Shown: positions 1 to 64,000 of the stretch, one piece after another | Layout of the letters: every line of letters starts with the position of its first letter | Position numbering within the stretch: position 1 is the stretch's first letter | From: Flavisolibacter longurius | Lineage (GTDB): Bacteria; Bacteroidota; Bacteroidia; Chitinophagales; Chitinophagaceae | Length of the DNA stretch: 64,000 nucleotides | Direction of reading: 5' to 3' | NCBI GenBank assembly: GCA_013327885.1 | Contig: JABUMY010000009.1 | Location: forward strand, 62,001 to 126,000 | Notes under the pieces: model-generated | What the model saw: the letters and a program-made list of their open reading frames with translations, nothing else | Told to the model about the DNA's origin: nothing | Database searches by the model: none | Position numbers and translations under genes: made by a program

Positions 1-1
1 A

Positions 2-211
2 AGCTTCCTGGCCGACAAAGGTTACGACCAGCAGTTTGGTGCCCGTCCGCTGCACAGGGCCATCCAGAAATACCTGGAAGATCCGCTGGCGGAAGAGATT
101 CTGAACATGAACATTAAGGCCGGCGATGTGTTGAAAGCCGACCTGGATAAGGAGAACAGCAAGCTGGTGTTCAGCATTCGATCTGAAGTGGAACAAGAGT
201 CAAAAGCATAA
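2..211 (+). CDS. ATP-dependent Clp ATPase (ClpC/ClpB type), C-terminal fragment
   Basis: Only the last 69 codons are in the window; the gene begins upstream. The reading frame shows the D2 small-domain signature of class 1 Clp/Hsp100 ATPases: a [20 protein letters not shown]-type segment followed by DPLAEEIL and a short acidic or polar tail. This is the end of the second AAA+ module, which contributes the sensor-2 arginine (GARPL). The family unfolds protein substrates, either for ClpP (ClpC) or for disaggregation (ClpB). The tail is short and no ClpP-loop region is visible, so ClpC and ClpB cannot be separated with certainty; the ending resembles ClpC. The frame stops with TAA at 209-211 and a terminator follows. 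Confidence 0.85.
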
Positions 212-230
212 TGACCGGAACGTATAACCG

Positions 231-260
231 AAAACCGTTGGGAGACCAACGGTTTTTTTT
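231..260 (+). terminator. Rho-independent terminator after the Clp gene
   Basis: Perfect 11-bp stem (AAAACCGTTGG / CCAACGGTTTT) with a 4-nt loop, running into a tract of eight T. It lies 20 bp after the Clp stop codon. Confidence 0.85.
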
Positions 261-302
261 ATTTCTAATTGGTGATGGAGCCAGATGATGATGCGATAAG
301 CA

Positions 303-326
303 GGCTGCCTCAACAGCCGGTTTTTT
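303..326 (+). terminator. Second, weaker terminator-like hairpin before cmk
   Basis: A 5-bp GC-rich stem (GGCTG / CAGCC) with a 6-nt loop is followed by GG and six T. It may be a back-up terminator for the Clp transcript. Confidence 0.45.
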
Positions 327-389
327 GTTTGCCGGATTTATACTTTGCGGATTAGGTTTTCCTCGTCATTTTTGCAACATAGACATGCT

Positions 390-1079
390 ATGAAAAAAAT
401 TATTATCACCATTGATGGCTGGTCGTCCTGTGGGAAAAGCACGCTGGCAAAACAGTTGGCGAAAGAGCTGAATTATGTGTACGTGGACAGTGGCGCAATG
501 TACCGGGCCATTACGCTTTATTTTTTGCGTAACCATGTCGACTGGACGGACACAAAGGAAGTAGAGAAAGCCCTGAAGCAGATATCGCTGCAGTTTACAT
601 ACAACGAGGATGCACAGCAGTCGGAGATCTATCTCAATGGCGAGAACGTAGAATATGTAATCAGGGACCTGGTGGTAGCGGAAAAAGTAAGTGATGTTGC
701 CGCCATCAAAGAAGTACGCGATTTTGCCGTAGCACAGCAAAAGAAAATGGGCCGGCACCGCGGGATCGTAATGGACGGTCGGGATATTGGAACGGTTGTT
801 TTTCCGGATGCGGAGCTTAAGATATTTATGACAGCCGACAACGCCGTAAGGGTTCAGCGCAGGTTTAAAGAAATGATCGAAAAGAACCCGGCAACGACCA
901 TGGAAGAAGTAAAGGCCAACCTGGAGATGCGGGATTATATCGATTCGCACCGCGAAGTAAGCCCTTTGCGCAAAGCCGATGATGCCCGCATATTAGACAA
1001 TACCAATCTTACCGAAAAAGAACAGTTTCAAAAAGCGCTGAAATGGGCGCAGCAATTAAAGCTGGTTCCTTCGTCGTAA
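390..1079 (+). CDS. cmk: Cytidylate kinase (CMP/dCMP kinase)
   Basis: Phosphorylates CMP and dCMP to the diphosphates with ATP, a cytosolic step of pyrimidine nucleotide supply. The 229-aa protein has the P-loop GWSSCGKS at residues 10-17, the VDSGAMYRAIT segment that binds the CMP base, and the DGRDIGT motif with the PDAELKIFMTA strand typical of Cmk. A longer frame begins at 345, but the ATG at 390 gives the family's usual N-terminus (MKKIIITIDG) and the usual length of 220-230 aa. It is a single-gene unit closed by a strong terminator about 40 bp downstream. No unusual residues are visible. Confidence 0.95.
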   Translation: MKKIIITIDGWSSCGKSTLAKQLAKELNYVYVDSGAMYRAITLYFLRNHVDWTDTKEVEKALKQISLQFTYNEDAQQSEIYLNGENVEYVIRDLVVAEKVSDVAAIKEVRDFAVAQQKKMGRHRGIVMDGRDIGTVVFPDAELKIFMTADNAVRVQRRFKEMIEKNPATTMEEVKANLEMRDYIDSHREVSPLRKADDARILDNTNLTEKEQFQKALKWAQQLKLVPSS

Positions 1080-1116
1080 AGCTTTACTGGTAGCCATTTT
1101 CCTGACGAAATAATTG

Positions 1117-1166
1117 ACGTGTTGTTGCTGTTCGAATACTTATCAGCAACAACACGTTTTTGTTTT
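1117..1166 (+). terminator. Terminator of cmk
   Basis: Perfect 14-bp inverted repeat (ACGTGTTGTTGCTG and its complement at 1144-1157) with a 13-nt loop, followed by TTTTGTTTT. Confidence 0.85.
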
Positions 1167-1212
1167 AATAACCATTGTTGATAAAAGGCGCAAAAAATAA
1201 TCCGCCTGCCCT

Positions 1213-1243
1213 TTGCATTTTTAAAACGGCCACATTACATTTG
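1213..1243 (+). promoter_or_regulatory. Bacteroidetes promoter (TTG-N20-TACATTTG) for the 1250-1656 RNA
   Basis: A TTG (-33 box) at 1213-1215 and TACATTTG (-7 box, matching TAnnTTTG) at 1236-1243 are separated by 20 nt, the expected spacing for the Bacteroidetes housekeeping sigma factor. This is the only promoter in the window where I find both boxes matching. The predicted transcription start is near 1250. Confidence 0.65.
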
Positions 1244-1249
1244 TCGCAT

Positions 1250-1656
1250 CCGCATCTCCTTTACCGTATTCCTTTGAAACAAACCGCACACAATCCTTTC
1301 TTACGTAAACCGTACCTTTTATCCTTAGCCACATACTGTTTTTATCCTTACGAGTAATCGTATGGCCATCCGTCATCCTATCAATGATCAGCCTATCCTG
1401 TCTGCGAACAACCCTTGTGTCGTTTCCTTAAACCAACAACCATAAATAGTTGTCTGTTCCCTTGCGTCTGCATTGAGCACACATGTCCTAATACCTAATC
1501 ACCGGCGCAAACGTTCTGCGCCCTGACGTTGAGATCGTACCCTGTTCAGTTCCTGTTTGAAAAAGGGGACTGACAGTTGAAAATGTAATAAAGAGGCGAT
1601 AGTTTACGATTGATTCGTGAAACACGAGGTGGCTTTCTAGCCGCCTCTCTTTTTTT
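1250..1656 (+). ncRNA. Candidate structured non-coding RNA of about 400 nt, family unknown
   Basis: The 750-bp stretch between cmk and yidC has no convincing protein gene, but it has its own promoter (1213-1243) and its own intrinsic terminator (1626-1656). The 5' half (about 1250-1430) is pyrimidine-rich and carries five copies of ATCCT (at 1293, 1321, 1344, 1375 and 1395). The 3' half holds clear hairpins: GGCGCA/TGCGCC near 1505-1523, an 11-bp stem with one bulge (CTG-TCAGTTCC with its complement) near 1543-1578, TCGTG/CACGA near 1614-1627, and the terminator stem. I looked for RNase P, tmRNA and SRP RNA consensus segments and did not find them. A long 6S-type rod was not evident either. 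The boundaries are inferred from the promoter and terminator. Confidence 0.5.
1626..1656 (+). terminator. Terminator of the candidate RNA
   Basis: GAGGTGGCT pairs with AGCCGCCTC (9 bp, one G-U) across a TTCT loop and is followed by TCT and a run of T. The opposite strand lacks a T-run, so it acts on the plus strand. Confidence 0.8.
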
Positions 1657-1774
1657 GGTAGTATCGATGGCGACAAGTTTCAAAATGTCTCGTTATCATT
1701 AAATGTTTGTGTGAATTAAACAGCTTCTTTATAGTAAGTGTGACAGGCTAAACGTTCATTGTTTTTAATGCATA

Positions 1775-1805
1775 AAAAAAGACCGGTTATCAACCGGTCT
1801 TTTTT
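1775..1805. terminator. Bidirectional terminator at the 3' end of yidC
   Basis: AAAAAAGACCGGTT pairs with AACCGGTCTTTTTT across a 3-nt loop. A-run and T-run flanks allow it to work in both directions. It lies 25 bp past the yidC stop. Confidence 0.85.
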
Positions 1806-1829
1806 GTTCACTGCATACTATCGAATGCA

Positions 1830-3680
1830 TTAGCGTTTGCGTTGCTGGCGTTCCTGCACCTGCTTTTGCTGCTCCTGCATTTGTTCCAGCCGCTCCTGCC
1901 ATTTTGATTTGGTCTTTGGCTTTTTACGGTTCTCCTCAATTTTTGCAAGGATCTTATCGTGGTTGATAATGTAGTTCTGGATAATGAACTGCAGCACCAG
2001 CGTAATGATATTCGATACGGTATAATACCAGGTTAGGCCAGATGGCAGCTTGTTAAACACAAACAGGAGAACGATCGGGAAAAAATACGGCATGTACTTT
2101 AGTACCGGGTTGCCCTGGTCGGGAGTAGAGGCCATGGCGTACAGGGAAATAAGGAAAGAGGTAACTACGGCGGTAATGGTGAACAGGCTCACATGATCGC
2201 CATACAGCGGAATGGTGAATGGCAACTGCAGAACCGAGTCGTACTGCGACAGGTCATCCGCCCACAAAAAGCCTTGTCCACGCAGGGCAACATTGGAATT
2301 GAAAAAGCTATAAAGGGCAAAGAAGATCGGGATCTGCAGGAGCGCCGGTACACAGCCACCAAGAGGGTTCACACCCGCTTCTCGAAACAGCTTCATTTGC
2401 TCCATGCTCATCGCTTGCTGGTCGCCGCCTGTTTTTACTTTCAATTGCTCAATCTCCGGACGCAGCACTTTCATTTTTGCGCCACTGAGGTAGCTGCTAT
2501 AGGTAAGCGGTGAAATTACGAGGCGAATCAGGAGCGTCAGCATCAGGATAACGATGCCGTAATTGTTGGTAAACTGGTCAAAGAAATTAAAGGCCGGCAA
2601 TACAATAAAGCGGTTGATGTATTTTACAAAAGCAAAAATTCCGCTTCCCAGGTCCACCATGTCCTCCATGTCATTGTTGTACTGCTTCAGCGTAGAGTAA
2701 TCATTAGGACCAAAATAAATAGCAAGCGGAATGGCGGCGGAGCCTGTGCCCTGCACCGGAGCCTGCATGTTGGCCGTTGCTTTTACCACCATATTGCTTT
2801 TGTCGGTTGGTGCAGACCAAATAACATTGCCGCTGCTAAAGCCTTCTTTTGCCAACAGCGTAGCATTGAAGAACTGCTGCTTTACGGCAACCCAGTTAAC
2901 CTTGCCATTAAACTCCTTGCTGCCACCGCCCGCCGCAATGTGATCGTCAAAATCGCCATCAAAGAAGTAGCCAACTTTCGACTGGCCTCTTTCATATTCG
3001 AGGTCTTTTTGCTGCTGTACGGCACTGTTTTGCCAGGTCAGGTTCAGCACATTGGCCCCCAATACCTGCTGCACGCCATTGATCAATATGGTAAAGTCAA
3101 CCATGTAATTGTTTGGCTTTACTACAAAACGGTGCACAATTTCCTGGCCTTCGGAAGAACGGGTGCTGTAGCTGATGACCGTGCTGTCGGGTGTTTCTTT
3201 TTTCTCTGTAAGGGTAAAATAAATCTGGTCGATAGCTGCGGGACGGTTAGGCCCTGCAGAAATATTATAGGTGATCTTATCAAAATCCGTAGCCGCCATT
3301 TTTACAAAGCTGCTATCGGGGTTGTTGAATTTTTTCAGTTCTACCGCTTTGATCTGGCCGCCTTTGTTGGTAAAAACAACATTAAGTAGGTCCGTGGCTA
3401 CCGGCGTGGTGGTTTCGGTACCGTCCAGTGCAAGTTGAAAACCGGCGCTGTCAGCAGCCGTGCGTACAACAGGAGCAGCCGTAGCTGATGCAGGCGTGCT
3501 CTTGTAATTGGCGATGGAGTCCTGCGCTCTTTTGGTGCTGTCCTGCACACGCTTTAGTTCGTCCTGCTTTTTCTTTTCGGCTAAGTAAACACCTTGTTCT
3601 TTGTTGTTGTAGTAGAAATAGCCAAAAAACAAAATGGCCAAAACAATAAAACCAATGACGGTATTGCGGTCAAAATTCAT
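1830..3680 (-). CDS. yidC: Membrane protein insertase YidC/Oxa1
   Basis: Inserts and folds inner-membrane proteins, alone or with SecYEG. The 616-aa product has the diderm architecture: an N-terminal transmembrane anchor (about residues 7-24), a low-complexity linker, a large periplasmic domain (about 80-340), then the five-helix core. The core includes the segment LLIRLVISPLTY, whose arginine lies in the hydrophilic groove, and it is followed by a cytoplasmic helical region and a strongly basic tail rich in Q, K and R. The start is the ATG at 3680, preceded by AAGGATAGA. A longer TTG-initiated frame is rejected because the -7 element at 3702-3709 lies inside it. In many Bacteroidota yidC sits beside pyrG; here pyrG is 20 kb away. 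Confidence 0.95.
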   Translation of the reverse strand: MNFDRNTVIGFIVLAILFFGYFYYNNKEQGVYLAEKKKQDELKRVQDSTKRAQDSIANYKSTPASATAAPVVRTAADSAGFQLALDGTETTTPVATDLLNVVFTNKGGQIKAVELKKFNNPDSSFVKMAATDFDKITYNISAGPNRPAAIDQIYFTLTEKKETPDSTVISYSTRSSEGQEIVHRFVVKPNNYMVDFTILINGVQQVLGANVLNLTWQNSAVQQQKDLEYERGQSKVGYFFDGDFDDHIAAGGGSKEFNGKVNWVAVKQQFFNATLLAKEGFSSGNVIWSAPTDKSNMVVKATANMQAPVQGTGSAAIPLAIYFGPNDYSTLKQYNNDMEDMVDLGSGIFAFVKYINRFIVLPAFNFFDQFTNNYGIVILMLTLLIRLVISPLTYSSYLSGAKMKVLRPEIEQLKVKTGGDQQAMSMEQMKLFREAGVNPLGGCVPALLQIPIFFALYSFFNSNVALRGQGFLWADDLSQYDSVLQLPFTIPLYGDHVSLFTITAVVTSFLISLYAMASTPDQGNPVLKYMPYFFPIVLLFVFNKLPSGLTWYYTVSNIITLVLQFIIQNYIINHDKILAKIEENRKKPKTKSKWQERLEQMQEQQKQVQERQQRKR

Positions 3681-3701
3681 TCTATCCTTGTTTAAAGGCC
3701 G

Positions 3702-3709
3702 CAAAGATA
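3702..3709 (-). promoter_or_regulatory. yidC promoter -7 element
   Basis: The minus strand reads TATCTTTG (TAnnTTTG), 21 bp upstream of the yidC ATG. This fixes the start codon downstream of it. Confidence 0.55.
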
Positions 3710-3801
3710 GCAGTTGGGCGCCAGTTTTGGGGGAAGCCGCCGGTGAGCCCGGCTTCTAAACAGGAGTTTGCGGGGTTTTAAGAAGAAATTGGGAAAGTCA
3801 T

Positions 3802-3994
3802 TTAAACACGAATTTTTGCACGAATTACACGAACAGCATCTTTCGGTAACCTTTCCTTCCCTTACAAATGCCTTAAAGCAGGTAGGTAAAGGGCGGAAAA
3901 CGCTTCATCATTTGGAAACCACTATTTACCTGTTTAGCCATTCAAAAACCTCTTGCGCTGTCGACAAACAATTCGTGCAAAAATTCGTGTTTAA
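3802..3994. mobile_element. MITE-like element with 25-bp perfect terminal inverted repeats
   Basis: The 25 bp at 3802-3826 (TTAAACACGAATTTTTGCAC, then GAATT) are perfectly complementary to 3970-3994. They bound a 193-bp segment without a convincing gene. The right arm overlaps the stop codon of the neighbouring SDR gene, whose TAA is read from 3993-3991. No clear target-site duplication is visible, so a relict or a large-loop RNA hairpin is an alternative. It fills most of the 310-bp yidC-SDR gap. Confidence 0.5.
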
Positions 3995-4851
3995 CCATTT
4001 ACAATTTCCCCGCCATTCGGGTGTAGCACCTGCCCGTTGAAATAAGAGCCGTCTTCCGAAGCCAGAAAAAGATAGCTCGTGGCCACTTCAACCGGCTCAC
4101 CGGCCCGGCCCATGGGCACATCAGACCCAAATTCTTTTACCTTTTTAGCATCGAAAGAGCCCACAATAAGTGGTGTCCAGATGGGACCTGGTGCCACAGC
4201 GTTTACCCTGATCTGTTTATCTTTTAACTGGGCGCTGAGGCTGCGGGTAAACGTGACAATAGCGCCTTTGGTTGCCGAATAATCGAGCAGGGAAGGGCTG
4301 CCGCGATAAGCTGTTACCGAGGTGGTATTGATAATGGAAGCGCCTTTTTTCAGGTGCTTCAGTGCATATTTGGTAAACCAGAACAGCGAGAAGAAATTGG
4401 TCTCGAACGTGGACAGCAACTGTTTTGTACTGATGTCTTCAATGGATTCCTGTTCGGTTTGCGTGGCCGCATTGTTCACCAGGATGTCAAGCCCACCAAG
4501 CCCTTTTACGGCAGCCGCCACGGCCTTTTTGCAGAATGCTTCCTCCCTGATATTCCCCGGCAGGAGGATGCATTTCTGTCCATACGCTTCAACGTCTTTT
4601 TTTACCGCTTCTGCATCCTGGTGTTCATTCATGTAAACGATGGCCACATCGGCACCTTCCTGTGCAAAGAGCCGGGCCGTGGCGCCACCGATTCCGCTGT
4701 CGCCGCCTGTGATCAGGGCTTTTTTCCCTTCCAGTTTTTTTCTTTTTTCTGTGCGTTCGGTTACCGGTTTTGGTTTCATTTTCTTTTCTATACCGGGCAG
4801 ACTTTGCTCCTGTGGCGGCCGTAGGGTTTTGGGGGCTTTTCCTTTTTGCAT
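3991..4851 (-). CDS. SDR-family oxidoreductase, YghA / general stress protein 39 type
   Basis: NAD(P)-dependent short-chain dehydrogenase of the subfamily with an extended, proline- and lysine-rich N-terminus. In 286 aa it shows the cofactor motif TGGDSGIG (about residues 48-55), NNAA, the catalytic Ser178 and the YSATK pair Tyr191/Lys195. The C-terminus HPNGGEIVNG is the usual end of this subfamily. Homologues are often induced by general or osmotic stress; the substrate is not known. The stop codon lies inside the right arm of the MITE-like repeat (3970-3994), so an insertion apparently landed exactly at the 3' end without shortening the protein. It is transcribed alone, toward yidC. Confidence 0.85.
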   Translation of the reverse strand: MQKGKAPKTLRPPQEQSLPGIEKKMKPKPVTERTEKRKKLEGKKALITGGDSGIGGATARLFAQEGADVAIVYMNEHQDAEAVKKDVEAYGQKCILLPGNIREEAFCKKAVAAAVKGLGGLDILVNNAATQTEQESIEDISTKQLLSTFETNFFSLFWFTKYALKHLKKGASIINTTSVTAYRGSPSLLDYSATKGAIVTFTRSLSAQLKDKQIRVNAVAPGPIWTPLIVGSFDAKKVKEFGSDVPMGRAGEPVEVATSYLFLASEDGSYFNGQVLHPNGGEIVNG

Positions 4852-4911
4852 AAAAAATAAAAATTTATAACGGCAGCTAAAATTTTTATACCATCGTATT
4901 GGTGTTACCCT

Positions 4912-4919
4912 TATTTTTG
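4912..4919 (+). promoter_or_regulatory. Promoter -7 element of tRNA-Ala
   Basis: TATTTTTG (TAnnTTTG), 17 bp upstream of the mature tRNA 5' end. Confidence 0.55.
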
Positions 4920-4935
4920 CTGCCGCTTCGGCAAT

Positions 4936-5009
<74 letters not shown>

Positions 5010-5029
5010 CTGAAAATCAAAAGAAAAAA

Positions 5030-5062
5030 CCCTTTCAGTATTGAACTGAAAGGGTTTTCTTT
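5030..5062 (+). terminator. Terminator of tRNA-Ala
   Basis: CCCTTTCAGT pairs with ACTGAAAGGG (10 bp) and is followed by TTTTCTTTT. An A-run on the other side may make it bidirectional. Confidence 0.85.
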
Positions 5063-5507
5063 TGATGCATTTTCATGTGGTAAAACTGCACAACGCTTTA
5101 TTTAGAGACCTTTTTTCCTTCCCCAAAAAGCAGTAGCTATTTCAGTCCTCAGAGTTCATTTGCGCATGAACTCAAAATTCTAATCACAGCTTGTTCTAAA
5201 ACTATAACCTGATAAATAGAAAACTATCACTATTTGTATAGCGGTGACTAGCATACGAATATTAGGATTAATGACAATATTTTTTGCGGATTTATTTGCG
5301 GAACCTATATTTACCCCTACCGAAGCTCATGTATAATACAAAGCAGGAGATTCTTTTTTCGGTTTGATCCGTTCTCTACTCCTACGAAATTTCCGTAAAC
5401 TGTTGCTTGCTATTTCACAATATCCGTGAGGCCTTGTTTCGACAAGAAGTGGTCTATTCTTAACTATTATAGAAATTCAAAACGCCTCGATTTAAACAAG
5501 CAACGCC
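5063..5507. other. Intergenic stretch with a possible promoter
   Basis: 445 bp with no supported gene. A TTG at 5284-5286 and TATATTTA at 5306-5313 (one base off TAnnTTTG) are 19 nt apart and could start the MbnP/MbnH-like transcript with a leader of about 190 nt. Apart from a small CTTGT/ACAAG hairpin near 5433 I see nothing else. Confidence 0.3.
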
Positions 5508-6320
5508 ATGAGACGATTCATCCTCCTTACCGTAACAACCGTATTATTTGTATCTGCCTGTAAAAAGGAAGATCAGCCCTCTGAAGCTGACAACGCCATA
5601 AAAAGCGAGCTGACATTGGAATTTGACAATGTAGCCGGCAACCAGCAACTGGCACTGAATTCCGGTAATTATACCAATGGGGCTGGAGAACGATTCAATG
5701 TTACTTTTCTGCAGTATTATATCTCCAACATTCGCCTGAAAAAAACAAATGGAACTGAGTTTGTCGTACCGCAAAACGAAAGTTATTTTCTTATCCAGGA
5801 ACACAAGCCCAGTACAAGCTTTTGTAAACTTTCGGTGCCGGAAGGTGAGTACAGTGAAGTTAGTTTTACGATTGGTGTCGACAGTCTTCGAAGCACAAAA
5901 CCCATTACCGAACGAACCGGCGTATTGGACCCCGCAAATTATCCCGATGGTCATGAAGGCATTTATTGGAATTGGAACAGCGGCTATATCTTTTTGAAAA
6001 TGGAAGGCGATTCTCCCGCAGCGCCGGCGGATCCCAGTGGTGCAAAAAAATTCCGTTTCCACATTGGCGGCTTTGGTGGCTATTCATCGCCAACGGCCAA
6101 TAACATCAGGGAAACCACTGTTCGCCTAACGGAAGGAAACGTTACGGTAAAAACAGGCCGCAAGCCGGAAGTGCACTTAACCATGGACGTTATGAAGATT
6201 ATGAAAGGCTCCAGTACGGTAAGTCTTGCTGCCAATTCAACCGTAATGTTTGGTGCCTATAGCAGCAATGTAGCCGACAATTATAAGAATGCGTTTACGC
6301 ATGGACATACGCATAATTGA
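5508..6320 (+). CDS. MbnP-like lipoprotein (copper-chaperone-type, partner of the diheme enzyme)
   Basis: 270-aa lipoprotein: signal peptide ending FVSAC with lipidation at Cys18, then a beta-rich domain resembling the MbnP family (periplasmic copper-binding proteins first described in methanobactin operons). Family-like features are the FNVTFLQYYISNIRL segment, GHEGIYWNWNSGYIFLKMEG with Trp154 and Trp156, FRFHIGG with His185, and a His-rich C-terminus (HGHTHN). In characterised MbnP a tryptophan is oxidised to kynurenine by MbnH to create a high-affinity copper site. Here an MbnH-like gene follows after 47 bp, and no methanobactin synthesis genes are nearby. Assignment to the family is by motif reading; copper binding is inferred. 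Confidence 0.7.
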   Translation: MRRFILLTVTTVLFVSACKKEDQPSEADNAIKSELTLEFDNVAGNQQLALNSGNYTNGAGERFNVTFLQYYISNIRLKKTNGTEFVVPQNESYFLIQEHKPSTSFCKLSVPEGEYSEVSFTIGVDSLRSTKPITERTGVLDPANYPDGHEGIYWNWNSGYIFLKMEGDSPAAPADPSGAKKFRFHIGGFGGYSSPTANNIRETTVRLTEGNVTVKTGRKPEVHLTMDVMKIMKGSSTVSLAANSTVMFGAYSSNVADNYKNAFTHGHTHN

Positions 6321-6367
6321 TAACCAGAGGAAACGGTTGTTTATTCTTTCATTTCAAAACCCGCAGT

Positions 6368-7396
6368 ATGAAAAAGTTTGGTTTGCTTATTTCCCTGGTG
6401 GTAATCATTCTCGCCTGTCAAAAAGGAGTGGAAAAGCAAATTGAAGACTTGTTTGGTTTTCAAAAGCCCGTCAATTTTCCAGCGCCAGTTTACAAGCTGG
6501 CGCAAAACCCCGTAACAAAAGATGGCTTTGAACTGGGCCGAGCCCTTTTCTACGAGCCGATGCTTTCCGGTGATAACACCATCTCCTGTGGCACCTGTCA
6601 CATTCAGTCTGCCGCTTTTACACATCATGGGCATGACCTAAGCCATGGGATCGAAGACCGGTTGGGCAAACGCAATTCGCAGCCAATTCAGAACATGGCC
6701 TGGAACACAACGTTTATGTGGGACGGTGGCATTTTTGACCTGGACCTGCAGCCCATTGCACCCATTGAAAACAGCGTGGAAATGGGACATACCCTTGGTG
6801 GTGCGTTGCAAAAGCTGCGCGGAAGTTCCAAGTATCCGGGATTGTTTCAACGTGCATTTGGCAGTACAGAAATAACTTCTGCCCGTATGCTGCAGGCGCT
6901 TAGCCAGTTTATGGTCATGATGATTAGTGCCGATAGTAAATACGACAAAGTAAAGCGGGGTGAGGGAGTAAGCTTCACACCGGCGGAGCAGGAAGGTTAT
7001 ACCATCTTCCAGGCAAAATGCGGCACTTGTCACCAAGAGCCGCTTTTCACCGACCAATCATTCCGCAACAATGGCTTGGCTGTACGGCCACAAGACCTGG
7101 GTCGATGGGAAGTGACGGCGCAAGAAGGGGACAAATACCGGTTCAAAGTGCCGTCTCTTAGAAATGTTATGCTAACGCCACCCTATATGCATGATGGCCG
7201 CATTTTGAATATCGATGGTGTGTTGGATCATTACACCAGTGACGTACAAAACACGCAAAACCTTGATCCCTTGTTTCGCAACGGGAGTGCTTTGGGAATA
7301 GCCTTGTCGGCAAACGAAAGAACAAAGATCAAAGCCTTTTTAGCGACACTAACGGATGATGCTTTTATTCAGGACAAACGTTTTGCAGAGCAATAA
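6368..7396 (+). CDS. MbnH-like diheme cytochrome c peroxidase-family lipoprotein
   Basis: 342-aa diheme protein with two CXXCH heme-binding motifs, CGTCH at residues 74-78 and CGTCH at 218-222, in the two-domain arrangement of the bacterial CcpA/MauG/MbnH superfamily. Conserved blocks include RNSQPIQN, MWDGG, PSLRNV, PPYMHDGR and the terminal helix region with LxALTD. A lipobox (ILAC, Cys17) follows the signal peptide, so it is membrane-anchored in the periplasm. The start is the ATG at 6368; the longer frame from 6317 overlaps the previous stop and hides the signal peptide. Adjacent to and co-directional with the MbnP-like gene, so its likely substrate is that protein. It could instead be a general peroxide-reducing CcpA enzyme. 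Confidence 0.78.
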   Translation: MKKFGLLISLVVIILACQKGVEKQIEDLFGFQKPVNFPAPVYKLAQNPVTKDGFELGRALFYEPMLSGDNTISCGTCHIQSAAFTHHGHDLSHGIEDRLGKRNSQPIQNMAWNTTFMWDGGIFDLDLQPIAPIENSVEMGHTLGGALQKLRGSSKYPGLFQRAFGSTEITSARMLQALSQFMVMMISADSKYDKVKRGEGVSFTPAEQEGYTIFQAKCGTCHQEPLFTDQSFRNNGLAVRPQDLGRWEVTAQEGDKYRFKVPSLRNVMLTPPYMHDGRILNIDGVLDHYTSDVQNTQNLDPLFRNGSALGIALSANERTKIKAFLATLTDDAFIQDKRFAEQ

Positions 7397-7515
7397 ATAA
7401 TCGCTTTGACAGGTTTCGCCATCTTTAAATTGGAAAAACGGTTTTTGTATGAACTACTTTTTAAAAGTTGTTTTTTTCTAATTGAATCACGGAGCATTCT
7501 ACTGCAATAAAGAGA

Positions 7516-7553
7516 AACGAAAGCCTGCCAGTTTACTGGCAGGCTTTCGTTTT
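7516..7553. terminator. Bidirectional terminator between convergent genes
   Basis: AAAGCCTGCCAGT pairs with ACTGGCAGGCTTT (13 bp, 2-nt loop) and is followed by CGTTTTAT. It sits between the MbnH-like gene and the SDR gene. Confidence 0.8.
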
Positions 7554-7585
7554 ATCCAAACTTGTATAAAACTTCAAAAAGCATT

Positions 7586-8599
7586 TTACAGCCACTTGTT
7601 CTCCTTATACCAGGCAATGGTTTCGGCAATGCCGCTGGCGAGGTTGTATTGTGGTTTAGTATTGATGCTTTGCCATACGTCGTCGGTGTGACAAAGCCAG
7701 TTGGCGCTGCTGATTTCTTCAAGCTTTTGACGGTTTAAAAATGGCAGCCGCCGAAAAACAACTCGGTTCACCGCATCAATGCAGGTAACGCCAACCTTCA
7801 CGGCCTTCAGGGGCAACACCAGCTTGACCGTTTTTTTGTGCAGTGTTTTTTTGGCTTCAATGCCAATCTGTTCTTTGTCGTAAACTTCGCCATCGGAAAG
7901 TAAAAACGTGCGGTTCAGCGCAGGAGAGGAAAGCAGGTAAACCACGGCACGGGCCAAGTCTTTTACATAGATCAGCGAAAGGCTTTGGCGATGGCCGCCA
8001 ACATAAGGCTCAAAGCCACGGTTCACCAGTTTTATAAATTGGAAAAAGCCTTTGTCCCGCGGCCCGTACACACCGGTTGGGTGTACCGACAGGTAAGGCA
8101 GTCCCGAGTCGGCCAGGTGCTGCGCTGCCCGTAATTTGCTAAGGCCATAGTCGGAAATAGGACGGCATTCATCATCGGCATGGATAGGCCTGAAATCAGT
8201 GCTTCCCGGGCCGTATGTGGCGAGGGAACTGATAAGGACAAACTTCTCCACGGGCATCCCTGATGCTTTCACTGCCTCCACCAGGTATTGCGTGTAATAA
8301 AAATTGACCGTGTGAAATTCCTCTTTTGAATTGGCTTGCGTAATGCCGGCATTGTGAATGATGTATTCAAACCCGCCATTCTCTTTTGTAAAGGCAGTAA
8401 GTTGTTGCAGCAGTTGTGAAGGCGAAGAGAAATCAAATTCAATGATACGGATTTCCGGATGCTGCAAAAAAGAACGGCTGCTGGTTTTGCGAATGCCTGC
8501 ATACACTTCGAAACCCTGGTGCAACGCTTCTTCTACCAGGTAACTTCCTATGAAGCCGCTGGCACCGGTTATCAAAAGTTTCTTTTTCATAGGTTTCAT
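7586..8599 (-). CDS. Extended SDR (NAD-dependent epimerase family), probable ceramide reductase
   Basis: 337-aa Rossmann-fold protein with the TGASGFIG cofactor motif (residues 11-18), HNAG, Ser124-Ser125 and the Tyr151/Lys155 pair of YGLSK: an extended SDR. It is the last gene of a three-gene operon after serine palmitoyltransferase and a GNAT protein. In the bacterial ceramide pathway (SPT, bCerS, CerR) the reductase is an SDR of exactly this type, acting on the 3-keto group, so CerR is the inferred role. The ATG at 8599 overlaps the upstream stop as TAATG, implying translational coupling; an internal ATG at 8590 is an alternative. If the operon reading is wrong, it is a nucleotide-sugar epimerase-like enzyme. 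Confidence 0.7.
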   Translation of the reverse strand: MKPMKKKLLITGASGFIGSYLVEEALHQGFEVYAGIRKTSSRSFLQHPEIRIIEFDFSSPSQLLQQLTAFTKENGGFEYIIHNAGITQANSKEEFHTVNFYYTQYLVEAVKASGMPVEKFVLISSLATYGPGSTDFRPIHADDECRPISDYGLSKLRAAQHLADSGLPYLSVHPTGVYGPRDKGFFQFIKLVNRGFEPYVGGHRQSLSLIYVKDLARAVVYLLSSPALNRTFLLSDGEVYDKEQIGIEAKKTLHKKTVKLVLPLKAVKVGVTCIDAVNRVVFRRLPFLNRQKLEEISSANWLCHTDDVWQSINTKPQYNLASGIAETIAWYKENKWL

Positions 8600-9738
8600 T
8601 ACTTGTTTAAATATTTTATGTAACACCGCCGCCGCTTGTGTATGCGGGCATCAAAATACTCCCACATGGCCTGCACTTGTTTGTTGTCTTCTAACTGATG
8701 ACTGGCTTCGGCAACGGTGATTCCGTTTTTTATATAGGATTTCAGGGTTTCGTGCATCAGCAATGCATTCACGCCTTTTCCCTGCAGGTCTTTTCGTACT
8801 GCGATCAGCAGAAGGTCTGCTTTGTTGTTCTTCCGCAGGGCTTTTAGGAGGTGCCAGAAACCCAGCGGGAATAATTTTCCGTTTGCTTTTTTCAACGCAT
8901 TGGACAAGGAAGGCATGGTGATGGAAAATGCCGCCAGCTTTCCTTCTTTGTCCGTAATGAGGGAAACAAATTCGGGGTGTATAAAGGAAAAATATTGCTT
9001 TGTATAATACCGGATCTGTTTTGGCGAAAGCGGCACCACGCCGTAGAGGTCTGCATAGGTGGCATTCAGCAAGTCAAAGATGGCGGACACATAGGGCAAT
9101 ACATCTTTTGTTTTCCGAAGCGGAACCACCTGCAGGTTTTGTCGTTGTTGCACAATTTTGGCGAGCTTTTGAAGACGGTTGTCCATTACCGTTGGTAGTT
9201 GGATGAGGTATTCCAGCCAATCGGTATCTTTTTGGTAACCCGCCTTTTCAAGCAGCGGGGGATAATAAGAATGGTTGTACAGTGCTGCAATCGTTCCCGG
9301 CTCGTCAAAGCCTTCTACCAGCAAGCCTTCGTGGTCCAGGTCCGTAAAACCCAGCGGGCCGTGTACGGCTTCCATGTACAGGCTTCTGCCCCAGTCTTCC
9401 ACTTGTTTCACCAGTGCTGTGGCGATGGCTTCGTCGTTCTCAAAATCAAGCCAGCCAAACCGTATGTAGCGGCGGCCCCATTTGTTGATATAAGCCTGGT
9501 TGATGATGCCGGCAATGCGTCCCACCACTTTGCCGTCTTTATACGCCAGCCAGTACCGGGCATCACAATAGTCAAACGCCGGGTTCTTGTCGCGGCGAAG
9601 TGTGATCATTTCATCGCGTTGCAACGGCGGAATATAGCAGGGATGTTGCCGGTAAATGCTGTGCGGAAATCGTACAAAATCCTGCAGTCCTTTTTTATCG
9701 CTTACTTCTTTCACTGTAATGCGCATACGTAACGGCAT
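8599..9738 (-). CDS. GNAT-superfamily acyltransferase, probable bacterial ceramide synthase
   Basis: 379-aa protein of the long GNAT type: an N-terminal YRQHPCYIPPL(Q)RDE segment, a VGRIAGIIN strand, WLDFENDEAIATAL, HGPLGFTDLD..GLLVEGFDE, YYPPLLEKAGY, then a second half with the acyl-CoA/ACP binding pattern RKDLQGKGVNALL and ASHQLEDNKQ near the end. Proteins of this form adjacent to SPT have been identified as bacterial ceramide synthases, which N-acylate the sphingoid base. Its ATG follows the SPT stop codon with no gap (TAA-ATG) and its own stop overlaps the next start, so the three are translated as a coupled unit. The function is inferred from context and general family form. Confidence 0.68.
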   Translation of the reverse strand: MPLRMRITVKEVSDKKGLQDFVRFPHSIYRQHPCYIPPLQRDEMITLRRDKNPAFDYCDARYWLAYKDGKVVGRIAGIINQAYINKWGRRYIRFGWLDFENDEAIATALVKQVEDWGRSLYMEAVHGPLGFTDLDHEGLLVEGFDEPGTIAALYNHSYYPPLLEKAGYQKDTDWLEYLIQLPTVMDNRLQKLAKIVQQRQNLQVVPLRKTKDVLPYVSAIFDLLNATYADLYGVVPLSPKQIRYYTKQYFSFIHPEFVSLITDKEGKLAAFSITMPSLSNALKKANGKLFPLGFWHLLKALRKNNKADLLLIAVRKDLQGKGVNALLMHETLKSYIKNGITVAEASHQLEDNKQVQAMWEYFDARIHKRRRCYIKYLNK

Positions 9739-10941
9739 TTATTGTTTCAGGGCAAACACCTGCAACTCACTGGCTACTTTTTCAATGGCGCCGATCGCTT
9801 CATCCAGTTGCCAACGGGTATGCGTGGCCATAATGGACATGCGTATCATGGAGGCATCGCTGCGCACAGCCGGCGACACAACCGGGTTGACAAAAATGCC
9901 TTCTTCAAACAGGCGCTGCGTAAACTGGAACGTGCGGCAATTGTCGCGGATATAGATAGGGATAATGGGTGTGTCCCCTGTGCCAGTATCAAAACCCATT
10001 TCGCGGACAGCTTTTGACACGTAAGCAGTATTCTCCCACAAGGCCTCCAGCCGTTCAGGCTCTTCCTGCATGATCTCCAGCGCTGCCAGCGCAGCAGCGG
10101 CTGCCGATGGGGGAATGCTGGCGCTAAAGATCAGGGGGCGGGAATGGTGCATCAGGTAGTCGATAACCTGTCGCGAACCGGCAACAAAACCACCAACCGA
10201 TGCCAGTGATTTGCTGAAGGTGCTCATGATAATGTCAACCTTGCCGGTCAGGCCAAAGTGGTCGGCTGTGCCGCGGCCTTCGCGGCCCAACACACCTAGC
10301 GAATGGGCATCATCTACCATCACCAGCGCACCATATTTTTCCGCCAGTGCGGTAATGGCAGGCAGGTCACAGATGTCGCCTTCCATGCTAAAGATGCCAT
10401 CCACAACAATCATTTTTGGCTTGTCAGTAGGAAAGGCTTTCAGAATACTTTCTAAATCCTGCATGTCGTTGTGCGCATATTTATGCACACGGGCAAACGA
10501 AAGCCGGCTGCCTTCAATGATCGATGCGTGCACCAGTTCATCGAGGATGATCACGCCATGCCTTCCCATGAGGGCCGACACCGTACCCAGGTTGGTTTGA
10601 AAGCCCGTGGTAAAAAGCAGGGCCGCTTCTTTGCCTACAAAATCGGCAAGACGTTCTTCGAGCTGCAGGTGCAGCCGCGACGTGCCGTTTAAAAAGCGGG
10701 AGCCCGAGCAACTACTGCCATATCGGTCAATTGCTTTTTTTGCGGCTTCCTTTACTTTGGGATGATTGGTAAGCCCCATGTAGCTGTTGGAGCCAAACAT
10801 CAGCAACCGTTTACCTCCGATCACCACTTCGGTATCGTGGTTTTCTTCGATGGGCCGAAAGTAGGGGTAGAGGCCTGCGCTTTTCAGCTCATCTGCCGTG
10901 GTAAACTGCGCAAATCTTTCCAGTAAATTGTTTTGTATCAT
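9739..10941 (-). CDS. spt: Serine palmitoyltransferase (alpha-oxoamine synthase)
   Basis: PLP enzyme condensing L-serine with palmitoyl-CoA to 3-ketodihydrosphingosine, the first step of sphingolipid synthesis. The 400-aa protein has the fold-type I features: LFTTGFQTNLG, DELVHASI (His138 stacking on PLP), VVDGIFSMEGD, MVDDAHSLG (Asp210, His213) and the PLP lysine in TFSKSLAS (Lys244). The N-terminal ELKSAGLYPYFRP and the SGSRFLNGTSRLH block fit the soluble Sphingobacterium/Bacteroides SPT rather than KBL or BioF. First gene of the operon, directly followed by the GNAT and SDR genes. A -7 element lies 70 bp upstream. KBL or another AOS enzyme is the main alternative; the neighbours argue for SPT. 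Confidence 0.88.
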   Translation of the reverse strand: MIQNNLLERFAQFTTADELKSAGLYPYFRPIEENHDTEVVIGGKRLLMFGSNSYMGLTNHPKVKEAAKKAIDRYGSSCSGSRFLNGTSRLHLQLEERLADFVGKEAALLFTTGFQTNLGTVSALMGRHGVIILDELVHASIIEGSRLSFARVHKYAHNDMQDLESILKAFPTDKPKMIVVDGIFSMEGDICDLPAITALAEKYGALVMVDDAHSLGVLGREGRGTADHFGLTGKVDIIMSTFSKSLASVGGFVAGSRQVIDYLMHHSRPLIFSASIPPSAAAAALAALEIMQEEPERLEALWENTAYVSKAVREMGFDTGTGDTPIIPIYIRDNCRTFQFTQRLFEEGIFVNPVVSPAVRSDASMIRMSIMATHTRWQLDEAIGAIEKVASELQVFALKQ

Positions 10942-11011
10942 AGTAGATAAAATGGTAAAAAGCAGTTCGGTTTAGAATAAGGATCTTATTTGACCGCAAG
11001 CTGCGGAAGCT

Positions 11012-11019
11012 CAAAAATA
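11012..11019 (-). promoter_or_regulatory. Promoter -7 element of the spt operon
   Basis: The minus strand reads TATTTTTG, 71 bp upstream of the spt ATG, in the 255-bp divergent region shared with the Rrf2 gene. Confidence 0.5.
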
Positions 11020-11196
11020 AAATAAAAGATAATTTTGTCCTTTATATGACGGCTGATTTTCGTCATGCCGCAAGTGCGGTTTTTTACAGGGCTGTCAGCA
11101 AGTAGGTGATTGAGAATTTTTGTAGGATAATGCTTTTTTATATTACACCTTCAAGTTTGCAATAGCAGGCAGTCATTTCCTTCTTACATTCATTCT

Positions 11197-11631
11197 ATGT
11201 TTTCAAAAGCATGTGAGTACGGCATAAGGGCCACAGTTTACCTGGCGCAAAAAACCAGCGAGGAGGAGAAGCTGGGCGTAGAAGCGATTGCTGAAGGCAT
11301 TGATGCGCCAAAGGCCTTTGTTGCCAAGATCCTGCAGCAGCTCAACCGCGAAGCGGTCATCCGTTCGGTGAAGGGACCCAATGGTGGTTTTTTCCTGAGC
11401 GATGCACTAAAAGATCAGCCTGTGTGGAATGTGCTGGTGGCTTTTGCGGAAGATGAAAGAATAACAAACTGCGTGATGGGTTTGCACTTGTGTAATGATA
11501 AAAAGCCATGTCCCCTGCACCTGCAGTACAAAGACATCAAGCACCAGTTGGTACAACTCTTCAAAGAGAAAAAGATAAGAGAACTGGCAGAGAACATGAA
11601 GCAGACAAAGCTTTTTATCCGTCACCAATAA
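11197..11631 (+). CDS. Rrf2-family transcriptional regulator with three conserved cysteines
   Basis: 144-aa winged-helix regulator: YGIRATVYLA, a recognition region with PKAFVAKILQQLNREAVI, and the wing SVKGPNGGFFL. Cysteines at 92, 99 and 105 (C-X6-C-X5-C) in the loop before the dimerisation helix match the Fe-S ligand positions of IscR/NsrR-type proteins, so it probably senses Fe-S status, nitric oxide or redox state. It is divergent from spt and convergent with the 595-aa flavin-barrel-like gene; either could be a target. No isc/suf or nitric oxide genes are in the window, so the regulon is unknown. Confidence 0.85.
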   Translation: MFSKACEYGIRATVYLAQKTSEEEKLGVEAIAEGIDAPKAFVAKILQQLNREAVIRSVKGPNGGFFLSDALKDQPVWNVLVAFAEDERITNCVMGLHLCNDKKPCPLHLQYKDIKHQLVQLFKEKKIRELAENMKQTKLFIRHQ

Positions 11632-11653
11632 AGCTAAAAACGGTTGTTCTTTA

Positions 11654-13441
11654 TCAGGCAAAGGCCTGCTGTACCAGCAATACAGTTTCTTCCTTCTCAT
11701 CCAGTTGCTGTTCAAAAAGGTTCCGGTTGTTGATGGCGGCCGCATTCAAACTGCGGTAATAGGCGATGCCGCTTATCAGGTTTTGGCAAAACCCAAGAAT
11801 GTATTTTTTCTTTTTATCATCCGGCTCAGCAACAGTTGCTTCTTCTTTGAGGTAGTTGATGTAAAGCTGCAGTTCGGCAACAAACATGTGCGGCCTGGCG
11901 GCATCGGTCATAATATTGGTGCGGCCATAAATATGATCCACCATCGATTGCAGCGAAACCGTTTTGTCGAAATGCACAATATTGGGACCGGGACAAATGG
12001 TAACCGCCTGCAGGTTTTTCACCAGCGGTGCCTTGTAATTAATGGCAGCTGAATTGCTTAGGCCTACGCAAAGACATTCTTTTTCCAGCACCAGCGCTTC
12101 CTGTTTCTGGTATTCGGGCTGCGGCATGTTGAGCGACTTTAGCTGCGCCAGTTTTAGTTTTTGGTATTGCAGCGATGCGGTGCAAATGGGTTGCTCGGTA
12201 AATTCGGTATTAAAGGAAAGATGCTTTTCGGTGCAGGGGCTTCCGGGCTTACCCGCCTTAATGCGGTCTTGCTTTTCTTTTTCGGCGGTGGTGCCTTTCA
12301 GGTAATGAAACCGCACACCCAGGGGCGAACTGTTGCTCAACACAACATCATCTTTTTTAGCCTTGCGCAGGAGCGCCATTGTTTCTTCATCCACCGTAGT
12401 GGCTTCGGGTACCAGCAGGAAAGGCGTGCCCCAGCCGGTGCTGTCCACACCATACTGTTGCTGCAAAAACGACGCTTCTTCGGCTGTGCCAATGCCGCCC
12501 TGTACGGAAAGTCGTACAGTGGGAACGGCTGCCGGTACCACCGCATCCCTGCGAAGCAATGCGGCTTTGTAAATCTCAAAAACAGAAGTTGCCAGCTCGT
12601 CTTTCTTCTCCCTGAATTCTTCCAGGATGGGCCCCAGCAGGTAGCCGTCGGTGGCAAAGGCGTGTCCGCCGCAGTTCAGTCCCGACTCAATGCGGAACTC
12701 ACTTACCCAAATGCCTTTTTTTGCCAGGTATTTTCCCTGGATCAATGCAGAGCGGTAGTCGCTCACTTTAACAATGACTCGTTTTTTTGCATGGCCGTTT
12801 ACATCAAGGTCAAACGCTTCCAGCCCTTCGAGGTAATTGTAAAGGCGGGGATTCATCCCGGCCGAAAACACAACCGAAGACGGGCACACGTTGCTCTTTG
12901 CATAACCGCGCAGCGCTGCAACCGCTTCAGAGCCGTTGTCGATCACTTCGCCTGTTTTAGAGAGCAGGTTACGGTCAAGTTTTGTCATGATATTCACGTC
13001 GATGCTGCCGGCAACGATCTGTCCTCGCAGGTATGCCGCAAGGCTTTCTTTTTCCACTTCGTCGGTTGAGGAAAGCATATCGTTGTATAAGCGCTTAAGG
13101 CGATTGTCTTCCGGGAGTAATTCAAAATATTTTACAATCTCGTAGCCTGGTTCAAAAGGTTCTTTCCGCAATCTTTCCACCTGTTGGTCTACAATGTGCT
13201 GCACCAGGTTCAGGTAATCGGTTATGCGTTTGGCCCGGTAGTCCTCTTCTTTTGTGGTGATAGGAATATACGGCTCGTTGATAATACCATAATAATGTTT
13301 TCGCATGGCTTCAATCAACTTGTCTTCTACGATAGAGATAACTGATGAAATACCAAAGCGGGCCACTTTCATGGGAGAGTCGATGGTAAACGCAAGGCCC
13401 ATTACAGGGATGTGAAATTTGTGGTGCACAGGATTGCTCAT
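11654..13441 (-). CDS. Uncharacterised 595-aa protein with nitronate monooxygenase-like flavin barrel features
   Basis: I do not recognise this as a named family. Parts resemble the FMN TIM-barrel of 2-nitropropane dioxygenase/nitronate monooxygenase: an N-terminal PVMGLAFTIDSPMKVARFG, a GLNCGGHAFATDG segment in the place of the EAGGH loop, and VQGGIGTAEEASFLQQQYG followed by WGTPFLLVPEAT, like the phosphate-binding GGI..GTRFL strand pair. It is much longer than that family (about 320-360 aa), with an inserted helical region near residues 60-170 and a C-terminal extension with scattered cysteines (ECLCVGLSN, VTICPGP). No signal peptide is seen, so it is cytosolic. It is transcribed alone, convergent with the Rrf2 gene (22-bp gap). 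Function unknown. Confidence 0.7.
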   Translation of the reverse strand: MSNPVHHKFHIPVMGLAFTIDSPMKVARFGISSVISIVEDKLIEAMRKHYYGIINEPYIPITTKEEDYRAKRITDYLNLVQHIVDQQVERLRKEPFEPGYEIVKYFELLPEDNRLKRLYNDMLSSTDEVEKESLAAYLRGQIVAGSIDVNIMTKLDRNLLSKTGEVIDNGSEAVAALRGYAKSNVCPSSVVFSAGMNPRLYNYLEGLEAFDLDVNGHAKKRVIVKVSDYRSALIQGKYLAKKGIWVSEFRIESGLNCGGHAFATDGYLLGPILEEFREKKDELATSVFEIYKAALLRRDAVVPAAVPTVRLSVQGGIGTAEEASFLQQQYGVDSTGWGTPFLLVPEATTVDEETMALLRKAKKDDVVLSNSSPLGVRFHYLKGTTAEKEKQDRIKAGKPGSPCTEKHLSFNTEFTEQPICTASLQYQKLKLAQLKSLNMPQPEYQKQEALVLEKECLCVGLSNSAAINYKAPLVKNLQAVTICPGPNIVHFDKTVSLQSMVDHIYGRTNIMTDAARPHMFVAELQLYINYLKEEATVAEPDDKKKKYILGFCQNLISGIAYYRSLNAAAINNRNLFEQQLDEKEETVLLVQQAFA

Positions 13442-13715
13442 ATGATCAAAAAATAACGGGTGTTGCCTTACAGGTAAAAAAGGACGGCCGAAAGCACATT
13501 CCGGGAAGATGCCTGTTTCAGGTACACGGTGAAAAGCTTCAATAAACGGGTCAAATATAGCCGGACGGGATGGGCGAAAATGTGACCAACGTCATGCGTT
13601 TTCAGGATGCATTTCACCTTTTTAACCAAAAGAAACAAGGTGCGGCAGCAGGAGAGTGGAGACTGGCAAGATGAAGCCAGCACCCATTTTCCGGAAAGCC
13701 GGGCGCCAATCTTCC

Positions 13716-13723
13716 TACATTTG
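13716..13723 (+). promoter_or_regulatory. Promoter -7 element of sulP
   Basis: TACATTTG (TAnnTTTG) in a typical CCTACATTTGCACC setting; predicted leader of about 115 nt. Confidence 0.55.
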
Positions 13724-13812
13724 CACCCCGTTTGTAAAAAAGAGAAACAGCCTGCCCGGAGCGATCCCGCTTCGCCGACAGACGATCTTGTAAGCGGAAA
13801 ATTATTTCGTCC

Positions 13813-13829
13813 ACAACTGTTTATAACGC
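13813..13829 (+). promoter_or_regulatory. Motif shared with the fasciclin gene upstream region
   Basis: ACAACTGTTTATAACGC lies 15 bp before the sulP ATG and matches ACAACTTTTTTATAACGC at 25754-25771 upstream of the fasciclin lipoprotein, with GAAAATT upstream in both cases. It may be a second promoter or a regulator site. Confidence 0.35.
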
Positions 13830-13844
13830 TGACAACTTTTGAAT

Positions 13845-15446
13845 ATGAAACCTGCTACCGCTGGTAAAACACCCACTAACAAAAGAGGAATTTTCTCCCA
13901 TATCAAAACCGACATCTCCGCGGGGATCGTTGTTTTTCTTATTGCATTGCCGCTTTGCCTGGGCATTTCACTGGCCTCCGGTGCGCCGCTATTTGCAGGC
14001 ATTATTGCCGGCATTATCGGCGGCATTGTTGTGGGATCGTTGAGCGGTGCACAGATCAATGTGAGCGGACCAGCGGCAAGTGTGGCACTTGTTTTTCTTA
14101 CCGCCATTTCTACCCTGGGTTCTTACGATGCAGTATTGACAGCGGCCATCGTGGCCGGCATCTTCCAGATCATGCTTGGTTATCTCCGTGCCGGTACGGT
14201 TGCTTATTTTTTTCCTTCCAGCATGATCAAGGGAATACTTGCTTCCATTGGCCTTATTCTTATCATCAACCAGGTGCCGCATGCTTTTGGTTATACCGGC
14301 GTAGGTTTGTTTGGCCGCACCGAGCATGGCCTGTACAACAACATCGTGGGAGCATTTTCTTATATCGTTAACAACATCAGCGCCGGTGCCACCATCATCA
14401 CGGTTGTGTCGCTGCTTATCATTTTTACCTGGGACCAGCCCGCACTGAAAAAGCATGCCTTTTTTAAGCTGGTGCCTGCAGCACTGATCGCTGTTATCGT
14501 AAGCATTTTTATCAACCAGTTGTATGCAAGTTATTTTCCGAACCTGGTGCTGTCGGGTAAAAGCCTGGTGCAATTACCCGTGGCGGAAAATTTTTCGCAG
14601 TTCCTGACCTTTTTTACGTTTCCTGATCTTTCGGCCCTTCGCAACCCGCAGTTGTACCAGGTGGCCCTGAGCATCACTTTTATTGCCAGCCTGGAGTCTT
14701 TGCTGAGTACCGAAGCCGGTGATAAACTGGACCCTTACAAGCGAAAAACATCTACCAATCGCGAACTAAAAGCTCAGGGAATTGGTAACATCATTTCTTC
14801 TGCCATCGGTGGCCTGCCGGTAACGGCGGTGATCATTCGTACATCAGCCAATGTAACGGCAGGTGGTCGTACCAAACTTTCCACCATCCTGCACGGCACC
14901 ATTATGCTGCTCTGTGTGTTGTCGATTCCGAAGGTGCTGAACAAGATCCCGTTGCCGGCACTTTCTGCCGTCCTTTTTGTTGTGGGTTACCGTCTTACCT
15001 CGGTAACAGTTTTCAGGCAGATGTACCGGCTGGGCAAACGGCATTTTATTCCTTTTATCACTACCATCCTTGCCGTACTGTTCACCAATCTTATTACAGG
15101 AATTATGATCGGTGGTGGCGTAGCTGTCTTCCTTATTCTCCGGGACAATTACAAAACGCCGTTCTTTATCGACCGGAAAGATCACCACGAAGGGGAGAAG
15201 ATCAACCTGACGCTTTCCGAAGAAGTAACATTTTTGAACAAAGCCAGCATCATGCTCACGCTGGATCATGTGGCGCCCAATTCAGAAGTTGTTATTGATG
15301 CTTCCCGTTCGGTAAATATCGACGATGATGTGCTGGAGATCCTGCACGAGTTTAAAAGCAACGCCCAATACAAAAACATAACGCTAACAACCATTGACCT
15401 TGACCGTCATTTTGCAAAAAGCAAATTCATTAAGGCAGCGGTATAG
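13845..15446 (+). CDS. SulP-family inorganic anion transporter
   Basis: 533-aa SLC26/SulP permease: polytopic membrane domain with the family N-terminal signature (DISAGIVVFLIALPLCLGISLASG), glycine-rich GIIAGIIGGIVVGSLSG, VSGPAASVALVF and the conserved SLESLLSTEAGDKLD segment. A shortened cytosolic STAS-like region covers about residues 440-533 (VVIDASRSVNIDDDVLEIL). The family transports sulfate or bicarbonate, usually with Na+ or H+; no carbonic anhydrase or sulfate-assimilation gene is adjacent, so the substrate is open. The ATG at 13845 is preferred over a TTG six bases upstream. Confidence 0.88.
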   Translation: MKPATAGKTPTNKRGIFSHIKTDISAGIVVFLIALPLCLGISLASGAPLFAGIIAGIIGGIVVGSLSGAQINVSGPAASVALVFLTAISTLGSYDAVLTAAIVAGIFQIMLGYLRAGTVAYFFPSSMIKGILASIGLILIINQVPHAFGYTGVGLFGRTEHGLYNNIVGAFSYIVNNISAGATIITVVSLLIIFTWDQPALKKHAFFKLVPAALIAVIVSIFINQLYASYFPNLVLSGKSLVQLPVAENFSQFLTFFTFPDLSALRNPQLYQVALSITFIASLESLLSTEAGDKLDPYKRKTSTNRELKAQGIGNIISSAIGGLPVTAVIIRTSANVTAGGRTKLSTILHGTIMLLCVLSIPKVLNKIPLPALSAVLFVVGYRLTSVTVFRQMYRLGKRHFIPFITTILAVLFTNLITGIMIGGGVAVFLILRDNYKTPFFIDRKDHHEGEKINLTLSEEVTFLNKASIMLTLDHVAPNSEVVIDASRSVNIDDDVLEILHEFKSNAQYKNITLTTIDLDRHFAKSKFIKAAV

Positions 15447-15550
15447 ATTTATTTACGCCGAATAAAACCTGTTGACGCCCCTTTTTCCCTTCTGCTGGTT
15501 TCGCAAATTGGTAGTAACTTTCCTCCTATCGTTCACCTAAAACCACAGCA

Positions 15551-16711
15551 ATGGAAAATACGCAAGCAGACAACAACCTTTATTCAAGGAGCGAAGAAAT
15601 AAATGCAGTTGACCCTTCCCGTCGGCGTGCCGTAAAATTGCTGGCTGCCACCGGTGCCGGCTTGCTTTTTTCGCCCCATGTTTTGCTTTCTGCCTGTCGC
15701 CGCCAAAAAGAAAAACTGGGTGTGGCTCTTGTGGGATTGGGCTATTACAGCACCGACCTGCTGGCGCCTGCCTTGCAGCAAACAAAGCATTGTTACCTGG
15801 CCGGTATTGTTACCGGCACACCGGCAAAGGCCGAAGCCTGGAAGGCGAAATACAACCTGCCGGACAAGAATATTTACAACTACAGCAATTTTGATAGCAT
15901 TGCCAACAATCCCGATATTGATGTGGTGTACGTGGTGCTGCCACCATCCATGCACCGCGAATACGTGGTGAGGGCAGCCAATGCCGGCAAGCATGTGTGG
16001 TGCGAAAAACCCATGGCCATGACCGTGAAAGAATGCGAGGAAATGATCGCTGCCTGTCGCAGCAACAAGCGTACGCTGGCCATTGGCTACCGGCTGCAGC
16101 ACGAGCCCAATACACAAGCTTACCGAAAGCTCATTAGGGATAAAAGCCTTGGAAACGTATTGCGGCTGACCTGTGGTGCCGGTTATGTAGACAACCGCAC
16201 CAATCACTGGAAGCAAACAAAAGAATTGGGTGGTGGTGTTCTTTACGACATGGGCGTGTACGCCATCCAAGGCGCAAGGCTGGGAGCCGGCATGGAGCCA
16301 ACGGCGGTGCTTTCGGCAAAAACGTCTACCAAGCGGCCGGAGATCTACAAGAACGGGCTGGATGAAACTACCGAGGCTACGTTGCAGTTTCCCGGCAATG
16401 TTGTCGCCGAGATCAAAACCAGCTTTGGAGAAAATATCAATTACCTGAACATTGGTTGCGAAAAAGGCGAGATCAAGATGCAGCCTTACCAGAGCTATGC
16501 AGGTGTAAAAGGCAGCAGCCCGCTGGGCGAGATCAATCATCCTTATGCGGTGCCCTGGCAACAAGCCAAGCAAATGGATGACGATGCCACGGCCATCATG
16601 CAAAACAAAGCCTTGCTGGTTCCCGGCGAAGAAGGCCTGCGTGACATTCGCATCGTGGAGGCCATCTACCGGTCAGCCGCAACCGGAAAAGCGGTCAACC
16701 TGAAAGCATAA
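15551..16711 (+). CDS. Tat-exported Gfo/Idh/MocA-family oxidoreductase (1)
   Basis: 386-aa protein with a twin-arginine signal (SRRRAVKLLAATGAG, residues 23-37) ending near a Cys49 that could be lipidated. After it come the NAD(P)-binding strand VALVGLGYYS and the EKP motif of VWCEKPMA, which carries the family's catalytic or binding lysine. Members act on sugars or sugar derivatives with tightly held NAD(P), which explains Tat export in folded form. It is followed after 47 bp by a second Tat-exported member; the two likely form a transcript and may act on the same periplasmic carbohydrate. The substrate cannot be read from the sequence. Confidence 0.85.
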   Translation: MENTQADNNLYSRSEEINAVDPSRRRAVKLLAATGAGLLFSPHVLLSACRRQKEKLGVALVGLGYYSTDLLAPALQQTKHCYLAGIVTGTPAKAEAWKAKYNLPDKNIYNYSNFDSIANNPDIDVVYVVLPPSMHREYVVRAANAGKHVWCEKPMAMTVKECEEMIAACRSNKRTLAIGYRLQHEPNTQAYRKLIRDKSLGNVLRLTCGAGYVDNRTNHWKQTKELGGGVLYDMGVYAIQGARLGAGMEPTAVLSAKTSTKRPEIYKNGLDETTEATLQFPGNVVAEIKTSFGENINYLNIGCEKGEIKMQPYQSYAGVKGSSPLGEINHPYAVPWQQAKQMDDDATAIMQNKALLVPGEEGLRDIRIVEAIYRSAATGKAVNLKA

Positions 16712-16758
16712 GAAAAGAACGACAATATACTATCCCCTGATAACAGACACCTGTTCCC

Positions 16759-18132
16759 ATGCAGCAACCTTCTTTTTACATTAACCGGCGGCACTTTTTA
16801 AAAGGCACGTCGGCAGCCCTGGCGCTGGCAGCCATGCAGGCTTATGGAATGAATATAGCGCCGTCTTCGCGTACCTGGCGGGTGGCCCTGATCGGTACCG
16901 GCTGGTATGGCAAAAGCGATCTTTTTCGCTTGATGCAGGTGGCTTCGGTAAACGTAGTGGCGCTGTGCGACCCGGACCGGCGCATGCTGGAAGAAGCGGC
17001 CAGGATGGTAGGCCAACGTACTAACGCCTCCGCTTCTCCCCGCCTTTACGAAGACTACCGGTTACTGTTAGCCGAAAATGAGCTGGACATAGTTTTGATT
17101 GGCACACCCGACCACTGGCATGCACTGCCCGCCATTGCGGCCATGAAAGCGGGTGCCCATGTTTACCTGCAAAAGCCTGTTTCGATAGATGTGCTGGAAG
17201 GAGAGGCCCTGGTGGCGGCTGCCCGTTCACACAACCGGGTGGTGCAGGTGGGCACCCAACGGCGTAGCACACCGCATTTGCTCGAAGCCAAAAAGAACAT
17301 TGTGGATGCCGGCTTACTGGGTACTGTTTCGCATGTGGAGATGTGCTGTTATTACCCAATGCGGCAGAATGGCAATCCGCCGCCGGCACCTGTGCCGGAT
17401 TATTTTAACTACGAGCTTTGGACAGGGCCGGCACCGCTGCGGCCATTTGATAAGCTGCCGCATGGTGGGTGGTGGCGAACCTTTATGGAGTATAGCAACG
17501 GCATTATGGGCGATATGGGTATTCACATGTTTGATGCTGTTCGCTGGATGCTGGGACTGGGCTGGCCCAAACGCATTCAGTCCAATGGCGGCATTTACGT
17601 TGACAAAGGTGGTAAGTCAAACATCAGCGATACGCAGTGGGCAAATTTTGAATACGAAGGGTTGAATTGTGTGTGGCAGCACCGCACCTGGGGCCGGCCA
17701 TCTGACCCCGATTATCCCTGGGCGTTTTTTATACATGGCGATAAAGGCACCCTCAAAGCCGATGTTTACAAATATGATTTTATCCCGGTAGGGAAGGGAT
17801 CTCCCATCCATAAAGACGTTGTTTACGAAAGAGAAAAATATCCCGAAGATCTGAAAGAGCCGCGTATTGAGCTGCATACAGCGCCGGCTACCCGGTTGCA
17901 CATGCTTAACTTTCTCTCCAGCATTGAAAATAAGAGCAGGCCTGTGGCCGACATTGAAGAAGGCCACATTTCGACGGCCTGTTGCATCCTGGCCAACCTC
18001 TCGATGCAAACCGGGAGACCGATGGTTTACGATCCGCAACAAAAGATCGTTGTTGGTGATCCGGCGGCAACTGCTTTATTAAAGCGAACTTACCGGGGAC
18101 CTTGGGTGCATCCGTACGGGCAAAAAGCCTGA
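16759..18132 (+). CDS. Tat-exported Gfo/Idh/MocA-family oxidoreductase (2)
   Basis: 457-aa protein with a twin-arginine signal (NRRHFLKG, residues 9-16), a Rossmann strand VALIGTGWYG, TPDHWHALPAIAAMKAGAHVYLQKP with the QKP variant of the catalytic-lysine motif, and the GDMGIHMFDAVRWMLGLGWP block typical of the larger subfamily common in Bacteroidota and Planctomycetes. The C-terminal half forms the beta-sheet substrate domain. It is only distantly like its upstream neighbour, so the pair is not a recent duplication. It is the last gene of the unit; a hairpin with a T-rich flank lies about 230 bp downstream (18366-18386). Confidence 0.87.
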   Translation: MQQPSFYINRRHFLKGTSAALALAAMQAYGMNIAPSSRTWRVALIGTGWYGKSDLFRLMQVASVNVVALCDPDRRMLEEAARMVGQRTNASASPRLYEDYRLLLAENELDIVLIGTPDHWHALPAIAAMKAGAHVYLQKPVSIDVLEGEALVAAARSHNRVVQVGTQRRSTPHLLEAKKNIVDAGLLGTVSHVEMCCYYPMRQNGNPPPAPVPDYFNYELWTGPAPLRPFDKLPHGGWWRTFMEYSNGIMGDMGIHMFDAVRWMLGLGWPKRIQSNGGIYVDKGGKSNISDTQWANFEYEGLNCVWQHRTWGRPSDPDYPWAFFIHGDKGTLKADVYKYDFIPVGKGSPIHKDVVYEREKYPEDLKEPRIELHTAPATRLHMLNFLSSIENKSRPVADIEEGHISTACCILANLSMQTGRPMVYDPQQKIVVGDPAATALLKRTYRGPWVHPYGQKA

Positions 18133-18481
18133 TGGTTTGACTTGATTTTTTTAGTAAAAAAAAGTGCGGCTGGCAGCGGAAATCTCTTGCGCCGGAGCTT
18201 TTCTTTGCCTGGCTGCTACAAGAAAAATATTCGATGCAGGTAGAAGGGTTGTGTACCTTTACTGCCGGTCTTTGTGATTGTTCTGCCGTAGAAAGATTTC
18301 GCCAGCAGAACGACAATTCTGTCAATCAAATCCTTCTTACCCTTCCAAATCTTGCCTGACTTAGTTTTCGCCAAGGGCTGGCGAAATTTATTTTCATTTA
18401 CAGGCATCTATACGCTTAACTGGTATAATTGTTGGTGAGGCTCGGCCTCAAGCAATCTTGTTTATTTTTTAATGTGCCACC
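18133..18481. other. Intergenic stretch with repeated TTTCGCCA palindromes
   Basis: ATTTCGCCAGC at 18296-18306 has its exact complement at 18377-18387. The second copy also forms a local hairpin (TTTCGCCA at 18366-18373 with TGGCGAAA at 18379-18386) followed by TTTATTTTCATTT, a possible terminator for the oxidoreductase pair. No gene is seen. Confidence 0.4.
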
Positions 18482-18730
18482 ATGACCATTCAAGATTTTA
18501 ACCACCTGGATTATGAAACGAGGATCAGCCTTTTGAAGGATGCCGTCTGCATCAGCGAAAGGGAAGGCGGAAATTACACGGTGAAACTTTACCAGCTGAA
18601 CGGCTTCTATATCGAAGTTTTTCATCATAAAAAATACCGCTACATCTATGTCGTAGAAGCGTTTGACGACCTGTCAAGGCTCGATGTTTATGTCGATGCC
18701 ATCCGCCTGCCGGCCGCCAATTTCCAATAA
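18482..18730 (+). CDS. Small hypothetical protein (82 aa)
   Basis: Not recognised. The 82-aa product begins MTIQDFNHLDYETRISLLKDAVCISEREGG and continues with alternating aromatic and charged residues (YQLNGFYIEVFHHKKYRYIYVVEAFDD), predicting a small alpha/beta cytosolic protein without membrane or signal segments. Codon use resembles the neighbours, the ATG is preceded by a plausible leader, and the frame is clean, so I treat it as real. No operon partner; the histidine kinase starts 240 bp downstream on the same strand. Confidence 0.6.
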   Translation: MTIQDFNHLDYETRISLLKDAVCISEREGGNYTVKLYQLNGFYIEVFHHKKYRYIYVVEAFDDLSRLDVYVDAIRLPAANFQ

Positions 18731-18970
18731 ATGCTTTTTGAGACGGCGCTATCGTTTCGCTGTCATCAACAGGCATCCGGCTTCTGTGCAGCTAAAAACT
18801 CGCTATTAATGTCCAACTGGCTTGGTAAACTTTAGTTAGTTGCGGTCAGGATGATGCCTCACGCTATTTTTCAAAAGGGGCTCTTGTTGCCTTTTGCGCA
18901 TCTTATTTTAATCAGATGCCAATAGGTAAAATTGGTATTTTTGAAGAATAACCCTGATCCATTAAGAAGC

Positions 18971-21448
18971 ATGTTGATGAATACGGCAAAGCCACTTGCC
19001 TTTTTAAATGGCGGTGGTGCCATGGGCGAACTGATACAAAAAAAAGACTGGAGCCAATCGCCGCTGGGTCCTCCCGAAACCTGGCCAAAAAGCCTGCAAA
19101 CGGCTGTAAGCATTCTTCTCAACTCGCAGTTTCCCATGTTTGTTTGGTGGGGAAAAGACCTTATCACCATTTATAATGATGCCTACAGGCCCATTGCCGG
19201 TGAAAAGCACCCGGCCTTGCTGGGCAAATCCGGCCGCGAGGGCTGGTCGGAGATATGGGACGACCTGAATCCTTTGGTGGAAAGTGTGTTCAGCGGAAAA
19301 GCTACCTGGTCCGAAGACCAACCGCTTTATATGAACCGCCATGGTTATGTGGAGGAAACTTATTTTACGTTTTCTTACAGTCCGGTATGGGATGAAACCG
19401 GAACGGTGGTGGGCCTTTTTTGTGCCTGTATCGAAACTACCGAAAATTTGCAGGCGACACGGCGTATACAGGAAAGTGAACGCAACCTGCGGGCAACCAT
19501 CCTGCAGTCGCCGGTGGCCATGTGTATTTTACGCGGACCGGAATTTATTGTGGAGATTGCCAATGACCGCATGTACGAACTCTGGGGCCGCAGCGCCGGC
19601 GAAATGATGGGCCACCCTATTTTTAGCGGCTTACCCGAAGCAAAGAACCAGGGGCTGGAAGAGTTGCTGCAGCAGGTGTATACAACCGGTGCTACCGTTT
19701 CCGCTAATGAGCGGGCCATCCAGTTACCACGGCGGTCGGGCATAGAAACTGTTTATATCAATTTTGTGTATGAGCCTTTTCGCGATGGCAATGGCTCTAT
19801 GTCGGGTATCATTTGCGTGGCCACAGAAGTGACGGAACAGGTAATGGCCCGCAAACGCATCGAAGAAAGCGAACAGAATTTTCGGCTGCTGGTAGAACAG
19901 GCACCTGTTGCAATGAACGTGTTGCGGGGACCGAAATATGTACTGGAGATCATCAATCCAAGTATGCTTGAGATCCTTGGTAAAACGAAAGAAGAGGTGC
20001 TGTACAAACCAGCTTTTGAAAGCATGCCCGAGTTGCGCAACCAGGGGTTTGAGGCTTTGCTGCATTACGTATATAAAACCGGTAAACGCATTTCTGCCAA
20101 CGAACACCGGGTGCAGTTGATCCGCGATGGCGAAGCGGTGACCCATTATTTTAATTTTGTTTACGAACCGCTGAAAAATAGCGAAGAAAAAGTAGATGGA
20201 CTGATGGCCGTAGCCCTGGACGTAACCGGGCAGGTAACGGCACGTCGCAAAATTGAAGAAAGCAGCGAGGAGTTGCAACTGGCCATTGAAGTGGCCAACT
20301 TGGGAACTTTTCGACTGGACATTTTAAAAAACAAGGCGGCCTATTCACAGCGCATCATGGAGTGGTTTGGCTTTTCCGAACAGGGCATAAGCCTGGATGT
20401 GTTTGCCAATTATATTCATCCCGGCGACCGGCACCGCTTGCTGAAAGCGCTGGAAGATTCTTACCGTAGCGAAGAGAACAGCCAGCACGATGTTTTTTAC
20501 CGTGTTGTTCACCCCGAAACCGGTGTGATGCGTTACCTCCATTCGTTTGGTCGTACCTATTTTATGCAGGATGGAAAACCATACCTGCTGGTGGGCATGA
20601 TACAGGATGTTACGGCGCAGATGTTGTGGCAGCAGCGGCAGAAAGAAAACGAAACCGAACTGCAAAAACGGGTGAGCGAACGAACGATTGAGTTGGAAAA
20701 CCTGAACCAGGAATTAAAGCGTACCAATGCCAACCTCGAAGAGTTTGCCTACGCAGCTTCGCATGACATGAAGGAGCCGATCCGTAAGATCCATCTTTTT
20801 GCCGACCGGCTAAAACAGGAGCTGAGCGAAAAGCTAACCCCGTCGCAGGAGCATTTGTTTAGTCGCGTAGAAAATGCAGCCAAGCGCATGGGACTTCTAA
20901 TTGAAGATCTGTTGGCTTATTCTCACGTCAGCAAAGGAATGTCGCACCAGGAAATGGTTGACCTCAATGTAAAACTGCGGAATGTGCTCGAAGACCTGGA
21001 AGTGGAGATCGATGAAAAGAAAGCACTCATTACCGTTGGGTCGTTGCCTACCATAATGGGCCACCGGCGACAGTTGCAGCAATTGTTTCAAAACCTGATT
21101 GGCAATGCACTTAAATACAGCAAGCCCGGCGAGCAGCCTGTTATTGTTATAACAGCCAGACTAGTTGCTGGTACCGATACACCGTTGCAAATGACGGCAG
21201 ACGTTGGCCGGCAGCAATTTCACCTGCTTGAAGTAAAGGACAATGGAATTGGTTTTGCACAGGAAGACGCCGAACGGATCTTTAACGTGTTCACCCGCCT
21301 GCATGGAAATGCCGAATACAGAGGCACCGGTGTCGGGTTATCGATTGCAAAAAAAGTAATGGAAAATCACCAGGGTTTTATTTGGGCCGAAAGCCAGCCC
21401 GGTGTTGGTACCAATTTCAAAATGCTCTTTCCTGTTACAGAAGCCTGA
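18971..21448 (+). CDS. Multi-PAS sensor histidine kinase, cytosolic
   Basis: 825-aa kinase without transmembrane segments. An N-terminal LGPPETWPKSLQTAV-type sensor (about residues 20-160) is followed by two very similar PAS repeats (both with the PVAMxxLRGPxxxxEI and GLEELL/GFEALL patterns, about 160-430), a fourth PAS/PAC (about 440-560), a short coiled linker, a HisKA domain with the phosphoacceptor in ASHDMKEP (His598), and a HATPase_c domain (NLIGNALKYS, DNGIGF, GTGVGLS). There is no receiver domain and no adjacent response regulator, so it is an orphan kinase; internal PAS duplication is visible. Start: the TTG at 18932 is rejected; ATG 18971 follows AAGAAG, with ATG 18977 as an alternative. 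Confidence 0.88.
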   Translation: MLMNTAKPLAFLNGGGAMGELIQKKDWSQSPLGPPETWPKSLQTAVSILLNSQFPMFVWWGKDLITIYNDAYRPIAGEKHPALLGKSGREGWSEIWDDLNPLVESVFSGKATWSEDQPLYMNRHGYVEETYFTFSYSPVWDETGTVVGLFCACIETTENLQATRRIQESERNLRATILQSPVAMCILRGPEFIVEIANDRMYELWGRSAGEMMGHPIFSGLPEAKNQGLEELLQQVYTTGATVSANERAIQLPRRSGIETVYINFVYEPFRDGNGSMSGIICVATEVTEQVMARKRIEESEQNFRLLVEQAPVAMNVLRGPKYVLEIINPSMLEILGKTKEEVLYKPAFESMPELRNQGFEALLHYVYKTGKRISANEHRVQLIRDGEAVTHYFNFVYEPLKNSEEKVDGLMAVALDVTGQVTARRKIEESSEELQLAIEVANLGTFRLDILKNKAAYSQRIMEWFGFSEQGISLDVFANYIHPGDRHRLLKALEDSYRSEENSQHDVFYRVVHPETGVMRYLHSFGRTYFMQDGKPYLLVGMIQDVTAQMLWQQRQKENETELQKRVSERTIELENLNQELKRTNANLEEFAYAASHDMKEPIRKIHLFADRLKQELSEKLTPSQEHLFSRVENAAKRMGLLIEDLLAYSHVSKGMSHQEMVDLNVKLRNVLEDLEVEIDEKKALITVGSLPTIMGHRRQLQQLFQNLIGNALKYSKPGEQPVIVITARLVAGTDTPLQMTADVGRQQFHLLEVKDNGIGFAQEDAERIFNVFTRLHGNAEYRGTGVGLSIAKKVMENHQGFIWAESQPGVGTNFKMLFPVTEA

Positions 21449-21463
21449 TGTTTTACAATAAGC

Positions 21464-21502
21464 AAAAGCTGGTGCGAAACGAATGACGTTGCACTGGCTT
21501 TT
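21464..21502 (+). terminator. Terminator-like hairpin after the histidine kinase
   Basis: AAAAGCTGGTGC pairs with GCACTGGCTTTT (10 of 12 bp) and is followed by GTGTG; the T-run is part of the stem. Confidence 0.5.
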
Positions 21503-21711
21503 GTGTGTTATAATCCTCCGTATCATGGTAGGCTGATCTTTTAGTAAAACGCAAATAGCTCAGCCTGGTGCATTGTTGTTTAATCTTTCCCTTTCACTAT
21601 TTACGCGTAAATATACGTATAAGCATCTTCGTTAATTTACGGTGTTGATGCGGAAAAACTGCAAGCCGGAAAATGGGAAGTTCTGCCTTTCGATCACATG
21701 ACTGGCTTTGG

Positions 21712-21719
21712 TAAATTTG
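21712..21719 (+). promoter_or_regulatory. Promoter -7 element for the 67-aa gene
   Basis: TAAATTTG (TAnnTTTG); the predicted transcript runs to the hairpin at 22192-22221 and covers the small gene. Confidence 0.4.
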
Positions 21720-21894
21720 TAATAGAAGCTGATTGATCAATCTAAAAAGAATACCATTCAATTCGTTTTTGAAAAAAAGCGAATGCTGATTAAAGCCAAA
21801 TGGAAAAAACTGTATCAATCAACTTCTTCATTTTTTGATCCTGCCCGCCTCGTGTATAAACCAATTGTTCAGAAAAAACCAACCAATAGATCCT

Positions 21895-22098
21895 ATGTAT
21901 CTAAAAATCGCTATTGCTGGCCAGGTTATCGCGTCGGTGCACCTGAATGCCCGGGAGGCAAGTAACCTGGAGTACTTGTATACCAAGCGTTGCCAGCTCA
22001 AAGAAGCCTGCGTTGAAGCCCTTCAATCGCAAAAAGAATTTCCTGTTTTTTATATCGAAGTCCCTTCTAAAATGAACAGGGTGGCCGATAAGCAATAA
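21895..22098 (+). CDS. Small hypothetical protein (67 aa)
   Basis: Not recognised. The product begins MYLKIAIAGQVIASVHLNAREA and contains a helical Lys/Glu-rich middle (KRCQLKEACVEALQ) and a strand FPVFYIEVPSKMN, so a small soluble alpha/beta protein is likely. A promoter box lies upstream at 21712 and a strong terminator follows at 22192, which together support a real mini-gene. An upstream in-frame ATG at 21835 exists, but the 20 extra residues look non-coding. Confidence 0.5.
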   Translation: MYLKIAIAGQVIASVHLNAREASNLEYLYTKRCQLKEACVEALQSQKEFPVFYIEVPSKMNRVADKQ

Positions 22099-22191
22099 CT
22101 CCATTTACACTTGCGCCTGGCCATACATTGTGTGGCACGAAAACTTGCTACGTGCATGTTCTAACGCGTTTCTGTAAAGCCTCGTATTTTT

Positions 22192-22221
22192 CTTTCGTAT
22201 CTATACGAAAGGCCTTTTTTT
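22192..22221 (+). terminator. Terminator of the 67-aa gene
   Basis: CTTTCGTAT pairs with ATACGAAAG (9 bp) and is followed by GCC and seven T. Confidence 0.8.
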
Positions 22222-22268
22222 CGGAAAAAAATTTATCTTTTTCACTGTGCATTACTAAAACAGAAGAT

Positions 22269-22276
22269 TACATTTG
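22269..22276 (+). promoter_or_regulatory. Promoter -7 element upstream of the 45-aa membrane protein
   Basis: TACATTTG (TAnnTTTG), about 115 bp before the ATG. A GC-rich palindrome (AGCAGCC/GGCTGCT) follows at 22282-22297. Confidence 0.45.
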
Positions 22277-22392
22277 TTAGAAGCAGCCAAGGCTGCTGCA
22301 TCGTTTTTGCCAATCGTATTCTTTTTTACATGACAGGAAAACACTGGCAAATGCGTTGAACCAATTTTCCACAAATCCTAAATAAAAACAAG

Positions 22393-22530
22393 ATGAATCA
22401 ATCCAAAGAGGCTGCGCATGCAGTCAACCCAAAGAAAGCGCTTTCTGTTATGTTGTTGGGATTGGCCAGTACACTGGTCTTATCCTCCATTGTAGTCATC
22501 TGCGTCATCAAATGGCTTGGCAACAGCTAA
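22393..22530 (+). CDS. Small single-pass membrane protein (45 aa)
   Basis: A 45-codon frame (ATG 22393, TAA 22528-22530). It encodes a hydrophilic N-terminus (MNQSKEAAHAVNPKKA), one strongly hydrophobic helix of about 24 residues (VMLLGLASTLVLSSIVV followed by ICVIKW) and a short tail, GNS. The positive charges before the helix predict N-in topology. The helix pattern and the upstream promoter box support a real gene. Function unknown; it could be a small regulator of a membrane complex or a type I toxin-like peptide, though no antitoxin RNA was identified. Confidence 0.5.
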   Translation: MNQSKEAAHAVNPKKALSVMLLGLASTLVLSSIVVICVIKWLGNS

Positions 22531-22646
22531 CAAAAGACCGCAAGTTGTTCCCCTGTTTTTCTTTTCATTATTGGTGCAAACAACACTTGTTGTTCTGCCT
22601 AAAAGAAAGAAAACACCTGTCCATCATCCTGTGAAAACCGGCGCTT

Positions 22647-22654
22647 TACATTTG
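22647..22654 (+). promoter_or_regulatory. Promoter -7 element of a tiny transcription unit
   Basis: TACATTTG (TAnnTTTG) 119 bp upstream of the terminator at 22773. The intervening RNA would be about 140 nt with only peptide-sized frames (14 codons from 22680). Confidence 0.4.
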
Positions 22655-22772
22655 ACCATGCAGTAAATTGGTTATAGGTATGGCAAAAGAAAAGCGAACT
22701 CCAATCCTTTGCGAAACCGCATGATCCTTATGAAAGCTATTGCGCAAATCAAAAAACGTAAATAGCGATAAC

Positions 22773-22799
22773 AAAGCCCTTCAACCGAAGGGCTTTTTT
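22773..22799 (+). terminator. Terminator of the tiny transcription unit
   Basis: AAAGCCCTTC pairs with GAAGGGCTTT across AACC and ends in a T-run. Confidence 0.8.
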
Positions 22800-22833
22800 G
22801 TTCAGGTAAAATGTGTTTTGTGCGCAGTTAGAA

Positions 22834-23340
22834 TCAGGTATCTTTTAATTGTAGCAGCATCCAACGATCGCAGCCAAAATGCCCTGTTTCACCCATGGGC
22901 CCATCAAGGTATTGAAACCCAAACTTTTCATAAGTTTTCATGGCTTGTCCTAATTCGGGCATTGTTTCAATATAGATATTTTCAAAGCCGGTCTCTTTGG
23001 CAAAGCGAATGCATTCTGTTATGATCTTTTTGCCAAGGCCAATGCCACGAACCTCCGGAAGCAGATACATTTTCACCAGTTCGCAGGTATCTCTTGGCAA
23101 ACCTTGCGAAGGAAAGATCCCACCGCCGCCAACGACTTTGCCATGCTGCTCGGCTACATAATAAACTGATCCCGGTGTGCTGCTGAAAAGTTCATACAAG
23201 GCATCGGTGGTGGCATCGTAATAAACAGTGCCGGGATGATTGGCGCCAAATTCTTCAAGCGATTGTCTTATGATGAGAGCCAGCGATGTATTGTCTGTTG
23301 GCTGAATGGTGCGGAGAATGATTTCCTCAATCTGGGGCAT
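22834..23340 (-). CDS. GNAT-family N-acetyltransferase
   Basis: 168-aa single-domain GNAT enzyme: N-terminal ILRTIQPTDNTSLA, the VVGGGGIFP strand, the motif A core LVKMYLLPEVRGIGLGKKI that binds acetyl-CoA pyrophosphate through the RGxGxGK loop, and the C-terminal YEKFGF motif B. It resembles the YhhY/PaiA-like stand-alone acetyltransferases; the substrate is unknown. Monocistronic on the minus strand, with pyrG upstream and also on the minus strand but about 540 bp away. Confidence 0.85.
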   Translation of the reverse strand: MPQIEEIILRTIQPTDNTSLALIIRQSLEEFGANHPGTVYYDATTDALYELFSSTPGSVYYVAEQHGKVVGGGGIFPSQGLPRDTCELVKMYLLPEVRGIGLGKKIITECIRFAKETGFENIYIETMPELGQAMKTYEKFGFQYLDGPMGETGHFGCDRWMLLQLKDT

Positions 23341-23586
23341 GTGCTTTTTTTATAAAATGGACAAAATAAGTGATTCTATTTAGTGTCCTCTAAAAAGGTT
23401 CTGTACTTCGTTAGATTAGATGGGTAAACGCTTTTTTACGTCGGGATTTGGTACCATTTTTACAGTGTCGCGATATCCTAAGAAACAAACCAATCCATTC
23501 AGTATCCAAATAACCGTTTTTATTCCAATCCTGTGAAAAATGCCAGGCGTTCCGTCCATAAAAAAGATTTGAATGTCTTGCGCCTG
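23341..23586. other. Intergenic stretch upstream of the GNAT gene
   Basis: No supported gene; the minus-strand frame across 23411-23644 runs into the repeat arm and lacks coding character. It is bounded on the right by the AAAACCCCGGT/ACCGGGGTTTT hairpin at 23587-23611. Confidence 0.35.
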
Positions 23587-23611
23587 AAAACCCCGGTCTA
23601 ACCGGGGTTTT
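23587..23611. terminator. Symmetric hairpin, probable terminator
   Basis: AAAACCCCGGT pairs with ACCGGGGTTTT (11 bp, 3-nt loop). No gene clearly ends here; it may stop read-through from pyrG or mark an unannotated small RNA. Confidence 0.55.
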
Positions 23612-23620
23612 GCAATTTAG

Positions 23621-23881
23621 GGAACGGGAGACGAGAAACGTCAAACGAGAAAAGTTAAACGAAAAACGTAAGACGAGAAACGAGAAACGAGAGACGTGAG
23701 ACGTGAGACGAGAGACATCAGACGAAAGACATTGGGATAAAATAAATCTTTTTAAAAAATAAAAACAGCCACTCTAGAAAGTGGCTGTTTTCTTATAACT
23801 CAAAAATTTCACAAACTTCGCTCAACGTCTTTGTTCCTCGTCTCTCGTTTGACGTTTCTCGTCTCACGTCTCACGTTCCTA
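23621..23881. repeat. Inverted pair of degenerate word repeats (GACGAGAAACG type) around the pyrG terminator
   Basis: The left arm, 23621-23731, is built from variants of GACGAGAAACG, AACGTCAAACG and GACGTGAGACG. The right arm, 23822-23881, is its reverse complement. A 23-nt block at 23628-23650 is exactly complementary to 23843-23865, and a 20-nt block at 23694-23713 to 23857-23876. The terminator hairpin sits between the arms. The right arm ends in the pyrG stop codon. Confidence 0.85.
23762..23793. terminator. Terminator of pyrG (between the repeat arms)
   Basis: AAAACAGCCACT pairs with AGTGGCTGTTTT (12 bp); A and T flanks suit both directions. Confidence 0.8.
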
Positions 23882-25525
23882 GATCATTTCGCTTTGCAGC
23901 AAAGGATTCTTGCTGAACTTTTTTTCATTGTATTTTTTGGCAGCGCCTACAAAATGTACAAAGAGCGGATGCGGCGCTTCAACAGTGCTTTTCAATTCAG
24001 GGTGGTACTGGCAACCGATAAAGAAAGGATGGCTGGCCACTTCCATGATCTCAACCAGCCCGGTTTCAGGGTTGGTTCCCGATGCGGTCATACCACCATC
24101 TTCGTATTGCTGCAGGTACTTGTTGTTAAACTCGTAGCGGTGACGGTGCCGTTCTGTAACATGGGGTTGGCCATAGATCTGCTCTGCCAGTGACCCTTGT
24201 TTTATGTCGCAGGGATACGAGCCCAGTCGCATGGTACCGCCTTTTGCCGTGATCTTTTTTTGCTCTTCCATCATGTCTACCACCGGCTCATCCGCTGCAG
24301 GATCCATCTCCGTGGATTGGGCGTTTTTAATACCCAGCACATTGCGTCCGTATTCAATTACGGCCATCTGCATACCAAGGCAAATTCCAAAGAAGGGTAG
24401 TCCGCTTTCACGGGCATATTGCACGGCCGTGATCTTGCCTTCCACACCACGGTAACCAAATCCCGGTGCTACCAGCAATCCGTCGAGGTTTTGCAGTTTT
24501 TCAGCCACGTTCTCGGCTGTAATAAATTCCGAATGAATGGGCACAACCTGCACTTTACATTCATTTACCGCGCCGGCGTGTACAAATGATTCAAGAATGG
24601 ATTTATAAGCATCCTGCAGTTCTACATATTTTCCAATCAGGCCAATGGTGATGCGGGCCTTGGGGTATTTCAGCTTGTCCAGGAATTCTTTCCAGCGGGA
24701 AAGATCGGGTTCGTGCTTGCTGCTGACCTGCAGCTTTTGCAACACGATCTGGTCAAGTTTTTCATTCATCATCAGCAGGGGCACTTCGTAGATAGTGCTG
24801 GCATCCTGTGCTTCAATGACCGCTTCAGGTTTTACATTACAAAACTGGGCAATCTTGCGTTTGATATCCTGGTTCAACGGTTCTTCGGCGCGGCAAACGA
24901 TCACATCGGGAAAAACCCCGCTTTCGCTCAACTGCTTTACCGAGTGCTGGGTCGGTTTTGTCTTTAATTCCTTGGCCGCTTTGAGGTAGGGGATAAGGGT
25001 AAGATGCACTACTAATAAATCTTCCTCGGGCAGTTCCCACTGCAACTGGCGAACGGCTTCGATATAAGGCAGCGATTCGATGTCGCCAACCGTTCCGCCC
25101 AGTTCCGTGATCACAATATCAAATTCATTTTTCTGTCCGAGGAGCAACATGCGGCGCTTGATCTCGTCGGTAATGTGCGGCACCACTTGTACAGTCTTGC
25201 CAAGAAAAGCGCCTTCCCGCTCTTTGTTGATTACGTACTGGTAAATGCGGCCTGTGGTCACGTTATTGGCCTGCGAGGTAAAGATGTTCAAAAAGCGTTC
25301 GTAGTGACCCAAATCAAGATCAGTTTCGGCGCCGTCTTCGGTCACATAACATTCGCCGTGTTCATAGGGATTGAGTGTTCCGGGGTCGACATTGATGTAA
25401 GGATCAAATTTTTGAATTGTTACCCGCAAGCCTCTTGCCTGTAGGAGTTTGGCAAGCGAAGCTGCAATAATTCCCTTTCCCAAACTCGACGTTACCCCAC
25501 CGGTAACAAATATGTATTTAGCCAT
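23879..25525 (-). CDS. pyrG: CTP synthase
   Basis: Makes CTP from UTP, ATP and glutamine. The 548-aa protein has the N-terminal amidoligase domain (GGVTSSLGKGI P-loop at residues 9-19, KFDPYINVDPGTLNPYEHGE, and the Mg-binding Asp/Glu of ELGGTVGDIE) and the class I glutaminase domain with the oxyanion strand GFGYRG, nucleophile elbow FGICLGMQ, and the His-Glu pair in YHPE. Length and motifs are typical. It is a single-gene unit on the minus strand; its stop codon directly abuts a degenerate repeat arm, and another degenerate repeat lies upstream (25534-25632). Confidence 0.97.
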   Translation of the reverse strand: MAKYIFVTGGVTSSLGKGIIAASLAKLLQARGLRVTIQKFDPYINVDPGTLNPYEHGECYVTEDGAETDLDLGHYERFLNIFTSQANNVTTGRIYQYVINKEREGAFLGKTVQVVPHITDEIKRRMLLLGQKNEFDIVITELGGTVGDIESLPYIEAVRQLQWELPEEDLLVVHLTLIPYLKAAKELKTKPTQHSVKQLSESGVFPDVIVCRAEEPLNQDIKRKIAQFCNVKPEAVIEAQDASTIYEVPLLMMNEKLDQIVLQKLQVSSKHEPDLSRWKEFLDKLKYPKARITIGLIGKYVELQDAYKSILESFVHAGAVNECKVQVVPIHSEFITAENVAEKLQNLDGLLVAPGFGYRGVEGKITAVQYARESGLPFFGICLGMQMAVIEYGRNVLGIKNAQSTEMDPAADEPVVDMMEEQKKITAKGGTMRLGSYPCDIKQGSLAEQIYGQPHVTERHRHRYEFNNKYLQQYEDGGMTASGTNPETGLVEIMEVASHPFFIGCQYHPELKSTVEAPHPLFVHFVGAAKKYNEKKFSKNPLLQSEMI

Positions 25526-25533
25526 AAAGTAAG

Positions 25534-25632
25534 TTTACAGTTTGCTGTTTTCCTGTTTGCAGTTGTTTGCTAAATGTGCAGCGCAGATATGTAAGCTGCA
25601 TTTCACGTTTGACGTTTTACGCTTCACGTAGT
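25534..25632. repeat. Degenerate word repeats upstream of pyrG
   Basis: Two patches: TTTGCTGTTTTCCTGTTTGC-like words at about 25540-25577, and TTTCACGTTTGACGTTTTAC with GCTTCACG at 25601-25628. The second patch uses the same words as the arm at 23822-23881. No inverted partner is found in this gap. Confidence 0.55.
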
Positions 25633-25753
25633 TGACCAGCAGGTGTAAAACATCCGGGAGGTCATGCAAACCTACACCAAAATTTCAGCCGTATAAAAAA
25701 TTGCTTTGTGAAACTGTGGAAAACCGGTAGAAAGAGAAAATTTTTTGTACGCG

Positions 25754-25771
25754 ACAACTTTTTTATAACGC
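25754..25771 (+). promoter_or_regulatory. Motif shared with the sulP upstream region
   Basis: ACAACTTTTTTATAACGC, 28 bp before the fasciclin ATG, matches 13813-13829 apart from one extra T and one substitution. Confidence 0.35.
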
Positions 25772-25799
25772 CGGTGTTGATTACAGAAACTGATCAATT

Positions 25800-26411
25800 A
25801 TGCAACGTAAAAGAATTTTCTCCGGATGGGCATTGGTTTTATCGGTTGTCATGTTTTCCTGTGCCGATTCGGCCACAGACACGGCAGGTAACGCCGATAC
25901 AACCAGTACAATGACCACCACTACCACAGATGCTGCTGGTACAACCGATACGACGGCTGCCAGCCCCGATGCCATGGGTGGCGCAGGTTTATCGCCATCG
26001 AAAAACATCGTTGAAAATGCCATTGCTTCACCGGATCATTCCACCCTGGTAGCAGCCGTGCAGGCAGCCGAGTTGGCCGGTACGCTTAGCGGTGCCGGAC
26101 CCTTTACCGTATTTGCTCCCACCAATGCGGCTTTCGACAAACTGCCGGCCGGTACGGTTGACAACCTGCTGAAGCCGGAAAGCAAGCAGCAACTGACCAA
26201 CGTATTAACGTACCACGTTGTTCCGGGTACGTACAAAGCGGCAGATCTGAAGGATGGACAGAAATTAAAGACGGTTCAGGGAAAAGAGCTGACAGTAATG
26301 ATGAAAGACGGGAAGGTGATGATTGATGGCGCAACCGTTGCCACACCGGATGTTGTATCAAGTAATGGCGTTATTCATGTGATTGATGCGGTGGTTATGC
26401 CCAAAAGTTAA
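25800..26411 (+). CDS. Fasciclin (FAS1) domain lipoprotein
   Basis: 203-aa lipoprotein: signal peptide ending VVMFSC (Cys21), a Thr/Ala/Asp-rich flexible linker (about residues 22-60) and one FAS1 domain (about 67-203) with both conserved blocks, FTVFAPTNAAFDKLP (H1) and YHVVPGTY with the late NGVIHVIDAVVMP (H2). FAS1 proteins are extracytoplasmic adhesion or stress-associated proteins; small bacterial ones are often induced by osmotic stress. Monocistronic, with a shared terminator at the 3' end facing purL. The upstream motif at 25754-25771 recurs before sulP, hinting at co-regulation. Confidence 0.92.
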   Translation: MQRKRIFSGWALVLSVVMFSCADSATDTAGNADTTSTMTTTTTDAAGTTDTTAASPDAMGGAGLSPSKNIVENAIASPDHSTLVAAVQAAELAGTLSGAGPFTVFAPTNAAFDKLPAGTVDNLLKPESKQQLTNVLTYHVVPGTYKAADLKDGQKLKTVQGKELTVMMKDGKVMIDGATVATPDVVSSNGVIHVIDAVVMPKS

Positions 26412-26457
26412 GGACTCGTTTGGTTTTACACCTCTTGGTTCTCTTCCGGGGACAAAC

Positions 26458-26489
26458 AAAAAGAGCAGCCATTGGCTGCTCTTTTCTTA
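26458..26489. terminator. Bidirectional terminator between the fasciclin gene and purL
   Basis: AAGAGCAGCC pairs with GGCTGCTCTT (10 bp, 3-nt loop), with A and T runs outside. Confidence 0.85.
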
Positions 26490-26504
26490 TTCGGTAAACA
26501 GAAA

Positions 26505-28748
26505 TCAGATCATGCTTAGCGCACCTTCTGAATCCAGTTCTTTCGACAGGTGGTTTTCAATGGCTGTGTCGTAACGTTCTTTCCACTGATCAACGCTTCC
26601 CCAATCTTCGCCGTCAACAGATACAGCGCCGGCGGTTACTTTTCCAAGTGAAACAAAAGGCATTTCCTGCTGCTCCATCGCTTTCCAAAAAAGGTCACGC
26701 TGTTTTTCCGAAACCGTTACCACTACGCGGCTTTGGGCTTCGCCAAACCAAAATGCATCATTGCGGGTAGCGGCATCTGCGTTGCTAACGGCAAAGCCTA
26801 ACCGTTGTGGGAAGGCACTTTCCAGCAGGGCAGTTACCAGCCCGCCTTCACTTACATCGTGAGCACTCAGGATCAATTCATCGGCAATCAGTGTGCGGAT
26901 GATCTGTTGCAGGCTGTATTCCTGCTCCAGGTCAAAATAAGGCGCTGGTGATTGGGTTACGCCACAAACTTTGCTCAGGTATTGCGAGGAAGCAATGTCG
27001 TTTTTCACGGCACCAATGAGGAAGATCTCATCGCCTTCCGCTTTAAAGTCGAGGGTCATTTTTTTGGCGAGGTCTTCTACCAGCCCAACCATACCGATTG
27101 TTGGTGTTGGAAACACAGGGCCATCCGGGTTTTGGTTGTAAAAGCTTACGTTGCCACCCGTTACCGGTGTATCAAATTTGCGGCAGGCTTCGCCCATACC
27201 TTTCACGGCATTTACAAATTGATAATACACTTCCGGATCGTAGGGGTTGCCAAAATTCAGGCAGTTGGTAACACCCAGCGGAACGCCGCCGCTGCAAACA
27301 ATGTTGCGGGCTGCTTCGGCTACGGCTATCATCGCACCTTTGTACGGATCGGCATATACAAAACGGCTGTTGCAATCTACCGTTACGGCAATGCCTCTCC
27401 CGGTTTCTTTAACCAGCACTATGGCAGCATCGGAAGGTGCATTGGTGGTTGTATTTACGGTCCCTACCATGCTGTCGTATTGGTGGTAGATCCAACGCTT
27501 GTTGGCAATGGTTGGTACCTGTATCAGTTGCTCGGCAATTTGTTTAAGGTTGGTGGGTTGCGGAACCGAAGCAATGTCAAAATTTTGCAGCGAAGCAAAA
27601 TAGGAAGGCTCGCGGAATTCTCTTTCGTATTGCGGTGCGCCGCCGCCAAGTACCAGTTCTTCAGCGGGAATTTCAGCTTCCAACTGTCCGTGCATGTGAA
27701 AGCTAAGCAGGCCGTCATTTTTTACATGACCAATCACAGCGTTCTCCAGGTCCCACTTGTCAAACACTTTTTTTACTTCTTCTTCGCGGCCTTTTGCTAC
27801 CACCAGCAGCATTCTTTCCTGGCTTTCGCTTAGGAGCAGTTCCCAGGCTTTCATGTTTTGCTGGCGCATGGGTACTTTATCCAGGTCAATGTGCATGCCC
27901 ACGCCACCTTTTGCGCTCATTTCGGCGGTAGAGCAAATAATGCCCGCCGCACCCATGTCCTGCATGCCTACAACTGCGCCGGTCTCAATTACTTCAAGGC
28001 AGGCTTCCAGTAATTTTTTCTCCTGGAAAGGATCGCCTACCTGTACGGCCGGCAATTCTTCCGTGCTTTCTGCCGTTATCTCGGCTGAGGCAAAGGAGGC
28101 GCCGCCAATACCATCTTTACCCGTAGCACTGCCCACGTACATAACAGGATTGCCTTCGCCTTCGGCGGTAGCCGAAACGGTCTTACCCACTTTTACAATT
28201 CCTACGCTCATGGCATTCACAAGTGGGTTGGTATGGTAGCATTCGTCAAAATAAACTTCGCCGCCAACCGTAGGTACGCCAAAGCAGTTGCCGTAGTGCG
28301 AAATGCCGTGAACAACACCTGCCAGCAGGTGCTGTGTTTTTTTATCGTCAAGCTTGCCAAAGCGAAGCGAGTTGAGTGCCGCAATGGGACGTGCACCCAT
28401 GGTGAAAATATCGCGGTGAATGCCACCCACACCCGTAGCTGCTCCCTGGAAGGGTTCAATGGCCGAAGGGTGGTTGTGCGATTCGATCTTGAACACCACG
28501 CCATAACCCTCGCCAATATCCATCAGGCCCGCGTTTTCTTCACCGGCCGCAATGAGCATGCGGCCGCCTTCGCGGGGAAGTGTTTTGAGCCATTTAATGG
28601 AATTCTTATAACTGCAATGCTCACTCCACATACCGGAGAAAGCGCAGAGTTCATTGAAATTGGGTGTGCGGCCGAGTTTCTGTTTGATCAGTTCAAACTC
28701 TTCTTCTGTGAGGCGAAGCTGTTTTGCGGTTTTTACTGTGACTTCCAT
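26505..28748 (-). CDS. purL: Phosphoribosylformylglycinamidine synthase subunit II (small PurL)
   Basis: Converts FGAR to FGAM in purine synthesis. At 747 aa it is the short (Bacillus-type) PurL, which needs separate PurQ glutaminase and PurS subunits; neither is in the window. It shows the N-terminal LTEEEFELIKQKLGR, the FSGMWSEHCSYK signature, FKIESHNHPSAIEPFQGAATGVGGI with the catalytic region, HDVSEGGL in the C-terminal half, and the duplicated PurM-like domains. It is transcribed alone from a TAGCTTTG box just upstream of the ATG. A degenerate repeat arm begins a few bases beyond that promoter. Confidence 0.96.
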   Translation of the reverse strand: MEVTVKTAKQLRLTEEEFELIKQKLGRTPNFNELCAFSGMWSEHCSYKNSIKWLKTLPREGGRMLIAAGEENAGLMDIGEGYGVVFKIESHNHPSAIEPFQGAATGVGGIHRDIFTMGARPIAALNSLRFGKLDDKKTQHLLAGVVHGISHYGNCFGVPTVGGEVYFDECYHTNPLVNAMSVGIVKVGKTVSATAEGEGNPVMYVGSATGKDGIGGASFASAEITAESTEELPAVQVGDPFQEKKLLEACLEVIETGAVVGMQDMGAAGIICSTAEMSAKGGVGMHIDLDKVPMRQQNMKAWELLLSESQERMLLVVAKGREEEVKKVFDKWDLENAVIGHVKNDGLLSFHMHGQLEAEIPAEELVLGGGAPQYEREFREPSYFASLQNFDIASVPQPTNLKQIAEQLIQVPTIANKRWIYHQYDSMVGTVNTTTNAPSDAAIVLVKETGRGIAVTVDCNSRFVYADPYKGAMIAVAEAARNIVCSGGVPLGVTNCLNFGNPYDPEVYYQFVNAVKGMGEACRKFDTPVTGGNVSFYNQNPDGPVFPTPTIGMVGLVEDLAKKMTLDFKAEGDEIFLIGAVKNDIASSQYLSKVCGVTQSPAPYFDLEQEYSLQQIIRTLIADELILSAHDVSEGGLVTALLESAFPQRLGFAVSNADAATRNDAFWFGEAQSRVVVTVSEKQRDLFWKAMEQQEMPFVSLGKVTAGAVSVDGEDWGSVDQWKERYDTAIENHLSKELDSEGALSMI

Positions 28749-28764
28749 ACGCGGTAGAAAGGCG

Positions 28765-28772
28765 CAAAGCTA
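28765..28772 (-). promoter_or_regulatory. purL promoter -7 element
   Basis: The minus strand reads TAGCTTTG (TAnnTTTG), 16 bp upstream of the purL ATG. The leader is very short. The repeat arm (28776-28808) occupies the region where the -33 box would be. Confidence 0.5.
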
Positions 28773-28775
28773 AGT

Positions 28776-28915
28776 GAGTTTGGGGTTTGGTGTTGGGTGT
28801 TTGGGGTTATTCTTCTGCTTATCTTACTTTTTTACAATGGCAGGCTGCTGAAAAAAGCAGTAAAGGCAAGCGTAAATGCAACAACCCCCAACCCCAAACG
28901 CCAAACTCCAAACCC
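28776..28915. repeat. Inverted pair of degenerate word repeats (GTTTGGGGTT type)
   Basis: The left arm, 28776-28808, is made of TTTGGGG/TTTGGTG/TTGGGTG variants. The right arm, 28882-28915, is the complement (CAACCCC, CAAACG, CAAACTCC words). The best 20-nt alignment between the arms is 17/20, with an exact GTTTGGGGTT. The arms fill the divergent space between purL and the membrane-protein gene. Confidence 0.8.
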
Positions 28916-28922
28916 TTTTCCC

Positions 28923-28929
28923 TATTTTG
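28923..28929 (+). promoter_or_regulatory. Possible promoter of the 424-aa membrane protein
   Basis: TATTTTG, one base shorter than TAnnTTTG, in a CCTATTTTGTGCC context like other promoters in the window. It places transcription start near 28937. Confidence 0.35.
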
Positions 28930-28948
28930 TGCCGCTAAAACATCCGAC

Positions 28949-30223
28949 TTGGAGCACCTGGCTTTTGCTGCTTACCTTATCTTTTTTGCCTGGCTGGTTA
29001 CCCGAACATGTTTTTTTCTTTCATCAGGATTGACCAAAGCACAACTGGTGATTCTTTTTTTGCTGAAGGTGATGGCCGGCATTCTTTATGGCTGGGTCGG
29101 GGTATATTACGGCGAACTGGCGCAGATGTCAGACACCTGGGCTTACCACTACGAAAGCCTCACAGAATACAAAGTTCTGCTTACTGATCCGGGTCAGTTT
29201 TTCAGCAGCCTGTTTCACAGCTCTTACGAAGAAGGCTACGGTAAATTTTTGGCCGTGGAAAACTCCTGGTGGAATGACCTGAAAGGAAATTTTTTTATCA
29301 AGATCTTGGCCCTGTTCAACCTTGCCTCCTTTGGCAATTATTATGTCAATGTCATTTTTTATTCATTTATATCCCTGTTTGGCCCAATTGGGCTGTACCG
29401 GGTGATGAAGGCCCATTTTCCAGGTAACCGGCTTGCCATCATCCTGGCTACGTTTTTGGTTCCGTCTTTCCTGTTCTGGACGTCGGGTCTGCACAAAGAC
29501 GGTCTTATTTTTCTTGGTATGGTGATGATGATCTATCCCCTGTACTTTATCCTGAAGGGAGCCCGGCCGACTTTTCTTTCCGTGTTTGCCATGCTGGTTG
29601 GTTTTCTGCTGGTCTTGGGGTTGCGCAATTTTATGATCATTCCGCTGCTGCCGGCCTTGCTGGCCTGGGTACTTTCCGTCAAACTGCGCTGGCAGCCATG
29701 GCAGGTTTTTGCCGGGCTATATGCCATTTGTATCGTCCTGTTTTTTACTGGGAAATACATTCACCCGCTACTCAATTTCCCCGAAGAAGTGGTGGTGCGG
29801 CAACAGGCCTTTCAAAATCTTGGGGGAGGATCGGCCGTTGAAGTGGAGAAGCTGCAACCAAACGTCGCCAGCTTTTTGGCCAACCTGCCCGATGCCATCA
29901 CCCTTAGTGCAATCCGGCCGTATCCAACCGATGTCCGGCACCTGTTGTCCCTGGCAGCAGCGGTCGAAATAAATTTTTTGCTCCTTATCGTTTTGCTTTG
30001 CACTTTCTATCGAAAAAAAGGAGGTCAGGTAAAACCCTTTATCCTGTTCTGCATCTTTTTTGGATTTTCTGTTCTTCTAATGATAGGCTATACGGTCAAC
30101 ATCCTGGGTGCCATCGTACGCTACCGCAGCCTGGTCATTACCTTGCTGTTTATACCGATGGTGGCACAAGCCAACTGGAGCCGGATCGGGCAGATCTTCA
30201 ACGGAAATATGGAAGAAAAATAA
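28949..30223 (+). CDS. Polytopic membrane protein (about 424 aa), unknown function
   Basis: Roughly ten hydrophobic helices separated by short loops; an early extracytoplasmic loop carries aromatic and acidic residues (SDTWAYHYES, SSYEEGYGKF, ENSWWNDLKG). The layout resembles EpsG/Wzy-like or glycosyltransferase-39-like membrane proteins involved in glycan assembly, but no diagnostic motif is seen, so that is only a guess. The frame is open from 28787, but that part crosses a repeat arm and precedes the likely promoter; a TTG at 28949 (MEHLAFAAYLIFFAW) is the earliest start consistent with it. No ATG is available near the first helix, so the start is uncertain. Confidence 0.65.
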   Translation: MEHLAFAAYLIFFAWLVTRTCFFLSSGLTKAQLVILFLLKVMAGILYGWVGVYYGELAQMSDTWAYHYESLTEYKVLLTDPGQFFSSLFHSSYEEGYGKFLAVENSWWNDLKGNFFIKILALFNLASFGNYYVNVIFYSFISLFGPIGLYRVMKAHFPGNRLAIILATFLVPSFLFWTSGLHKDGLIFLGMVMMIYPLYFILKGARPTFLSVFAMLVGFLLVLGLRNFMIIPLLPALLAWVLSVKLRWQPWQVFAGLYAICIVLFFTGKYIHPLLNFPEEVVVRQQAFQNLGGGSAVEVEKLQPNVASFLANLPDAITLSAIRPYPTDVRHLLSLAAAVEINFLLLIVLLCTFYRKKGGQVKPFILFCIFFGFSVLLMIGYTVNILGAIVRYRSLVITLLFIPMVAQANWSRIGQIFNGNMEEK

Positions 30224-30367
30224 ATGTATTAAAATTTCGAATTCTTGCTTTTAAAAGGGCTGGTCGTTTGTTTTAACGCAGTTTATTTTTACCGTTTAAT
30301 AAATCGTTGACAAATTTTGGTGGTTATTTTTTGAAATTTAGCGTTCTTTGGCAAAAATCACAATTCT

Positions 30368-32557
30368 ATGTCGCTTCGCTTTCAAGCTTTGTCCAACATG
30401 CAAACTTCTGCAGAGCCCACAACGCCGGGTTGTGCAAAAATTACGGCCATCTTTGCCGAAAATGTATTTACCCACCAGGTTGCCCGCCAGTTCCTGAGTG
30501 ATGAGGCCTATAAAAGCCTGATTGCTTCTATTAGAGCCGGTCAAAAGATCGACCGGGCCATGGCTGCACAAATCGCCAATGGTGTACGGGCCTGGGCGGA
30601 GAGCAAGGGTGTAACCCATTTTACGCACTGGTTTCAGCCGTTGACCGGGACAACAGCCGAAAAACACGACTCCTTTTTTACCCTGAAAAGCGACGGCACG
30701 CCCATTGAGCAATTTGATGGTGATGCCCTGATCCAGCAGGAACCCGATGCCTCCAGCTTTCCCAGCGGCGGCCTGCGGGCAACGTTCGAAGCCCGTGGCT
30801 ATACAGCCTGGGATCCATCTTCGCCAGCCTTTATCATGGATATCGGTTATGGGAAGACGCTTTGCATCCCTACCATCTTTATTTCTTATACCGGCGAATC
30901 GCTTGATTACAAAGCTCCCCTGCTGAAAGCACTGGAAGCCATTGACAAAGCCGCCGTGGATGTATGTAACTATTTCGACCGTAATGTAGAAAGAGTAACC
31001 CCAACCCTTGGCTGGGAACAGGAATATTTCGTGGTGGACGAAGGCCTTTTCAATGCCCGTCCCGACCTGTTGATGTGCGGCCGTACGGTATTTGGCCACA
31101 ATTCGGCCAAAAACCAGCAGTTGGAAGATCACTACTTTGGAGCGATCCCGGAAAGAGTTTACGCTTTCATGCGTGATTTTGAAGAAGAAAGCTACCGTCT
31201 TGGCATTCCGCTGCGTACCCGTCACAACGAGGTGGCACCGGCGCAGTTTGAATGTGCCCCCATCTTTGAAGAAGTGAACATTGCCGTGGATCACAACACG
31301 CTGCTGATGGATGTGATGAACCGTGTAGCGGCCCGTCACCGCCTGCGTGTGTTGCTGCACGAAAAACCTTTTGCCGGCATCAACGGTAGCGGTAAGCACA
31401 ACAACTGGAGCCTGGCCACCGACACCGGTGTGAACCTGTTGGCCCCTGGCAAAACGCCCAAGACCAACCTGATGTTCCTGACGTTTTTTGTAAACGCCAT
31501 TAAAGCGGTGCATGACCATGCCGACCTGTTGAGAGCCTGTATCGCTTCTGCCTCCAACGATTTTCGCCTGGGTGCCAACGAAGCGCCACCGGCCATTATC
31601 TCTGTTTTCATTGGTCAATACCTGACCCGTGTTCTGGACGATGTAAAAGAAAGAGTAGGACAGAAGTTTGATGAGCAGGACGAAAGCATGCTGAAGATCG
31701 ATATCCACCGTAGTATTCCGGAGCTGCTTCTTGACAATACCGACCGCAACCGCACCTCGCCGTTTGCTTTCACCGGTAACAAATTCGAGTTCCGTGCTGT
31801 GGGTTCATCGGCCAACTGCGCCAATGCCATGACCGTTCTGAACACCATCATGGCTGAAACCCTGCGCAACTTTAAAAAAGAAGTGGATGGCCTGATGGAA
31901 AAAGGGGAGAAGAAAGAAATTGCTATTCTCCACATCCTGAAAGAATACATTGTTTCCAGCGAAAAGATTCTTTTCGAAGGCAACGGTTACAGCGAAGAGT
32001 GGGAAAAAGAAGCCGAAAGACGTGGCTTGCCCAACCTGAAAACAACACCGCTTGCCCTGGATGCTATGGTGACTGAGAAAGCGAAAAAGCTTTTCGAAAG
32101 CAACAAGGTTTACAACCACCTGGAACTGGAAGCCCGCCACGAAATTGAGCTGGAGAAATACATCAAAAAAGTACAGATCGAAAGCCGTATTATGGCCGAA
32201 CTGATGACCTCTTATGTTTTCCCTGCTGCCGTTAAATATCAAAATACTCTCGTTGAAAACATCCGTGGGTTGAAGGATGTTGGCGTGGCAGAAGGCACCT
32301 GCGACCAGCGCACCGCTGTGCTCAATAAAATTTCAAGGCACATTAACGAAGCCAGCCGCCTGACCGTGGAAATGATCGAGGCCCGCAAAAAGTGCAATGC
32401 CATCGAAGACACCCGCGAAAAGGCGATTGCTTATGGTACTGAAGTGAAGGAAGCCTTCTTTGATGAGTTGCGTTACCATGTCGACAAGCTGGAGCAAATG
32501 GTGGACGACCGCGAATGGTATCTCCCGAAATACCGCGAACTCCTGTTTATGCGCTAA
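30368..32557 (+). CDS. glnN: Glutamine synthetase type III
   Basis: ATP-dependent amidation of glutamate with ammonia. At 729 aa it matches the large GSIII class (about 720-730 aa) of Bacteroidetes and cyanobacteria rather than GSI (about 470 aa). Class features seen are TPTLGWEQEYFVVDE, RHNEVAPAQFECAPIFEE, NGSGKHNNWSLAT (the ATP-binding HNNWS), NDFRLGANEAPPAIISV, and DRNRTSPFAFTGNKFEFRAVG. The C-terminal about 180 residues are the GSIII-specific helical extension. Single-gene unit, closed by a terminator at 32578. With gdhA at 44.8 kb it covers ammonium assimilation. Confidence 0.96.
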   Translation: MSLRFQALSNMQTSAEPTTPGCAKITAIFAENVFTHQVARQFLSDEAYKSLIASIRAGQKIDRAMAAQIANGVRAWAESKGVTHFTHWFQPLTGTTAEKHDSFFTLKSDGTPIEQFDGDALIQQEPDASSFPSGGLRATFEARGYTAWDPSSPAFIMDIGYGKTLCIPTIFISYTGESLDYKAPLLKALEAIDKAAVDVCNYFDRNVERVTPTLGWEQEYFVVDEGLFNARPDLLMCGRTVFGHNSAKNQQLEDHYFGAIPERVYAFMRDFEEESYRLGIPLRTRHNEVAPAQFECAPIFEEVNIAVDHNTLLMDVMNRVAARHRLRVLLHEKPFAGINGSGKHNNWSLATDTGVNLLAPGKTPKTNLMFLTFFVNAIKAVHDHADLLRACIASASNDFRLGANEAPPAIISVFIGQYLTRVLDDVKERVGQKFDEQDESMLKIDIHRSIPELLLDNTDRNRTSPFAFTGNKFEFRAVGSSANCANAMTVLNTIMAETLRNFKKEVDGLMEKGEKKEIAILHILKEYIVSSEKILFEGNGYSEEWEKEAERRGLPNLKTTPLALDAMVTEKAKKLFESNKVYNHLELEARHEIELEKYIKKVQIESRIMAELMTSYVFPAAVKYQNTLVENIRGLKDVGVAEGTCDQRTAVLNKISRHINEASRLTVEMIEARKKCNAIEDTREKAIAYGTEVKEAFFDELRYHVDKLEQMVDDREWYLPKYRELLFMR

Positions 32558-32577
32558 GCAATAGCAATAATTTTTTA

Positions 32578-32607
32578 AAGCCTGTACTTTTTGGTGCAGG
32601 CTTTTTT
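32578..32607 (+). terminator. Terminator of the glutamine synthetase gene
   Basis: AAAGCCTGTAC pairs with GTGCAGGCTTT (one G-U) and is followed by TTTTA. Confidence 0.75.
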
Positions 32608-32683
32608 TATGGAAAACCTTTTAAATGGGTTTGCTGATGGCGTTGTAACCAATATCTCAATCAAAATAATATGATCTTCTTCC

Positions 32684-33676
32684 TCACTGCCAAAGCACAG
32701 TACCGTATTGCAAATACAGAATGTAGCCTACCGTTAGCACAAAAAGCCCATTTGCCACCCATTTGTTCCCTGTATAGAAATACGTGGCAGCATGAAAACA
32801 GGCAAACGGCACGGCCACCAGTACCCAATTGCTGAACGAAGTATAAGTGTTGATAAACGGTACAAAAAACGCGAGGATAAGATAAAGCAGCATAATGCTC
32901 CAGTTTTTCCGTACCTGGATCAACATTTTATGCAGCTGTCCCTGTACAAAAAAGCCGCCGACCAGAAAAGGAAGCGTGAGGAAAAGCGTACTGATGGCCA
33001 GCCAAACCGTGCTTTTCACTTCCGGCACTTTTACCGAAACATGCGGCACAAAGCTGTCGAAGCTAAGGTTGTCGGTAAGGAAAAGGTAAGCGCCGTAAAA
33101 ATAATAGGGCGTCAGGCAGCCTAGAAAAAACAATACGATCTCGTTCAGCTTAAACGGCTTTAAGATCATCATACCCAATAAAAGGCAGAGCATAAAAGCC
33201 GCCGACGGGAAATAGATATAGGAACTGATGCCCAGCAGCAGTCCCATATTATAAATGCGGCCGCTGCCATCTTGCAGGTTGTACAGCCGGAACAAAATAA
33301 TGAACGTAAGAATGATCAGCGTACTGGCAACCAGCGGCGAAGAAAGAAAACTCCATTCGGGCAGGAGCGAAGTGACCAGCAGGTAAGCCATACCAGGCAG
33401 GTAAGTGGCTTTGCTCATCATCCGGAACGCATTCATCAGGTAATTCACCATCAGTGCCTGGGCGTACAGCAGCATAAAGGCAACCGCGGAGGCCCAAAGC
33501 GGGGCGTTGGTACCGGCCGTGAGTAACAGGTTGGCCAGGGCATGATAAAGGTCTTCGTCATTTTCGGAAACCACAACGGGCTTTGGGTACAGGAACAGCG
33601 GCGCCTTTAGCAGAAAGCCGAAGATCAGGAGTACGATAACATTACCCGGGGTTTTTTGTCGGAACAAGGAAATCAC
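32684..33676 (-). CDS. DUF6427-like polytopic membrane protein
   Basis: 330-aa integral membrane protein with about nine or ten helices. It begins MISLFRQKTPGNVIVLLIFG, and the N-terminal FRQKTPGNVI followed by KAPLFLYP is characteristic of the Bacteroidota family labelled DUF6427. The function of the family is unknown; members often lie near cell-envelope or gliding genes. It starts 12 bp after the stop of the secreted 508-aa protein gene on the same strand, so the two are probably co-transcribed. No catalytic residues can be proposed. Confidence 0.7.
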   Translation of the reverse strand: MISLFRQKTPGNVIVLLIFGFLLKAPLFLYPKPVVVSENDEDLYHALANLLLTAGTNAPLWASAVAFMLLYAQALMVNYLMNAFRMMSKATYLPGMAYLLVTSLLPEWSFLSSPLVASTLIILTFIILFRLYNLQDGSGRIYNMGLLLGISSYIYFPSAAFMLCLLLGMMILKPFKLNEIVLFFLGCLTPYYFYGAYLFLTDNLSFDSFVPHVSVKVPEVKSTVWLAISTLFLTLPFLVGGFFVQGQLHKMLIQVRKNWSIMLLYLILAFFVPFINTYTSFSNWVLVAVPFACFHAATYFYTGNKWVANGLFVLTVGYILYLQYGTVLWQ

Positions 33677-33688
33677 CCGGCAATGCTA

Positions 33689-35215
33689 TCAATTAAATTC
33701 CACTTTTGCAAAGCTAATGCTGTTTCGGAAGTAGCATGGGATGATCATCTGGTAGCTGCTCACCTGTTTTCCAAACTTGGGCATGAACTCAAAACCGCGA
33801 TCCAGGTTTTTCAACGTGGGGTTCCGGGTGATCTGTCCATCGGGTGAAAGCGTATAATCGTAAAGCAAAAGGTTGCGCTTTTCGTCGATGTTGAATAGGT
33901 AGTGGATCTGTCCGCCGGTATTCACGGTCTGGTACGAAATGCGGTCGTCGGATTCATCATCAAACTGCTCTTTGCGAATCACGTTGCTCCACTCAAGGGT
34001 ACCTGTGTTGTTAAACGAAAGGACCGTAATGTTATCGGCATTGTACCGCATGTTACCACGGTTATTAAAATAGTTTCCCCGGCGCCAGTACCAGGAATTG
34101 TACGGCGAGTACACACTGTAATAATCGTACATGCTCATGGGGTAGCCGTAGAGGTAATTGAACCGGTTCCATTGTCCGCCACGTGAGGTGGTGTAGTACG
34201 ATTCGGTGTTGATGATAAAGCCGCCATCCCTGCGGGTAATGATGTTGCGGATGAAGTAGTCGTTAAAGGCCGATTTGATATTGGTATTGTTGCCACGGGC
34301 TTCACGGCGCAATTCTTCGCTCAGGGCAATGGTGTTTTGCAGCACCGGTTGGCGGGTGGATTTATCCCACACATAAAAATAAAAGCCTTCCACGTCGCCG
34401 CGCTTTTTGCTGTAGTAAAACGAGGTAACAAAAAAGCGGTCATTGGCGTTGTCTGCCTTTATGTGCAGGTTGTCCAGGAAAAGCTTGTCAGGCTGCACGT
34501 TGATCACGTGAAGCGTATCGGCCATGGCCGCCTTGTACAGCAACTGTGAACCCTGGATGGTTTCGTTGTTGTTGCGGGTAAATTTGGTAAAGACAAGATC
34601 GCCGTCGTTGTCAAGCTGAAACTGTTCCAGCGCATCCTTGTATTCTTCCATGGGGATCACCATCTGCGACCGGCGGATGGGAGACAGGTTGTTGTCGAAA
34701 AGGATCGTGGTCAGCACATAGCGTTCGCGGTTCTTGGAATTGATCTTAAAGACCATCAATTTCGATTTGTCTTCGCTGCTGATGGTATTGTAGATCTTAT
34801 TATTTCCGCCAAAGCCAATATGTGCTGTGTCCAGCGTTATCACGTCAGAAATGGGCTTGCCGTTCCCGTCGATCTTTACCGCGTTACAATACACCACCCG
34901 CTTTTTTTCGTACTGGTAAAGCACGTAGGTGAAATCCTGGTAAGGGAAAAAGTCGATGTTCAGAATGCGGTCGTCTGAGGCAAATTTCATTTCCTCACGG
35001 GCAATCTGTTCCATCTCGTTGTTGTAAACGGAGATGTAGTTTTTATTGCGGATGTTTTTATAGATAAGAAAATTGCCCTGCACCTTGCCCACCACTTCAA
35101 ACTGCATGCGGCGGTTGTCGTCCTCATCAACTTCGGCGTAAACAATCTTTTGGGCATGGGCGGAAAGGGCTGAAACGAAAACCAGGCTAAAAAGGGCTAA
35201 AAAAGATTTGAACAT
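33689..35215 (-). CDS. Secreted hypothetical protein (508 aa), probably beta-rich
   Basis: Not recognised as a named family. A signal peptide (FLALFSLVFVSALSAHA, cleavage after AHA) is followed by a protein dominated by alternating strands (repeated FxVxxxxxxNxxLIYxN and LxxDNDGDLVFT-like units), compatible with a beta-propeller-like fold. A striking aromatic patch rich in Tyr, Trp and Asn lies about residues 350-395 (WNRFNYLYGYPMSMYDYYSV, then YSPYNSWYWRRGNYF). No type IX sorting domain is present, and there is no lipobox, so it is probably periplasmic. It is first in a two-gene unit with the DUF6427-like membrane protein. Confidence 0.75.
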   Translation of the reverse strand: MFKSFLALFSLVFVSALSAHAQKIVYAEVDEDDNRRMQFEVVGKVQGNFLIYKNIRNKNYISVYNNEMEQIAREEMKFASDDRILNIDFFPYQDFTYVLYQYEKKRVVYCNAVKIDGNGKPISDVITLDTAHIGFGGNNKIYNTISSEDKSKLMVFKINSKNRERYVLTTILFDNNLSPIRRSQMVIPMEEYKDALEQFQLDNDGDLVFTKFTRNNNETIQGSQLLYKAAMADTLHVINVQPDKLFLDNLHIKADNANDRFFVTSFYYSKKRGDVEGFYFYVWDKSTRQPVLQNTIALSEELRREARGNNTNIKSAFNDYFIRNIITRRDGGFIINTESYYTTSRGGQWNRFNYLYGYPMSMYDYYSVYSPYNSWYWRRGNYFNNRGNMRYNADNITVLSFNNTGTLEWSNVIRKEQFDDESDDRISYQTVNTGGQIHYLFNIDEKRNLLLYDYTLSPDGQITRNPTLKNLDRGFEFMPKFGKQVSSYQMIIPCYFRNSISFAKVEFN

Positions 35216-35358
35216 AGACGCAAAATCGTTTGATAACTAAAATTAGGCGATGTTTTGTTATGAAGACGGTAAGAAAAAAGCTTTGGCTGCATCGGTTTTT
35301 CACAACTGGCAGCCCGAAATGTTATTTTTTCGTTTATAACTGCAAGCTATTTTCCGTA

Positions 35359-35366
35359 TACCTTTG
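35359..35366 (+). promoter_or_regulatory. kup promoter -7 element
   Basis: TACCTTTG (TAnnTTTG). It contains the upstream TTG that would otherwise look like a start codon for kup, so translation must begin further downstream. Confidence 0.55.
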
Positions 35367-35393
35367 TCAACTGCCGGTTTAAAAAGGCACATT

Positions 35394-37364
35394 GTGAGAA
35401 TACCACTTAACAGAGTTACCACAGCCGGATTAATTGTGGCCCTGGGGATTATTTACGGTGATATCGGAACCTCCCCGCTCTACGTTTTCAACGCAATTAT
35501 CAAAGACCACCGCATAGATGAAAACCTGATCATCGGAAGCCTTTCCTGCATTATCTGGACCATTACCCTGCAAACCACGGTGAAGTATGTTTGGCTCATT
35601 CTTCGGGCGGATAACCGGGGGGAGGGCGGCACGTTTGCCCTGTATGCCCTGGTGCGACGGCAAAAAAAATGGCTGGTGGTACCGGCTATGATCGGGGGCG
35701 GGGCGCTCCTGGCCGATGGCATTATTACGCCGCCCATTTCCATTACATCAGCTGTGGAAGGCTTGCGGGAGATCTCCTATTTCAACAACATCGACCAGTA
35801 TGTCGTTTACATCGTGCTGGTGATTCTCTCTATGTTCTTTTTCCTGCAGCAATTTGGTACGGCCTCCATCGGCAAGCTGTTTGGCCCAGTAATGTTTATC
35901 TGGTTTTCCATGCTGGCCATCCTTGGCGTTATCCATCTTTCGGATGATTTCAGGATCCTGAAGGCATTTAGCCCAACCTATGCAGTTAGCTTTTTAATTA
36001 CCTATCCGCATGCCCTGCTCTTGCTGGGTGCCGTTTTCCTTTGCACCACGGGTGCCGAAGCGCTTTACAGCGACCTCGGACATTGCGGCCGCGACAACAT
36101 CCGCACCTCCTGGATCTTTGTTAAAACCTGTCTTATCCTTAACTACCTGGGGCAGGGGGCTTATCTTTTAAAAAACCATGATGGTCTTTTTATTACAGAA
36201 GAGGTACGGGCACAACTTGGCATTAATGCGTTTTACGACCTCATGCCCGAGTGGTTTATCATTTTTGGAGTGGTGATCGCTACCAGTGCGGCGGTCATCG
36301 CCAGCCAGGCCATGATCTCCGGGTCGTTCACGCTTATCAGCGAAGCCATGCGGCTCAACCTCTGGCCAAAACTGAAGATCCGCTATCCTTCCGAAGAAAA
36401 AGGGCAACTGTTTATACCCAGCCTGAACCTGCTGATGTTCCTTGGCTGCGTGGGTATTGTGCTTTATTTCCGCACCTCTTCCCGCATGGAAGCGGCGTAC
36501 GGACTTGCCATCATCATTACCATGCTGATGACAACGGTGCTTTTTTCCAATTTCCTTATCTCGCGGCGGGTGAAGCCGGCGCTGATCTGGCTTTTTCTTG
36601 GTTTTTACACCCTGATTGAACTTTTGTTCCTTTATGCCTTGCTGCACAAGTTTGCCCAGGGTGGTTATATTTCATTGATGATCGGTGGGGTGATGTTTGG
36701 GGTGATGTTTGTCTGGTTCCGGGCCCGCAAAATCAAGAACCGGTACGTAGAATTTGTGCGGCTGGAGCATTATATCCCAAAAATCCAGGAGCTCAGCAAC
36801 GACCGGTCGGTACCCAAATACGCCACGCATCTCGTTTACCTGACCAGTGCCGACAACCCGAAGGAGATCGAGCACAAGATCATTTACTCTATTCTCAGTA
36901 AAAAGCCCAAGCGGGCTGATATTTACTGGCTGGTGCACGTGGACACGCTGGATGAGCCTTATACCATGGAGTACAAAGTGGAGCATATCATTCCCAACGA
37001 CATTATTCGCATCGACTTTCGCCTTGGTTTCCGTGTAGAGCCACGCATCAACCTGCTTTTCCGAAAGGTGGTAGAAGACCTGGTGGCCAATAAAGAAGTG
37101 AACATTATCAGTCGTTACGAAAGCCTGGAAAGGGGCAAAGTGACCGGTGATTTCTCTTTTGTGGTGATGGAAAAATACCTGAGCCAGGACAATGACCTGC
37201 CTTTCTTTGAACGGCTAATCATGAAGTTCCATTTCTGGCTGAAGGAGATTTCCCTGTCCGAAGAGCGGGGCTTTGGCCTCGATGCCAGCACGGTGGTGGT
37301 GGAGAAGTTCCCCCTTATTGTAGCACCAGTTACCAATGTAAAATTGAAACGAATAGGGGAGTGA
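35394..37364 (+). CDS. kup: Low-affinity potassium transporter Kup
   Basis: K+/H+ symporter of the KUP/HAK/KT family. The 656-aa protein opens with ALGIIYGDIGTSPLYVF, the family signature at the start of TM1, and has DNRGEGGTFALYALVRR, a GIITPPISITSAVEG segment, TTGAEALYSDLGHCG and about 12 helices over residues 10-430. A cytosolic C-terminal domain of about 220 aa follows. A GTG at 35394 is chosen as the start: it follows AAAAAGG and lies about 27 bp after the -7 box, whereas the TTG at 35364 is inside the promoter. Single-gene unit. Confidence 0.93.
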   Translation: MRIPLNRVTTAGLIVALGIIYGDIGTSPLYVFNAIIKDHRIDENLIIGSLSCIIWTITLQTTVKYVWLILRADNRGEGGTFALYALVRRQKKWLVVPAMIGGGALLADGIITPPISITSAVEGLREISYFNNIDQYVVYIVLVILSMFFFLQQFGTASIGKLFGPVMFIWFSMLAILGVIHLSDDFRILKAFSPTYAVSFLITYPHALLLLGAVFLCTTGAEALYSDLGHCGRDNIRTSWIFVKTCLILNYLGQGAYLLKNHDGLFITEEVRAQLGINAFYDLMPEWFIIFGVVIATSAAVIASQAMISGSFTLISEAMRLNLWPKLKIRYPSEEKGQLFIPSLNLLMFLGCVGIVLYFRTSSRMEAAYGLAIIITMLMTTVLFSNFLISRRVKPALIWLFLGFYTLIELLFLYALLHKFAQGGYISLMIGGVMFGVMFVWFRARKIKNRYVEFVRLEHYIPKIQELSNDRSVPKYATHLVYLTSADNPKEIEHKIIYSILSKKPKRADIYWLVHVDTLDEPYTMEYKVEHIIPNDIIRIDFRLGFRVEPRINLLFRKVVEDLVANKEVNIISRYESLERGKVTGDFSFVVMEKYLSQDNDLPFFERLIMKFHFWLKEISLSEERGFGLDASTVVVEKFPLIVAPVTNVKLKRIGE

Positions 37365-37374
37365 TCTCTCATCA

Positions 37375-37409
37375 AATAACAGCGCGGCATACTAAACCGC
37401 GCTGTTATT
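37375..37409. terminator. Hairpin terminating kup
   Basis: AATAACAGCGCGG pairs perfectly with CCGCGCTGTTATT (13 bp, 9-nt loop). The trailing T content is poor (CGTTCTTAT), but the stem is very strong. Confidence 0.65.
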
Positions 37410-37436
37410 CGTTCTTATGACCTTAGTTTGCCCGGA

Positions 37437-40400
37437 ATGAACCTGATCCGCCATATCCTTATACTGACCGCCAGTGTATTTTTTTTCAACCTAACTGCCC
37501 TCGCCCAACCGGGATTCAAGGTAGATATTGAAAAACCGCAGCCCTATGGGGAGCGCAAGCTCAAAGCAGAAAAAACCGGCGAGGGCAAGATGAAAGCGCC
37601 AAAGCGCATCCTGCAAAACCTGACCACCCGCTTTAATTACGTTTTTAACGCCAACAATAAGTTCAACGAGATCCTCGAAAGAGCAAGGGAACAACACCAG
37701 GATGATTATACCAACCTGCTGACCTTTTACCCCTACACCCTGGAGGCAACCGCAGCCGACAGCGCTCAACTGGATTCGGTGATCTACAAAGCCCGGACGG
37801 GAATTGTGAACCACGACCTGCGCAACGAGTGGATTGATGAGCTTTACCTGCTTTGGGCGGCCTCTTTTCACCTGCAGAAAAAATTTGACTCGGCATCCCT
37901 GATGCTGCAGTTCATTAACTATGCCTACGCTCCCAAATTTGAAGACGGTTATTACAAACACATCGGTACCAATACGGACGGTGCCAAAGAGCTGACCATT
38001 TCTACCCCGGAAGAAAAAAAGCTGTTGCACAGCAATACCTTCAGCCGCAACAATGCCTTTCTCTGGCAGGTAAGAACCCTGACTGAAATGGAAAGGCTGA
38101 CCGCCGCCAGGAGCCTTATCGCTACGTTGCGCCGCGACCCTGTTTTTCCTGCCCGTCTGCAGAACGGGTTGGACGAAGTGGAGGCCTACTGGTATTACCG
38201 GCAACAGCAATGGGACAGTGCTGCAACACATTTGCTCCAAGCTGTTGATGGTGATTATACCCGCAAGGAAAAGGCCCGCTGGCATTTTTTGGCGGCACAA
38301 ATGATGGAAAAGGCAGGGAAGGAAGAGGAAGCCGCAGCGCTTTACCAGAAAGTGGTGACCATGACCCCCGACCCGGTGATGGAAGTATATGCCCGCCTGA
38401 ACGTGGTGCGTCTAAGCAAGGAAGGTGGTGAGGAAGCGATCAACAAAAACCTGGCGGAACTGCTAAAAATGGCCCGCCGCGACAAATACGAAGAATACCG
38501 CGATGTGATTTATTACATGGCGGCACAGATGGAACTGGAAAGGGGCAATGTTGCTGCCGCCAGCGACCTGCTGATCAAAGGTTCAAAAGCTGCCAGCAAT
38601 GATCCAGTCTCCCGCAACAAAGCGTTCTTGCAGATCGCCGATGTTTCGTACCGGCAGAAAAAATACCTGCAGGCAGCTTCTTTTTACGACAGTGTACAGG
38701 TGGCCGGCCTGCCCGAAGCAGATGTTGCCCGTGTGTCTGAAAGGAAAACCGCTTTGCAGCCGGTGGTGCTGAACAGCGGTGTTGTTTCCCGCCAGGATAG
38801 CCTGCAACGCATTGCCGCCATGCCCGAAGACCAAAGAAATGCCTACATAAAAGCACTGGTAAAAAAGCTGCGCAAAGAACAGGGACTAAAAGAAGACGCT
38901 CCCCTGACAGCGGGTGGCCCCTCCCTTGCCGGCAACACGGCACCGGTTGACCTGTTTAACAACGACGCCAAAGGAGAATGGTATTTTTACAATACAGGCG
39001 CCAAAACAAAAGGGGCGGCCCAGTTCAAATCGGTTTGGGGCAATCGTCCTAATGTTGACAACTGGCGGCGTTTTGCAGCGGTGAACCAGCAGATCCTTTC
39101 CAATCCCGACAAACCTGCTGATCCTTTAAACTCAACCGCTACGGCCGGTGGCCAACTGACCGAAGCCGACCTGACGCCGGAAGGGCTACTGGGCAGATTG
39201 CCAATGACACCGGAAGCCGTGCAGGCGTCCAACGATTCTATCCGCACGGCGCTGTTTGGCTTGGGTACAGCTTATCTCAATGAAGTGGAAGATTACCCCT
39301 CCGCCATCGAAACCTTTGAAGAATTGCGCCGGCGTTTTCCCAATGCGCCACAAATGGATGACGTGCTGTTCCAGCTTTACCATGCCTACACTAAGCTGGG
39401 CGACCGCAAAGCGGCTGCGGGGATAAAACAAGTTCTCGGCACCAATTATCCTACCTCTCGATTTACCGCCATTGCTACTACGGGTAAAGATCCCCAGGCG
39501 CCAAATACTGATCTGCCAGCGGCAACCAAAGCCTACGAAGATGTGTACAACCTCTTTATTGAAGGTCGGTTTGGCGAAGCCGAAACCGCAAAGCGCATTG
39601 CCGACAGTACTTACCAAACAAAATACTGGAACCCGCAACTGCTTTACATCGAGGCGGTTTACTACATCAAGCAGCGACAGGACAGCGTTGCTACCAACGT
39701 ATTGCAAACCATTGTTCGCCAGAACAACAAAGGCATGGCCGACAAAGCGCAGAACCTGATCAACGTATTGGCCCGTCGCCAGCAGATCGAGGACGAACTC
39801 ACTCGCCTGCAAATCACCCGGCCTTCGGACGATGAGCCGCCAGCCAGCGATCCGGTGGTGGCCGTGGTGCAACCCGAAGTGCCAAAGGACACGGTGGTAA
39901 CGACGCCAATGCCCAAAGTCGATTCTGCCCTTGTAAAGAAACCGGCCACTGAACCGGCCGTGGATTCGGCAGCACTGGCAAAAGCAAGGCAAAAAGAAGT
40001 GGCCGACAGCCTGGCTTTTGCGAAAGTGCTGGAAAAGCGCAGGCTTGATTCCCTGGAGACGGTTCGCCGCGATGCGTTGGCGCTGGCAAAAAAGGAAGCC
40101 GAACAGGCCCGCAAAGATTCGATTGCCAAAAAAGCTTTGGCCGACCAACTCCGTAGAGACTCCATTGCTACGGCAAGAGCCGAACGGGAACGGGCAAGAA
40201 AAGACAGCATTGAACTGGCGCAAGCCCTGAAAAAGCAGGCATCCGACTCGCTGGCCTTGCAACGCTACCTGGCCAAACGGGAACGGGATTCACTGGAAAG
40301 GATTCGCATCGATTCGCTGGCGCTGGTAAAAAAACGGGCTGACGATGCCCGACGGGATTCCCTTGCCCGTGTGGCTTTGGAAGCGCAGCAGCGCAAGGAT

Positions 40401-41009
40401 TCCATTGCACTGGCCGAAAAGCAGCGGAGGGAAGCGCTGGCCTTGGAAGTACAAAAACGAAAAGACTCGATTGCACTGGCTGCACAGCGGAAAAAAGATT
40501 CCATCGACCTGGCCCGCACCCTTCGTGATCAGGCCCGCCGCGACAGCATCGCCCAGCGGGAAGCCTTCCTGAAGCGCCAACGCGATTCTATCGAAGATGC
40601 AAAACGCAACTATGTCGATCCGGCTGCCTACCACTACGAAGCGGCAAAACCCCATTTTGCCGTGGTGATCATGGACAAGGTAGACCCCATTTTTGTGAGC
40701 GAAGCCCGGACAGCCTTCCTGCGGTACAACCGCGAAGCTTATTCCGACCGCTCCCTGGATGTGCAGATCGTTAACATTACAGCAGATACAAGGATGCTGG
40801 TGATCAGCGGTTTGCCAACGGCGGCGGCAGCCACCGACTATGTGCAGACAGCCCAGCCACTGGCCGCCACGGAGATTATTCCCTGGCTCACCGCTAATAA
40901 GTATACGTTCAGCATTATATCGGGCCGCAACCTGGAGCTGCTGAAAACCAAGGGCAGCATTGCCGAGTACCAGCGGTTTTTGGAGCAACATTTGCCGGGT
41001 AAATTCTAA
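37437..41009 (+). CDS. sprE: Type IX secretion accessory protein PorW/SprE-like (TPR protein)
   Basis: 1190-aa exported protein: signal segment, then a long tetratricopeptide region (residues about 90-460 and 600-810; unit examples are AAALYQKVVTMTPDPVMEVYA and AIETFEELRRRFPNAP). A remarkable charged repeat zone (about 848-1058) built from [K/R]DSIAxA/RRDSLA heptad-like units is followed by a C-terminal SPOR-like globular domain (about 1065-1190, FAVVIMDKVDP). Organisation and length match SprE/PorW, which stabilises the PorN/PorE complex of the type IX system and is needed for gliding in some species. No lipobox Cys is visible at the signal end (ALAQ), unlike the lipoprotein PorW. The ATG at 37437 is just after a TTAGTTTG box, so the leader is very short. 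Confidence 0.8.
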   Translation: MNLIRHILILTASVFFFNLTALAQPGFKVDIEKPQPYGERKLKAEKTGEGKMKAPKRILQNLTTRFNYVFNANNKFNEILERAREQHQDDYTNLLTFYPYTLEATAADSAQLDSVIYKARTGIVNHDLRNEWIDELYLLWAASFHLQKKFDSASLMLQFINYAYAPKFEDGYYKHIGTNTDGAKELTISTPEEKKLLHSNTFSRNNAFLWQVRTLTEMERLTAARSLIATLRRDPVFPARLQNGLDEVEAYWYYRQQQWDSAATHLLQAVDGDYTRKEKARWHFLAAQMMEKAGKEEEAAALYQKVVTMTPDPVMEVYARLNVVRLSKEGGEEAINKNLAELLKMARRDKYEEYRDVIYYMAAQMELERGNVAAASDLLIKGSKAASNDPVSRNKAFLQIADVSYRQKKYLQAASFYDSVQVAGLPEADVARVSERKTALQPVVLNSGVVSRQDSLQRIAAMPEDQRNAYIKALVKKLRKEQGLKEDAPLTAGGPSLAGNTAPVDLFNNDAKGEWYFYNTGAKTKGAAQFKSVWGNRPNVDNWRRFAAVNQQILSNPDKPADPLNSTATAGGQLTEADLTPEGLLGRLPMTPEAVQASNDSIRTALFGLGTAYLNEVEDYPSAIETFEELRRRFPNAPQMDDVLFQLYHAYTKLGDRKAAAGIKQVLGTNYPTSRFTAIATTGKDPQAPNTDLPAATKAYEDVYNLFIEGRFGEAETAKRIADSTYQTKYWNPQLLYIEAVYYIKQRQDSVATNVLQTIVRQNNKGMADKAQNLINVLARRQQIEDELTRLQITRPSDDEPPASDPVVAVVQPEVPKDTVVTTPMPKVDSALVKKPATEPAVDSAALAKARQKEVADSLAFAKVLEKRRLDSLETVRRDALALAKKEAEQARKDSIAKKALADQLRRDSIATARAERERARKDSIELAQALKKQASDSLALQRYLAKRERDSLERIRIDSLALVKKRADDARRDSLARVALEAQQRKDSIALAEKQRREALALEVQKRKDSIALAAQRKKDSIDLARTLRDQARRDSIAQREAFLKRQRDSIEDAKRNYVDPAAYHYEAAKPHFAVVIMDKVDPIFVSEARTAFLRYNREAYSDRSLDVQIVNITADTRMLVISGLPTAAAATDYVQTAQPLAATEIIPWLTANKYTFSIISGRNLELLKTKGSIAEYQRFLEQHLPGKF

Positions 41010-41128
41010 AGCAGTCAGCAGTTTAAAGCCGATAGTTCATAGCCAGTTTCGCAACGTTCTAACATAACAGTCCGTTAACGAAGCCGGCTTTGAACTGTTA
41101 ACGTTGCACTTTGAACTGTCCGCAGCCT
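41010..41128. repeat. Degenerate inverted word repeats between sprE and the PBP gene
   Basis: CAGTTTAAAGCCG at 41019-41031 has a near-exact inverted partner (CGGCTTTGAACTG at 41084-41096). Further variants (CTTTGAACTGT, GTTAACG, GCAACGTT) fill the space. The left arm begins at the sprE stop codon. Confidence 0.65.
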
Positions 41129-41169
41129 TAGCTTTGATCCCTATTAGAGATTGACCTTAATCCATCACA

Positions 41170-43635
41170 ATGAAAAAATTGCCTCGCCTTTTCTGGACCG
41201 TCTTTTTAAGCGTTTTAGGAGCTTTTTTTGTTTTTATCCTGATGTGCATGCTGGGCGTTTTTGGCAAGCTGCCTTCACTGAAGGAACTGGAAAATCCCAC
41301 CATCCTGCAATCTTCTGAAGTGTTTGCTGGCGACGGCACGCTGATGGGGAAGTATTACAGCGAACGTGGTAACCGTACCAGCGTGAACTACCGCGATATT
41401 TCACCGCATGTTGTCAATGCCCTGATTGCCACTGAAGATGAGCGGTTTTATGACCATGCCGGCATCGATCCCAAATCAACCATGCGGGCTGTTTTCCTCC
41501 TGGGTAAAGAGGGTGGTGGCTCTACCATCACCCAGCAGTTGGCAAAAGCCTTACTGGCCCAGGGAACCAAGAACAAAGCATGGCGGGTGATTGAAAAGTT
41601 CAAGGAATACATCGTTGCCATACGCCTGGAGCGAAACTTTACCAAGGAAGAAATCGTGGCACTTTATCTCAATGCTGTGCCTTTTGGCGACAACATTTAC
41701 GGCATTAAAAACGCTGCTAAAACATTTTTCCAGAAAGAGCCCTACCAGCTTTCGGTGGACGAAGGGGCGCTACTGGTAGGGATGCTTAAAGCAAATACCC
41801 TTTACAACCCGCAGCGGCATCCGAAAGAATCCAAAGAGCGCCGTAACGTGGTGATTGGGCAAATGGAAAAAAACAACAAGATCACTGCGGCCGAGGCCAA
41901 TAAGTACAGGGCCATGCCCATCCGGCTGAATTATAAAAAGCTGGATGAGAATGCCGGCTATGCGCCTTACTTCCGCGAAGTGTTGCGCAGCGAAGTACGG
42001 GAAGTGCTGAAGCAGGTAAAAACCACTGATGGCGAAGAGTACAACGTGTACCGCGACGGGTTGAAGATCTATACCACCATTAATCCCCGCATGCAGGATT
42101 ATGCCGAGGAAGCGGTAGCGCAGCAAATGCCCATCCTGCAAAAAGCTCTCGACCGGCAGCGCAACATTCGAAATGGCAGTGTATGGAAAGGACGGGAGAA
42201 TGTGCTGGAAGCAGCCATGAAGGCCAGCGACCGTTGGAAATACATGAAAGAGGAAGGTCTTTCGGACCGGGAGATCAAAGCCAGCTTTTCGCAGAAAGTG
42301 CCCATGAAGGTTTTTGCCTGGAATCCCAAGCGTGAACGCGACACGGTAATGACACCGATGGATTCGATCAAATACCACCGCCAGATGATGCAAACCGGCT
42401 TTATGGTGATGGACCCGGTAAGCGGCGAAGTGCGTGCCTGGGTGGGCGGCATTCATTTTAAAACCTACAAACTTGACCATGCCCAGCTAAATGTAAAGCG
42501 GCAGGTAGGATCGTCCATCAAACCCTTTTTGTATGCACAGGCAATGGAAGAACGCGGCATGACGCCGGAATCGATGGTGGAGGACCGGCAGCAATCCTTT
42601 GGCAAAGACCAATTGGTGCCGGCCACCGGTAAAACATGTACCGGCCGCTCCATGACGATGGCTTCGGCCCTGGCCTGGTCGCGGAACTGTGCTACCGCCT
42701 ACATTATGAAGCAGGTGGGTGCGCCGCAGTTCGCCAACTTCCTCAAACGCATCAACATTCCAACCAACGTAGAGCCGTTTCCGTCTATCGCCCTGGGTTC
42801 CTGTGATCTTTCTCTGTACGAAATGCTTTGGGGCTATACCATCTTCCCCGGTGGCGGCTTTTCTACCAAGCCAACCTTTATCAGCCGGATCGAAGACCGT
42901 AACGGCAATGTCATTTATCGTTCCAACCTCGGCGCCAACCGCAACCAGGTGGTGAGCGAAGCCACTTCTTACCGGATGACAAAAATGCTGGAAGGTCCGG
43001 TGACAAAAGGCACCGCAGCCGGTTTGCAACAAGCGCTTGGGGTAAAAGAAATGGGTGGTAAAACCGGAACGACCAACGACAACGCCGATGCCTGGTTTAT
43101 TGGCTTTACGCCGGAACTGCTGGGCGGCGTGTGGATCGGTTGTGACGACCGTTTTATTCGCATTGAAACGGCACAGGGTTATGGTGGAACAGCGGCACGT
43201 CCTATCTGGCAGGCCTTCTTTAAAAAAGCGCTGGGCGATAAAAGCCTTGGCCTGAACAAAGACGCTGAATTTATCAAGCCTGCTGACCTCGAAAACGAGA
43301 TCACCAATGCCGATATCATGGAGATCATTCCCAACAGCATGGAAGATGCGGAAGGTGATAACATGGATATGAATGCGGACGACTATACATTGGATACGAC
43401 TTCGTACAGCAATATGCGTCCGGAATCGGAGCGTCCGGTGGACAATGAAAAGCCATTGACGCCACGAAAAGATACCAACACCCGTAAGCCGGCTGGAACC
43501 TTACCGCCTGCCAAGCCCGAACAGGAAGAAGAAAAGAAGGGCTTTTTCAAGCGAATTTTTGGCGGTAAGGATAAAAACAAAGACGAAAAGAAACCCGGCA
43601 ACCAGCCAACGCAGCGGACGAATGATTACCGGTAA
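41170..43635 (+). CDS. Class A penicillin-binding protein (PBP1A-type)
   Basis: Bifunctional peptidoglycan synthase anchored by one N-terminal helix (about residues 8-30). The glycosyltransferase family 51 domain has ATEDERFYDHAGID with the catalytic Glu, GGSTITQQLAK and RKxxE-like KFKEYIVAIRLE. The transpeptidase domain has SxxK in GSSIKPF, SRN and KTGTTND. A low-complexity acidic and Pro/Lys-rich tail ends the 821-aa protein. Monocistronic, with a terminator at 43661. Confidence 0.94.
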   Translation: MKKLPRLFWTVFLSVLGAFFVFILMCMLGVFGKLPSLKELENPTILQSSEVFAGDGTLMGKYYSERGNRTSVNYRDISPHVVNALIATEDERFYDHAGIDPKSTMRAVFLLGKEGGGSTITQQLAKALLAQGTKNKAWRVIEKFKEYIVAIRLERNFTKEEIVALYLNAVPFGDNIYGIKNAAKTFFQKEPYQLSVDEGALLVGMLKANTLYNPQRHPKESKERRNVVIGQMEKNNKITAAEANKYRAMPIRLNYKKLDENAGYAPYFREVLRSEVREVLKQVKTTDGEEYNVYRDGLKIYTTINPRMQDYAEEAVAQQMPILQKALDRQRNIRNGSVWKGRENVLEAAMKASDRWKYMKEEGLSDREIKASFSQKVPMKVFAWNPKRERDTVMTPMDSIKYHRQMMQTGFMVMDPVSGEVRAWVGGIHFKTYKLDHAQLNVKRQVGSSIKPFLYAQAMEERGMTPESMVEDRQQSFGKDQLVPATGKTCTGRSMTMASALAWSRNCATAYIMKQVGAPQFANFLKRINIPTNVEPFPSIALGSCDLSLYEMLWGYTIFPGGGFSTKPTFISRIEDRNGNVIYRSNLGANRNQVVSEATSYRMTKMLEGPVTKGTAAGLQQALGVKEMGGKTGTTNDNADAWFIGFTPELLGGVWIGCDDRFIRIETAQGYGGTAARPIWQAFFKKALGDKSLGLNKDAEFIKPADLENEITNADIMEIIPNSMEDAEGDNMDMNADDYTLDTTSYSNMRPESERPVDNEKPLTPRKDTNTRKPAGTLPPAKPEQEEEKKGFFKRIFGGKDKNKDEKKPGNQPTQRTNDYR

Positions 43636-43660
43636 TTTTCATGATACAATTTCATAAAGA

Positions 43661-43696
43661 AAAAAGATGGTGGCCCTTGGGTCACCATCTTTTTCT
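43661..43696 (+). terminator. Terminator of the PBP gene
   Basis: AAAGATGGTG-CCC pairs with GGG-CACCATCTTT, with a single mismatch, then a T-rich run. Confidence 0.8.
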
Positions 43697-43802
43697 TTGG
43701 GTAAACTCGGCTATTTCAATAGAAGGACCAACGGGGAAATACGCTTTCTTTTCCCGGTCTTCTCCCTTGTTAAAATATAAGATGCCAAAACACGCTTTCC
43801 CT

Positions 43803-43810
43803 TATTTTTG
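43803..43810 (+). promoter_or_regulatory. Promoter -7 element of the ccmC-ccmD-gdhA unit
   Basis: TATTTTTG (TAnnTTTG), 42 bp upstream of the ccmC ATG. Confidence 0.5.
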
Positions 43811-43851
43811 CTCCCGAATTAAACGATTGCTGCGATTAAAACACCCAACGA

Positions 43852-44562
43852 ATGAAGAAATGGTGGTGGAAAATACTGTGCATCTTCCTACTCTTTTACA
43901 CTGTAATTGCAGGCTTTAATGTTTTTAATGTGTCGGCGTTTGAAGTACCCCGGCTGGATGTGTTGGGCGAAACGATCCGCAATCTTTATTTCCACGTTTG
44001 CATGTGGTTTGCCATGATGATCCTGTTTACCGTTTCGGTGGTGCATGCGGTACGTTACCTGCGTACCAACAACCTGCGGTACGATATCCTGTCAAGGGCC
44101 TATGCCGGTGTGGGCATTTTATTTGGTGTGCTGGGTTATGCCACCGGCATGATCTGGGCGGCCTTTACCTGGGCTGATCCTAACAGCTCCACCTTTGCTT
44201 CGTTTGGCTCTATTGCCAAAGACCCCAAGCTGGTGGGTGCCGCCATTGCCCTCCTTATTTATTTTGCTTACCTGGTGCTGCGTGACTCGGTATCCGATAT
44301 GGACAAGCGGGCCCGCATCAGCGCCGTGTACAATATTTTTGCGTTTGCTTTTCTCTTTCCTTCCATCTGGATCGTTCCGCGTTTGCTGGAAAGCCTGCAC
44401 CCGGGTGGTGACGGCAACCCGGGCCTGAACCCGAAAGACACCGATGCCCGTATGCGCATTGTGTTTTACCCGGCAATCCTTGGCTGGACGCTTTTGGGCG
44501 TTTGGATCACTACCATCAAAGCAAGACTGCAATTGGTCAAAGAAAAATCTGTCGTTTCATGA
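43852..44562 (+). CDS. ccmC: Cytochrome c assembly protein, CcmC/CcsA type
   Basis: 236-aa protein with six hydrophobic helices of the heme-handling protein family (HHP). It contains YFHVCMWFAMMILFTVSVVHA with a conserved histidine, GMIWAAFTWADPN in the place of the tryptophan-rich WWD segment, and HPGGDGNPGLNPKDTDARMR in a loop. It delivers or handles heme for cytochrome c maturation on the periplasmic side. The canonical WGxWWxWD sequence is reduced to TWAD, as seen in Bacteroidota members. Its stop overlaps the next start (ATGA). First gene of a probable ccmC-ccmD-gdhA transcript; the diheme protein at 6368-7396 is one plausible client. Confidence 0.85.
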   Translation: MKKWWWKILCIFLLFYTVIAGFNVFNVSAFEVPRLDVLGETIRNLYFHVCMWFAMMILFTVSVVHAVRYLRTNNLRYDILSRAYAGVGILFGVLGYATGMIWAAFTWADPNSSTFASFGSIAKDPKLVGAAIALLIYFAYLVLRDSVSDMDKRARISAVYNIFAFAFLFPSIWIVPRLLESLHPGGDGNPGLNPKDTDARMRIVFYPAILGWTLLGVWITTIKARLQLVKEKSVVS

Positions 44563-44774
44563 TGATGAAAAAAACTGCACTGGTCTGTCTTTCCTTCCTG
44601 TTCTCCTTGCTTTTGCAGGCACAGGAAAACCAGGTTGAGATGGCTGACACGATGCGGGAGAACGGAAAGATCTATGTTGTGGTAGCCGTGGTGCTTGCCA
44701 TCCTGATCGGTCTGATCCTGTACCTCGTTCGGTTGGACAAAAAGATCTCCAACATTGAAAAAAATCAATTCTAA
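44559..44774 (+). CDS. CcmD-like small membrane protein
   Basis: 71-aa protein: N-terminal signal-like segment (LVCLSFLFSLLLQAQ), a polar stretch (ENQVEMADTMRENGK), one long transmembrane helix (IYVVVAVVLAILIGLILYLV) and a charged tail (RLDKKISNIEKN). Small CcmD-type proteins of this form directly follow ccmC in Bacteroidota. It begins with a run of three ATG codons; the first overlaps the ccmC stop (ATGA), implying translational coupling. The role is presumably stabilising the heme-handling complex. Confidence 0.75.
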   Translation: MMMKKTALVCLSFLFSLLLQAQENQVEMADTMRENGKIYVVVAVVLAILIGLILYLVRLDKKISNIEKNQF

Positions 44775-44793
44775 ATTTTAAATAAACCCTATT

Positions 44794-46215
44794 ATGTCGG
44801 CTACAAATGGCTATAGCTTCTTTGGCGCGGTTGAAAAGAGTTTCGACAAAGCAGCAAAATTCACCAAATGGGATCCGGGTATCCTCGAACAGATCAAAGC
44901 TTGCAATTCAATTTATTCCATGCGGTTCCCCGTTCGGATGGACGACGGACGTATCGAGGTGATCGAAGCCTACCGTGTACAGCACTCGCATCATAAAACG
45001 CCTTGTAAAGGCGGGATCCGCTTTGCCGCAGAAGTTAACCAGGACGAAGTGATGGCCCTGGCCTCGCTGATGACCTATAAATGCGCCATTGTAAACGTGC
45101 CGTTTGGTGGCGGTAAGGGTGGTATCAAAATCAGCCCGAAAAAATATTCGGTTTACGAACTGGAAAAGATCACCCGCCGCTATACAGCCGAGCTGGTAAA
45201 GAAAAACTTTATCGGTCCCGGTACCGATGTGCCGGCGCCTGACTACGGAACCGGCGAACGCGAAATGGCCTGGATCGTGGATACCTACATGGGTCTGCGT
45301 CCCGGCGAAATCGATGCGCTGGGTTGCGTAACCGGTAAGCCTGTAACACAAGGTGGGGTTCGCGGCCGCCGCGAAGCAACCGGTCTTGGTATTTTTTATG
45401 GTGTACGCGAAGTGTGCAACATGCCCGAGATCATGGAAAGGGTAGGGCTGACCGTAGGCATTGAAGGCAAACGTGTGATTGTACAGGGACTGGGTAACGT
45501 GGGTTACCATGCTGCCAAGTTCTTCCAGCAGGCTGGTGCTAAGATCATTGCCCTGGCAGAATACGAAGGTGCCATTCGCAACGACGATGGCCTGGACGTG
45601 GATGCTGTGTTTGAGCACCGCAAAACCACCGGCTCGATCTTGAATTTTGCCGGCGCACAAAACTTTGCCAAGAATACCGATGCACTGGAATATGATTGCG
45701 ATATTCTGATCCCGGCAGCACTGGAAAATGTGATCAACGGGCAGAACGCTCCCCGTGTAAAAGCAAAGCTGATTGGTGAAGGCGCCAACGGTCCGCTGAC
45801 ACCGGAAGCCGATGAAGTGTTTGTTCAAAAAGGAACCATCGTTATCCCGGACATGTACCTGAACGCCGGAGGTGTGACGGTTTCGTACTTCGAGTGGCTG
45901 AAGAACCTGAGCCACGTTCGTTACGGCCGGATGGAAAAGCGCTTTACCGAGAACATGAACCAGCACATCATCAGCCAGATCGAAGAGCTGACCGAAAAGC
46001 AGGTTAGCGACCGCGAACGCCAGTTTATCGTTCACGGACCCGAAGAAGTGGACCTGGTGCACAGCGGTCTGGAAGAAACAATGATCACCGCTACAAGAGA
46101 GATCATTGAAGAGTGGAAGCGCAACCCCCAGATCCCCGATATGCGTACGGCTGCCTACGTTGTTGCCATCAACAAAGTAGGTACTTCGTATGCCGAACTG
46201 GGCATCTTCCCGTAG
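44794..46215 (+). CDS. gdhA: Glutamate dehydrogenase (Glu/Leu/Phe/Val dehydrogenase family)
   Basis: Interconverts glutamate with 2-oxoglutarate and ammonia. The 473-aa protein shows KTPCKGGIRF with the substrate lysine region, MTYKCAIVNVPFGGGKGGI, VPAPDYGTGEREMAWI, the coenzyme-domain entry VIVQGLGNVGYH and LIPAALENVIN. The sequence KPVTQGGVRGRREATGLG belongs to the hexameric clade common in this phylum. It is 19 bp after the ccmD-like gene and so probably co-transcribed with the heme genes, an arrangement commonly seen in Bacteroidota. The stop codon TAG is also the first word of a degenerate repeat arm. Confidence 0.94.
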   Translation: MSATNGYSFFGAVEKSFDKAAKFTKWDPGILEQIKACNSIYSMRFPVRMDDGRIEVIEAYRVQHSHHKTPCKGGIRFAAEVNQDEVMALASLMTYKCAIVNVPFGGGKGGIKISPKKYSVYELEKITRRYTAELVKKNFIGPGTDVPAPDYGTGEREMAWIVDTYMGLRPGEIDALGCVTGKPVTQGGVRGRREATGLGIFYGVREVCNMPEIMERVGLTVGIEGKRVIVQGLGNVGYHAAKFFQQAGAKIIALAEYEGAIRNDDGLDVDAVFEHRKTTGSILNFAGAQNFAKNTDALEYDCDILIPAALENVINGQNAPRVKAKLIGEGANGPLTPEADEVFVQKGTIVIPDMYLNAGGVTVSYFEWLKNLSHVRYGRMEKRFTENMNQHIISQIEELTEKQVSDRERQFIVHGPEEVDLVHSGLEETMITATREIIEEWKRNPQIPDMRTAAYVVAINKVGTSYAELGIFP

Positions 46216-46358
46216 TGAGTGGTGAGTTGTGAATGGTGAGTACACCTCTATAGCTCATCTTATCCTACAATAAAAAAACCTCCTGAATGCTCAGGAGGTT
46301 TTTTATTGAAGGAAATTAATGGATAAGGCAAACTCACCACTGACCACTCACCATCAGC
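46213..46358. repeat. Inverted pair of degenerate word repeats (AGTGGTGAGTT type) around the gdhA terminator
   Basis: The left arm, 46213-46242, consists of GTGAGTGGTGAGTTGTGAAT and GGTGAGTA words. The right arm, 46331-46358, is its complement; AGTGGTGAGTT is exact between them. The left arm starts in the gdhA stop and the right arm ends in the stop of the facing 107-aa gene. Confidence 0.8.
46272..46305. terminator. Bidirectional terminator between the repeat arms
   Basis: AAAAAACCTCCTGA pairs with TCAGGAGGTTTTTT (14 bp, 4-nt loop). Confidence 0.9.
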
Positions 46359-46677
46359 CGCCCCAGTCCTCGTCTTCTTCTTCGTCAAACTGTTCGTATT
46401 GTTCTTCCAGCGTGGCGTCGAAGGTTTGGTAGTTAAATTCCAGGTCCCATTTTGCGGCAGCATACACAAAAGCAAAATTGAGGTCGTAGAGGTCGTCCTG
46501 GTCGATCCATTCCTCGTCTGTGGCCAAAAGGATCCAGTCGTAAAAAAAGCTGCCTTTCCGGTCGTAGCGCAGGGCCGTCAGCGTGTCTTTCGGTATCACA
46601 AACTGCTGTGTTACCTCGCCCTGCCAAACAATTGATTCATCTGTAACAATCCAGTTCCCAAACTGCATACACATCAT
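46354..46677 (-). CDS. Hypothetical acidic protein (107 aa)
   Basis: Not recognised. The product (MQFGNWIVTDESIVWQGEV...) has alternating strands, aromatic-rich WILLATDEEWIDQDDLYDLN, and an extremely acidic C-terminus (QYEQFDEEEDEDWGG). No signal or membrane segment. The frame remains open upstream to 47040, but that part is cysteine-rich and unlike the neighbours; the ATG cluster at 46677/46674/46668 is the likely start. Monocistronic, facing gdhA; its stop lies inside the right repeat arm. Confidence 0.65.
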   Translation of the reverse strand: MMCMQFGNWIVTDESIVWQGEVTQQFVIPKDTLTALRYDRKGSFFYDWILLATDEEWIDQDDLYDLNFAFVYAAAKWDLEFNYQTFDATLEEQYEQFDEEEDEDWGG

Positions 46678-47039
46678 ATTAATGCCCGAAAGGTAACGAC
46701 AAAGTTTACACCAAACACCGGTCAAAAACGGGTAAATGACCCATGCCTGGGGCGGGAATGGTATTTGCCGCAATAGGCGTTGAAAAAATTTATCAACACT
46801 GGAAACTGCGTAGGATTCGGGACTACCTTCGTAGTGACAGCGGCGGGCAAAAAAGCGGCGATCAGCAAGCATTCCGCTCTCAAAAAAGAGCGTGTGAATA
46901 ATGCAAAACAGGACAAAATATTGTGTGGATGCGGGAAAAAAATAATATCCACAATCGGCTGTTTTAACATTGTTCCAAAGCATTTTTGACCGATTATTGC
47001 CCCCTGAAAACCACAAACGTTTTAAGCAACAGAGCACCA

Positions 47040-47315
47040 ATGAGTATCCATTTTTCCAAGATCATAAAAGCCGGCGACCGGAATCGTGAGTTTAATTTTA
47101 ATCGCACCAACCGCGCCAATGTGCAGTACAGTGTGAATGTGCCGGACGAAAGAGGAAACCGCATTTTCTTCACCATGTACCAGGAAGGTGGCGTTTGGAA
47201 GATCGCCCCTGATGTATTGCCACCCTGGATCATGACCGTGGAAGAAGAGCTGGGAAATGCCATTGACGAAGAAAACAGGAAACCCGAAGTGATCAAAGAG
47301 AATCGCGTTCGGTAA
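47040..47315 (+). CDS. Hypothetical protein (91 aa)
   Basis: Not recognised. A compact, clearly coding small protein: MSIHFSKIIKAGDRNREFNF, then NRTNRANVQYSVNVPDERGN, a strand IFFTMYQEGG, WKIAPDVLPPWIM and an amphipathic acidic C-terminal helix. It looks like a soluble beta-alpha protein. The frame is open from 46986; ATG 47040 gives a plausible N-terminus. It is followed immediately by a remarkable 26-bp hairpin terminator. Divergent from the 107-aa gene. Confidence 0.7.
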   Translation: MSIHFSKIIKAGDRNREFNFNRTNRANVQYSVNVPDERGNRIFFTMYQEGGVWKIAPDVLPPWIMTVEEELGNAIDEENRKPEVIKENRVR

Positions 47316-47320
47316 GAAAT

Positions 47321-47376
47321 AACTAGCAATAAAAAAGGCAGGCTGTAAACACAGCCTGCCTTTTTTATTGCTAGTT
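47321..47376. terminator. Exceptionally long perfect hairpin terminator
   Basis: A 26-bp perfect stem (47321-47346 with 47351-47376) with an AAAC loop. The core GGCAGGCTGT/ACAGCCTGCC is flanked by A-run and T-run and then by an extra AACTAGCAAT/ATTGCTAGTT extension not needed for termination. Confidence 0.85.
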
Positions 47377-47484
47377 GATATTGGGATAGTGTGATATTGA
47401 GATATTAGTCGAAAGGCATGTTTTTGGAAATTATTAGCACTGCAAACAATATCCGAATATCTCAATATCCCACTATCAAATCTC
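47377..47484. repeat. Inverted pair of degenerate word repeats (GATATTGAGATATT type)
   Basis: The left arm, 47377-47406, is built from GATATTGGGATAGTGTGATA-like words. The right arm, about 47449-47484, is its complement. The 22 nt at 47385-47406 match the complement of 47456-47477 at 21/22. The left arm begins right after the terminator hairpin and the right arm stops at the M14 peptidase stop codon (TAG, 47487-47485). Confidence 0.85.
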
Positions 47485-50064
47485 CTACTCCTCTGCTCGT
47501 GCCGATGCGGCATCGATATTTCGGCCAAAGAAGATCGAATTTAAAAGCAGCTTGGAGCCACCCAGCCAAAATGCCCGCAGGTTGGGGTTGTCGGCAATGG
47601 AAATCACTCGTCCGTTACCCACCGCATTCACAATTACGGCTGCGGAGTTTTTTACGGCTTCGCTATTTTCGCGACTCAGCCAGCCACTTTGCAAGGGCTT
47701 GTCCTTGTAAAAAAACGGTGTGGCAAAAGGATTCTTGCTCTTTTCCATAAACACCCGGTTGGCCTTGAACAGGCTTACCTGCGGTTGTGTGTAGCCATAG
47801 GCAAGAGGATGGGTCAGGTCAGCTTCGGCGCCAAAGATGGCGCCCCGCATAGCCTGTGCGCCACTGATCTCGTCGCGGTCGGCATAGGCCAGCTTGCCGT
47901 TGCTGTCGAGGGGTGATTTTACCCGCTTAAAGCTTACGTTACTGATGCCAGCCTGCGACGCCCACTGAACCGCTTCTTCCGTCAGGATCAGCGTACCGCC
48001 GCCCTGCACCCAGCTTTTCAGTTTTTCCTTGTTTAAATCACTGTACGTGCCGCTCACCATAATGATGGTGTTGTATTTATCGAGGTTGGCGCGGTTAAAA
48101 ACAGCTACATCCAGGTGTGTTGAAGGAATGTTGAATCGCTGATCCAGCAGGTGCCAGATCTCACCGGCATCCAGGGGATTGACACCAGTACCTACCAGCA
48201 TGGCAATATTGGGTTTGGTCACCATCAGGAAGTTGCGGCTTCCCAGGTCGCTGCCCGAAACAACGTTTCCGCTTTGTACGGAATGGATGGTAACACCGTA
48301 TTTAGTTGCCGCTACGGCTACTTTTTCAAAGATGGTATTAGCAGTTTGTGTTTGCATCGAAACCGGCACCAAGATGGTTCCATAACCGAATTTTTTTGAT
48401 TTGCCGGCTGTGCTTAGTTCAAAGGTGTTTGTCGCTACTTTGGTCACCAGACCGGCTTCCTGCAACTCATACAAAACCGCCGGTGTGTAATATTCATTCC
48501 ATTCCATCAGGTAGCCGATGTTCGATTGTCCGCCAACCACCGTACCGGTTTGTGTGATCTCTGCGGCTACTTTGTTACCCAGCAACCCGGAATTGAATTG
48601 TGAGGCACCCAGTTCAGCGTAGTTCAGTCCAAAAGCCAGGGGCATTGTCCACGCGGTGATGTCGTAAAACAAGCTGTCTTTGTAGGTCAGTGTTTTGTCA
48701 AAGATGCCGCGGATAAGGCGGTGCTGCGGCTGCGATGCCGGTATGACGTAAGCCGACCCTTTTTCAAACGCATTGCCGTCGGCTTTGATGCTGTTATTTA
48801 GTTCATAAACATCGATCTCGTGACGGCGCAGCATGTTTACAAAAATGGCTGTTTTTGCCTTGTCGGTTGGCGCTCCAAACACATAGCCTTTCACACCAAA
48901 AGAGGCGGCATCGGTTAGGGCTGTGCGGTAAAATTCACGCTGCCAGTCGAGCAACTCTTTGCGCATCACCCTTGCTGCTTCCAGCGTGGAAAGCGTTGCC
49001 GTAAACTGGTTGCGAATGGTGAAAGGAAAGGTCAGCACACCATTGGCCGTTTGCTGTGCATGGCCACGGGATGAGCCCTGCTCAAACAAGATGCCCACAG
49101 CACCGTTTACATCGGGATAGGTAGAACCCTTGCCATAATAAAAATCATCGTAATTCTCTTTGGTGAAATAAAGCGAGCCAATGCGATCGAGGTACTGCGC
49201 ATGAAACTTGCCAATCTTTTCGGTAAGCTGCTGGTTCTGTACCGGGGTTAACGGATTGACACGGGAGGGTTCACCGGGTTGGAAAAAGAAAGTGGCATTG
49301 CTTTCCTGCTCGTGGTGATCGGTAAGAATATTGGGCTTCCAGCGATGAAACCATTTCAGGCGGTTCTGGCTTTCTACGTGTTGCGCCGGCAGCCAGTCGC
49401 GGTTGAGGTCAAACCAATAGTGATTGAAACGTCCGCCAGGCCACACCTCGCTGAACTCTCTTGATGCCGGGTCGGTCACCAGGTTTTTGCTCTTGTGCTG
49501 GTTTACCCAGGTAGAGAAGCGTTGCATGCCATCGGGATTGAATGAAGGATCGAAAAGAATGACCGTGTTGTTCAGGAGGTCATCGATCTGTCGGCCCTGC
49601 CCGGCTGCCAGGTAATAGGCGCTTAGAAGGGAGGCGTTAACGCCGCTCGATTCGTTGCCGTGGATGGAATGTCCCACATAAACAACAGCCGGCATATCGG
49701 CGGTTGGCAGCGACGCCGATTTTGCAGGATCCGTAAGCTGCACGTGCTGCTGACGGATATGCTCGAGGTTCTGGTGATTGCGGGGTGATGTGATGATGAG
49801 CAGGACCTGCGGACGGCCTTCGTAACTCAGTCCCATCATCTCTAGTTTAATGCGGTCGGGTGCAACTTTGGCAAGTGCCTGCATATAGCCTACCAGCCGG
49901 TCGTGTGTCACATGGTATTCACCCACGTTGTGGTAAATAATGTCTTTGGGCTTTGGGATTGCGGGGTTGTACTGAATGCTGTCGGGCAGGTAGTAGCTGA
50001 GTTCCTGCGCCATAGCAGTTTTGGCAATAACAAAAAAGAGAAGAGCAGATACAATTCTTTTCAT
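47485..50064 (-). CDS. Secreted M14-family zinc carboxypeptidase
   Basis: 859-aa exported metallopeptidase. A signal peptide (ALLFFVIAKTAMA) is followed by an M14 catalytic domain with the first zinc-binding pair in GHSIHGNESSG (HxxE), DPSFNPDGMQRF, the substrate-Arg region YWFDLNRDW, TDHHEQ for the third ligand region and the catalytic Glu near GILFEQGSSRGHAQ. A long C-terminal half (about residues 400-859) contains a class I glutamine amidotransferase-like Rossmann part (NTIIMVSGTYSDLN..WVQGGGTLILTEEA). This two-part layout is common in Bacteroidota M14 proteins. No type IX sorting domain, so it is probably periplasmic. Confidence 0.88.
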   Translation of the reverse strand: MKRIVSALLFFVIAKTAMAQELSYYLPDSIQYNPAIPKPKDIIYHNVGEYHVTHDRLVGYMQALAKVAPDRIKLEMMGLSYEGRPQVLLIITSPRNHQNLEHIRQQHVQLTDPAKSASLPTADMPAVVYVGHSIHGNESSGVNASLLSAYYLAAGQGRQIDDLLNNTVILFDPSFNPDGMQRFSTWVNQHKSKNLVTDPASREFSEVWPGGRFNHYWFDLNRDWLPAQHVESQNRLKWFHRWKPNILTDHHEQESNATFFFQPGEPSRVNPLTPVQNQQLTEKIGKFHAQYLDRIGSLYFTKENYDDFYYGKGSTYPDVNGAVGILFEQGSSRGHAQQTANGVLTFPFTIRNQFTATLSTLEAARVMRKELLDWQREFYRTALTDAASFGVKGYVFGAPTDKAKTAIFVNMLRRHEIDVYELNNSIKADGNAFEKGSAYVIPASQPQHRLIRGIFDKTLTYKDSLFYDITAWTMPLAFGLNYAELGASQFNSGLLGNKVAAEITQTGTVVGGQSNIGYLMEWNEYYTPAVLYELQEAGLVTKVATNTFELSTAGKSKKFGYGTILVPVSMQTQTANTIFEKVAVAATKYGVTIHSVQSGNVVSGSDLGSRNFLMVTKPNIAMLVGTGVNPLDAGEIWHLLDQRFNIPSTHLDVAVFNRANLDKYNTIIMVSGTYSDLNKEKLKSWVQGGGTLILTEEAVQWASQAGISNVSFKRVKSPLDSNGKLAYADRDEISGAQAMRGAIFGAEADLTHPLAYGYTQPQVSLFKANRVFMEKSKNPFATPFFYKDKPLQSGWLSRENSEAVKNSAAVIVNAVGNGRVISIADNPNLRAFWLGGSKLLLNSIFFGRNIDAASARAEE

Positions 50065-50298
50065 GTGCGTTGGTTAAAAGCTGAAAAATAAAGAAAGATG
50101 ATGAGTTGCGTGAAAAATGAGGGGGCATAAACGCAGTGTTTCCACGTCATTCTAAGCTGGTAAAAAATGGATCGTTTGTAAAGGTGATAGTGCTTTGAGC
50201 GAAAAGGTAATAGTAATGCTAACCCTGCCATTTTATTTGGTAATGTGATGAGGATTCTGCGTACAGCAGATATCCTCCGGCTAACCGGCATTCTTTCC

Positions 50299-50306
50299 TA
50301 CATTTG
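50299..50306 (+). promoter_or_regulatory. mdh promoter -7 element
   Basis: TACATTTG (TAnnTTTG) in the TTCCTACATTTGC context also seen before sulP; 41 bp upstream of the mdh ATG. Confidence 0.55.
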
Positions 50307-50347
50307 CTGCGCAAAATATTTTCTTACACATAAATTATTTTCAGAAG

Positions 50348-51277
50348 ATGAAAGTTACCGTTGTAGGCGCTGGTGCCGTTGGTGCAACCACAGCCGATAA
50401 TATTGCCCGCAAAGAGCTGTGTGAAGAATTGGTGCTGTTGGATATCAAAGAAGGACTGGCCGAAGGAAAGGCCATTGACATGATGCAGACCGCAGCGCTG
50501 CTCAACTTCGATACACGAATTGTTGGCAGCACAAGCGACTACGCTAAAACAGCCGGATCGGATGTGGTGGTGATCACCTCTGGTTTGCCCCGCAAGCCCG
50601 GTATGACCCGCGAAGAGCTGATTGGCACTAATGCCAACATTGTAAAAGGTGTAACGCAAAATATTTTGGAGCATTCTCCCAACGCTATCATCATTGTGGT
50701 GAGCAACCCAATGGATACCATGACCTACCTGACCATGACCACATCCGGCGTGGACAAGAACAAGATCATTGGTATGGGCGGCATTTTGGACAGCTCCCGC
50801 TTTAAGTTTTACCTGAGCCAGGCGCTGAACTGTTCACCTGCTGATCTGAATGCCATTGTCATTGGCGGACACGGCGATACCACCATGATCCCGTTGATCC
50901 GCTATGCTACCTGGAACTCGGTACCGGTAACAGAATTCTTGAGCGAAGAGCAGCAGCAAAAAGTAGTGGCCGATACCATGGTAGGTGGCGCTACGCTGAC
51001 AAAACTGATTGGCACGTCGGCCTGGTATGCACCGGGTGCTGCTACCGCTGCGTTGGTAGAAAGTATTGTTCGTGATGAAAAGAAATTGTTCTCCTGCTGC
51101 GTATCGCTTTCGGGTGAATACGGCCAGAATGATATTTGCCTGGGCGTTCCCGTTACCATTGGCAAAAACGGTTGGGAAAAGATCGTTGATTACAAGCTGA
51201 ACGAAGCCGAGCAAGGCCTGTTCAACAAATCGGCCGATGCGGTGCGGAATATGAATGATGTGTTGAAGACGTTGTAA
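50348..51277 (+). CDS. mdh: Malate dehydrogenase (LDH-like type)
   Basis: NAD-dependent oxidation of malate to oxaloacetate in the TCA cycle. The 309-aa protein has the dinucleotide motif GAGAVG (7-12), Asp32 at the end of strand two (NAD rather than NADP), the active-site loop LPRKPGMTR with Arg82 (a malate- rather than lactate-type residue environment), VSNPMD and the catalytic His175 in IGGHGD. Length and motifs fit the tetrameric LDH-like MDH of Chlorobi/Bacteroidota. Single-gene unit. Confidence 0.95.
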   Translation: MKVTVVGAGAVGATTADNIARKELCEELVLLDIKEGLAEGKAIDMMQTAALLNFDTRIVGSTSDYAKTAGSDVVVITSGLPRKPGMTREELIGTNANIVKGVTQNILEHSPNAIIIVVSNPMDTMTYLTMTTSGVDKNKIIGMGGILDSSRFKFYLSQALNCSPADLNAIVIGGHGDTTMIPLIRYATWNSVPVTEFLSEEQQQKVVADTMVGGATLTKLIGTSAWYAPGAATAALVESIVRDEKKLFSCCVSLSGEYGQNDICLGVPVTIGKNGWEKIVDYKLNEAEQGLFNKSADAVRNMNDVLKTL

Positions 51278-51298
51278 ACAGCAGCAACTTACAAATAC

Positions 51299-51327
51299 AA
51301 AAGGCGGTCCCGAGGATCGCCTTTTTT
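51299..51327 (+). terminator. Terminator between mdh and the S8 peptidase gene
   Basis: AAAAGGCG-TCC pairs with GGA-CGCCTTTT across CGA and ends in a T-run. Confidence 0.8.
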
Positions 51328-51330
51328 GTT

Positions 51331-53919
51331 TCAATAAACAAGGAGCTTTTGTGTAAACCGGCTGCCATCACGGCCGGTTATCGTTACAAAGTACAACCCT
51401 TTGGACAAACGGAACGGCGCCCATTGTTGCGACACCTCCTGCAGCGTTTCACGCCTGATTTTCCGCCCGGTGGCATCATATACTTCAAGGGAATATTCCT
51501 GTGGCGTTCGGGTTATAATTTGAATTGGTGTGTGCTGTGCAGCGGGGTTGGGATAAATAATTACCGGGTGATGCGGAAAGTAATAAACCACTTCTTTGTC
51601 GCTTGTAATGGTTTGTCCATTCGTCAGCGTTAGCAACAACTGGTAATGATTGGCACCACTGCTTAAACCGGGATCGGTAAAAACAAAACTGGTTGCGGTT
51701 AGTAGTGCAAAGGATTGAAGGGTTATCGTACCGGTGCCATTGCTCCGCAAAACCTGCAGCGATCGGATACCGTACAACGTGCCAAGCTGAATGTTTAATA
51801 CGGCAGTATTATCCTGGATTCCTGCCAAAAAACTGCGAACATAGCAGCCAACACCCTGCGTGGTATAATTCGTGCCGAAGCTTTTAAAACCGGGTTTGTT
51901 TGCAACCATTGGCGCAACACTGTAAACCATAGAAGAAGCTGTTTGCTTGTTTACAAGTGCTATCGTATCAGCCGTGCGGATCAGCGGCTGCAAATATTTT
52001 TCTCCAAGCTGGTAAAGCTGGTATTGCGCTACCGGCTGCTTGTTCCAGTAGAGTAAAAAAGAGTCGGTACAGTTAAAGCCCACTTCCAGTTCTGCTTCTT
52101 TTGAAAAAACAATGCTGTCCGAAACAAACGGAATCGTCTGTGCGTTTGTTCGCATGCGGAGAAAGCCAATGGTTGCTGTATCGGGTGTTTTCCACGAAAA
52201 CGAATGTTGGGTTAGGTCAATAGCGGAAGAAATTGTTTGCCATTGCAAACCATCATACGAAAAATCAAGCGATGCGGTGCCCTTCATGGTCGATTGCCAT
52301 CGAACGAGGGCAGTAGCATTGGCCAGTAGCGGATCGGATGCTGTTGGATATGTCCATTGAAATTGAAGGGCGCTGTCTAGCTGGTAAGCAATACCAAATG
52401 ATTGTCTTCTTCCGTTTTGCACGTTGCTTCCTTTAATGCGCAAAACATACGCACCTGCCTTTGGGGCATCAAGTGTGATTTGCTCTGTATTGTTCAACGT
52501 GTCCCGCATACGAACAGCCACTTGCCGGATTGAATCAGGATTATTGGCAGCATTCAAAACCCAGGGTAACCAACTCTCGCTGGTGGCTTGTAAAACAAGT
52601 GTTGCATCGAGGTCATTTACCAATGCCTTGGTTGCATTTGGACTGGCCGGAGCATCGGTCCACGAAAGGGTGATCTTTGCTTTGGCAATTCCTTCTGGTA
52701 TCGATAATGGAATTAACTTTTCTTCTCCCTGCAACACACTGTCTTCCCGAAAACGACCTTCCCTCACTGTCTTTACAGCGTTATACGTATTTAAAGCCCC
52801 GTAACCGGATGCATAATCAATCCAAGGATTTTCCACATCATCGGCGCTGTTGAGTAAAATGGCTTTTACCAGTGCATTTGAAGGAAGGGAAGAATCAACA
52901 GTACTGCGAAAAGCTTGCTGTACAAGTGCCGCAGCACCGGAAACAAGGGCCGCCGCACCTGAAGTGCCGTCTTGGGCAAAAGCCACCAATTCAGGTTTTA
53001 CCCTGCCGTCAAAAGCGGGGCCTTTTGAACTCAAAGGCACAACGCGGTTAAACGAATCGGTAGCGCCAACCGTAAGGCTGTTTTTGCTCATTTTAAAACT
53101 CCCGGTAAGATTGGCGTATCCTTGAAGGCTTGCATAAGGTCCGTCAACAGAAGCCGTGTTGCCCACATTGCCTGAAGAAAATACATGCAAAAGTGCAGGA
53201 ACGTTCTGGCTGTTTTGATCGTATGCGGCTGCATCGCCTCCGTAATAATTTTCAATACCGGTTCCGTAAGAATGATTTTGTACAGAAATAGCAAACTTTT
53301 GGTAAACCGAATCGTCATCGGGAAGCAACATGGAATAGCTTGCGGATGTCAGATAGCTTCCCCAGGCAACTCCTTTTGCAAACGGCGATGAATTGCCGCC
53401 ACCGCCAATGATGGTTGCCATAACGGCCGCATGGCTCGATTCTGTTTTAGAACCAAATTGGCTGTTGAAATAACGGCCTTTAATATCAATATCTGTCGTG
53501 TCAAGTAACTGTTCCTTCACGGAAATAGCAATGGCGTCACCGTTGATGGCGGGAAAGCAGCTGTGGCTATAATTGATCTTATTTAAGCTGATATCCAGTG
53601 AGCCCGTGGTGAGTTCTTCTTTTGGCTGGCGACGGGTATCCGCAAACTTTATTACTTCTTCTGCAAACAAGGCCTCCAGTTGCGCAGGGGAAATTCTCAC
53701 CAGTGCCGTTCTTGCAGGAGCGTATTGTGCAAGAACGGTGACATTTTTTTTTACCAGGCTGGAAAGGTTACCCACTGTAATCAATACGTCAATGGAATCA
53801 TTGGTTTTTTTAAATGTCAATAAACGCAACAGGGCAGGTGATGTTTTTTGTTTTATCCGATTTTGTGCAAAACAGGTTGCAGAAAGCAGCAGGAAAAAGA
53901 AGAAACAAGTGCTCTTCAT
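51331..53919 (-). CDS. Subtilisin-like (S8) protease with type IX secretion sorting domain
   Basis: 862-aa secreted peptidase. Signal peptide FFFFLLLSATCFA; propeptide; catalytic domain with the Asp region (LDTTDIDIKGRYF), His in ESSHAAVMATIIGG and Ser in DGTSGAAALVSGAAALVQQ. Two beta-sandwich segments follow (about residues 450-760). The C-terminal about 80 residues form a type A sorting domain: IIYPNPAAQHTPIQI, SLEVYDATGRKI, LSKGLYFVTI and the terminal KLLV. It is thus a probable cargo of the type IX system to which the SprE/PorW-like protein belongs. The ATG at 53919 gives the signal peptide directly; the longer frame adds 21 unlikely residues. Confidence 0.9.
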   Translation of the reverse strand: MKSTCFFFFLLLSATCFAQNRIKQKTSPALLRLLTFKKTNDSIDVLITVGNLSSLVKKNVTVLAQYAPARTALVRISPAQLEALFAEEVIKFADTRRQPKEELTTGSLDISLNKINYSHSCFPAINGDAIAISVKEQLLDTTDIDIKGRYFNSQFGSKTESSHAAVMATIIGGGGNSSPFAKGVAWGSYLTSASYSMLLPDDDSVYQKFAISVQNHSYGTGIENYYGGDAAAYDQNSQNVPALLHVFSSGNVGNTASVDGPYASLQGYANLTGSFKMSKNSLTVGATDSFNRVVPLSSKGPAFDGRVKPELVAFAQDGTSGAAALVSGAAALVQQAFRSTVDSSLPSNALVKAILLNSADDVENPWIDYASGYGALNTYNAVKTVREGRFREDSVLQGEEKLIPLSIPEGIAKAKITLSWTDAPASPNATKALVNDLDATLVLQATSESWLPWVLNAANNPDSIRQVAVRMRDTLNNTEQITLDAPKAGAYVLRIKGSNVQNGRRQSFGIAYQLDSALQFQWTYPTASDPLLANATALVRWQSTMKGTASLDFSYDGLQWQTISSAIDLTQHSFSWKTPDTATIGFLRMRTNAQTIPFVSDSIVFSKEAELEVGFNCTDSFLLYWNKQPVAQYQLYQLGEKYLQPLIRTADTIALVNKQTASSMVYSVAPMVANKPGFKSFGTNYTTQGVGCYVRSFLAGIQDNTAVLNIQLGTLYGIRSLQVLRSNGTGTITLQSFALLTATSFVFTDPGLSSGANHYQLLLTLTNGQTITSDKEVVYYFPHHPVIIYPNPAAQHTPIQIITRTPQEYSLEVYDATGRKIRRETLQEVSQQWAPFRLSKGLYFVTITGRDGSRFTQKLLVY

Positions 53920-54063
53920 AGTTGGTAGGAAGTTACGGCTTATCTGATTAGTACGGTATGAAGAAGGGATATAAAGGGCCAAAAAAATAATTTATTTGAA
54001 TTGAAGGTGATATGTTAAAGAATTGTAAATTAGATTGGTATTCAATTTACTTATCACTGAAAA

Positions 54064-54897
54064 ATGTTTAAACACATGAGAAACATCCTTAAACCATTGG
54101 CCCTGGCCGGCCTTGTGGCATTTATCTTCAGCGCATGTAAAAAAGAGGCAAAAGAAATTCCGCAGCAGGAAGAAATTTCTGCCGAGGCGCTGTCACAGAT
54201 CAAGGGCCTCGGTTTTAGCACGCAAAATGTAAAAAAGGTAGACGAAGGTTATTTGGTAGAAGGTGACATCGTCTTAACTGATGAATTGCTGAATTCTACA
54301 CCGGAGCAATCACTGTTGCGTATTGCCGGTAATGAACAGTACCGGACCACCAATCTCGTCACCAAGTTGCCCCGAACCATTACGGTTTTAGTGTCCGGTT
54401 TAGGTAGCGCTTTTGTACAGGGCACCGATCTGGCAATTGGCCGGTACAATGCACTGGGTCTGCGAATAAAATTTCAAAGAATTACTTCTGGCAGGGCGAA
54501 CATTACCATTCAGGGATTTAACCAGGCGCCTTCAGGCGGTTACATTACACTGGGTAGCGCTGGCTTTCCATCCCGGAAAGGCGATCCGTACACAACCATT
54601 AAAATGAACACCAACCAATATGCGTATGGTTCTAATCCTAATGTAAGCTATGTAGGTTCTGTCATTCAGCATGAATTGGGCCATTGCATAGGCTTCCGTC
54701 ACACCGATTATATGGACAGAAGCTTTAGCTGCAATGGTGCTTATGCCAATGAAGGTGCCAGCAATATTGGCGCTATTCATATCCCCGGCACACCCACACG
54801 TGCAGACGCAAATTCATGGATGCTTGCCTGTTCCAGTGGCGGCGACCAGACCTTTAATAGCAATGATAAAATTGCATTGAACTATTTGTATAAATAA
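54064..54897 (+). CDS. M57-type zinc metalloprotease lipoprotein
   Basis: 277-aa lipoprotein: signal peptide with lipobox FSAC (Cys25), a pro-region, then a zinc metalloprotease domain with HELGHCIGFRHTD (His203, Glu204, His207, His213), the expanded HExxHxxGxxH zincin motif of the M57 ('HEIGH') group. Upstream are TVLVSGLGSAFVQGTDLAI and the strand-rich ITIQGFN..GGYITLGSAGFPS. Attached to the outer membrane or periplasmic side, it probably degrades extracellular proteins. It is transcribed divergently from the S8 peptidase. The second ATG at 54076 is an alternative start. Confidence 0.85.
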   Translation: MFKHMRNILKPLALAGLVAFIFSACKKEAKEIPQQEEISAEALSQIKGLGFSTQNVKKVDEGYLVEGDIVLTDELLNSTPEQSLLRIAGNEQYRTTNLVTKLPRTITVLVSGLGSAFVQGTDLAIGRYNALGLRIKFQRITSGRANITIQGFNQAPSGGYITLGSAGFPSRKGDPYTTIKMNTNQYAYGSNPNVSYVGSVIQHELGHCIGFRHTDYMDRSFSCNGAYANEGASNIGAIHIPGTPTRADANSWMLACSSGGDQTFNSNDKIALNYLYK

Positions 54898-54929
54898 GCA
54901 AAGATTCTGTTGTCATTCAACATGTCTCA

Positions 54930-54967
54930 AAAGTCAAAAGCCGCAATCTTGCGGCTTTTGACTTTTG
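54930..54967. terminator. Bidirectional terminator between convergent genes
   Basis: AAAAGTCAAAAGCCGCAA pairs with its complement (18-bp perfect stem, 2-nt loop). Confidence 0.88.
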
Positions 54968-54988
54968 TACCCAGATAAACAGAATATT

Positions 54989-55942
54989 TTATAAATTAAA
55001 AATCTTAAAACACTGCCGCTTCAGCTTCCCTGTAAAATCAAATGGTGTGGTGGCTTTTGTAATGTCTTTTACAGAAGCAGAATTAATGCCATTGACATCC
55101 AGCTCAAATTTGGAATAGTTGGTACTAAAGTAAAGCACACCACCCGGTGATAAGGCTTTTATACAATCATTGATCAGCACCACATGATCACGCTGAATAT
55201 CTAGCACATCCTCCATCCGCTTGCTGTTGCTGAAAGTTGGCGGGTCCATCACAACCAGGTCGAAAGAATGGGGTGGAAGGGTCTTGAGGTATTGCAGCAC
55301 GTCGGCATGTACAGCCTTGTGATTTGTTGCACCGGGAAAATTTTGTTGCATGTTCTTTTCCGCCCAGGCCAGGTAGGTTTTGGACAGGTCCACCGAAACA
55401 ACCTCTGTGGCGCCACCCGCCGCGGCATACACCGAAAATGAACCCGTATAACAAAACAGGTTGAGAACCCGTTTCCCGGCCGATTCTTCACGAACCATTT
55501 GCCGGGTGGTGCGGTGATCGAGAAAAAGGCCCGTGTCGAGGTAGTCGCTCAGGTTGACAATAAAGTTCAAACCCCCTTCCTGCACAACAAATTCATGTTT
55601 TTCGGCCGCAAGTTTTTGGTACTGGCTTTCGCGGTGGTCGTTGCGCTGCCGGAGCTTGGTAAAGACTAGGTCCGGGTTGATCCCCGTTACGCTGCTCACT
55701 ACCTCGATGCAGCCTTGCAGCCATTGGTCGTGTTCTTCATCTGAAAAGCCATGGCGGCGCTTGTATTCCGAAACATAAAGCCGGCCTTCGTAATTCTCAA
55801 GGATCAGGGGAAATTCGGGCAGGTCGTGGTCGTAAAACCGGAAACAGCTAATGCCCTGCCGCCTCGCTTTTTTGCCAATGTGCTTGTATACCTTCTCCAG
55901 CCGGTTGCGGAACATTAAAAATTTGTCAAAGGATTGCTTCAT
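54989..55942 (-). CDS. rlmK: 23S rRNA methyltransferase RlmK-like (stand-alone)
   Basis: 317-aa class I SAM-dependent methyltransferase closely resembling the C-terminal half (RlmK, m7G2069 of 23S rRNA) of the fused E. coli RlmKL. Aligned segments are DLPEFPLILENYEGRLYVSEY, TKLRQRNDHRESQYQKL, NLSDYLDTGLFLDHR, NLFCYTGSFSVYAAAGGA (SAM motif I), VDLSKTYLAWAEKN, DPPTFSNSKRMEDV (motif IV) and LDIQRDHVVLI. The RlmL half with its THUMP domain is absent, so this is a split or stand-alone K domain. Monocistronic on the minus strand, divergent from the exonuclease-GIY-YIG gene across a repeat pair. Confidence 0.85.
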   Translation of the reverse strand: MKQSFDKFLMFRNRLEKVYKHIGKKARRQGISCFRFYDHDLPEFPLILENYEGRLYVSEYKRRHGFSDEEHDQWLQGCIEVVSSVTGINPDLVFTKLRQRNDHRESQYQKLAAEKHEFVVQEGGLNFIVNLSDYLDTGLFLDHRTTRQMVREESAGKRVLNLFCYTGSFSVYAAAGGATEVVSVDLSKTYLAWAEKNMQQNFPGATNHKAVHADVLQYLKTLPPHSFDLVVMDPPTFSNSKRMEDVLDIQRDHVVLINDCIKALSPGGVLYFSTNYSKFELDVNGINSASVKDITKATTPFDFTGKLKRQCFKIFNL

Positions 55943-55977
55943 TGCTAAAAATATTAGAACTTCGACGACCTATTAAA

Positions 55978-56068
55978 AGTTTGCAAGTTTACGGGTTCAC
56001 AGGTTCGCAAGTTAGTGTGGATTGTTTCTTACCGCGTAAACGAGTGAACGCGTAAACTCGTGAACTGT
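55978..56068. repeat. Inverted pair of degenerate word repeats (GTTTACGCGTTCAC type)
   Basis: The left arm, 55978-56014, has AGTTTACGGGTTCACAGGTT-type words. The right arm, 56032-56068, has the complement (GTGAACGCGTAAACT). AGTTTACG and GTTCAC are shared exactly with one base between them. The arms fill the space between two divergent genes, and the right arm ends 5 bp before the next ATG. Confidence 0.8.
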
Positions 56069-56073
56069 TCCGG

Positions 56074-57441
56074 ATGTATGCAATTGTAGATATTGAGACG
56101 ACAGGTGGTTATGCTTCTGCAAACGGTATTATTGAAATTTCCATCCAGGTTTTTGATGGCGAAACGGTAATTGAAACGTTTGAGTCCCTGGTCAATCCCG
56201 GCCAGGTCATTCCCCGCTACATCCAGGCCTTTACCGGCATTACCAACGAAATGGTGGTAGATGCCCCCCGCTTCGAAGACATTGCCGAAAAAGTGTTTAC
56301 CATCCTGCAGGGCAATATTTTCGTGGCACACAATGTCAACTTTGATTATTCTTTTGTCAAAAGCAACCTCGATTTTTTCGGCTATACCTTTAATGCCAAA
56401 AAGCTTTGTACAGTAAGGCTGTCGCGACAGATCTTCCCGGGTTTTCCGTCGTACAGCCTGGGCAATCTTTGCCATTCGCTTGGCATTCCCATCGAAAACA
56501 GGCACCGTGCCGGTGGCGATGCTTTGGCAACCGTCACTTTGTTTAAAAAGCTCCTGGAGAACGATGCGAATGGTGCCATCCTGGCCAGCCTGAACCGCTC
56601 GTCGAAAGAAGCTATTTTGCCACCCAATGTTCCCAAGGCGCAGTTTGAGGCCCTGCCCAACACCCCTGGCGTTTATTATTTCCACGACCAAAAGGGAAAG
56701 GTTATTTACGTGGGCAAGGCAAAGAACATCCGCCAGCGGGTGAACTCGCATTTCAGCAACAATTCCGATGGCCGGCAAAAGCAAAATTTTGTGCGGCATA
56801 TGTATGGCATCACGTTTCAGCAAACCGCAACGGAACTAATGGCCGCCATCCTGGAAAGCACGGAAATAAAACGCCTGTGGCCGCAGTTTAACGTGGCGCA
56901 AAAAAAGCCGGAAGAACTTTTCGGCATTTTTGTGTACGAAGACCAGAACGGCTACATGCGTCTGGCCATTGAAAAAAAGCGAAAGAACTCAACCCCCATT
57001 TATACGTTTCACTACAAGGTAGATGGTCATGGCGTGCTGCGCAAGCTGATGAAAGAATTTTCACTTTGTCCCAAGCTGTGCTTTATGCAAACCAGTACGG
57101 ACGAATGCGTTGGCATTGCGGAAGCGCATTGCAACGGTGCCTGCGAGAAAAAAGAACCGCCGGCTGCTTACAACGACAGGGTGTTGCAGGCAATTTCTTC
57201 ACTCACAGCAAGGCCTTCCTACATTGTGCTGGACAAAGGCTTAACCGACGATGAAGTTTCTTGCATTATGGTGGTGCAAGGTGCGTTCTTTGGCATGGGA
57301 TACCTGCCCAAAAATTTTGAAACCATCTCCCAAAAATCCATTGCCGAATACATAACGCCGTATAAAGACAACAGTACGATCCGCATGCTGCTGCGCTCCT
57401 TTGCAACGTCCAACCCGGAACAGATAAAGATGATAGAGTAG
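56074..57441 (+). CDS. DEDDh exonuclease fused to a UvrC-type GIY-YIG nuclease domain
   Basis: 455-aa fusion. The N-terminal half (about residues 1-170) is a DnaQ/epsilon-like 3'-5' exonuclease: VDIETTG (Asp6, Glu8), AHNVNFDYSF, and HRAGGDA for the DEDDh histidine. The second half begins with a GIY-YIG module (LPNTPGVYYFHDQKGKVIYVGKAKNIRQRV, about residues 190-280) as found at the N-terminus of UvrC and in Cho; a Cys-containing segment follows (CPKLCFMQTSTDECVGIAEAHC). The UvrC C-terminal RNase H and HhH regions are missing. It probably repairs DNA independently of, or parallel to, UvrABC. The same domain order is known in other phyla. Confidence 0.88.
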   Translation: MYAIVDIETTGGYASANGIIEISIQVFDGETVIETFESLVNPGQVIPRYIQAFTGITNEMVVDAPRFEDIAEKVFTILQGNIFVAHNVNFDYSFVKSNLDFFGYTFNAKKLCTVRLSRQIFPGFPSYSLGNLCHSLGIPIENRHRAGGDALATVTLFKKLLENDANGAILASLNRSSKEAILPPNVPKAQFEALPNTPGVYYFHDQKGKVIYVGKAKNIRQRVNSHFSNNSDGRQKQNFVRHMYGITFQQTATELMAAILESTEIKRLWPQFNVAQKKPEELFGIFVYEDQNGYMRLAIEKKRKNSTPIYTFHYKVDGHGVLRKLMKEFSLCPKLCFMQTSTDECVGIAEAHCNGACEKKEPPAAYNDRVLQAISSLTARPSYIVLDKGLTDDEVSCIMVVQGAFFGMGYLPKNFETISQKSIAEYITPYKDNSTIRMLLRSFATSNPEQIKMIE

Positions 57442-57513
57442 GAGCCCCCACCTAACCTCCCCCAACGGGTGAGGAATAGCCAACGCACAGACCTCGCTTT
57501 TGCACGATACGTT

Positions 57514-57549
57514 TTTAGCCTATGCCGGTTTTTGGTGGAGGCTTTTTTT
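57514..57549 (+). terminator. Weak terminator after the exonuclease gene
   Basis: AGCCT-GCC pairs with GGT-AGGCT (imperfect) and is followed by TTTTTTT. Confidence 0.55.
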
Positions 57550-57561
57550 ACGTCAATAAAA

Positions 57562-57600
57562 TTTTCAATAATCAACTCTCAATGTTCAATTCTCAAATAA
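57562..57600. repeat. Single arm of degenerate word repeats (TCAATTCTCAA type)
   Basis: Words TTTTCAATAATCAACTCTCA, ATGTTCAATTCTCAAAT. No inverted partner is recognised in this gap. Confidence 0.5.
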
Positions 57601-57970
57601 GAAAATAGCCCTTCCTAACATTCGCAATCCCGCTGGTTCAGCGCCTTATTGCGCATAGCCTAACGCTATTTTTTGCTGTAAGAAAAGGATAGCGCAATAC
57701 AGCGCCTGCAGTTGGTGCGTTATAAGCCGATTCAGGTTCTTGCATCACGCAACCTGTAGTGAAGACTGTAACGAAAGAGTATGACTGCTTGCAACGTGAC
57801 TATTGCCAACTATAAAGAAAGACTGTTGTGCGCTGGCCTTGGCAAATCCAGCGGAGCATTGGATTTGCCTTGAACTTTTGGCTCCACCTTTTCTTTCCAA
57901 GAGAAAAGGTGGAAAATGGCCTAAAGAAAAGCAAAACCAAACCAAAGGCATAAACAAATCCCCCCCCTCC

Positions 57971-58420
57971 TTAGGTAGTCGCCGGCCCCTGCCAAGCAAA
58001 CCCCTCTGCCCTTGGCATCTTCTCAAACACCTCGTGCACCTTATCCGGCGGCGACATCAGCTTCCGCTGCGCAAGATTCATCCAGGCGCCGTCCACATTG
58101 ATCTCCGCACACAAAATTCCTTCACCCTTTGTTATCTGGTGCCGGATACTCCACCTAGAGTAATCCTGTCTCGACTTCGTCACCTGCAGGTTGATGCTTA
58201 CCGCATCACCGCTTTTAATTTCCCGCCGGAAAATACATTCTTCCCGAAAGAGAATTGGCCCGATCTGCAACTGCATCATCACATCGGCCGTAAGGCCTTG
58301 TTCATTTAAAAATTCTACCCGGCAAAAAGCACCCCAGTCGTAATACACGGAATGGCGCAAATGAAAATTAGGATCCAGGTCCGACCAACGTATCTGAATG
58401 ATCTTGGTAAAGCTGTTCAT
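57971..58420 (-). CDS. Acyl-CoA thioesterase (hotdog fold)
   Basis: 149-aa single-domain hotdog thioesterase: MNSFTKIIQIRWSDLDPNFH with the catalytic-region Asp, LRHSVYYDWGAFCRVEF helix, the long strands (GPILFREECIFRREI, DAVSINLQVTKS) and WSIRHQITKGEGILCAEINVDGAWM. It hydrolyses acyl-CoA thioesters; chain length is unknown. ATG 58420 overlaps the stop of the MFS gene (ATGA), so it is translationally coupled to it. The longer frame to 58468 lies inside the MFS gene and is rejected. Confidence 0.8.
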   Translation of the reverse strand: MNSFTKIIQIRWSDLDPNFHLRHSVYYDWGAFCRVEFLNEQGLTADVMMQLQIGPILFREECIFRREIKSGDAVSINLQVTKSRQDYSRWSIRHQITKGEGILCAEINVDGAWMNLAQRKLMSPPDKVHEVFEKMPRAEGFAWQGPATT

Positions 58421-59613
58421 GCTAAACTTTTTTTCAAAAAATAAAATCCAACGGCTGCCAACAGGCACACCAAAAAATTAACGAGCCATAATACCGAAAA
58501 ACCCTGCCAGGCGGCCAATTGCGTGGCCAGCGTGGGAGCCAGCACCGTAGCGGCTGCAAACGACATGGTATAAAGCGCTGCATATTCGCCGCGGTTGCTT
58601 TCCGTGCTGCGCTTTACCCAGAAATTATTCATAAACGGAAAAAGAAACATCTCCCCAAACGTGACGATGATCATGCTGATAACAGCCACGGTAAAGGTTT
58701 GCCCGATTTCCAGGAAAAGAAAAGATGATCCCATCAACAGGGCGCCGGTGGTAATGTAAAGCAGGGAATGCCTGCGGTTCTCCAATTTATAAACCAGCAC
58801 CATTTCAATGGCCGCAATCAGAAGCCCGTTCATAGCCAGTATCCAGCCAATGGTGGCTTCGTTCAGTCGCAGCTCTGTTTTGTAATAAGCAGGAATTACG
58901 CTAAACAACTGGAAAAAGGCAAGCCCGATAAGGAAAAGGTAAAACATGCCCAGCAGGAATGGCTTGTCGCGGTAGGCAGAAACAACCTCCGTTGCTTCGG
59001 TTTTAAGAACGGTCTTTTTACGGCCTGCCGCTTTTGCCGACAACCCCGCAAACAGCAAAAACGACGACGCCATGCAGGTCACCCCATCGGCCCAAAAAAG
59101 ATAATGGTAATTGATGCTGGCCAGAATGCCACCAACGGCGGGGCCAATGGACCAGCCCAGGTTAATGGCCAGCCGGTTCAGCGCATAACAGCGAATGCGG
59201 TTGGAGTCGTTGCTGTATTGCGCAATGGCTGCGGCATTGGCCGGACGAAACGCTTCGCCCAATGAACTCAAAAGAAAAATACAAACGGCGTACTGCACCA
59301 GGGTTTGCATTTGCCCCAGTATAATAAACAGTGCCCCGTTCAAAAACAAGCTGCCAAACTGCACGTAAAAATGGCCAAAGCGATCGGTAAGCCGCCCGCC
59401 AAGATAGCCTCCCACAATGGAGCCCAGCCCAAAGGCGCCCATTACCAACCCGGCATCGGCAAGCGAATATCCTTTGCTGGTGAGATACACCGTAAGAAAG
59501 GGAATGACCATCGTACCGCTGCGGTTCACAAACATCACCACGGCCAGCCACCATACCTGCTTGGGTATGCCCGAATATGCGTCTTTGTACAATCGTGCCG
59601 AAGCTTGCAGCAT
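58417..59613 (-). CDS. MFS transporter
   Basis: 398-aa major facilitator superfamily protein, 12 helices. Family features are the loop 2-3 motif GGYLGGRLTDRFGHF (GxLaDrxGrk type) after TM2, NRSGTMVIPFLTVYL in TM1, and RPANAAAIAQYS in TM5. The class is drug/metabolite or sugar efflux-like; the substrate cannot be assigned. It starts a two-gene operon with the thioesterase. The promoter region is shared with the divergent FKBP gene. Confidence 0.87.
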   Translation of the reverse strand: MLQASARLYKDAYSGIPKQVWWLAVVMFVNRSGTMVIPFLTVYLTSKGYSLADAGLVMGAFGLGSIVGGYLGGRLTDRFGHFYVQFGSLFLNGALFIILGQMQTLVQYAVCIFLLSSLGEAFRPANAAAIAQYSNDSNRIRCYALNRLAINLGWSIGPAVGGILASINYHYLFWADGVTCMASSFLLFAGLSAKAAGRKKTVLKTEATEVVSAYRDKPFLLGMFYLFLIGLAFFQLFSVIPAYYKTELRLNEATIGWILAMNGLLIAAIEMVLVYKLENRRHSLLYITTGALLMGSSFLFLEIGQTFTVAVISMIIVTFGEMFLFPFMNNFWVKRSTESNRGEYAALYTMSFAAATVLAPTLATQLAAWQGFSVLWLVNFLVCLLAAVGFYFLKKSLA

Positions 59614-59650
59614 GCGCCGAAATTAAAATAACCTTTACAACTGCTTCGCC

Positions 59651-59658
59651 TATTTTTG
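59651..59658 (+). promoter_or_regulatory. Promoter -7 element of the FKBP gene
   Basis: TATTTTTG (TAnnTTTG), 19 bp upstream of the ATG. Confidence 0.5.
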
Positions 59659-59676
59659 GCGCCTTAATCGCTAAAC

Positions 59677-60384
59677 ATGAAAAAAATCGTTATTGGTGCC
59701 CTGGCTCTTTTTTCGCTCACAGCACAGGCGCAGAAAAAAAAGCCTGTCGTTAAAAAAGCACCTGTTCGTGCGGCTGCCGGCACGGCAAAGCCTTTGAAAA
59801 ATATCACCGACTCGGCTTCTTACGCACTGGGACTGAGCGTGGCCAATTTTTACAAGCAGCAAGGATTTAAAAATCTCAATACAACGCTCATTGCGCAAGC
59901 TATTAACGACGTGCAGGCAGGGAAAAAGCCGATCTTCTCCGAAGAAGACGCCAACGAAACGATCATGTTTTTTATGAATCCTGAGCTGCGTACCACTATT
60001 GAAGAAGGCAAGCGCTTCATGGCACAGAACAAAGCAAAGCAAGGCATTAAAACAACCGCTTCGGGTATCCAGTATGAAGTGCTGAAAGAAAGCACCGGCG
60101 CCAAGCCAAAAGCATTTGATACGGTGGTGGTGAATTATGTAGGCACCTTGCTCAATGGAACTGAGTTTGACAACTCCGTGAAAAGAGGCCAGCCGGTTGA
60201 GTTCAAGCTGAACCAGGTGATCAAAGGCTGGACGGAAGGACTGCAGCTAATGTCGGTTGGTTCCAAATACAAGTTCTATATCCCGTACAACCTGGCCTAT
60301 GGCCTCAATGGCAACGGTCCTATACCGGGCGGCGCCACGCTGGTGTTTGAGGTGGAACTCCTGAACATAAAACCATCGATATAA
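59677..60384 (+). CDS. FKBP-type peptidyl-prolyl isomerase (FkpA/Mip-like), periplasmic
   Basis: 235-aa secreted isomerase. The signal peptide ends LTAQA; a basic linker is followed by the FKBP_N dimerisation domain (about 40-125; DSASYALGLSVANFYKQQG) and the FKBP_C catalytic domain (about 130-235; VVVNYVGTLLNGTEFDNSV, VIKGWTEGLQLMSVGSKY, YIPYNLAYG, IPGGATLVFEVELL). It assists folding of exported proteins. Conserved Tyr, Phe, Asp and Trp of the FKBP pocket are present. Single-gene unit with a strong terminator. Confidence 0.93.
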   Translation: MKKIVIGALALFSLTAQAQKKKPVVKKAPVRAAAGTAKPLKNITDSASYALGLSVANFYKQQGFKNLNTTLIAQAINDVQAGKKPIFSEEDANETIMFFMNPELRTTIEEGKRFMAQNKAKQGIKTTASGIQYEVLKESTGAKPKAFDTVVVNYVGTLLNGTEFDNSVKRGQPVEFKLNQVIKGWTEGLQLMSVGSKYKFYIPYNLAYGLNGNGPIPGGATLVFEVELLNIKPSI

Positions 60385-60400
60385 AGTATTGTAACGTTTA

Positions 60401-60433
60401 AAAAAAAGCCCGGTCAACAACCGGGCTTTTTTT
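60401..60433 (+). terminator. Terminator of the FKBP gene
   Basis: AAAAAAGCCCGGT pairs with ACCGGGCTTTTTT across CAACA. Confidence 0.88.
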
Positions 60434-60673
60434 ATGGCACCGGCTGTAGTGCTGCTATGGATCGTCCCTTGCGTCGCACACTTGTGCTGTAAGTAATTCT
60501 ATGCAGCAATTCAACCGGCAACAATTCAATTCCAGGTGTTGTTTTTGCCTTTCAATGCACTATTGGCTTGCACGTTTCTGCATTCGTTTGTACTCTTGTT
60601 AACGAATGCAGAAATAACAATTTTCTTGTAACATTTGGGTACCCTTTTGCTTTTAATAGGTAAAGCCTGAACC

Positions 60674-61813
60674 ATGACTAAATTCTACTTATTCCTTTTT
60701 TCTTCTGCTTTGTTTTTTGCCGGTTGTAAATCGGTAAGCAAAGCTTACAACCAGGGCGACTATGCCGATGCCATTGAACTGGGTATTAAAAAATTGCAGA
60801 AAGATCCTTCGGATGCCGAAACCCGTGACCTGGTAAAAAGCGCTTACGCATTTGCAGTTGCCCAGCACGAAAGCCGCATCCGTAGCCTGTCGGCCAGCGC
60901 CGGCGAAAACCGTTACGAGGCCATTTTGCGGGAGTACAATCAAATGCAGGATCTGTACGAAACCATTCACCAGTCGCCTGCAGCGCAAAACGCCATTCAG
61001 CCGGTTAACTATGCCGATTATGTGGAAACCTACCGCAACAAAGCTGCTGAAGTGCACCTTGCCAATGCGGAACGCTACATGGACGAAGGCACCAAGCGGG
61101 CCTACCGCGAAGCTTACAACGCTTACGGGCAGGCGCTTCGTTATGTGAACAGCGCCGAAATCAAACGCAAACGGGAAGACGCTTACAACGCTGCCATAAC
61201 AAAAATCCTGGTAGTGCCCATTCAAAACTATGGCGGTTATAGTTACCACAGCAGCTACCAGTTGCAGCAGTTTCAGAATGATGTAATGCGGACACTGGCC
61301 AACAATATCAACGATAATTTTGTTCGCTTTTTTTCGGAGTGGGACCTGCGCAGCAAAGACCTGGAACCCGACCAGGTTCTGGAGATGAACTTGGGCCGCC
61401 TGCTGATCGGCCGGCCGGTTGACAACAACACCACCCGCGAAGTTAGCAAGCAGGTAGTGGTAAAAGAAACCGTGTACAAACCCGATTCGGTGGTGAAGCA
61501 ATACGCCACTGTCAAAGCCAGGATAACCACCACACGCCGTACGTTGCTTTCAGAAGGAGAGTTGTACATAACCATCCGCGATAGGAGCGGAAGAATTGTT
61601 TGGAACGACCGTTTCACCGGTCAGCACCGCTGGCAAACCGAATATGTAAGCTACACAGGCGATGAGCGGGCCCTCAGCGACAACGATCGTGCCCTGCTAA
61701 ATAAAACACAAACGACCCGCGTTCCATCTGAAGCTGAGGTAATGGAAGAATTGTACCGCCAGATACAGCTTGATCTTTCAGGACGATTACGCGGTTATTT
61801 TGCCCGGTTTTAA
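60674..61813 (+). CDS. Uncharacterised lipoprotein with TPR-like N-terminus (379 aa)
   Basis: Lipoprotein signal with FFAGC (Cys18). The N-terminal third has TPR-like helices (AYNQGDYADAIELGIKKLQKDPSDAETR). The C-terminal part is strand-rich and includes ITKILVVPIQNYGGYSYHSS and LLSEGELYITIRDRSGRIVWND. The general layout (helical repeats plus a beta domain behind a lipid anchor) fits an outer-membrane-associated periplasmic protein. I do not recognise a named family, and the role is unknown. Monocistronic; a terminator follows. Confidence 0.75.
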   Translation: MTKFYLFLFSSALFFAGCKSVSKAYNQGDYADAIELGIKKLQKDPSDAETRDLVKSAYAFAVAQHESRIRSLSASAGENRYEAILREYNQMQDLYETIHQSPAAQNAIQPVNYADYVETYRNKAAEVHLANAERYMDEGTKRAYREAYNAYGQALRYVNSAEIKRKREDAYNAAITKILVVPIQNYGGYSYHSSYQLQQFQNDVMRTLANNINDNFVRFFSEWDLRSKDLEPDQVLEMNLGRLLIGRPVDNNTTREVSKQVVVKETVYKPDSVVKQYATVKARITTTRRTLLSEGELYITIRDRSGRIVWNDRFTGQHRWQTEYVSYTGDERALSDNDRALLNKTQTTRVPSEAEVMEELYRQIQLDLSGRLRGYFARF

Positions 61814-61833
61814 ACGAATAAGTGATAACAATG

Positions 61834-61869
61834 AAAAGGGAGTGCCCCGGTAAGGAGACTCCCTTTTTT
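61834..61869 (+). terminator. Terminator of the 379-aa lipoprotein gene
   Basis: AAAAGGGAGT pairs with ACTCCCTTTT (10 bp, 14-nt loop), then TT. Confidence 0.75.
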
Positions 61870-61891
61870 ATGGTTGTTTCAGCGCTTTCTT

Positions 61892-62803
61892 TTATTCCGT
61901 TTCGCAAAGCGTTACATCCACTTCCTCCACCGTCAGCTTATAATTGCCGCCAACTTTCAGCGCATAATTTTCTTTTTCATGGCTCACAGGGAAGCCAAAG
62001 CAGATGGGGTAATCGTATTCTTTCACCTGCTCGTGAATGATCTCATGCACTTCTTTCCCGTAGGGCCGTTCGGTATCCTTGTTGTCGGTAAAGCCACCGA
62101 TGATCAGTCCTGCCAGGTCTTTTAATTTGCCGGCCCGCTTTAATTGCAGCAGCATACGGTCGATGTTGTAAAGGTATTCACCAACATCTTCTAAAAAAAG
62201 AATACGGCCTTTTGTCTTGATGTCGGAAGGCGTACCCAAAAGGTGCGCCAGTAGGGTTAAGTTGCCACCAACCAATTCGCCTTCTGCCACGCCTGCCTGG
62301 TTAAAGGGCCCACCCGTTGTGCGGTATTCGGCCTTTTCGCCTTCCAGCGCTTTGCAGATGGATTGAATATAAGGGTTGCTGTTTTCGCCATCGTTAAAGG
62401 CTGCTGCCATGGGTGCATGCAACGAAGCGATCTTGTACCTGGCGTAAAGATGTGCATGCAAAACCGTAACGTCGCTATAGCCAATGATCCACTTGGGCTT
62501 TTTCCTGAATTTCTTAAAATTCAGGCTGTCGATAATGCGGCTGGTGCCATAGCCGCCACGGGCACAAAGAATGGCTTTGATCTTTTTGTTATCCAGCATG
62601 GCCTGCAGGTCAGCAAGACGCTCTTCATCTGTTCCGGAAAAATAATTTTCTGACTGACTATGCGTGGTGGCGCCCATTTCTACGGAAAATCCCCAGGTGT
62701 CAAGGGTTTCAATGCAGGCCTGCATTTTTTCGATGGGCATATAACCGGCCGGTGCCACGATGCCGATGGTGTCTCCTTTTTTTAAGTAGGGCGGGAATTG
62801 CAT
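61892..62803 (-). CDS. LD-carboxypeptidase (peptidase S66, LdcA/MccF type)
   Basis: 303-aa cytosolic serine peptidase that removes the terminal D-alanine from murein tetrapeptides during peptidoglycan recycling (LdcA), or cleaves microcin-C-like amides (MccF). The nucleophile is Ser110 in IGYSDVTVLH; the Glu of FLEDVGEYLY and the His of GFPVSHEKENYAL complete the S66 triad. The N-terminal LKKGDTIGIVAPAG and ARGGYGTSRI are typical. ATG 62803 yields the family N-terminus; upstream in-frame codons are ignored. Fits with PBP1A as part of wall turnover. Confidence 0.9.
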   Translation of the reverse strand: MQFPPYLKKGDTIGIVAPAGYMPIEKMQACIETLDTWGFSVEMGATTHSQSENYFSGTDEERLADLQAMLDNKKIKAILCARGGYGTSRIIDSLNFKKFRKKPKWIIGYSDVTVLHAHLYARYKIASLHAPMAAAFNDGENSNPYIQSICKALEGEKAEYRTTGGPFNQAGVAEGELVGGNLTLLAHLLGTPSDIKTKGRILFLEDVGEYLYNIDRMLLQLKRAGKLKDLAGLIIGGFTDNKDTERPYGKEVHEIIHEQVKEYDYPICFGFPVSHEKENYALKVGGNYKLTVEEVDVTLCETE

Positions 62804-62936
62804 ACGGTATAATTGGTACACAAAATAGTGTTTGTAGCGCCAATTCAAAAAAGCTTGTCTTGTTTACAAGATAGCGCACTAGGTCAATCATTTATCCTAG
62901 GCGCCAAATCAAACCCCTTACTTCTGCAACCTGTCT

Positions 62937-62944
62937 TATTTTTG
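62937..62944 (+). promoter_or_regulatory. metG promoter -7 element
   Basis: TATTTTTG (TAnnTTTG), 86 bp upstream of the metG ATG. Confidence 0.5.
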
Positions 62945-63029
62945 CCCTCTGATAGAGCATGACCAGCAGATAAAAATTGTTGACAGGGACGTATGCAGCA
63001 GCCTTCTGCTAAATAAAAAAATGAAGTAA

Positions 63030-64000
63030 ATGACTGAACAGACAACGCCAACAGACACAAACCTAAGTTCCCTCACCGGGGTACAAGGGGCTCCCAAACG
63101 ATATTTGATCACATCGGCCCTGCCGTATGCCAACGGGCAAAAACATATTGGACACCTGGCCGGAGCCTATATACCTGCCGATATTTACGTGCGTTACCTG
63201 CGGGCACAAGGCCGTGATGTAGTGTTTGTTTGCGGCAGCGACGAGCACGGCACCGCCATTCCCATCCAGGCAATGAAAGAAGGTACCACGCCGCAAGCCA
63301 TCATCGACAAGTACCATGTCATCATGAAGGAAAACTTTGATGACCTTTCCATTTCATTTGATATTTACGACCGTACTTCCAATCCGCTTCACCACGAAAC
63401 CACACAGGAGTTTTTTACCTACCTCAATGAAAGGGGTGAGCTGGAAATAAAAGAAACAGAACAATATTATGACGAGGAGGCACAAACGTTTTTAGCCGAT
63501 CGCTATATCAAAGGCACCTGTCCAAACTGCGGTTTTGATGGCGCCTACGGCGACCAGTGCGAAAAATGTGGTACGTCCTTAAGTCCTGATGAACTCATTA
63601 ACCCCGTTAGCACCCTGAGCGGACGGCCACCGGTAAAGCGGGCCACCAAACACTGGTACCTGCCCCTGAACAAACACGAAGACTGGCTGCGCAACTGGAT
63701 CCTGAACCAGCACCAGGCCGACTGGAAACCAAATGTGACCGGCCAGTGTAAAAGCTGGATCGATGCGGGCCTGCAACCAAGAGCCGTAACCCGCGACCTG
63801 GACTGGGGTGTAAAAGTGCCGCTGGAAGATGCCAAGGGAAAAGTTTTGTACGTGTGGTTTGATGCGCCCATCGGTTATATCTCGGCCACAAAGCAATGGG
63901 CGAAAAATACCGGCAAAGACTGGGAGCCTTACTGGCAGGACAAAGACACTAAGTTGGTTCATTTTATCGGCAAAGACAACATCGTTTTTCACTGCATCAT
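63030..64000 (+). CDS. metG: Methionyl-tRNA synthetase, N-terminal part (runs off the window)
   Basis: Open from ATG 63030 to the window end (323 codons). Class I synthetase features are [20 protein letters not shown] with the HIGH motif, [20 protein letters not shown], the zinc knuckle [18 protein letters not shown] (four cysteines, about residues 163-180), [10 protein letters not shown] and [14 protein letters not shown]. The KMSKS loop and anticodon domain are beyond the edge. It charges tRNA-Met. A 20-residue hydrophilic N-terminal extension precedes the usual start ([11 protein letters not shown]). Confidence 0.96.

Follow-up and report, generated by a model that had tools for sequence, protein, structure and literature searches.

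Dispersed arrays of degenerate 7- and 8-nt words in Flavisolibacter gene spacers: families, convergent pairing and word exchange

The gene spacers of Flavisolibacter genomes harbour short-period arrays of degenerate 7- or 8-nt words, and we tentatively propose, with somewhat less than even confidence, that this genome-wide population acts as self-propagating non-coding DNA. The class itself is real, and its rules (families, pairing, polarity and exchange) look mostly undescribed so far. A survey of 1.03 Mb from a Flavisolibacter-group genome detected 188 short-period arrays, 158 of them in gene spacers (genes and spacers being defined for all counts with a home-made ORF caller, not from annotation), and a shuffled version of the same DNA yielded 2 arrays. 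Period 7 accounts for 115 and period 8 for 33 of the spacer arrays (148 of 158 together), and most spacers are array-free, as only 110 of 686 contain an array. Being tandem 7-nt units at many, mainly intergenic loci, the arrays belong with the dispersed heptanucleotide repeats (STRR or heptameric SSR). The same detector, applied for array counts only to 300 kb of the cyanobacterial Trichormus plasmid A, yielded 25 arrays with periods of 6-9, including 15 with period 7; some of the 25 look genic.

The window, a 64,000-nt stretch of the Flavisolibacter longurius contig JABUMY010000009.1 (positions 62,001 to 126,000), holds the six loci with inverted arms and the two single arms from which the initial annotation had set out:

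23624..23730, plus strand: left arm of locus 1, ACGWSAR array of period 7, about 15 units
23828..23876, minus strand: right arm of locus 1, 2 nt before the stop of the CTP synthase gene (23879-25525, minus strand)
25534..25570, plus strand: left arm of the mixed pair, GTTTACA/GTTTGCN words
25601..25628, minus strand: right arm of the mixed pair, ACGTGAA words on the reverse strand
28778..28811, plus strand: left arm of locus 2, GTTTGGN, period 7, between divergent genes
28748: start of the AIR-synthase-like PurL gene beside locus 2
28880..28913, minus strand: right arm of locus 2; the F. nicotianae site has GTTCACNN in both arms
41034..41051, plus strand: left arm of locus 3 (weak)
41079..41096, minus strand: right arm of locus 3 (weak)
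46212..46241, plus strand: left arm of locus 4, GTGAGTG, overlapping the stop of the Glu/Leu/Phe/Val dehydrogenase gene (44794-46215)
46269..46307, unstranded: terminator-like hairpin between the arms of locus 4, with a similar one there in genome G010
46332..46353, minus strand: right arm of locus 4, ending at the stop codon of a minus-strand gene (46354)
47377..47406, plus strand: left arm of locus 5, GATATTGN, period 8 (period 7 in G010)
47447..47477, minus strand: right arm of locus 5
55977..56013, plus strand: left arm of locus 6, GTTYRCNN, period 8 (the G010 word has period 7)
56033..56066, minus strand: right arm of locus 6, 7 nt upstream of the RNase_T exonuclease gene (56074-57441)
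57560..57596, unstranded: short single array (weak), AATTCTC

Judged against dinucleotide-preserving shuffles (200 for 23621-23881, 400 for all others), the inverted arms of five loci stood: none of 200 shuffles matched those at 23621-23881, and none of 400 matched those at 28776-28915, 46213-46358, 47377-47484 or 55978-56068, with array scores equalled by 0 or 1 shuffles. The period is 7 at the first three of these loci and 8 at the last two. The sixth locus, 41010-41128, is weak (1 of 400 shuffles equalled its stem and 66 of 400 its periodicity, and its DNA folding z-score reaches just -1.9), and downstream of its right arm lies what we take to be a TAnnTTTG-like promoter motif. As for the supposed single arms, 25534-25632 turned out to be a mixed pair of two families, GTTTACA on the left and ACGTGAA on the right, in an identical arrangement in G010; its periodicity passes (2/400 shuffles) and its stem does not (187/400), as expected for two unlike arms. 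The other, 57562-57600, is weak (30/400), and its spacer holds a GTGAGTG pair in G010. Single strands of the array pairs are predicted to fold into hairpins, with DNA folding z-scores of -3.8 to -8.2 at 4 of the 5 window loci folded, the value of -8.2 taking in the inner terminator-like hairpin. Rfam matches within the window comprised one tRNA only.

Within the window each locus does have words unrelated to those of the other loci, as had been claimed, but genome-wide this does not hold: eight main word families, each in 7-32 spacers, extend across two species (8 families with at least 7 members among 200 arrays; 10 with at least 6 members among 279 arrays). A 1-kb query around locus 1 likewise returned 68 matches in its own genome, self included, the non-self ones falling within its array locus. 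Locus-specific words are thus ruled out, and the recurrence at many loci that the initial annotation had named as speaking against its reading is what we found, in the form of a few families across 200 arrays. With about ten families, the arrays also depart from the one or few words per genome of the Xanthomonas and Beggiatoaceae reports. Similar cores occur at both 7- and 8-nt spacing (GTTTACN versus GTTCACNN; GATATTN versus GATATTGN), unit order is common to different loci only weakly (most strongly in the GTGAGTG family, 34.3 versus 30.3 shuffled), and the free positions vary within arrays beyond what simple slippage should permit.

The arrays contact gene edges and have a fixed polarity. 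The earlier observation that arms run up to stop codons was borne out for 46213-46358 at either end and, to within 2 nt, for the arm that ends at 23876; it reflects a general trend, with 83 of 148 arrays lying within 10 nt of a gene edge versus 45 expected. The G-richer strand is directed inward, independently of gene direction: the 5' arm has G>C in 84 of 94 stems (G<C in 6, ties in 4), and likewise in 21 of 25 stems at the 80 family loci (2 G<C, 2 ties) and in 13 stems outside the genus (1 G<C, 2 ties), compared with 36 G>C, 32 G<C and 18 ties among array-free, non-periodic stems. The pairs are therefore convergent in the Xanthomonas sense, with the G-rich strand inward. At start codons base skew by itself carries little weight, since spacers without arrays also have more G than C there; word orientation does not depend on this background. 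Comparing stop with start edges, word orientation is tied to spacer side (631 consistent to 100) and not to gene sense (104 to 618), and in paired arms it was consistent in 276 cases and inconsistent in 6. The T/A counts show hardly any polarity: 637 TA against 583 AT in G000/G010 and, for the family loci, 187 against 219. We therefore rejected wobble-driven template switching, which predicts T-A over A-T, as the cause, as a polarity in G/C but hardly in T/A is a poor fit to the wobble scheme in the excerpted text of PMC8794818.

Pairing exceeds chance, and words are exchanged at conserved sites. Of 67 two-array spacers, 40 have one family in both arms, whereas 9.2 would be expected and 2000 re-pairings never gave more than 20. 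The proposed intergenic class with matched inverted arms is upheld. Among 26 orthologous-site comparisons, 15 sites were unchanged, 8 had changed in one arm, 3 in both arms to the same word and none in both arms to different words. The suggestion that both arms change together thus applies to three sites, each with its flanks kept, namely 28749-29029 (GTTTGGN here, GTTCACNN in F. nicotianae), G000:C11:26209 and 55943-56073 (period 8 here, 7 in G010), and fails at the eight one-arm changes. At the site of G000:C11:39260, three species carry TAGCTNN, GAGCYNN and CAGCYNN, each in both arms, and (GAGTCAG)18 stands in G010 at the place of (GTTTGGC)13 in G000. Of the array-bearing orthologous G000/G010 spacers, 26 of 60 have an array in one of the two genomes only. 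Because contig G010:C21 is not syntenic, searching it for orthologs yielded hardly anything.

Local hairpin-templated copying plus slippage, in which the two arms keep correcting each other as the word drifts, seems to us a rather unlikely account of these patterns. The three both-arm switches to one word, the three-species site just described and the predicted hairpins would suit it, as would the excess of G-C over C-G in the direction that PMC8794818, in its excerpted text, predicts for intrastrand switching, and the advantage of same-spacer over unit-shuffled arms in 88 of 94 stems, which were selected by score. However, same-family arms are no more alike within one spacer than between spacers (31.9 versus 34.0; one-sided p = 0.91), so that ongoing local copying is not supported and no correction of the arms of one locus towards each other is apparent; in G010 comparisons, moreover, arm likeness within a spacer (median 30.0) is about that of left versus right arms across species (28.5). 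A within-versus-cross test leaned towards concerted change, at 9 to 4 with G010 (p = 0.27) and 4 to 1 with G006 (p = 0.38), neither significant by sign test, and its pooled 13 of 18 is biased because cases were picked for good stems. Together with the excess of one-arm over both-arm changes, the arm scores argue against the purely local process of the initial annotation. As evidence against the self-propagation that we favour, growth at the inner array end was not visible, the inner half being purer in 99 and the outer half in 92 of 252 arrays, the rest tied. A serious, though in our judgement minority, possibility is that the arrays are binding-site clusters, their cores read every 7-8 nt by a nucleic-acid-binding factor, with a convergent pair marking or insulating the spacer and selection keeping the core while equivalent words swap. 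Core columns diverge at 55 of 493 positions (0.112) and free columns at 71 of 236 (0.301), compared with 0.232 for other aligned spacer DNA, so that the fixed core changes at about a third of the free-position rate, whereas the two rates are equal in neutral simulations; the similar cores at two spacings, the edge contacts and the orientation by spacer side point the same way. Yet about ten dissimilar words would require several factors or one very lax one, the sparse occupancy of spacers and the frequent difference between species in array presence do not suit such marks, and swapping aligned units for same-family ones would produce this contrast between core and free positions as well. Selection for RNA hairpins, as terminators or 3' stabilisers, is highly improbable: the folding scores agree with it, but in tandem spacers the sense strand has no excess of G-U mismatches (50) over A-C mismatches (55), so RNA pairing is not what maintains the words and compensatory or wobble changes that keep pairing are not evident, and pairs also occur between divergent genes (28749-29029, 55943-56073).

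It is improbable, too, that the arrays are MITE-like or REP/BIME-like elements moved by a transposase, with terminal inverted repeats that are incidentally periodic, although their polarity is fixed and a few centres are common, such as an AGTTCAC-core-ACGTGAG cassette whose copies in three spacers are 76-81% identical over 108-136 nt, and a similar terminator flanked by GTGAGTG arms at several spacers. Array-masked centres with common sequence occur in 18 of 108 spacers (17%), compared with 51 of 411 array-free ones (12%; p = 0.27); whole cassettes therefore generally do not jump, a common interior between terminal inverted repeats being confined to few exceptions, and sites persist while their words change. 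One dispersed REP-like element has perfect, evidently young heptad arrays next to 7 of its 10 copies, with 6 different words among them; one such place is G000:C52:177952. None of the genes searched for in 18 genomes of the genus tracks the array trait. The Y1 transposase (Y1_Tnp) was present in 14 of 18 and not found in the complete, array-bearing G002, and RVT_1, the sole reverse transcriptase model used, scored above cut-off in 5 of 18 and in neither of the array-rich G016 and G008, so that neither is supported as a required gene. The latter result also weighs against telomerase-like reverse transcription, in which short RNA-templated repeats would be added to 3' ends at spacer breaks and a reverse transcriptase would be expected in every array-bearing genome. 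We give that reading hardly any credence, although telomeres offer a parallel to the period of 6-8, to the fixed core with its free positions and to the inward 3' direction of the G-richer strand on both sides. The nucleases SbcD and ExoI act against hairpins or template switching, and both seem to be missing from the genus: SbcD was above cut-off in 0 of 18 genomes, 11 of which gave weak matches below it, and the C-terminal domain of ExoI was found in 0 of 18. Lack of SbcCD as a special cause is nevertheless weakened: SbcD was above threshold in only 29 of 139 genomes of the class, so its absence at threshold from 110 of 139 makes the lack unspecific.

In the self-propagation that we favour, slipped-strand replication would give birth to arrays and lengthen them, and spread between spacers or between arms would occur when a DNA end in one array is extended, by template switching or other ectopic copying, on another of similar register. 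If this copying needs an intact core, cores would be kept and the remaining one or two positions left free; if arrays were lost only where a gene, terminator or promoter would be damaged, they would fill spacers up to those limits. Mixed and composite arms would be half-way states of word exchange, and pairs would form because the facing arm is the favoured template, a preference that is not visible at unit level, since facing-arm likeness does not exceed that with other spacers. Dispersal, above-chance pairing, polarity, edge contact, exchange at conserved sites and core conservation are observed, whereas slippage, template switching and core-dependent copying are inferred. The scheme leaves the inward direction of the G-richer strand without explanation. 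An unlikely but distinct proposal is an array-writing activity that would deposit short-period words, each with an invariant core, one or two free positions and a defined strand polarity, and would pick a fresh word each time. Its sites, if it exists, would be gene edges and a fixed point beside the dispersed REP-like element; the words would be a written, exchangeable code rather than passive slippage products, serving as boundary marks read by some factor or being traces of a 3'-end-extending enzyme.

Earlier reports of heptanucleotide repeats concern cyanobacteria, xanthomonads, Beggiatoaceae and a few Bacteroidetes. The short tandemly repeated repetitive sequences (STRR) of cyanobacteria are, like ours, dispersed heptanucleotide arrays. 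Calothrix heptanucleotides are mentioned among cyanobacterial repeats in the excerpts of PMC4692102. The TAACTGA repeats of Beggiatoaceae, some Cyanobacteria and some Bacteroidetes (PMC4679880, in excerpt) are also intergenic heptamers, which some Bacteroidetes carry within larger collections of different heptamers; they differ from the arrays in being one exact word, present in the main genome as 169 direct sets and one indirect set, most of them immediately 5' of start codons. Quasipalindrome template-switch mutation is a known maker and repairer of inverted arms, but the excerpts of PMC8794818 and PMC7202029 describe neither word families nor periodicity, and it leads one to expect a local arm matching that the arrays do not show. 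The excerpted PMC4692102, PMC4476775 and PMC4679880 contain no settled account of the origin of heptanucleotide repeats; with families, two spacings, polarity, core conservation and site-faithful exchange measurable in one genus (18 genomes), the origin of bacterial 7-nt repeats becomes testable.

The closest known systems, as far as the excerpted reports go, are the Nostoc P6b heptanucleotide stems and the Xanthomonas GGGAATC pairs, and their likeness in several respects makes the initial statement that there is no named family too strong. In the P6b stem of the Nostoc tRNA-Leu(UAA) intron, degenerate heptanucleotides of Class I (TDNGATT) or Class II (NNTGAGT, resembling our GTGAGTG family) occur as one of two words per site, and the region has repeatedly been replaced by the other word (PMC4476775). 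Degenerate 7-nt words with free positions thus form a stem and undergo replacement in both systems, but P6b is a single RNA locus under splicing constraint, whereas the arrays occupy many intergenic sites without a sign of RNA-pairing selection. The Xanthomonas repeats are dispersed heptamers with variable positions (GGGANTN), 89% and 93% intergenic, with 70 and 75 cases of two repeats in convergent orientation, at an average of 28 nt from the 5' neighbouring ORF and 160 nt from the downstream ORF (PMC4692102). They share with our arrays variable-position, dispersed intergenic heptamers in convergent pairs and, we infer, the inward orientation of the G-rich strand and the contact with gene edges. 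Possible G-quadruplexes are discussed for them, but few words here have the needed G-runs, and the single Xanthomonas word differs from the roughly ten families, periods of 7 or 8, mixed or composite arms and orthologous word exchange described here. Their convergent polarity, on the evidence of that excerpt, is a hint that distant phyla may share one process.

The words that the initial annotation had taken to be locus-specific turned out to recur in many spacers, an outcome that the annotation itself had named as refuting locus-specificity: a 1-kb query around locus 1 (23621-23881) gave 68 matches in the F. longurius genome (G000; 5.75 Mb, 52 contigs), itself included, and 200 arrays from G000 and a second genome of the genus group, G010, fell into eight main word families, each occupying 7-32 spacers and present in both genomes.

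Main word families of the arrays in G000 and G010
GTGAGTG: 43 arrays
GATATTGN/GTTGATNG (8-nt group): 32 arrays
ACGWSAR: 27 arrays
GCAATNN: 23 arrays
GTTTGGN: 22 arrays
GTTTACN/GTTCAAA: 16 arrays
GTTCACNN: 15 arrays
GAGCTNN: 7 arrays

A simple autocorrelation detector (periods 5-12), applied to 1.03 Mb of G000 (contig C52 whole, C11 1-400 kb, C44 1-384 kb), found 188 arrays, 158 of them in spacers (110 of 686), including 115 with period 7 and 33 with period 8; mononucleotide shuffles of these same three pieces yielded 0, 2 and 0. Among these 148 period 7/8 arrays, 83 have an end no more than 10 nt from a gene edge, compared to 45.3 expected and a maximum of 61 in 500 random placements. Within the genus group (18 genomes, including F. 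nicotianae, G006, and Cnuella takakiae, G016), period 7/8 arrays reach 15.3 (G000), 11.8 (G010) and 26.7 (G016) per 100 kb, with none in one 9-20 kb sample each of G004, G007 and G011; samples of G006 held 2 arrays in 80 kb and 17 spacer arrays in 140 kb. Flavisolibacter is placed in the Chitinophagaceae, and across the wider family, loci around one gene carry arrays in 39 of 80 cases (8/13 in the genus group, 31/67 outside it).

In the window, which spans C52:62001-126000, five of the six paired loci stand out clearly against dinucleotide shuffles, while 41010-41128 is weak; as for the two presumed single arms, 25534-25632 is a mixed pair and 57562-57600 is a short, weak array. Directly 5' of the locus 5 pair (47377-47484) lies a terminator-like, perfect inverted repeat of 26 bp around a 4-nt loop (47321-47376), with a similar hairpin at the same place in G010. 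A perfect 25-nt inverted repeat (3802-3826 and 3970-3994) has arms 143 nt apart.

The unit of most families comprises a fixed core plus one or two free positions, the same across the family's loci. Within GTTCACNN arrays, variation is 0.00-0.07 at core columns, 0.26 at a C/T column and 0.33-0.37 at free columns, and GTGAGTG columns are more evenly variable (0.04-0.28). Across 34 aligned orthologous arrays (alignment ≥85%, identity ≥70%), G000/G010 divergence is 0.112 at core, 0.193 at middle and 0.301 at free columns, compared to 0.232 at other aligned positions of array-bearing spacers; 16 gap-free arrays gave 0.087 (core) and 0.267 (free). Neutral simulation under the same filter gave equal core and free values, and unit turnover within families could mimic the contrast.

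Of 229 orthologous G000/G010 spacers, 34 carry arrays in both, 22 only in G000 and 4 only in G010; with G006, 49 such spacers include 11 with arrays in both, 7 only in G000 and 6 only in G006. The proposal that both arms change together held in part: among 26 comparisons in which each species had both of its arms called (21 against G010 and 5 against G006, with four sites counted in both), both arms moved to one word in 3 and to different words in none, 15 were unchanged, and one arm alone changed in 8, several of these being composite arms with a flipped label.

Sites of word exchange (the first three clear)
Window 28749-29029: GTTTGGN in G000 and G010, GTTCACNN in G006
C11:26209: GCAATNN versus GTTCACNN
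Window 55943-56073: period 8 versus 7
C52:177952: perfect (GTTTGGC)13 in G000, (GAGTCAG)18 in G010, with similar flanks after

The arrays are also polar. The 213 G000 and G010 spacers that bear arrays yielded 94 stems; the 5' arm has more G than C in 84 of these (opposite in 6, tied in 4), the stem pairs being GC 693, CG 171, TA 637 and AT 583, although array-free start edges are already G/C skewed, a caveat for polarity by base counts. Non-periodic stems of array-free spacers lack polarity (36 versus 32, 18 ties). Polarity is alike at stop and start edges, with comparisons of paired arms across edge types consistent in 276 cases and not in 6 (all arrays, 631 and 100); scored by gene sense instead, the figures are 104 versus 618. 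It agrees in 21 of 25 stems of the wider family (2 disagree, 2 tie) and, outside the genus, in 13 (1 disagrees, 2 tie). GCAATNN is least consistent, with 12/22 arrays flipped relative to the family hub.

Of the 67 spacers with two arrays in G000 and G010, 40 have arms of one family (9.2 expected). Local hairpin copying between the arms of one spacer, as initially proposed, is weakened by the arm comparison, since arms of a family are no more alike within a spacer (31.9, n=40) than between spacers (34.0, n=128; one-sided p=0.91 for a higher within-spacer score). Mixed pairs occur and can be identical across both species (C52:49256; window 25526-25850), as do composite arms (GTGAGTG outer, TAGCGAG inner; C52:41490, C44:110886). 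No common cassette was found: array-masked centres with common sequence number 18/108, versus 51/411 array-free spacers. Three G000 spacers (C11:33132, C11:378615, C52:49256) are an exception to unshared centres: they have both centre and arms in common, with a GTTCAC array and an ACGTGAG array around a short core. A tRNA-Trp gene (L054:9550-9621, that is, C52:215550-215621) sits between inverted word pairs, the right one GTTTACC-like in G000 and GTTCGGT-like in G010.

The arrays are thus dispersed, paired above chance, polar, conserved in their cores and subject to word exchange. We tentatively read them as self-propagating DNA, which we find plausible while stopping short of calling it probable: slippage would give birth to arrays, copying between arrays, a step that we infer, would spread them and exchange their words, and selection would remove them at genes. 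This reading leaves polarity unexplained. Telomerase-like synthesis, raised here as an idea, would account for polarity but comes without an enzyme, and no obvious enzyme for the arrays emerged among RVT_1 (above cut-off in 5 of the 18 genus genomes), Y1_Tnp (14/18), SbcD (0/18 above cut-off; 29/139 class genomes) and the ExoI C-terminal domain (0/18). Because the cores are conserved, the main rival to self-propagation is a candidate binding-site role. A signal of RNA pairing was not found in sense-strand mismatches (G-U 50, A-C 55).

Ten copies of an intergenic element carrying a GGCTCCGTAGGAGCC palindrome are dispersed through G000. Upstream of seven lies a perfect heptad array, in six different words (GTTTGGC, GTTTGTA, GGTTCGA, GATGGTC, GTTTGAC and, twice, GTTTGGA); the other three have 6-mer or degenerate arrays.

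Copies of the GGCTCCGTAGGAGCC element in G000
L265, C52:178050
L270, C11:21349
L272, C5:112204
L274, C22:65920
L276, C9:17006
L278, C48:175028
L280, C21:121
L282, C11:599844
L284, C33:185651
L286, C7:74507

The palindrome region also occurs at G011:C692:6168-6238 and G015:C11:3851-3917, and Y1 transposase matches less than about 300 bases away (G011:C692:6445-6786, G015:C11:3363-3707) suggest that it is related to REP/RAYT. A second dispersed repeat, containing GTGCGACGCAAC, lies in array-free G000 spacers (for example C52:21950-22285 and C11:195607-195834).

Among the matches listed from the open-licence literature, we found no description of inverted heptad pairs in Chitinophagaceae that are polar and use several words. 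The Xanthomonas GGGAATC pairs (PMC4692102) have convergent orientation and, apparently, edge contact in common with our arrays, some TAACTGA repeats (PMC4679880) of Bacteroidetes lie amid other heptamers, and the Nostoc P6b stems (PMC4476775) resemble the arrays in their degenerate heptamers and in the replacement of words across a whole region.
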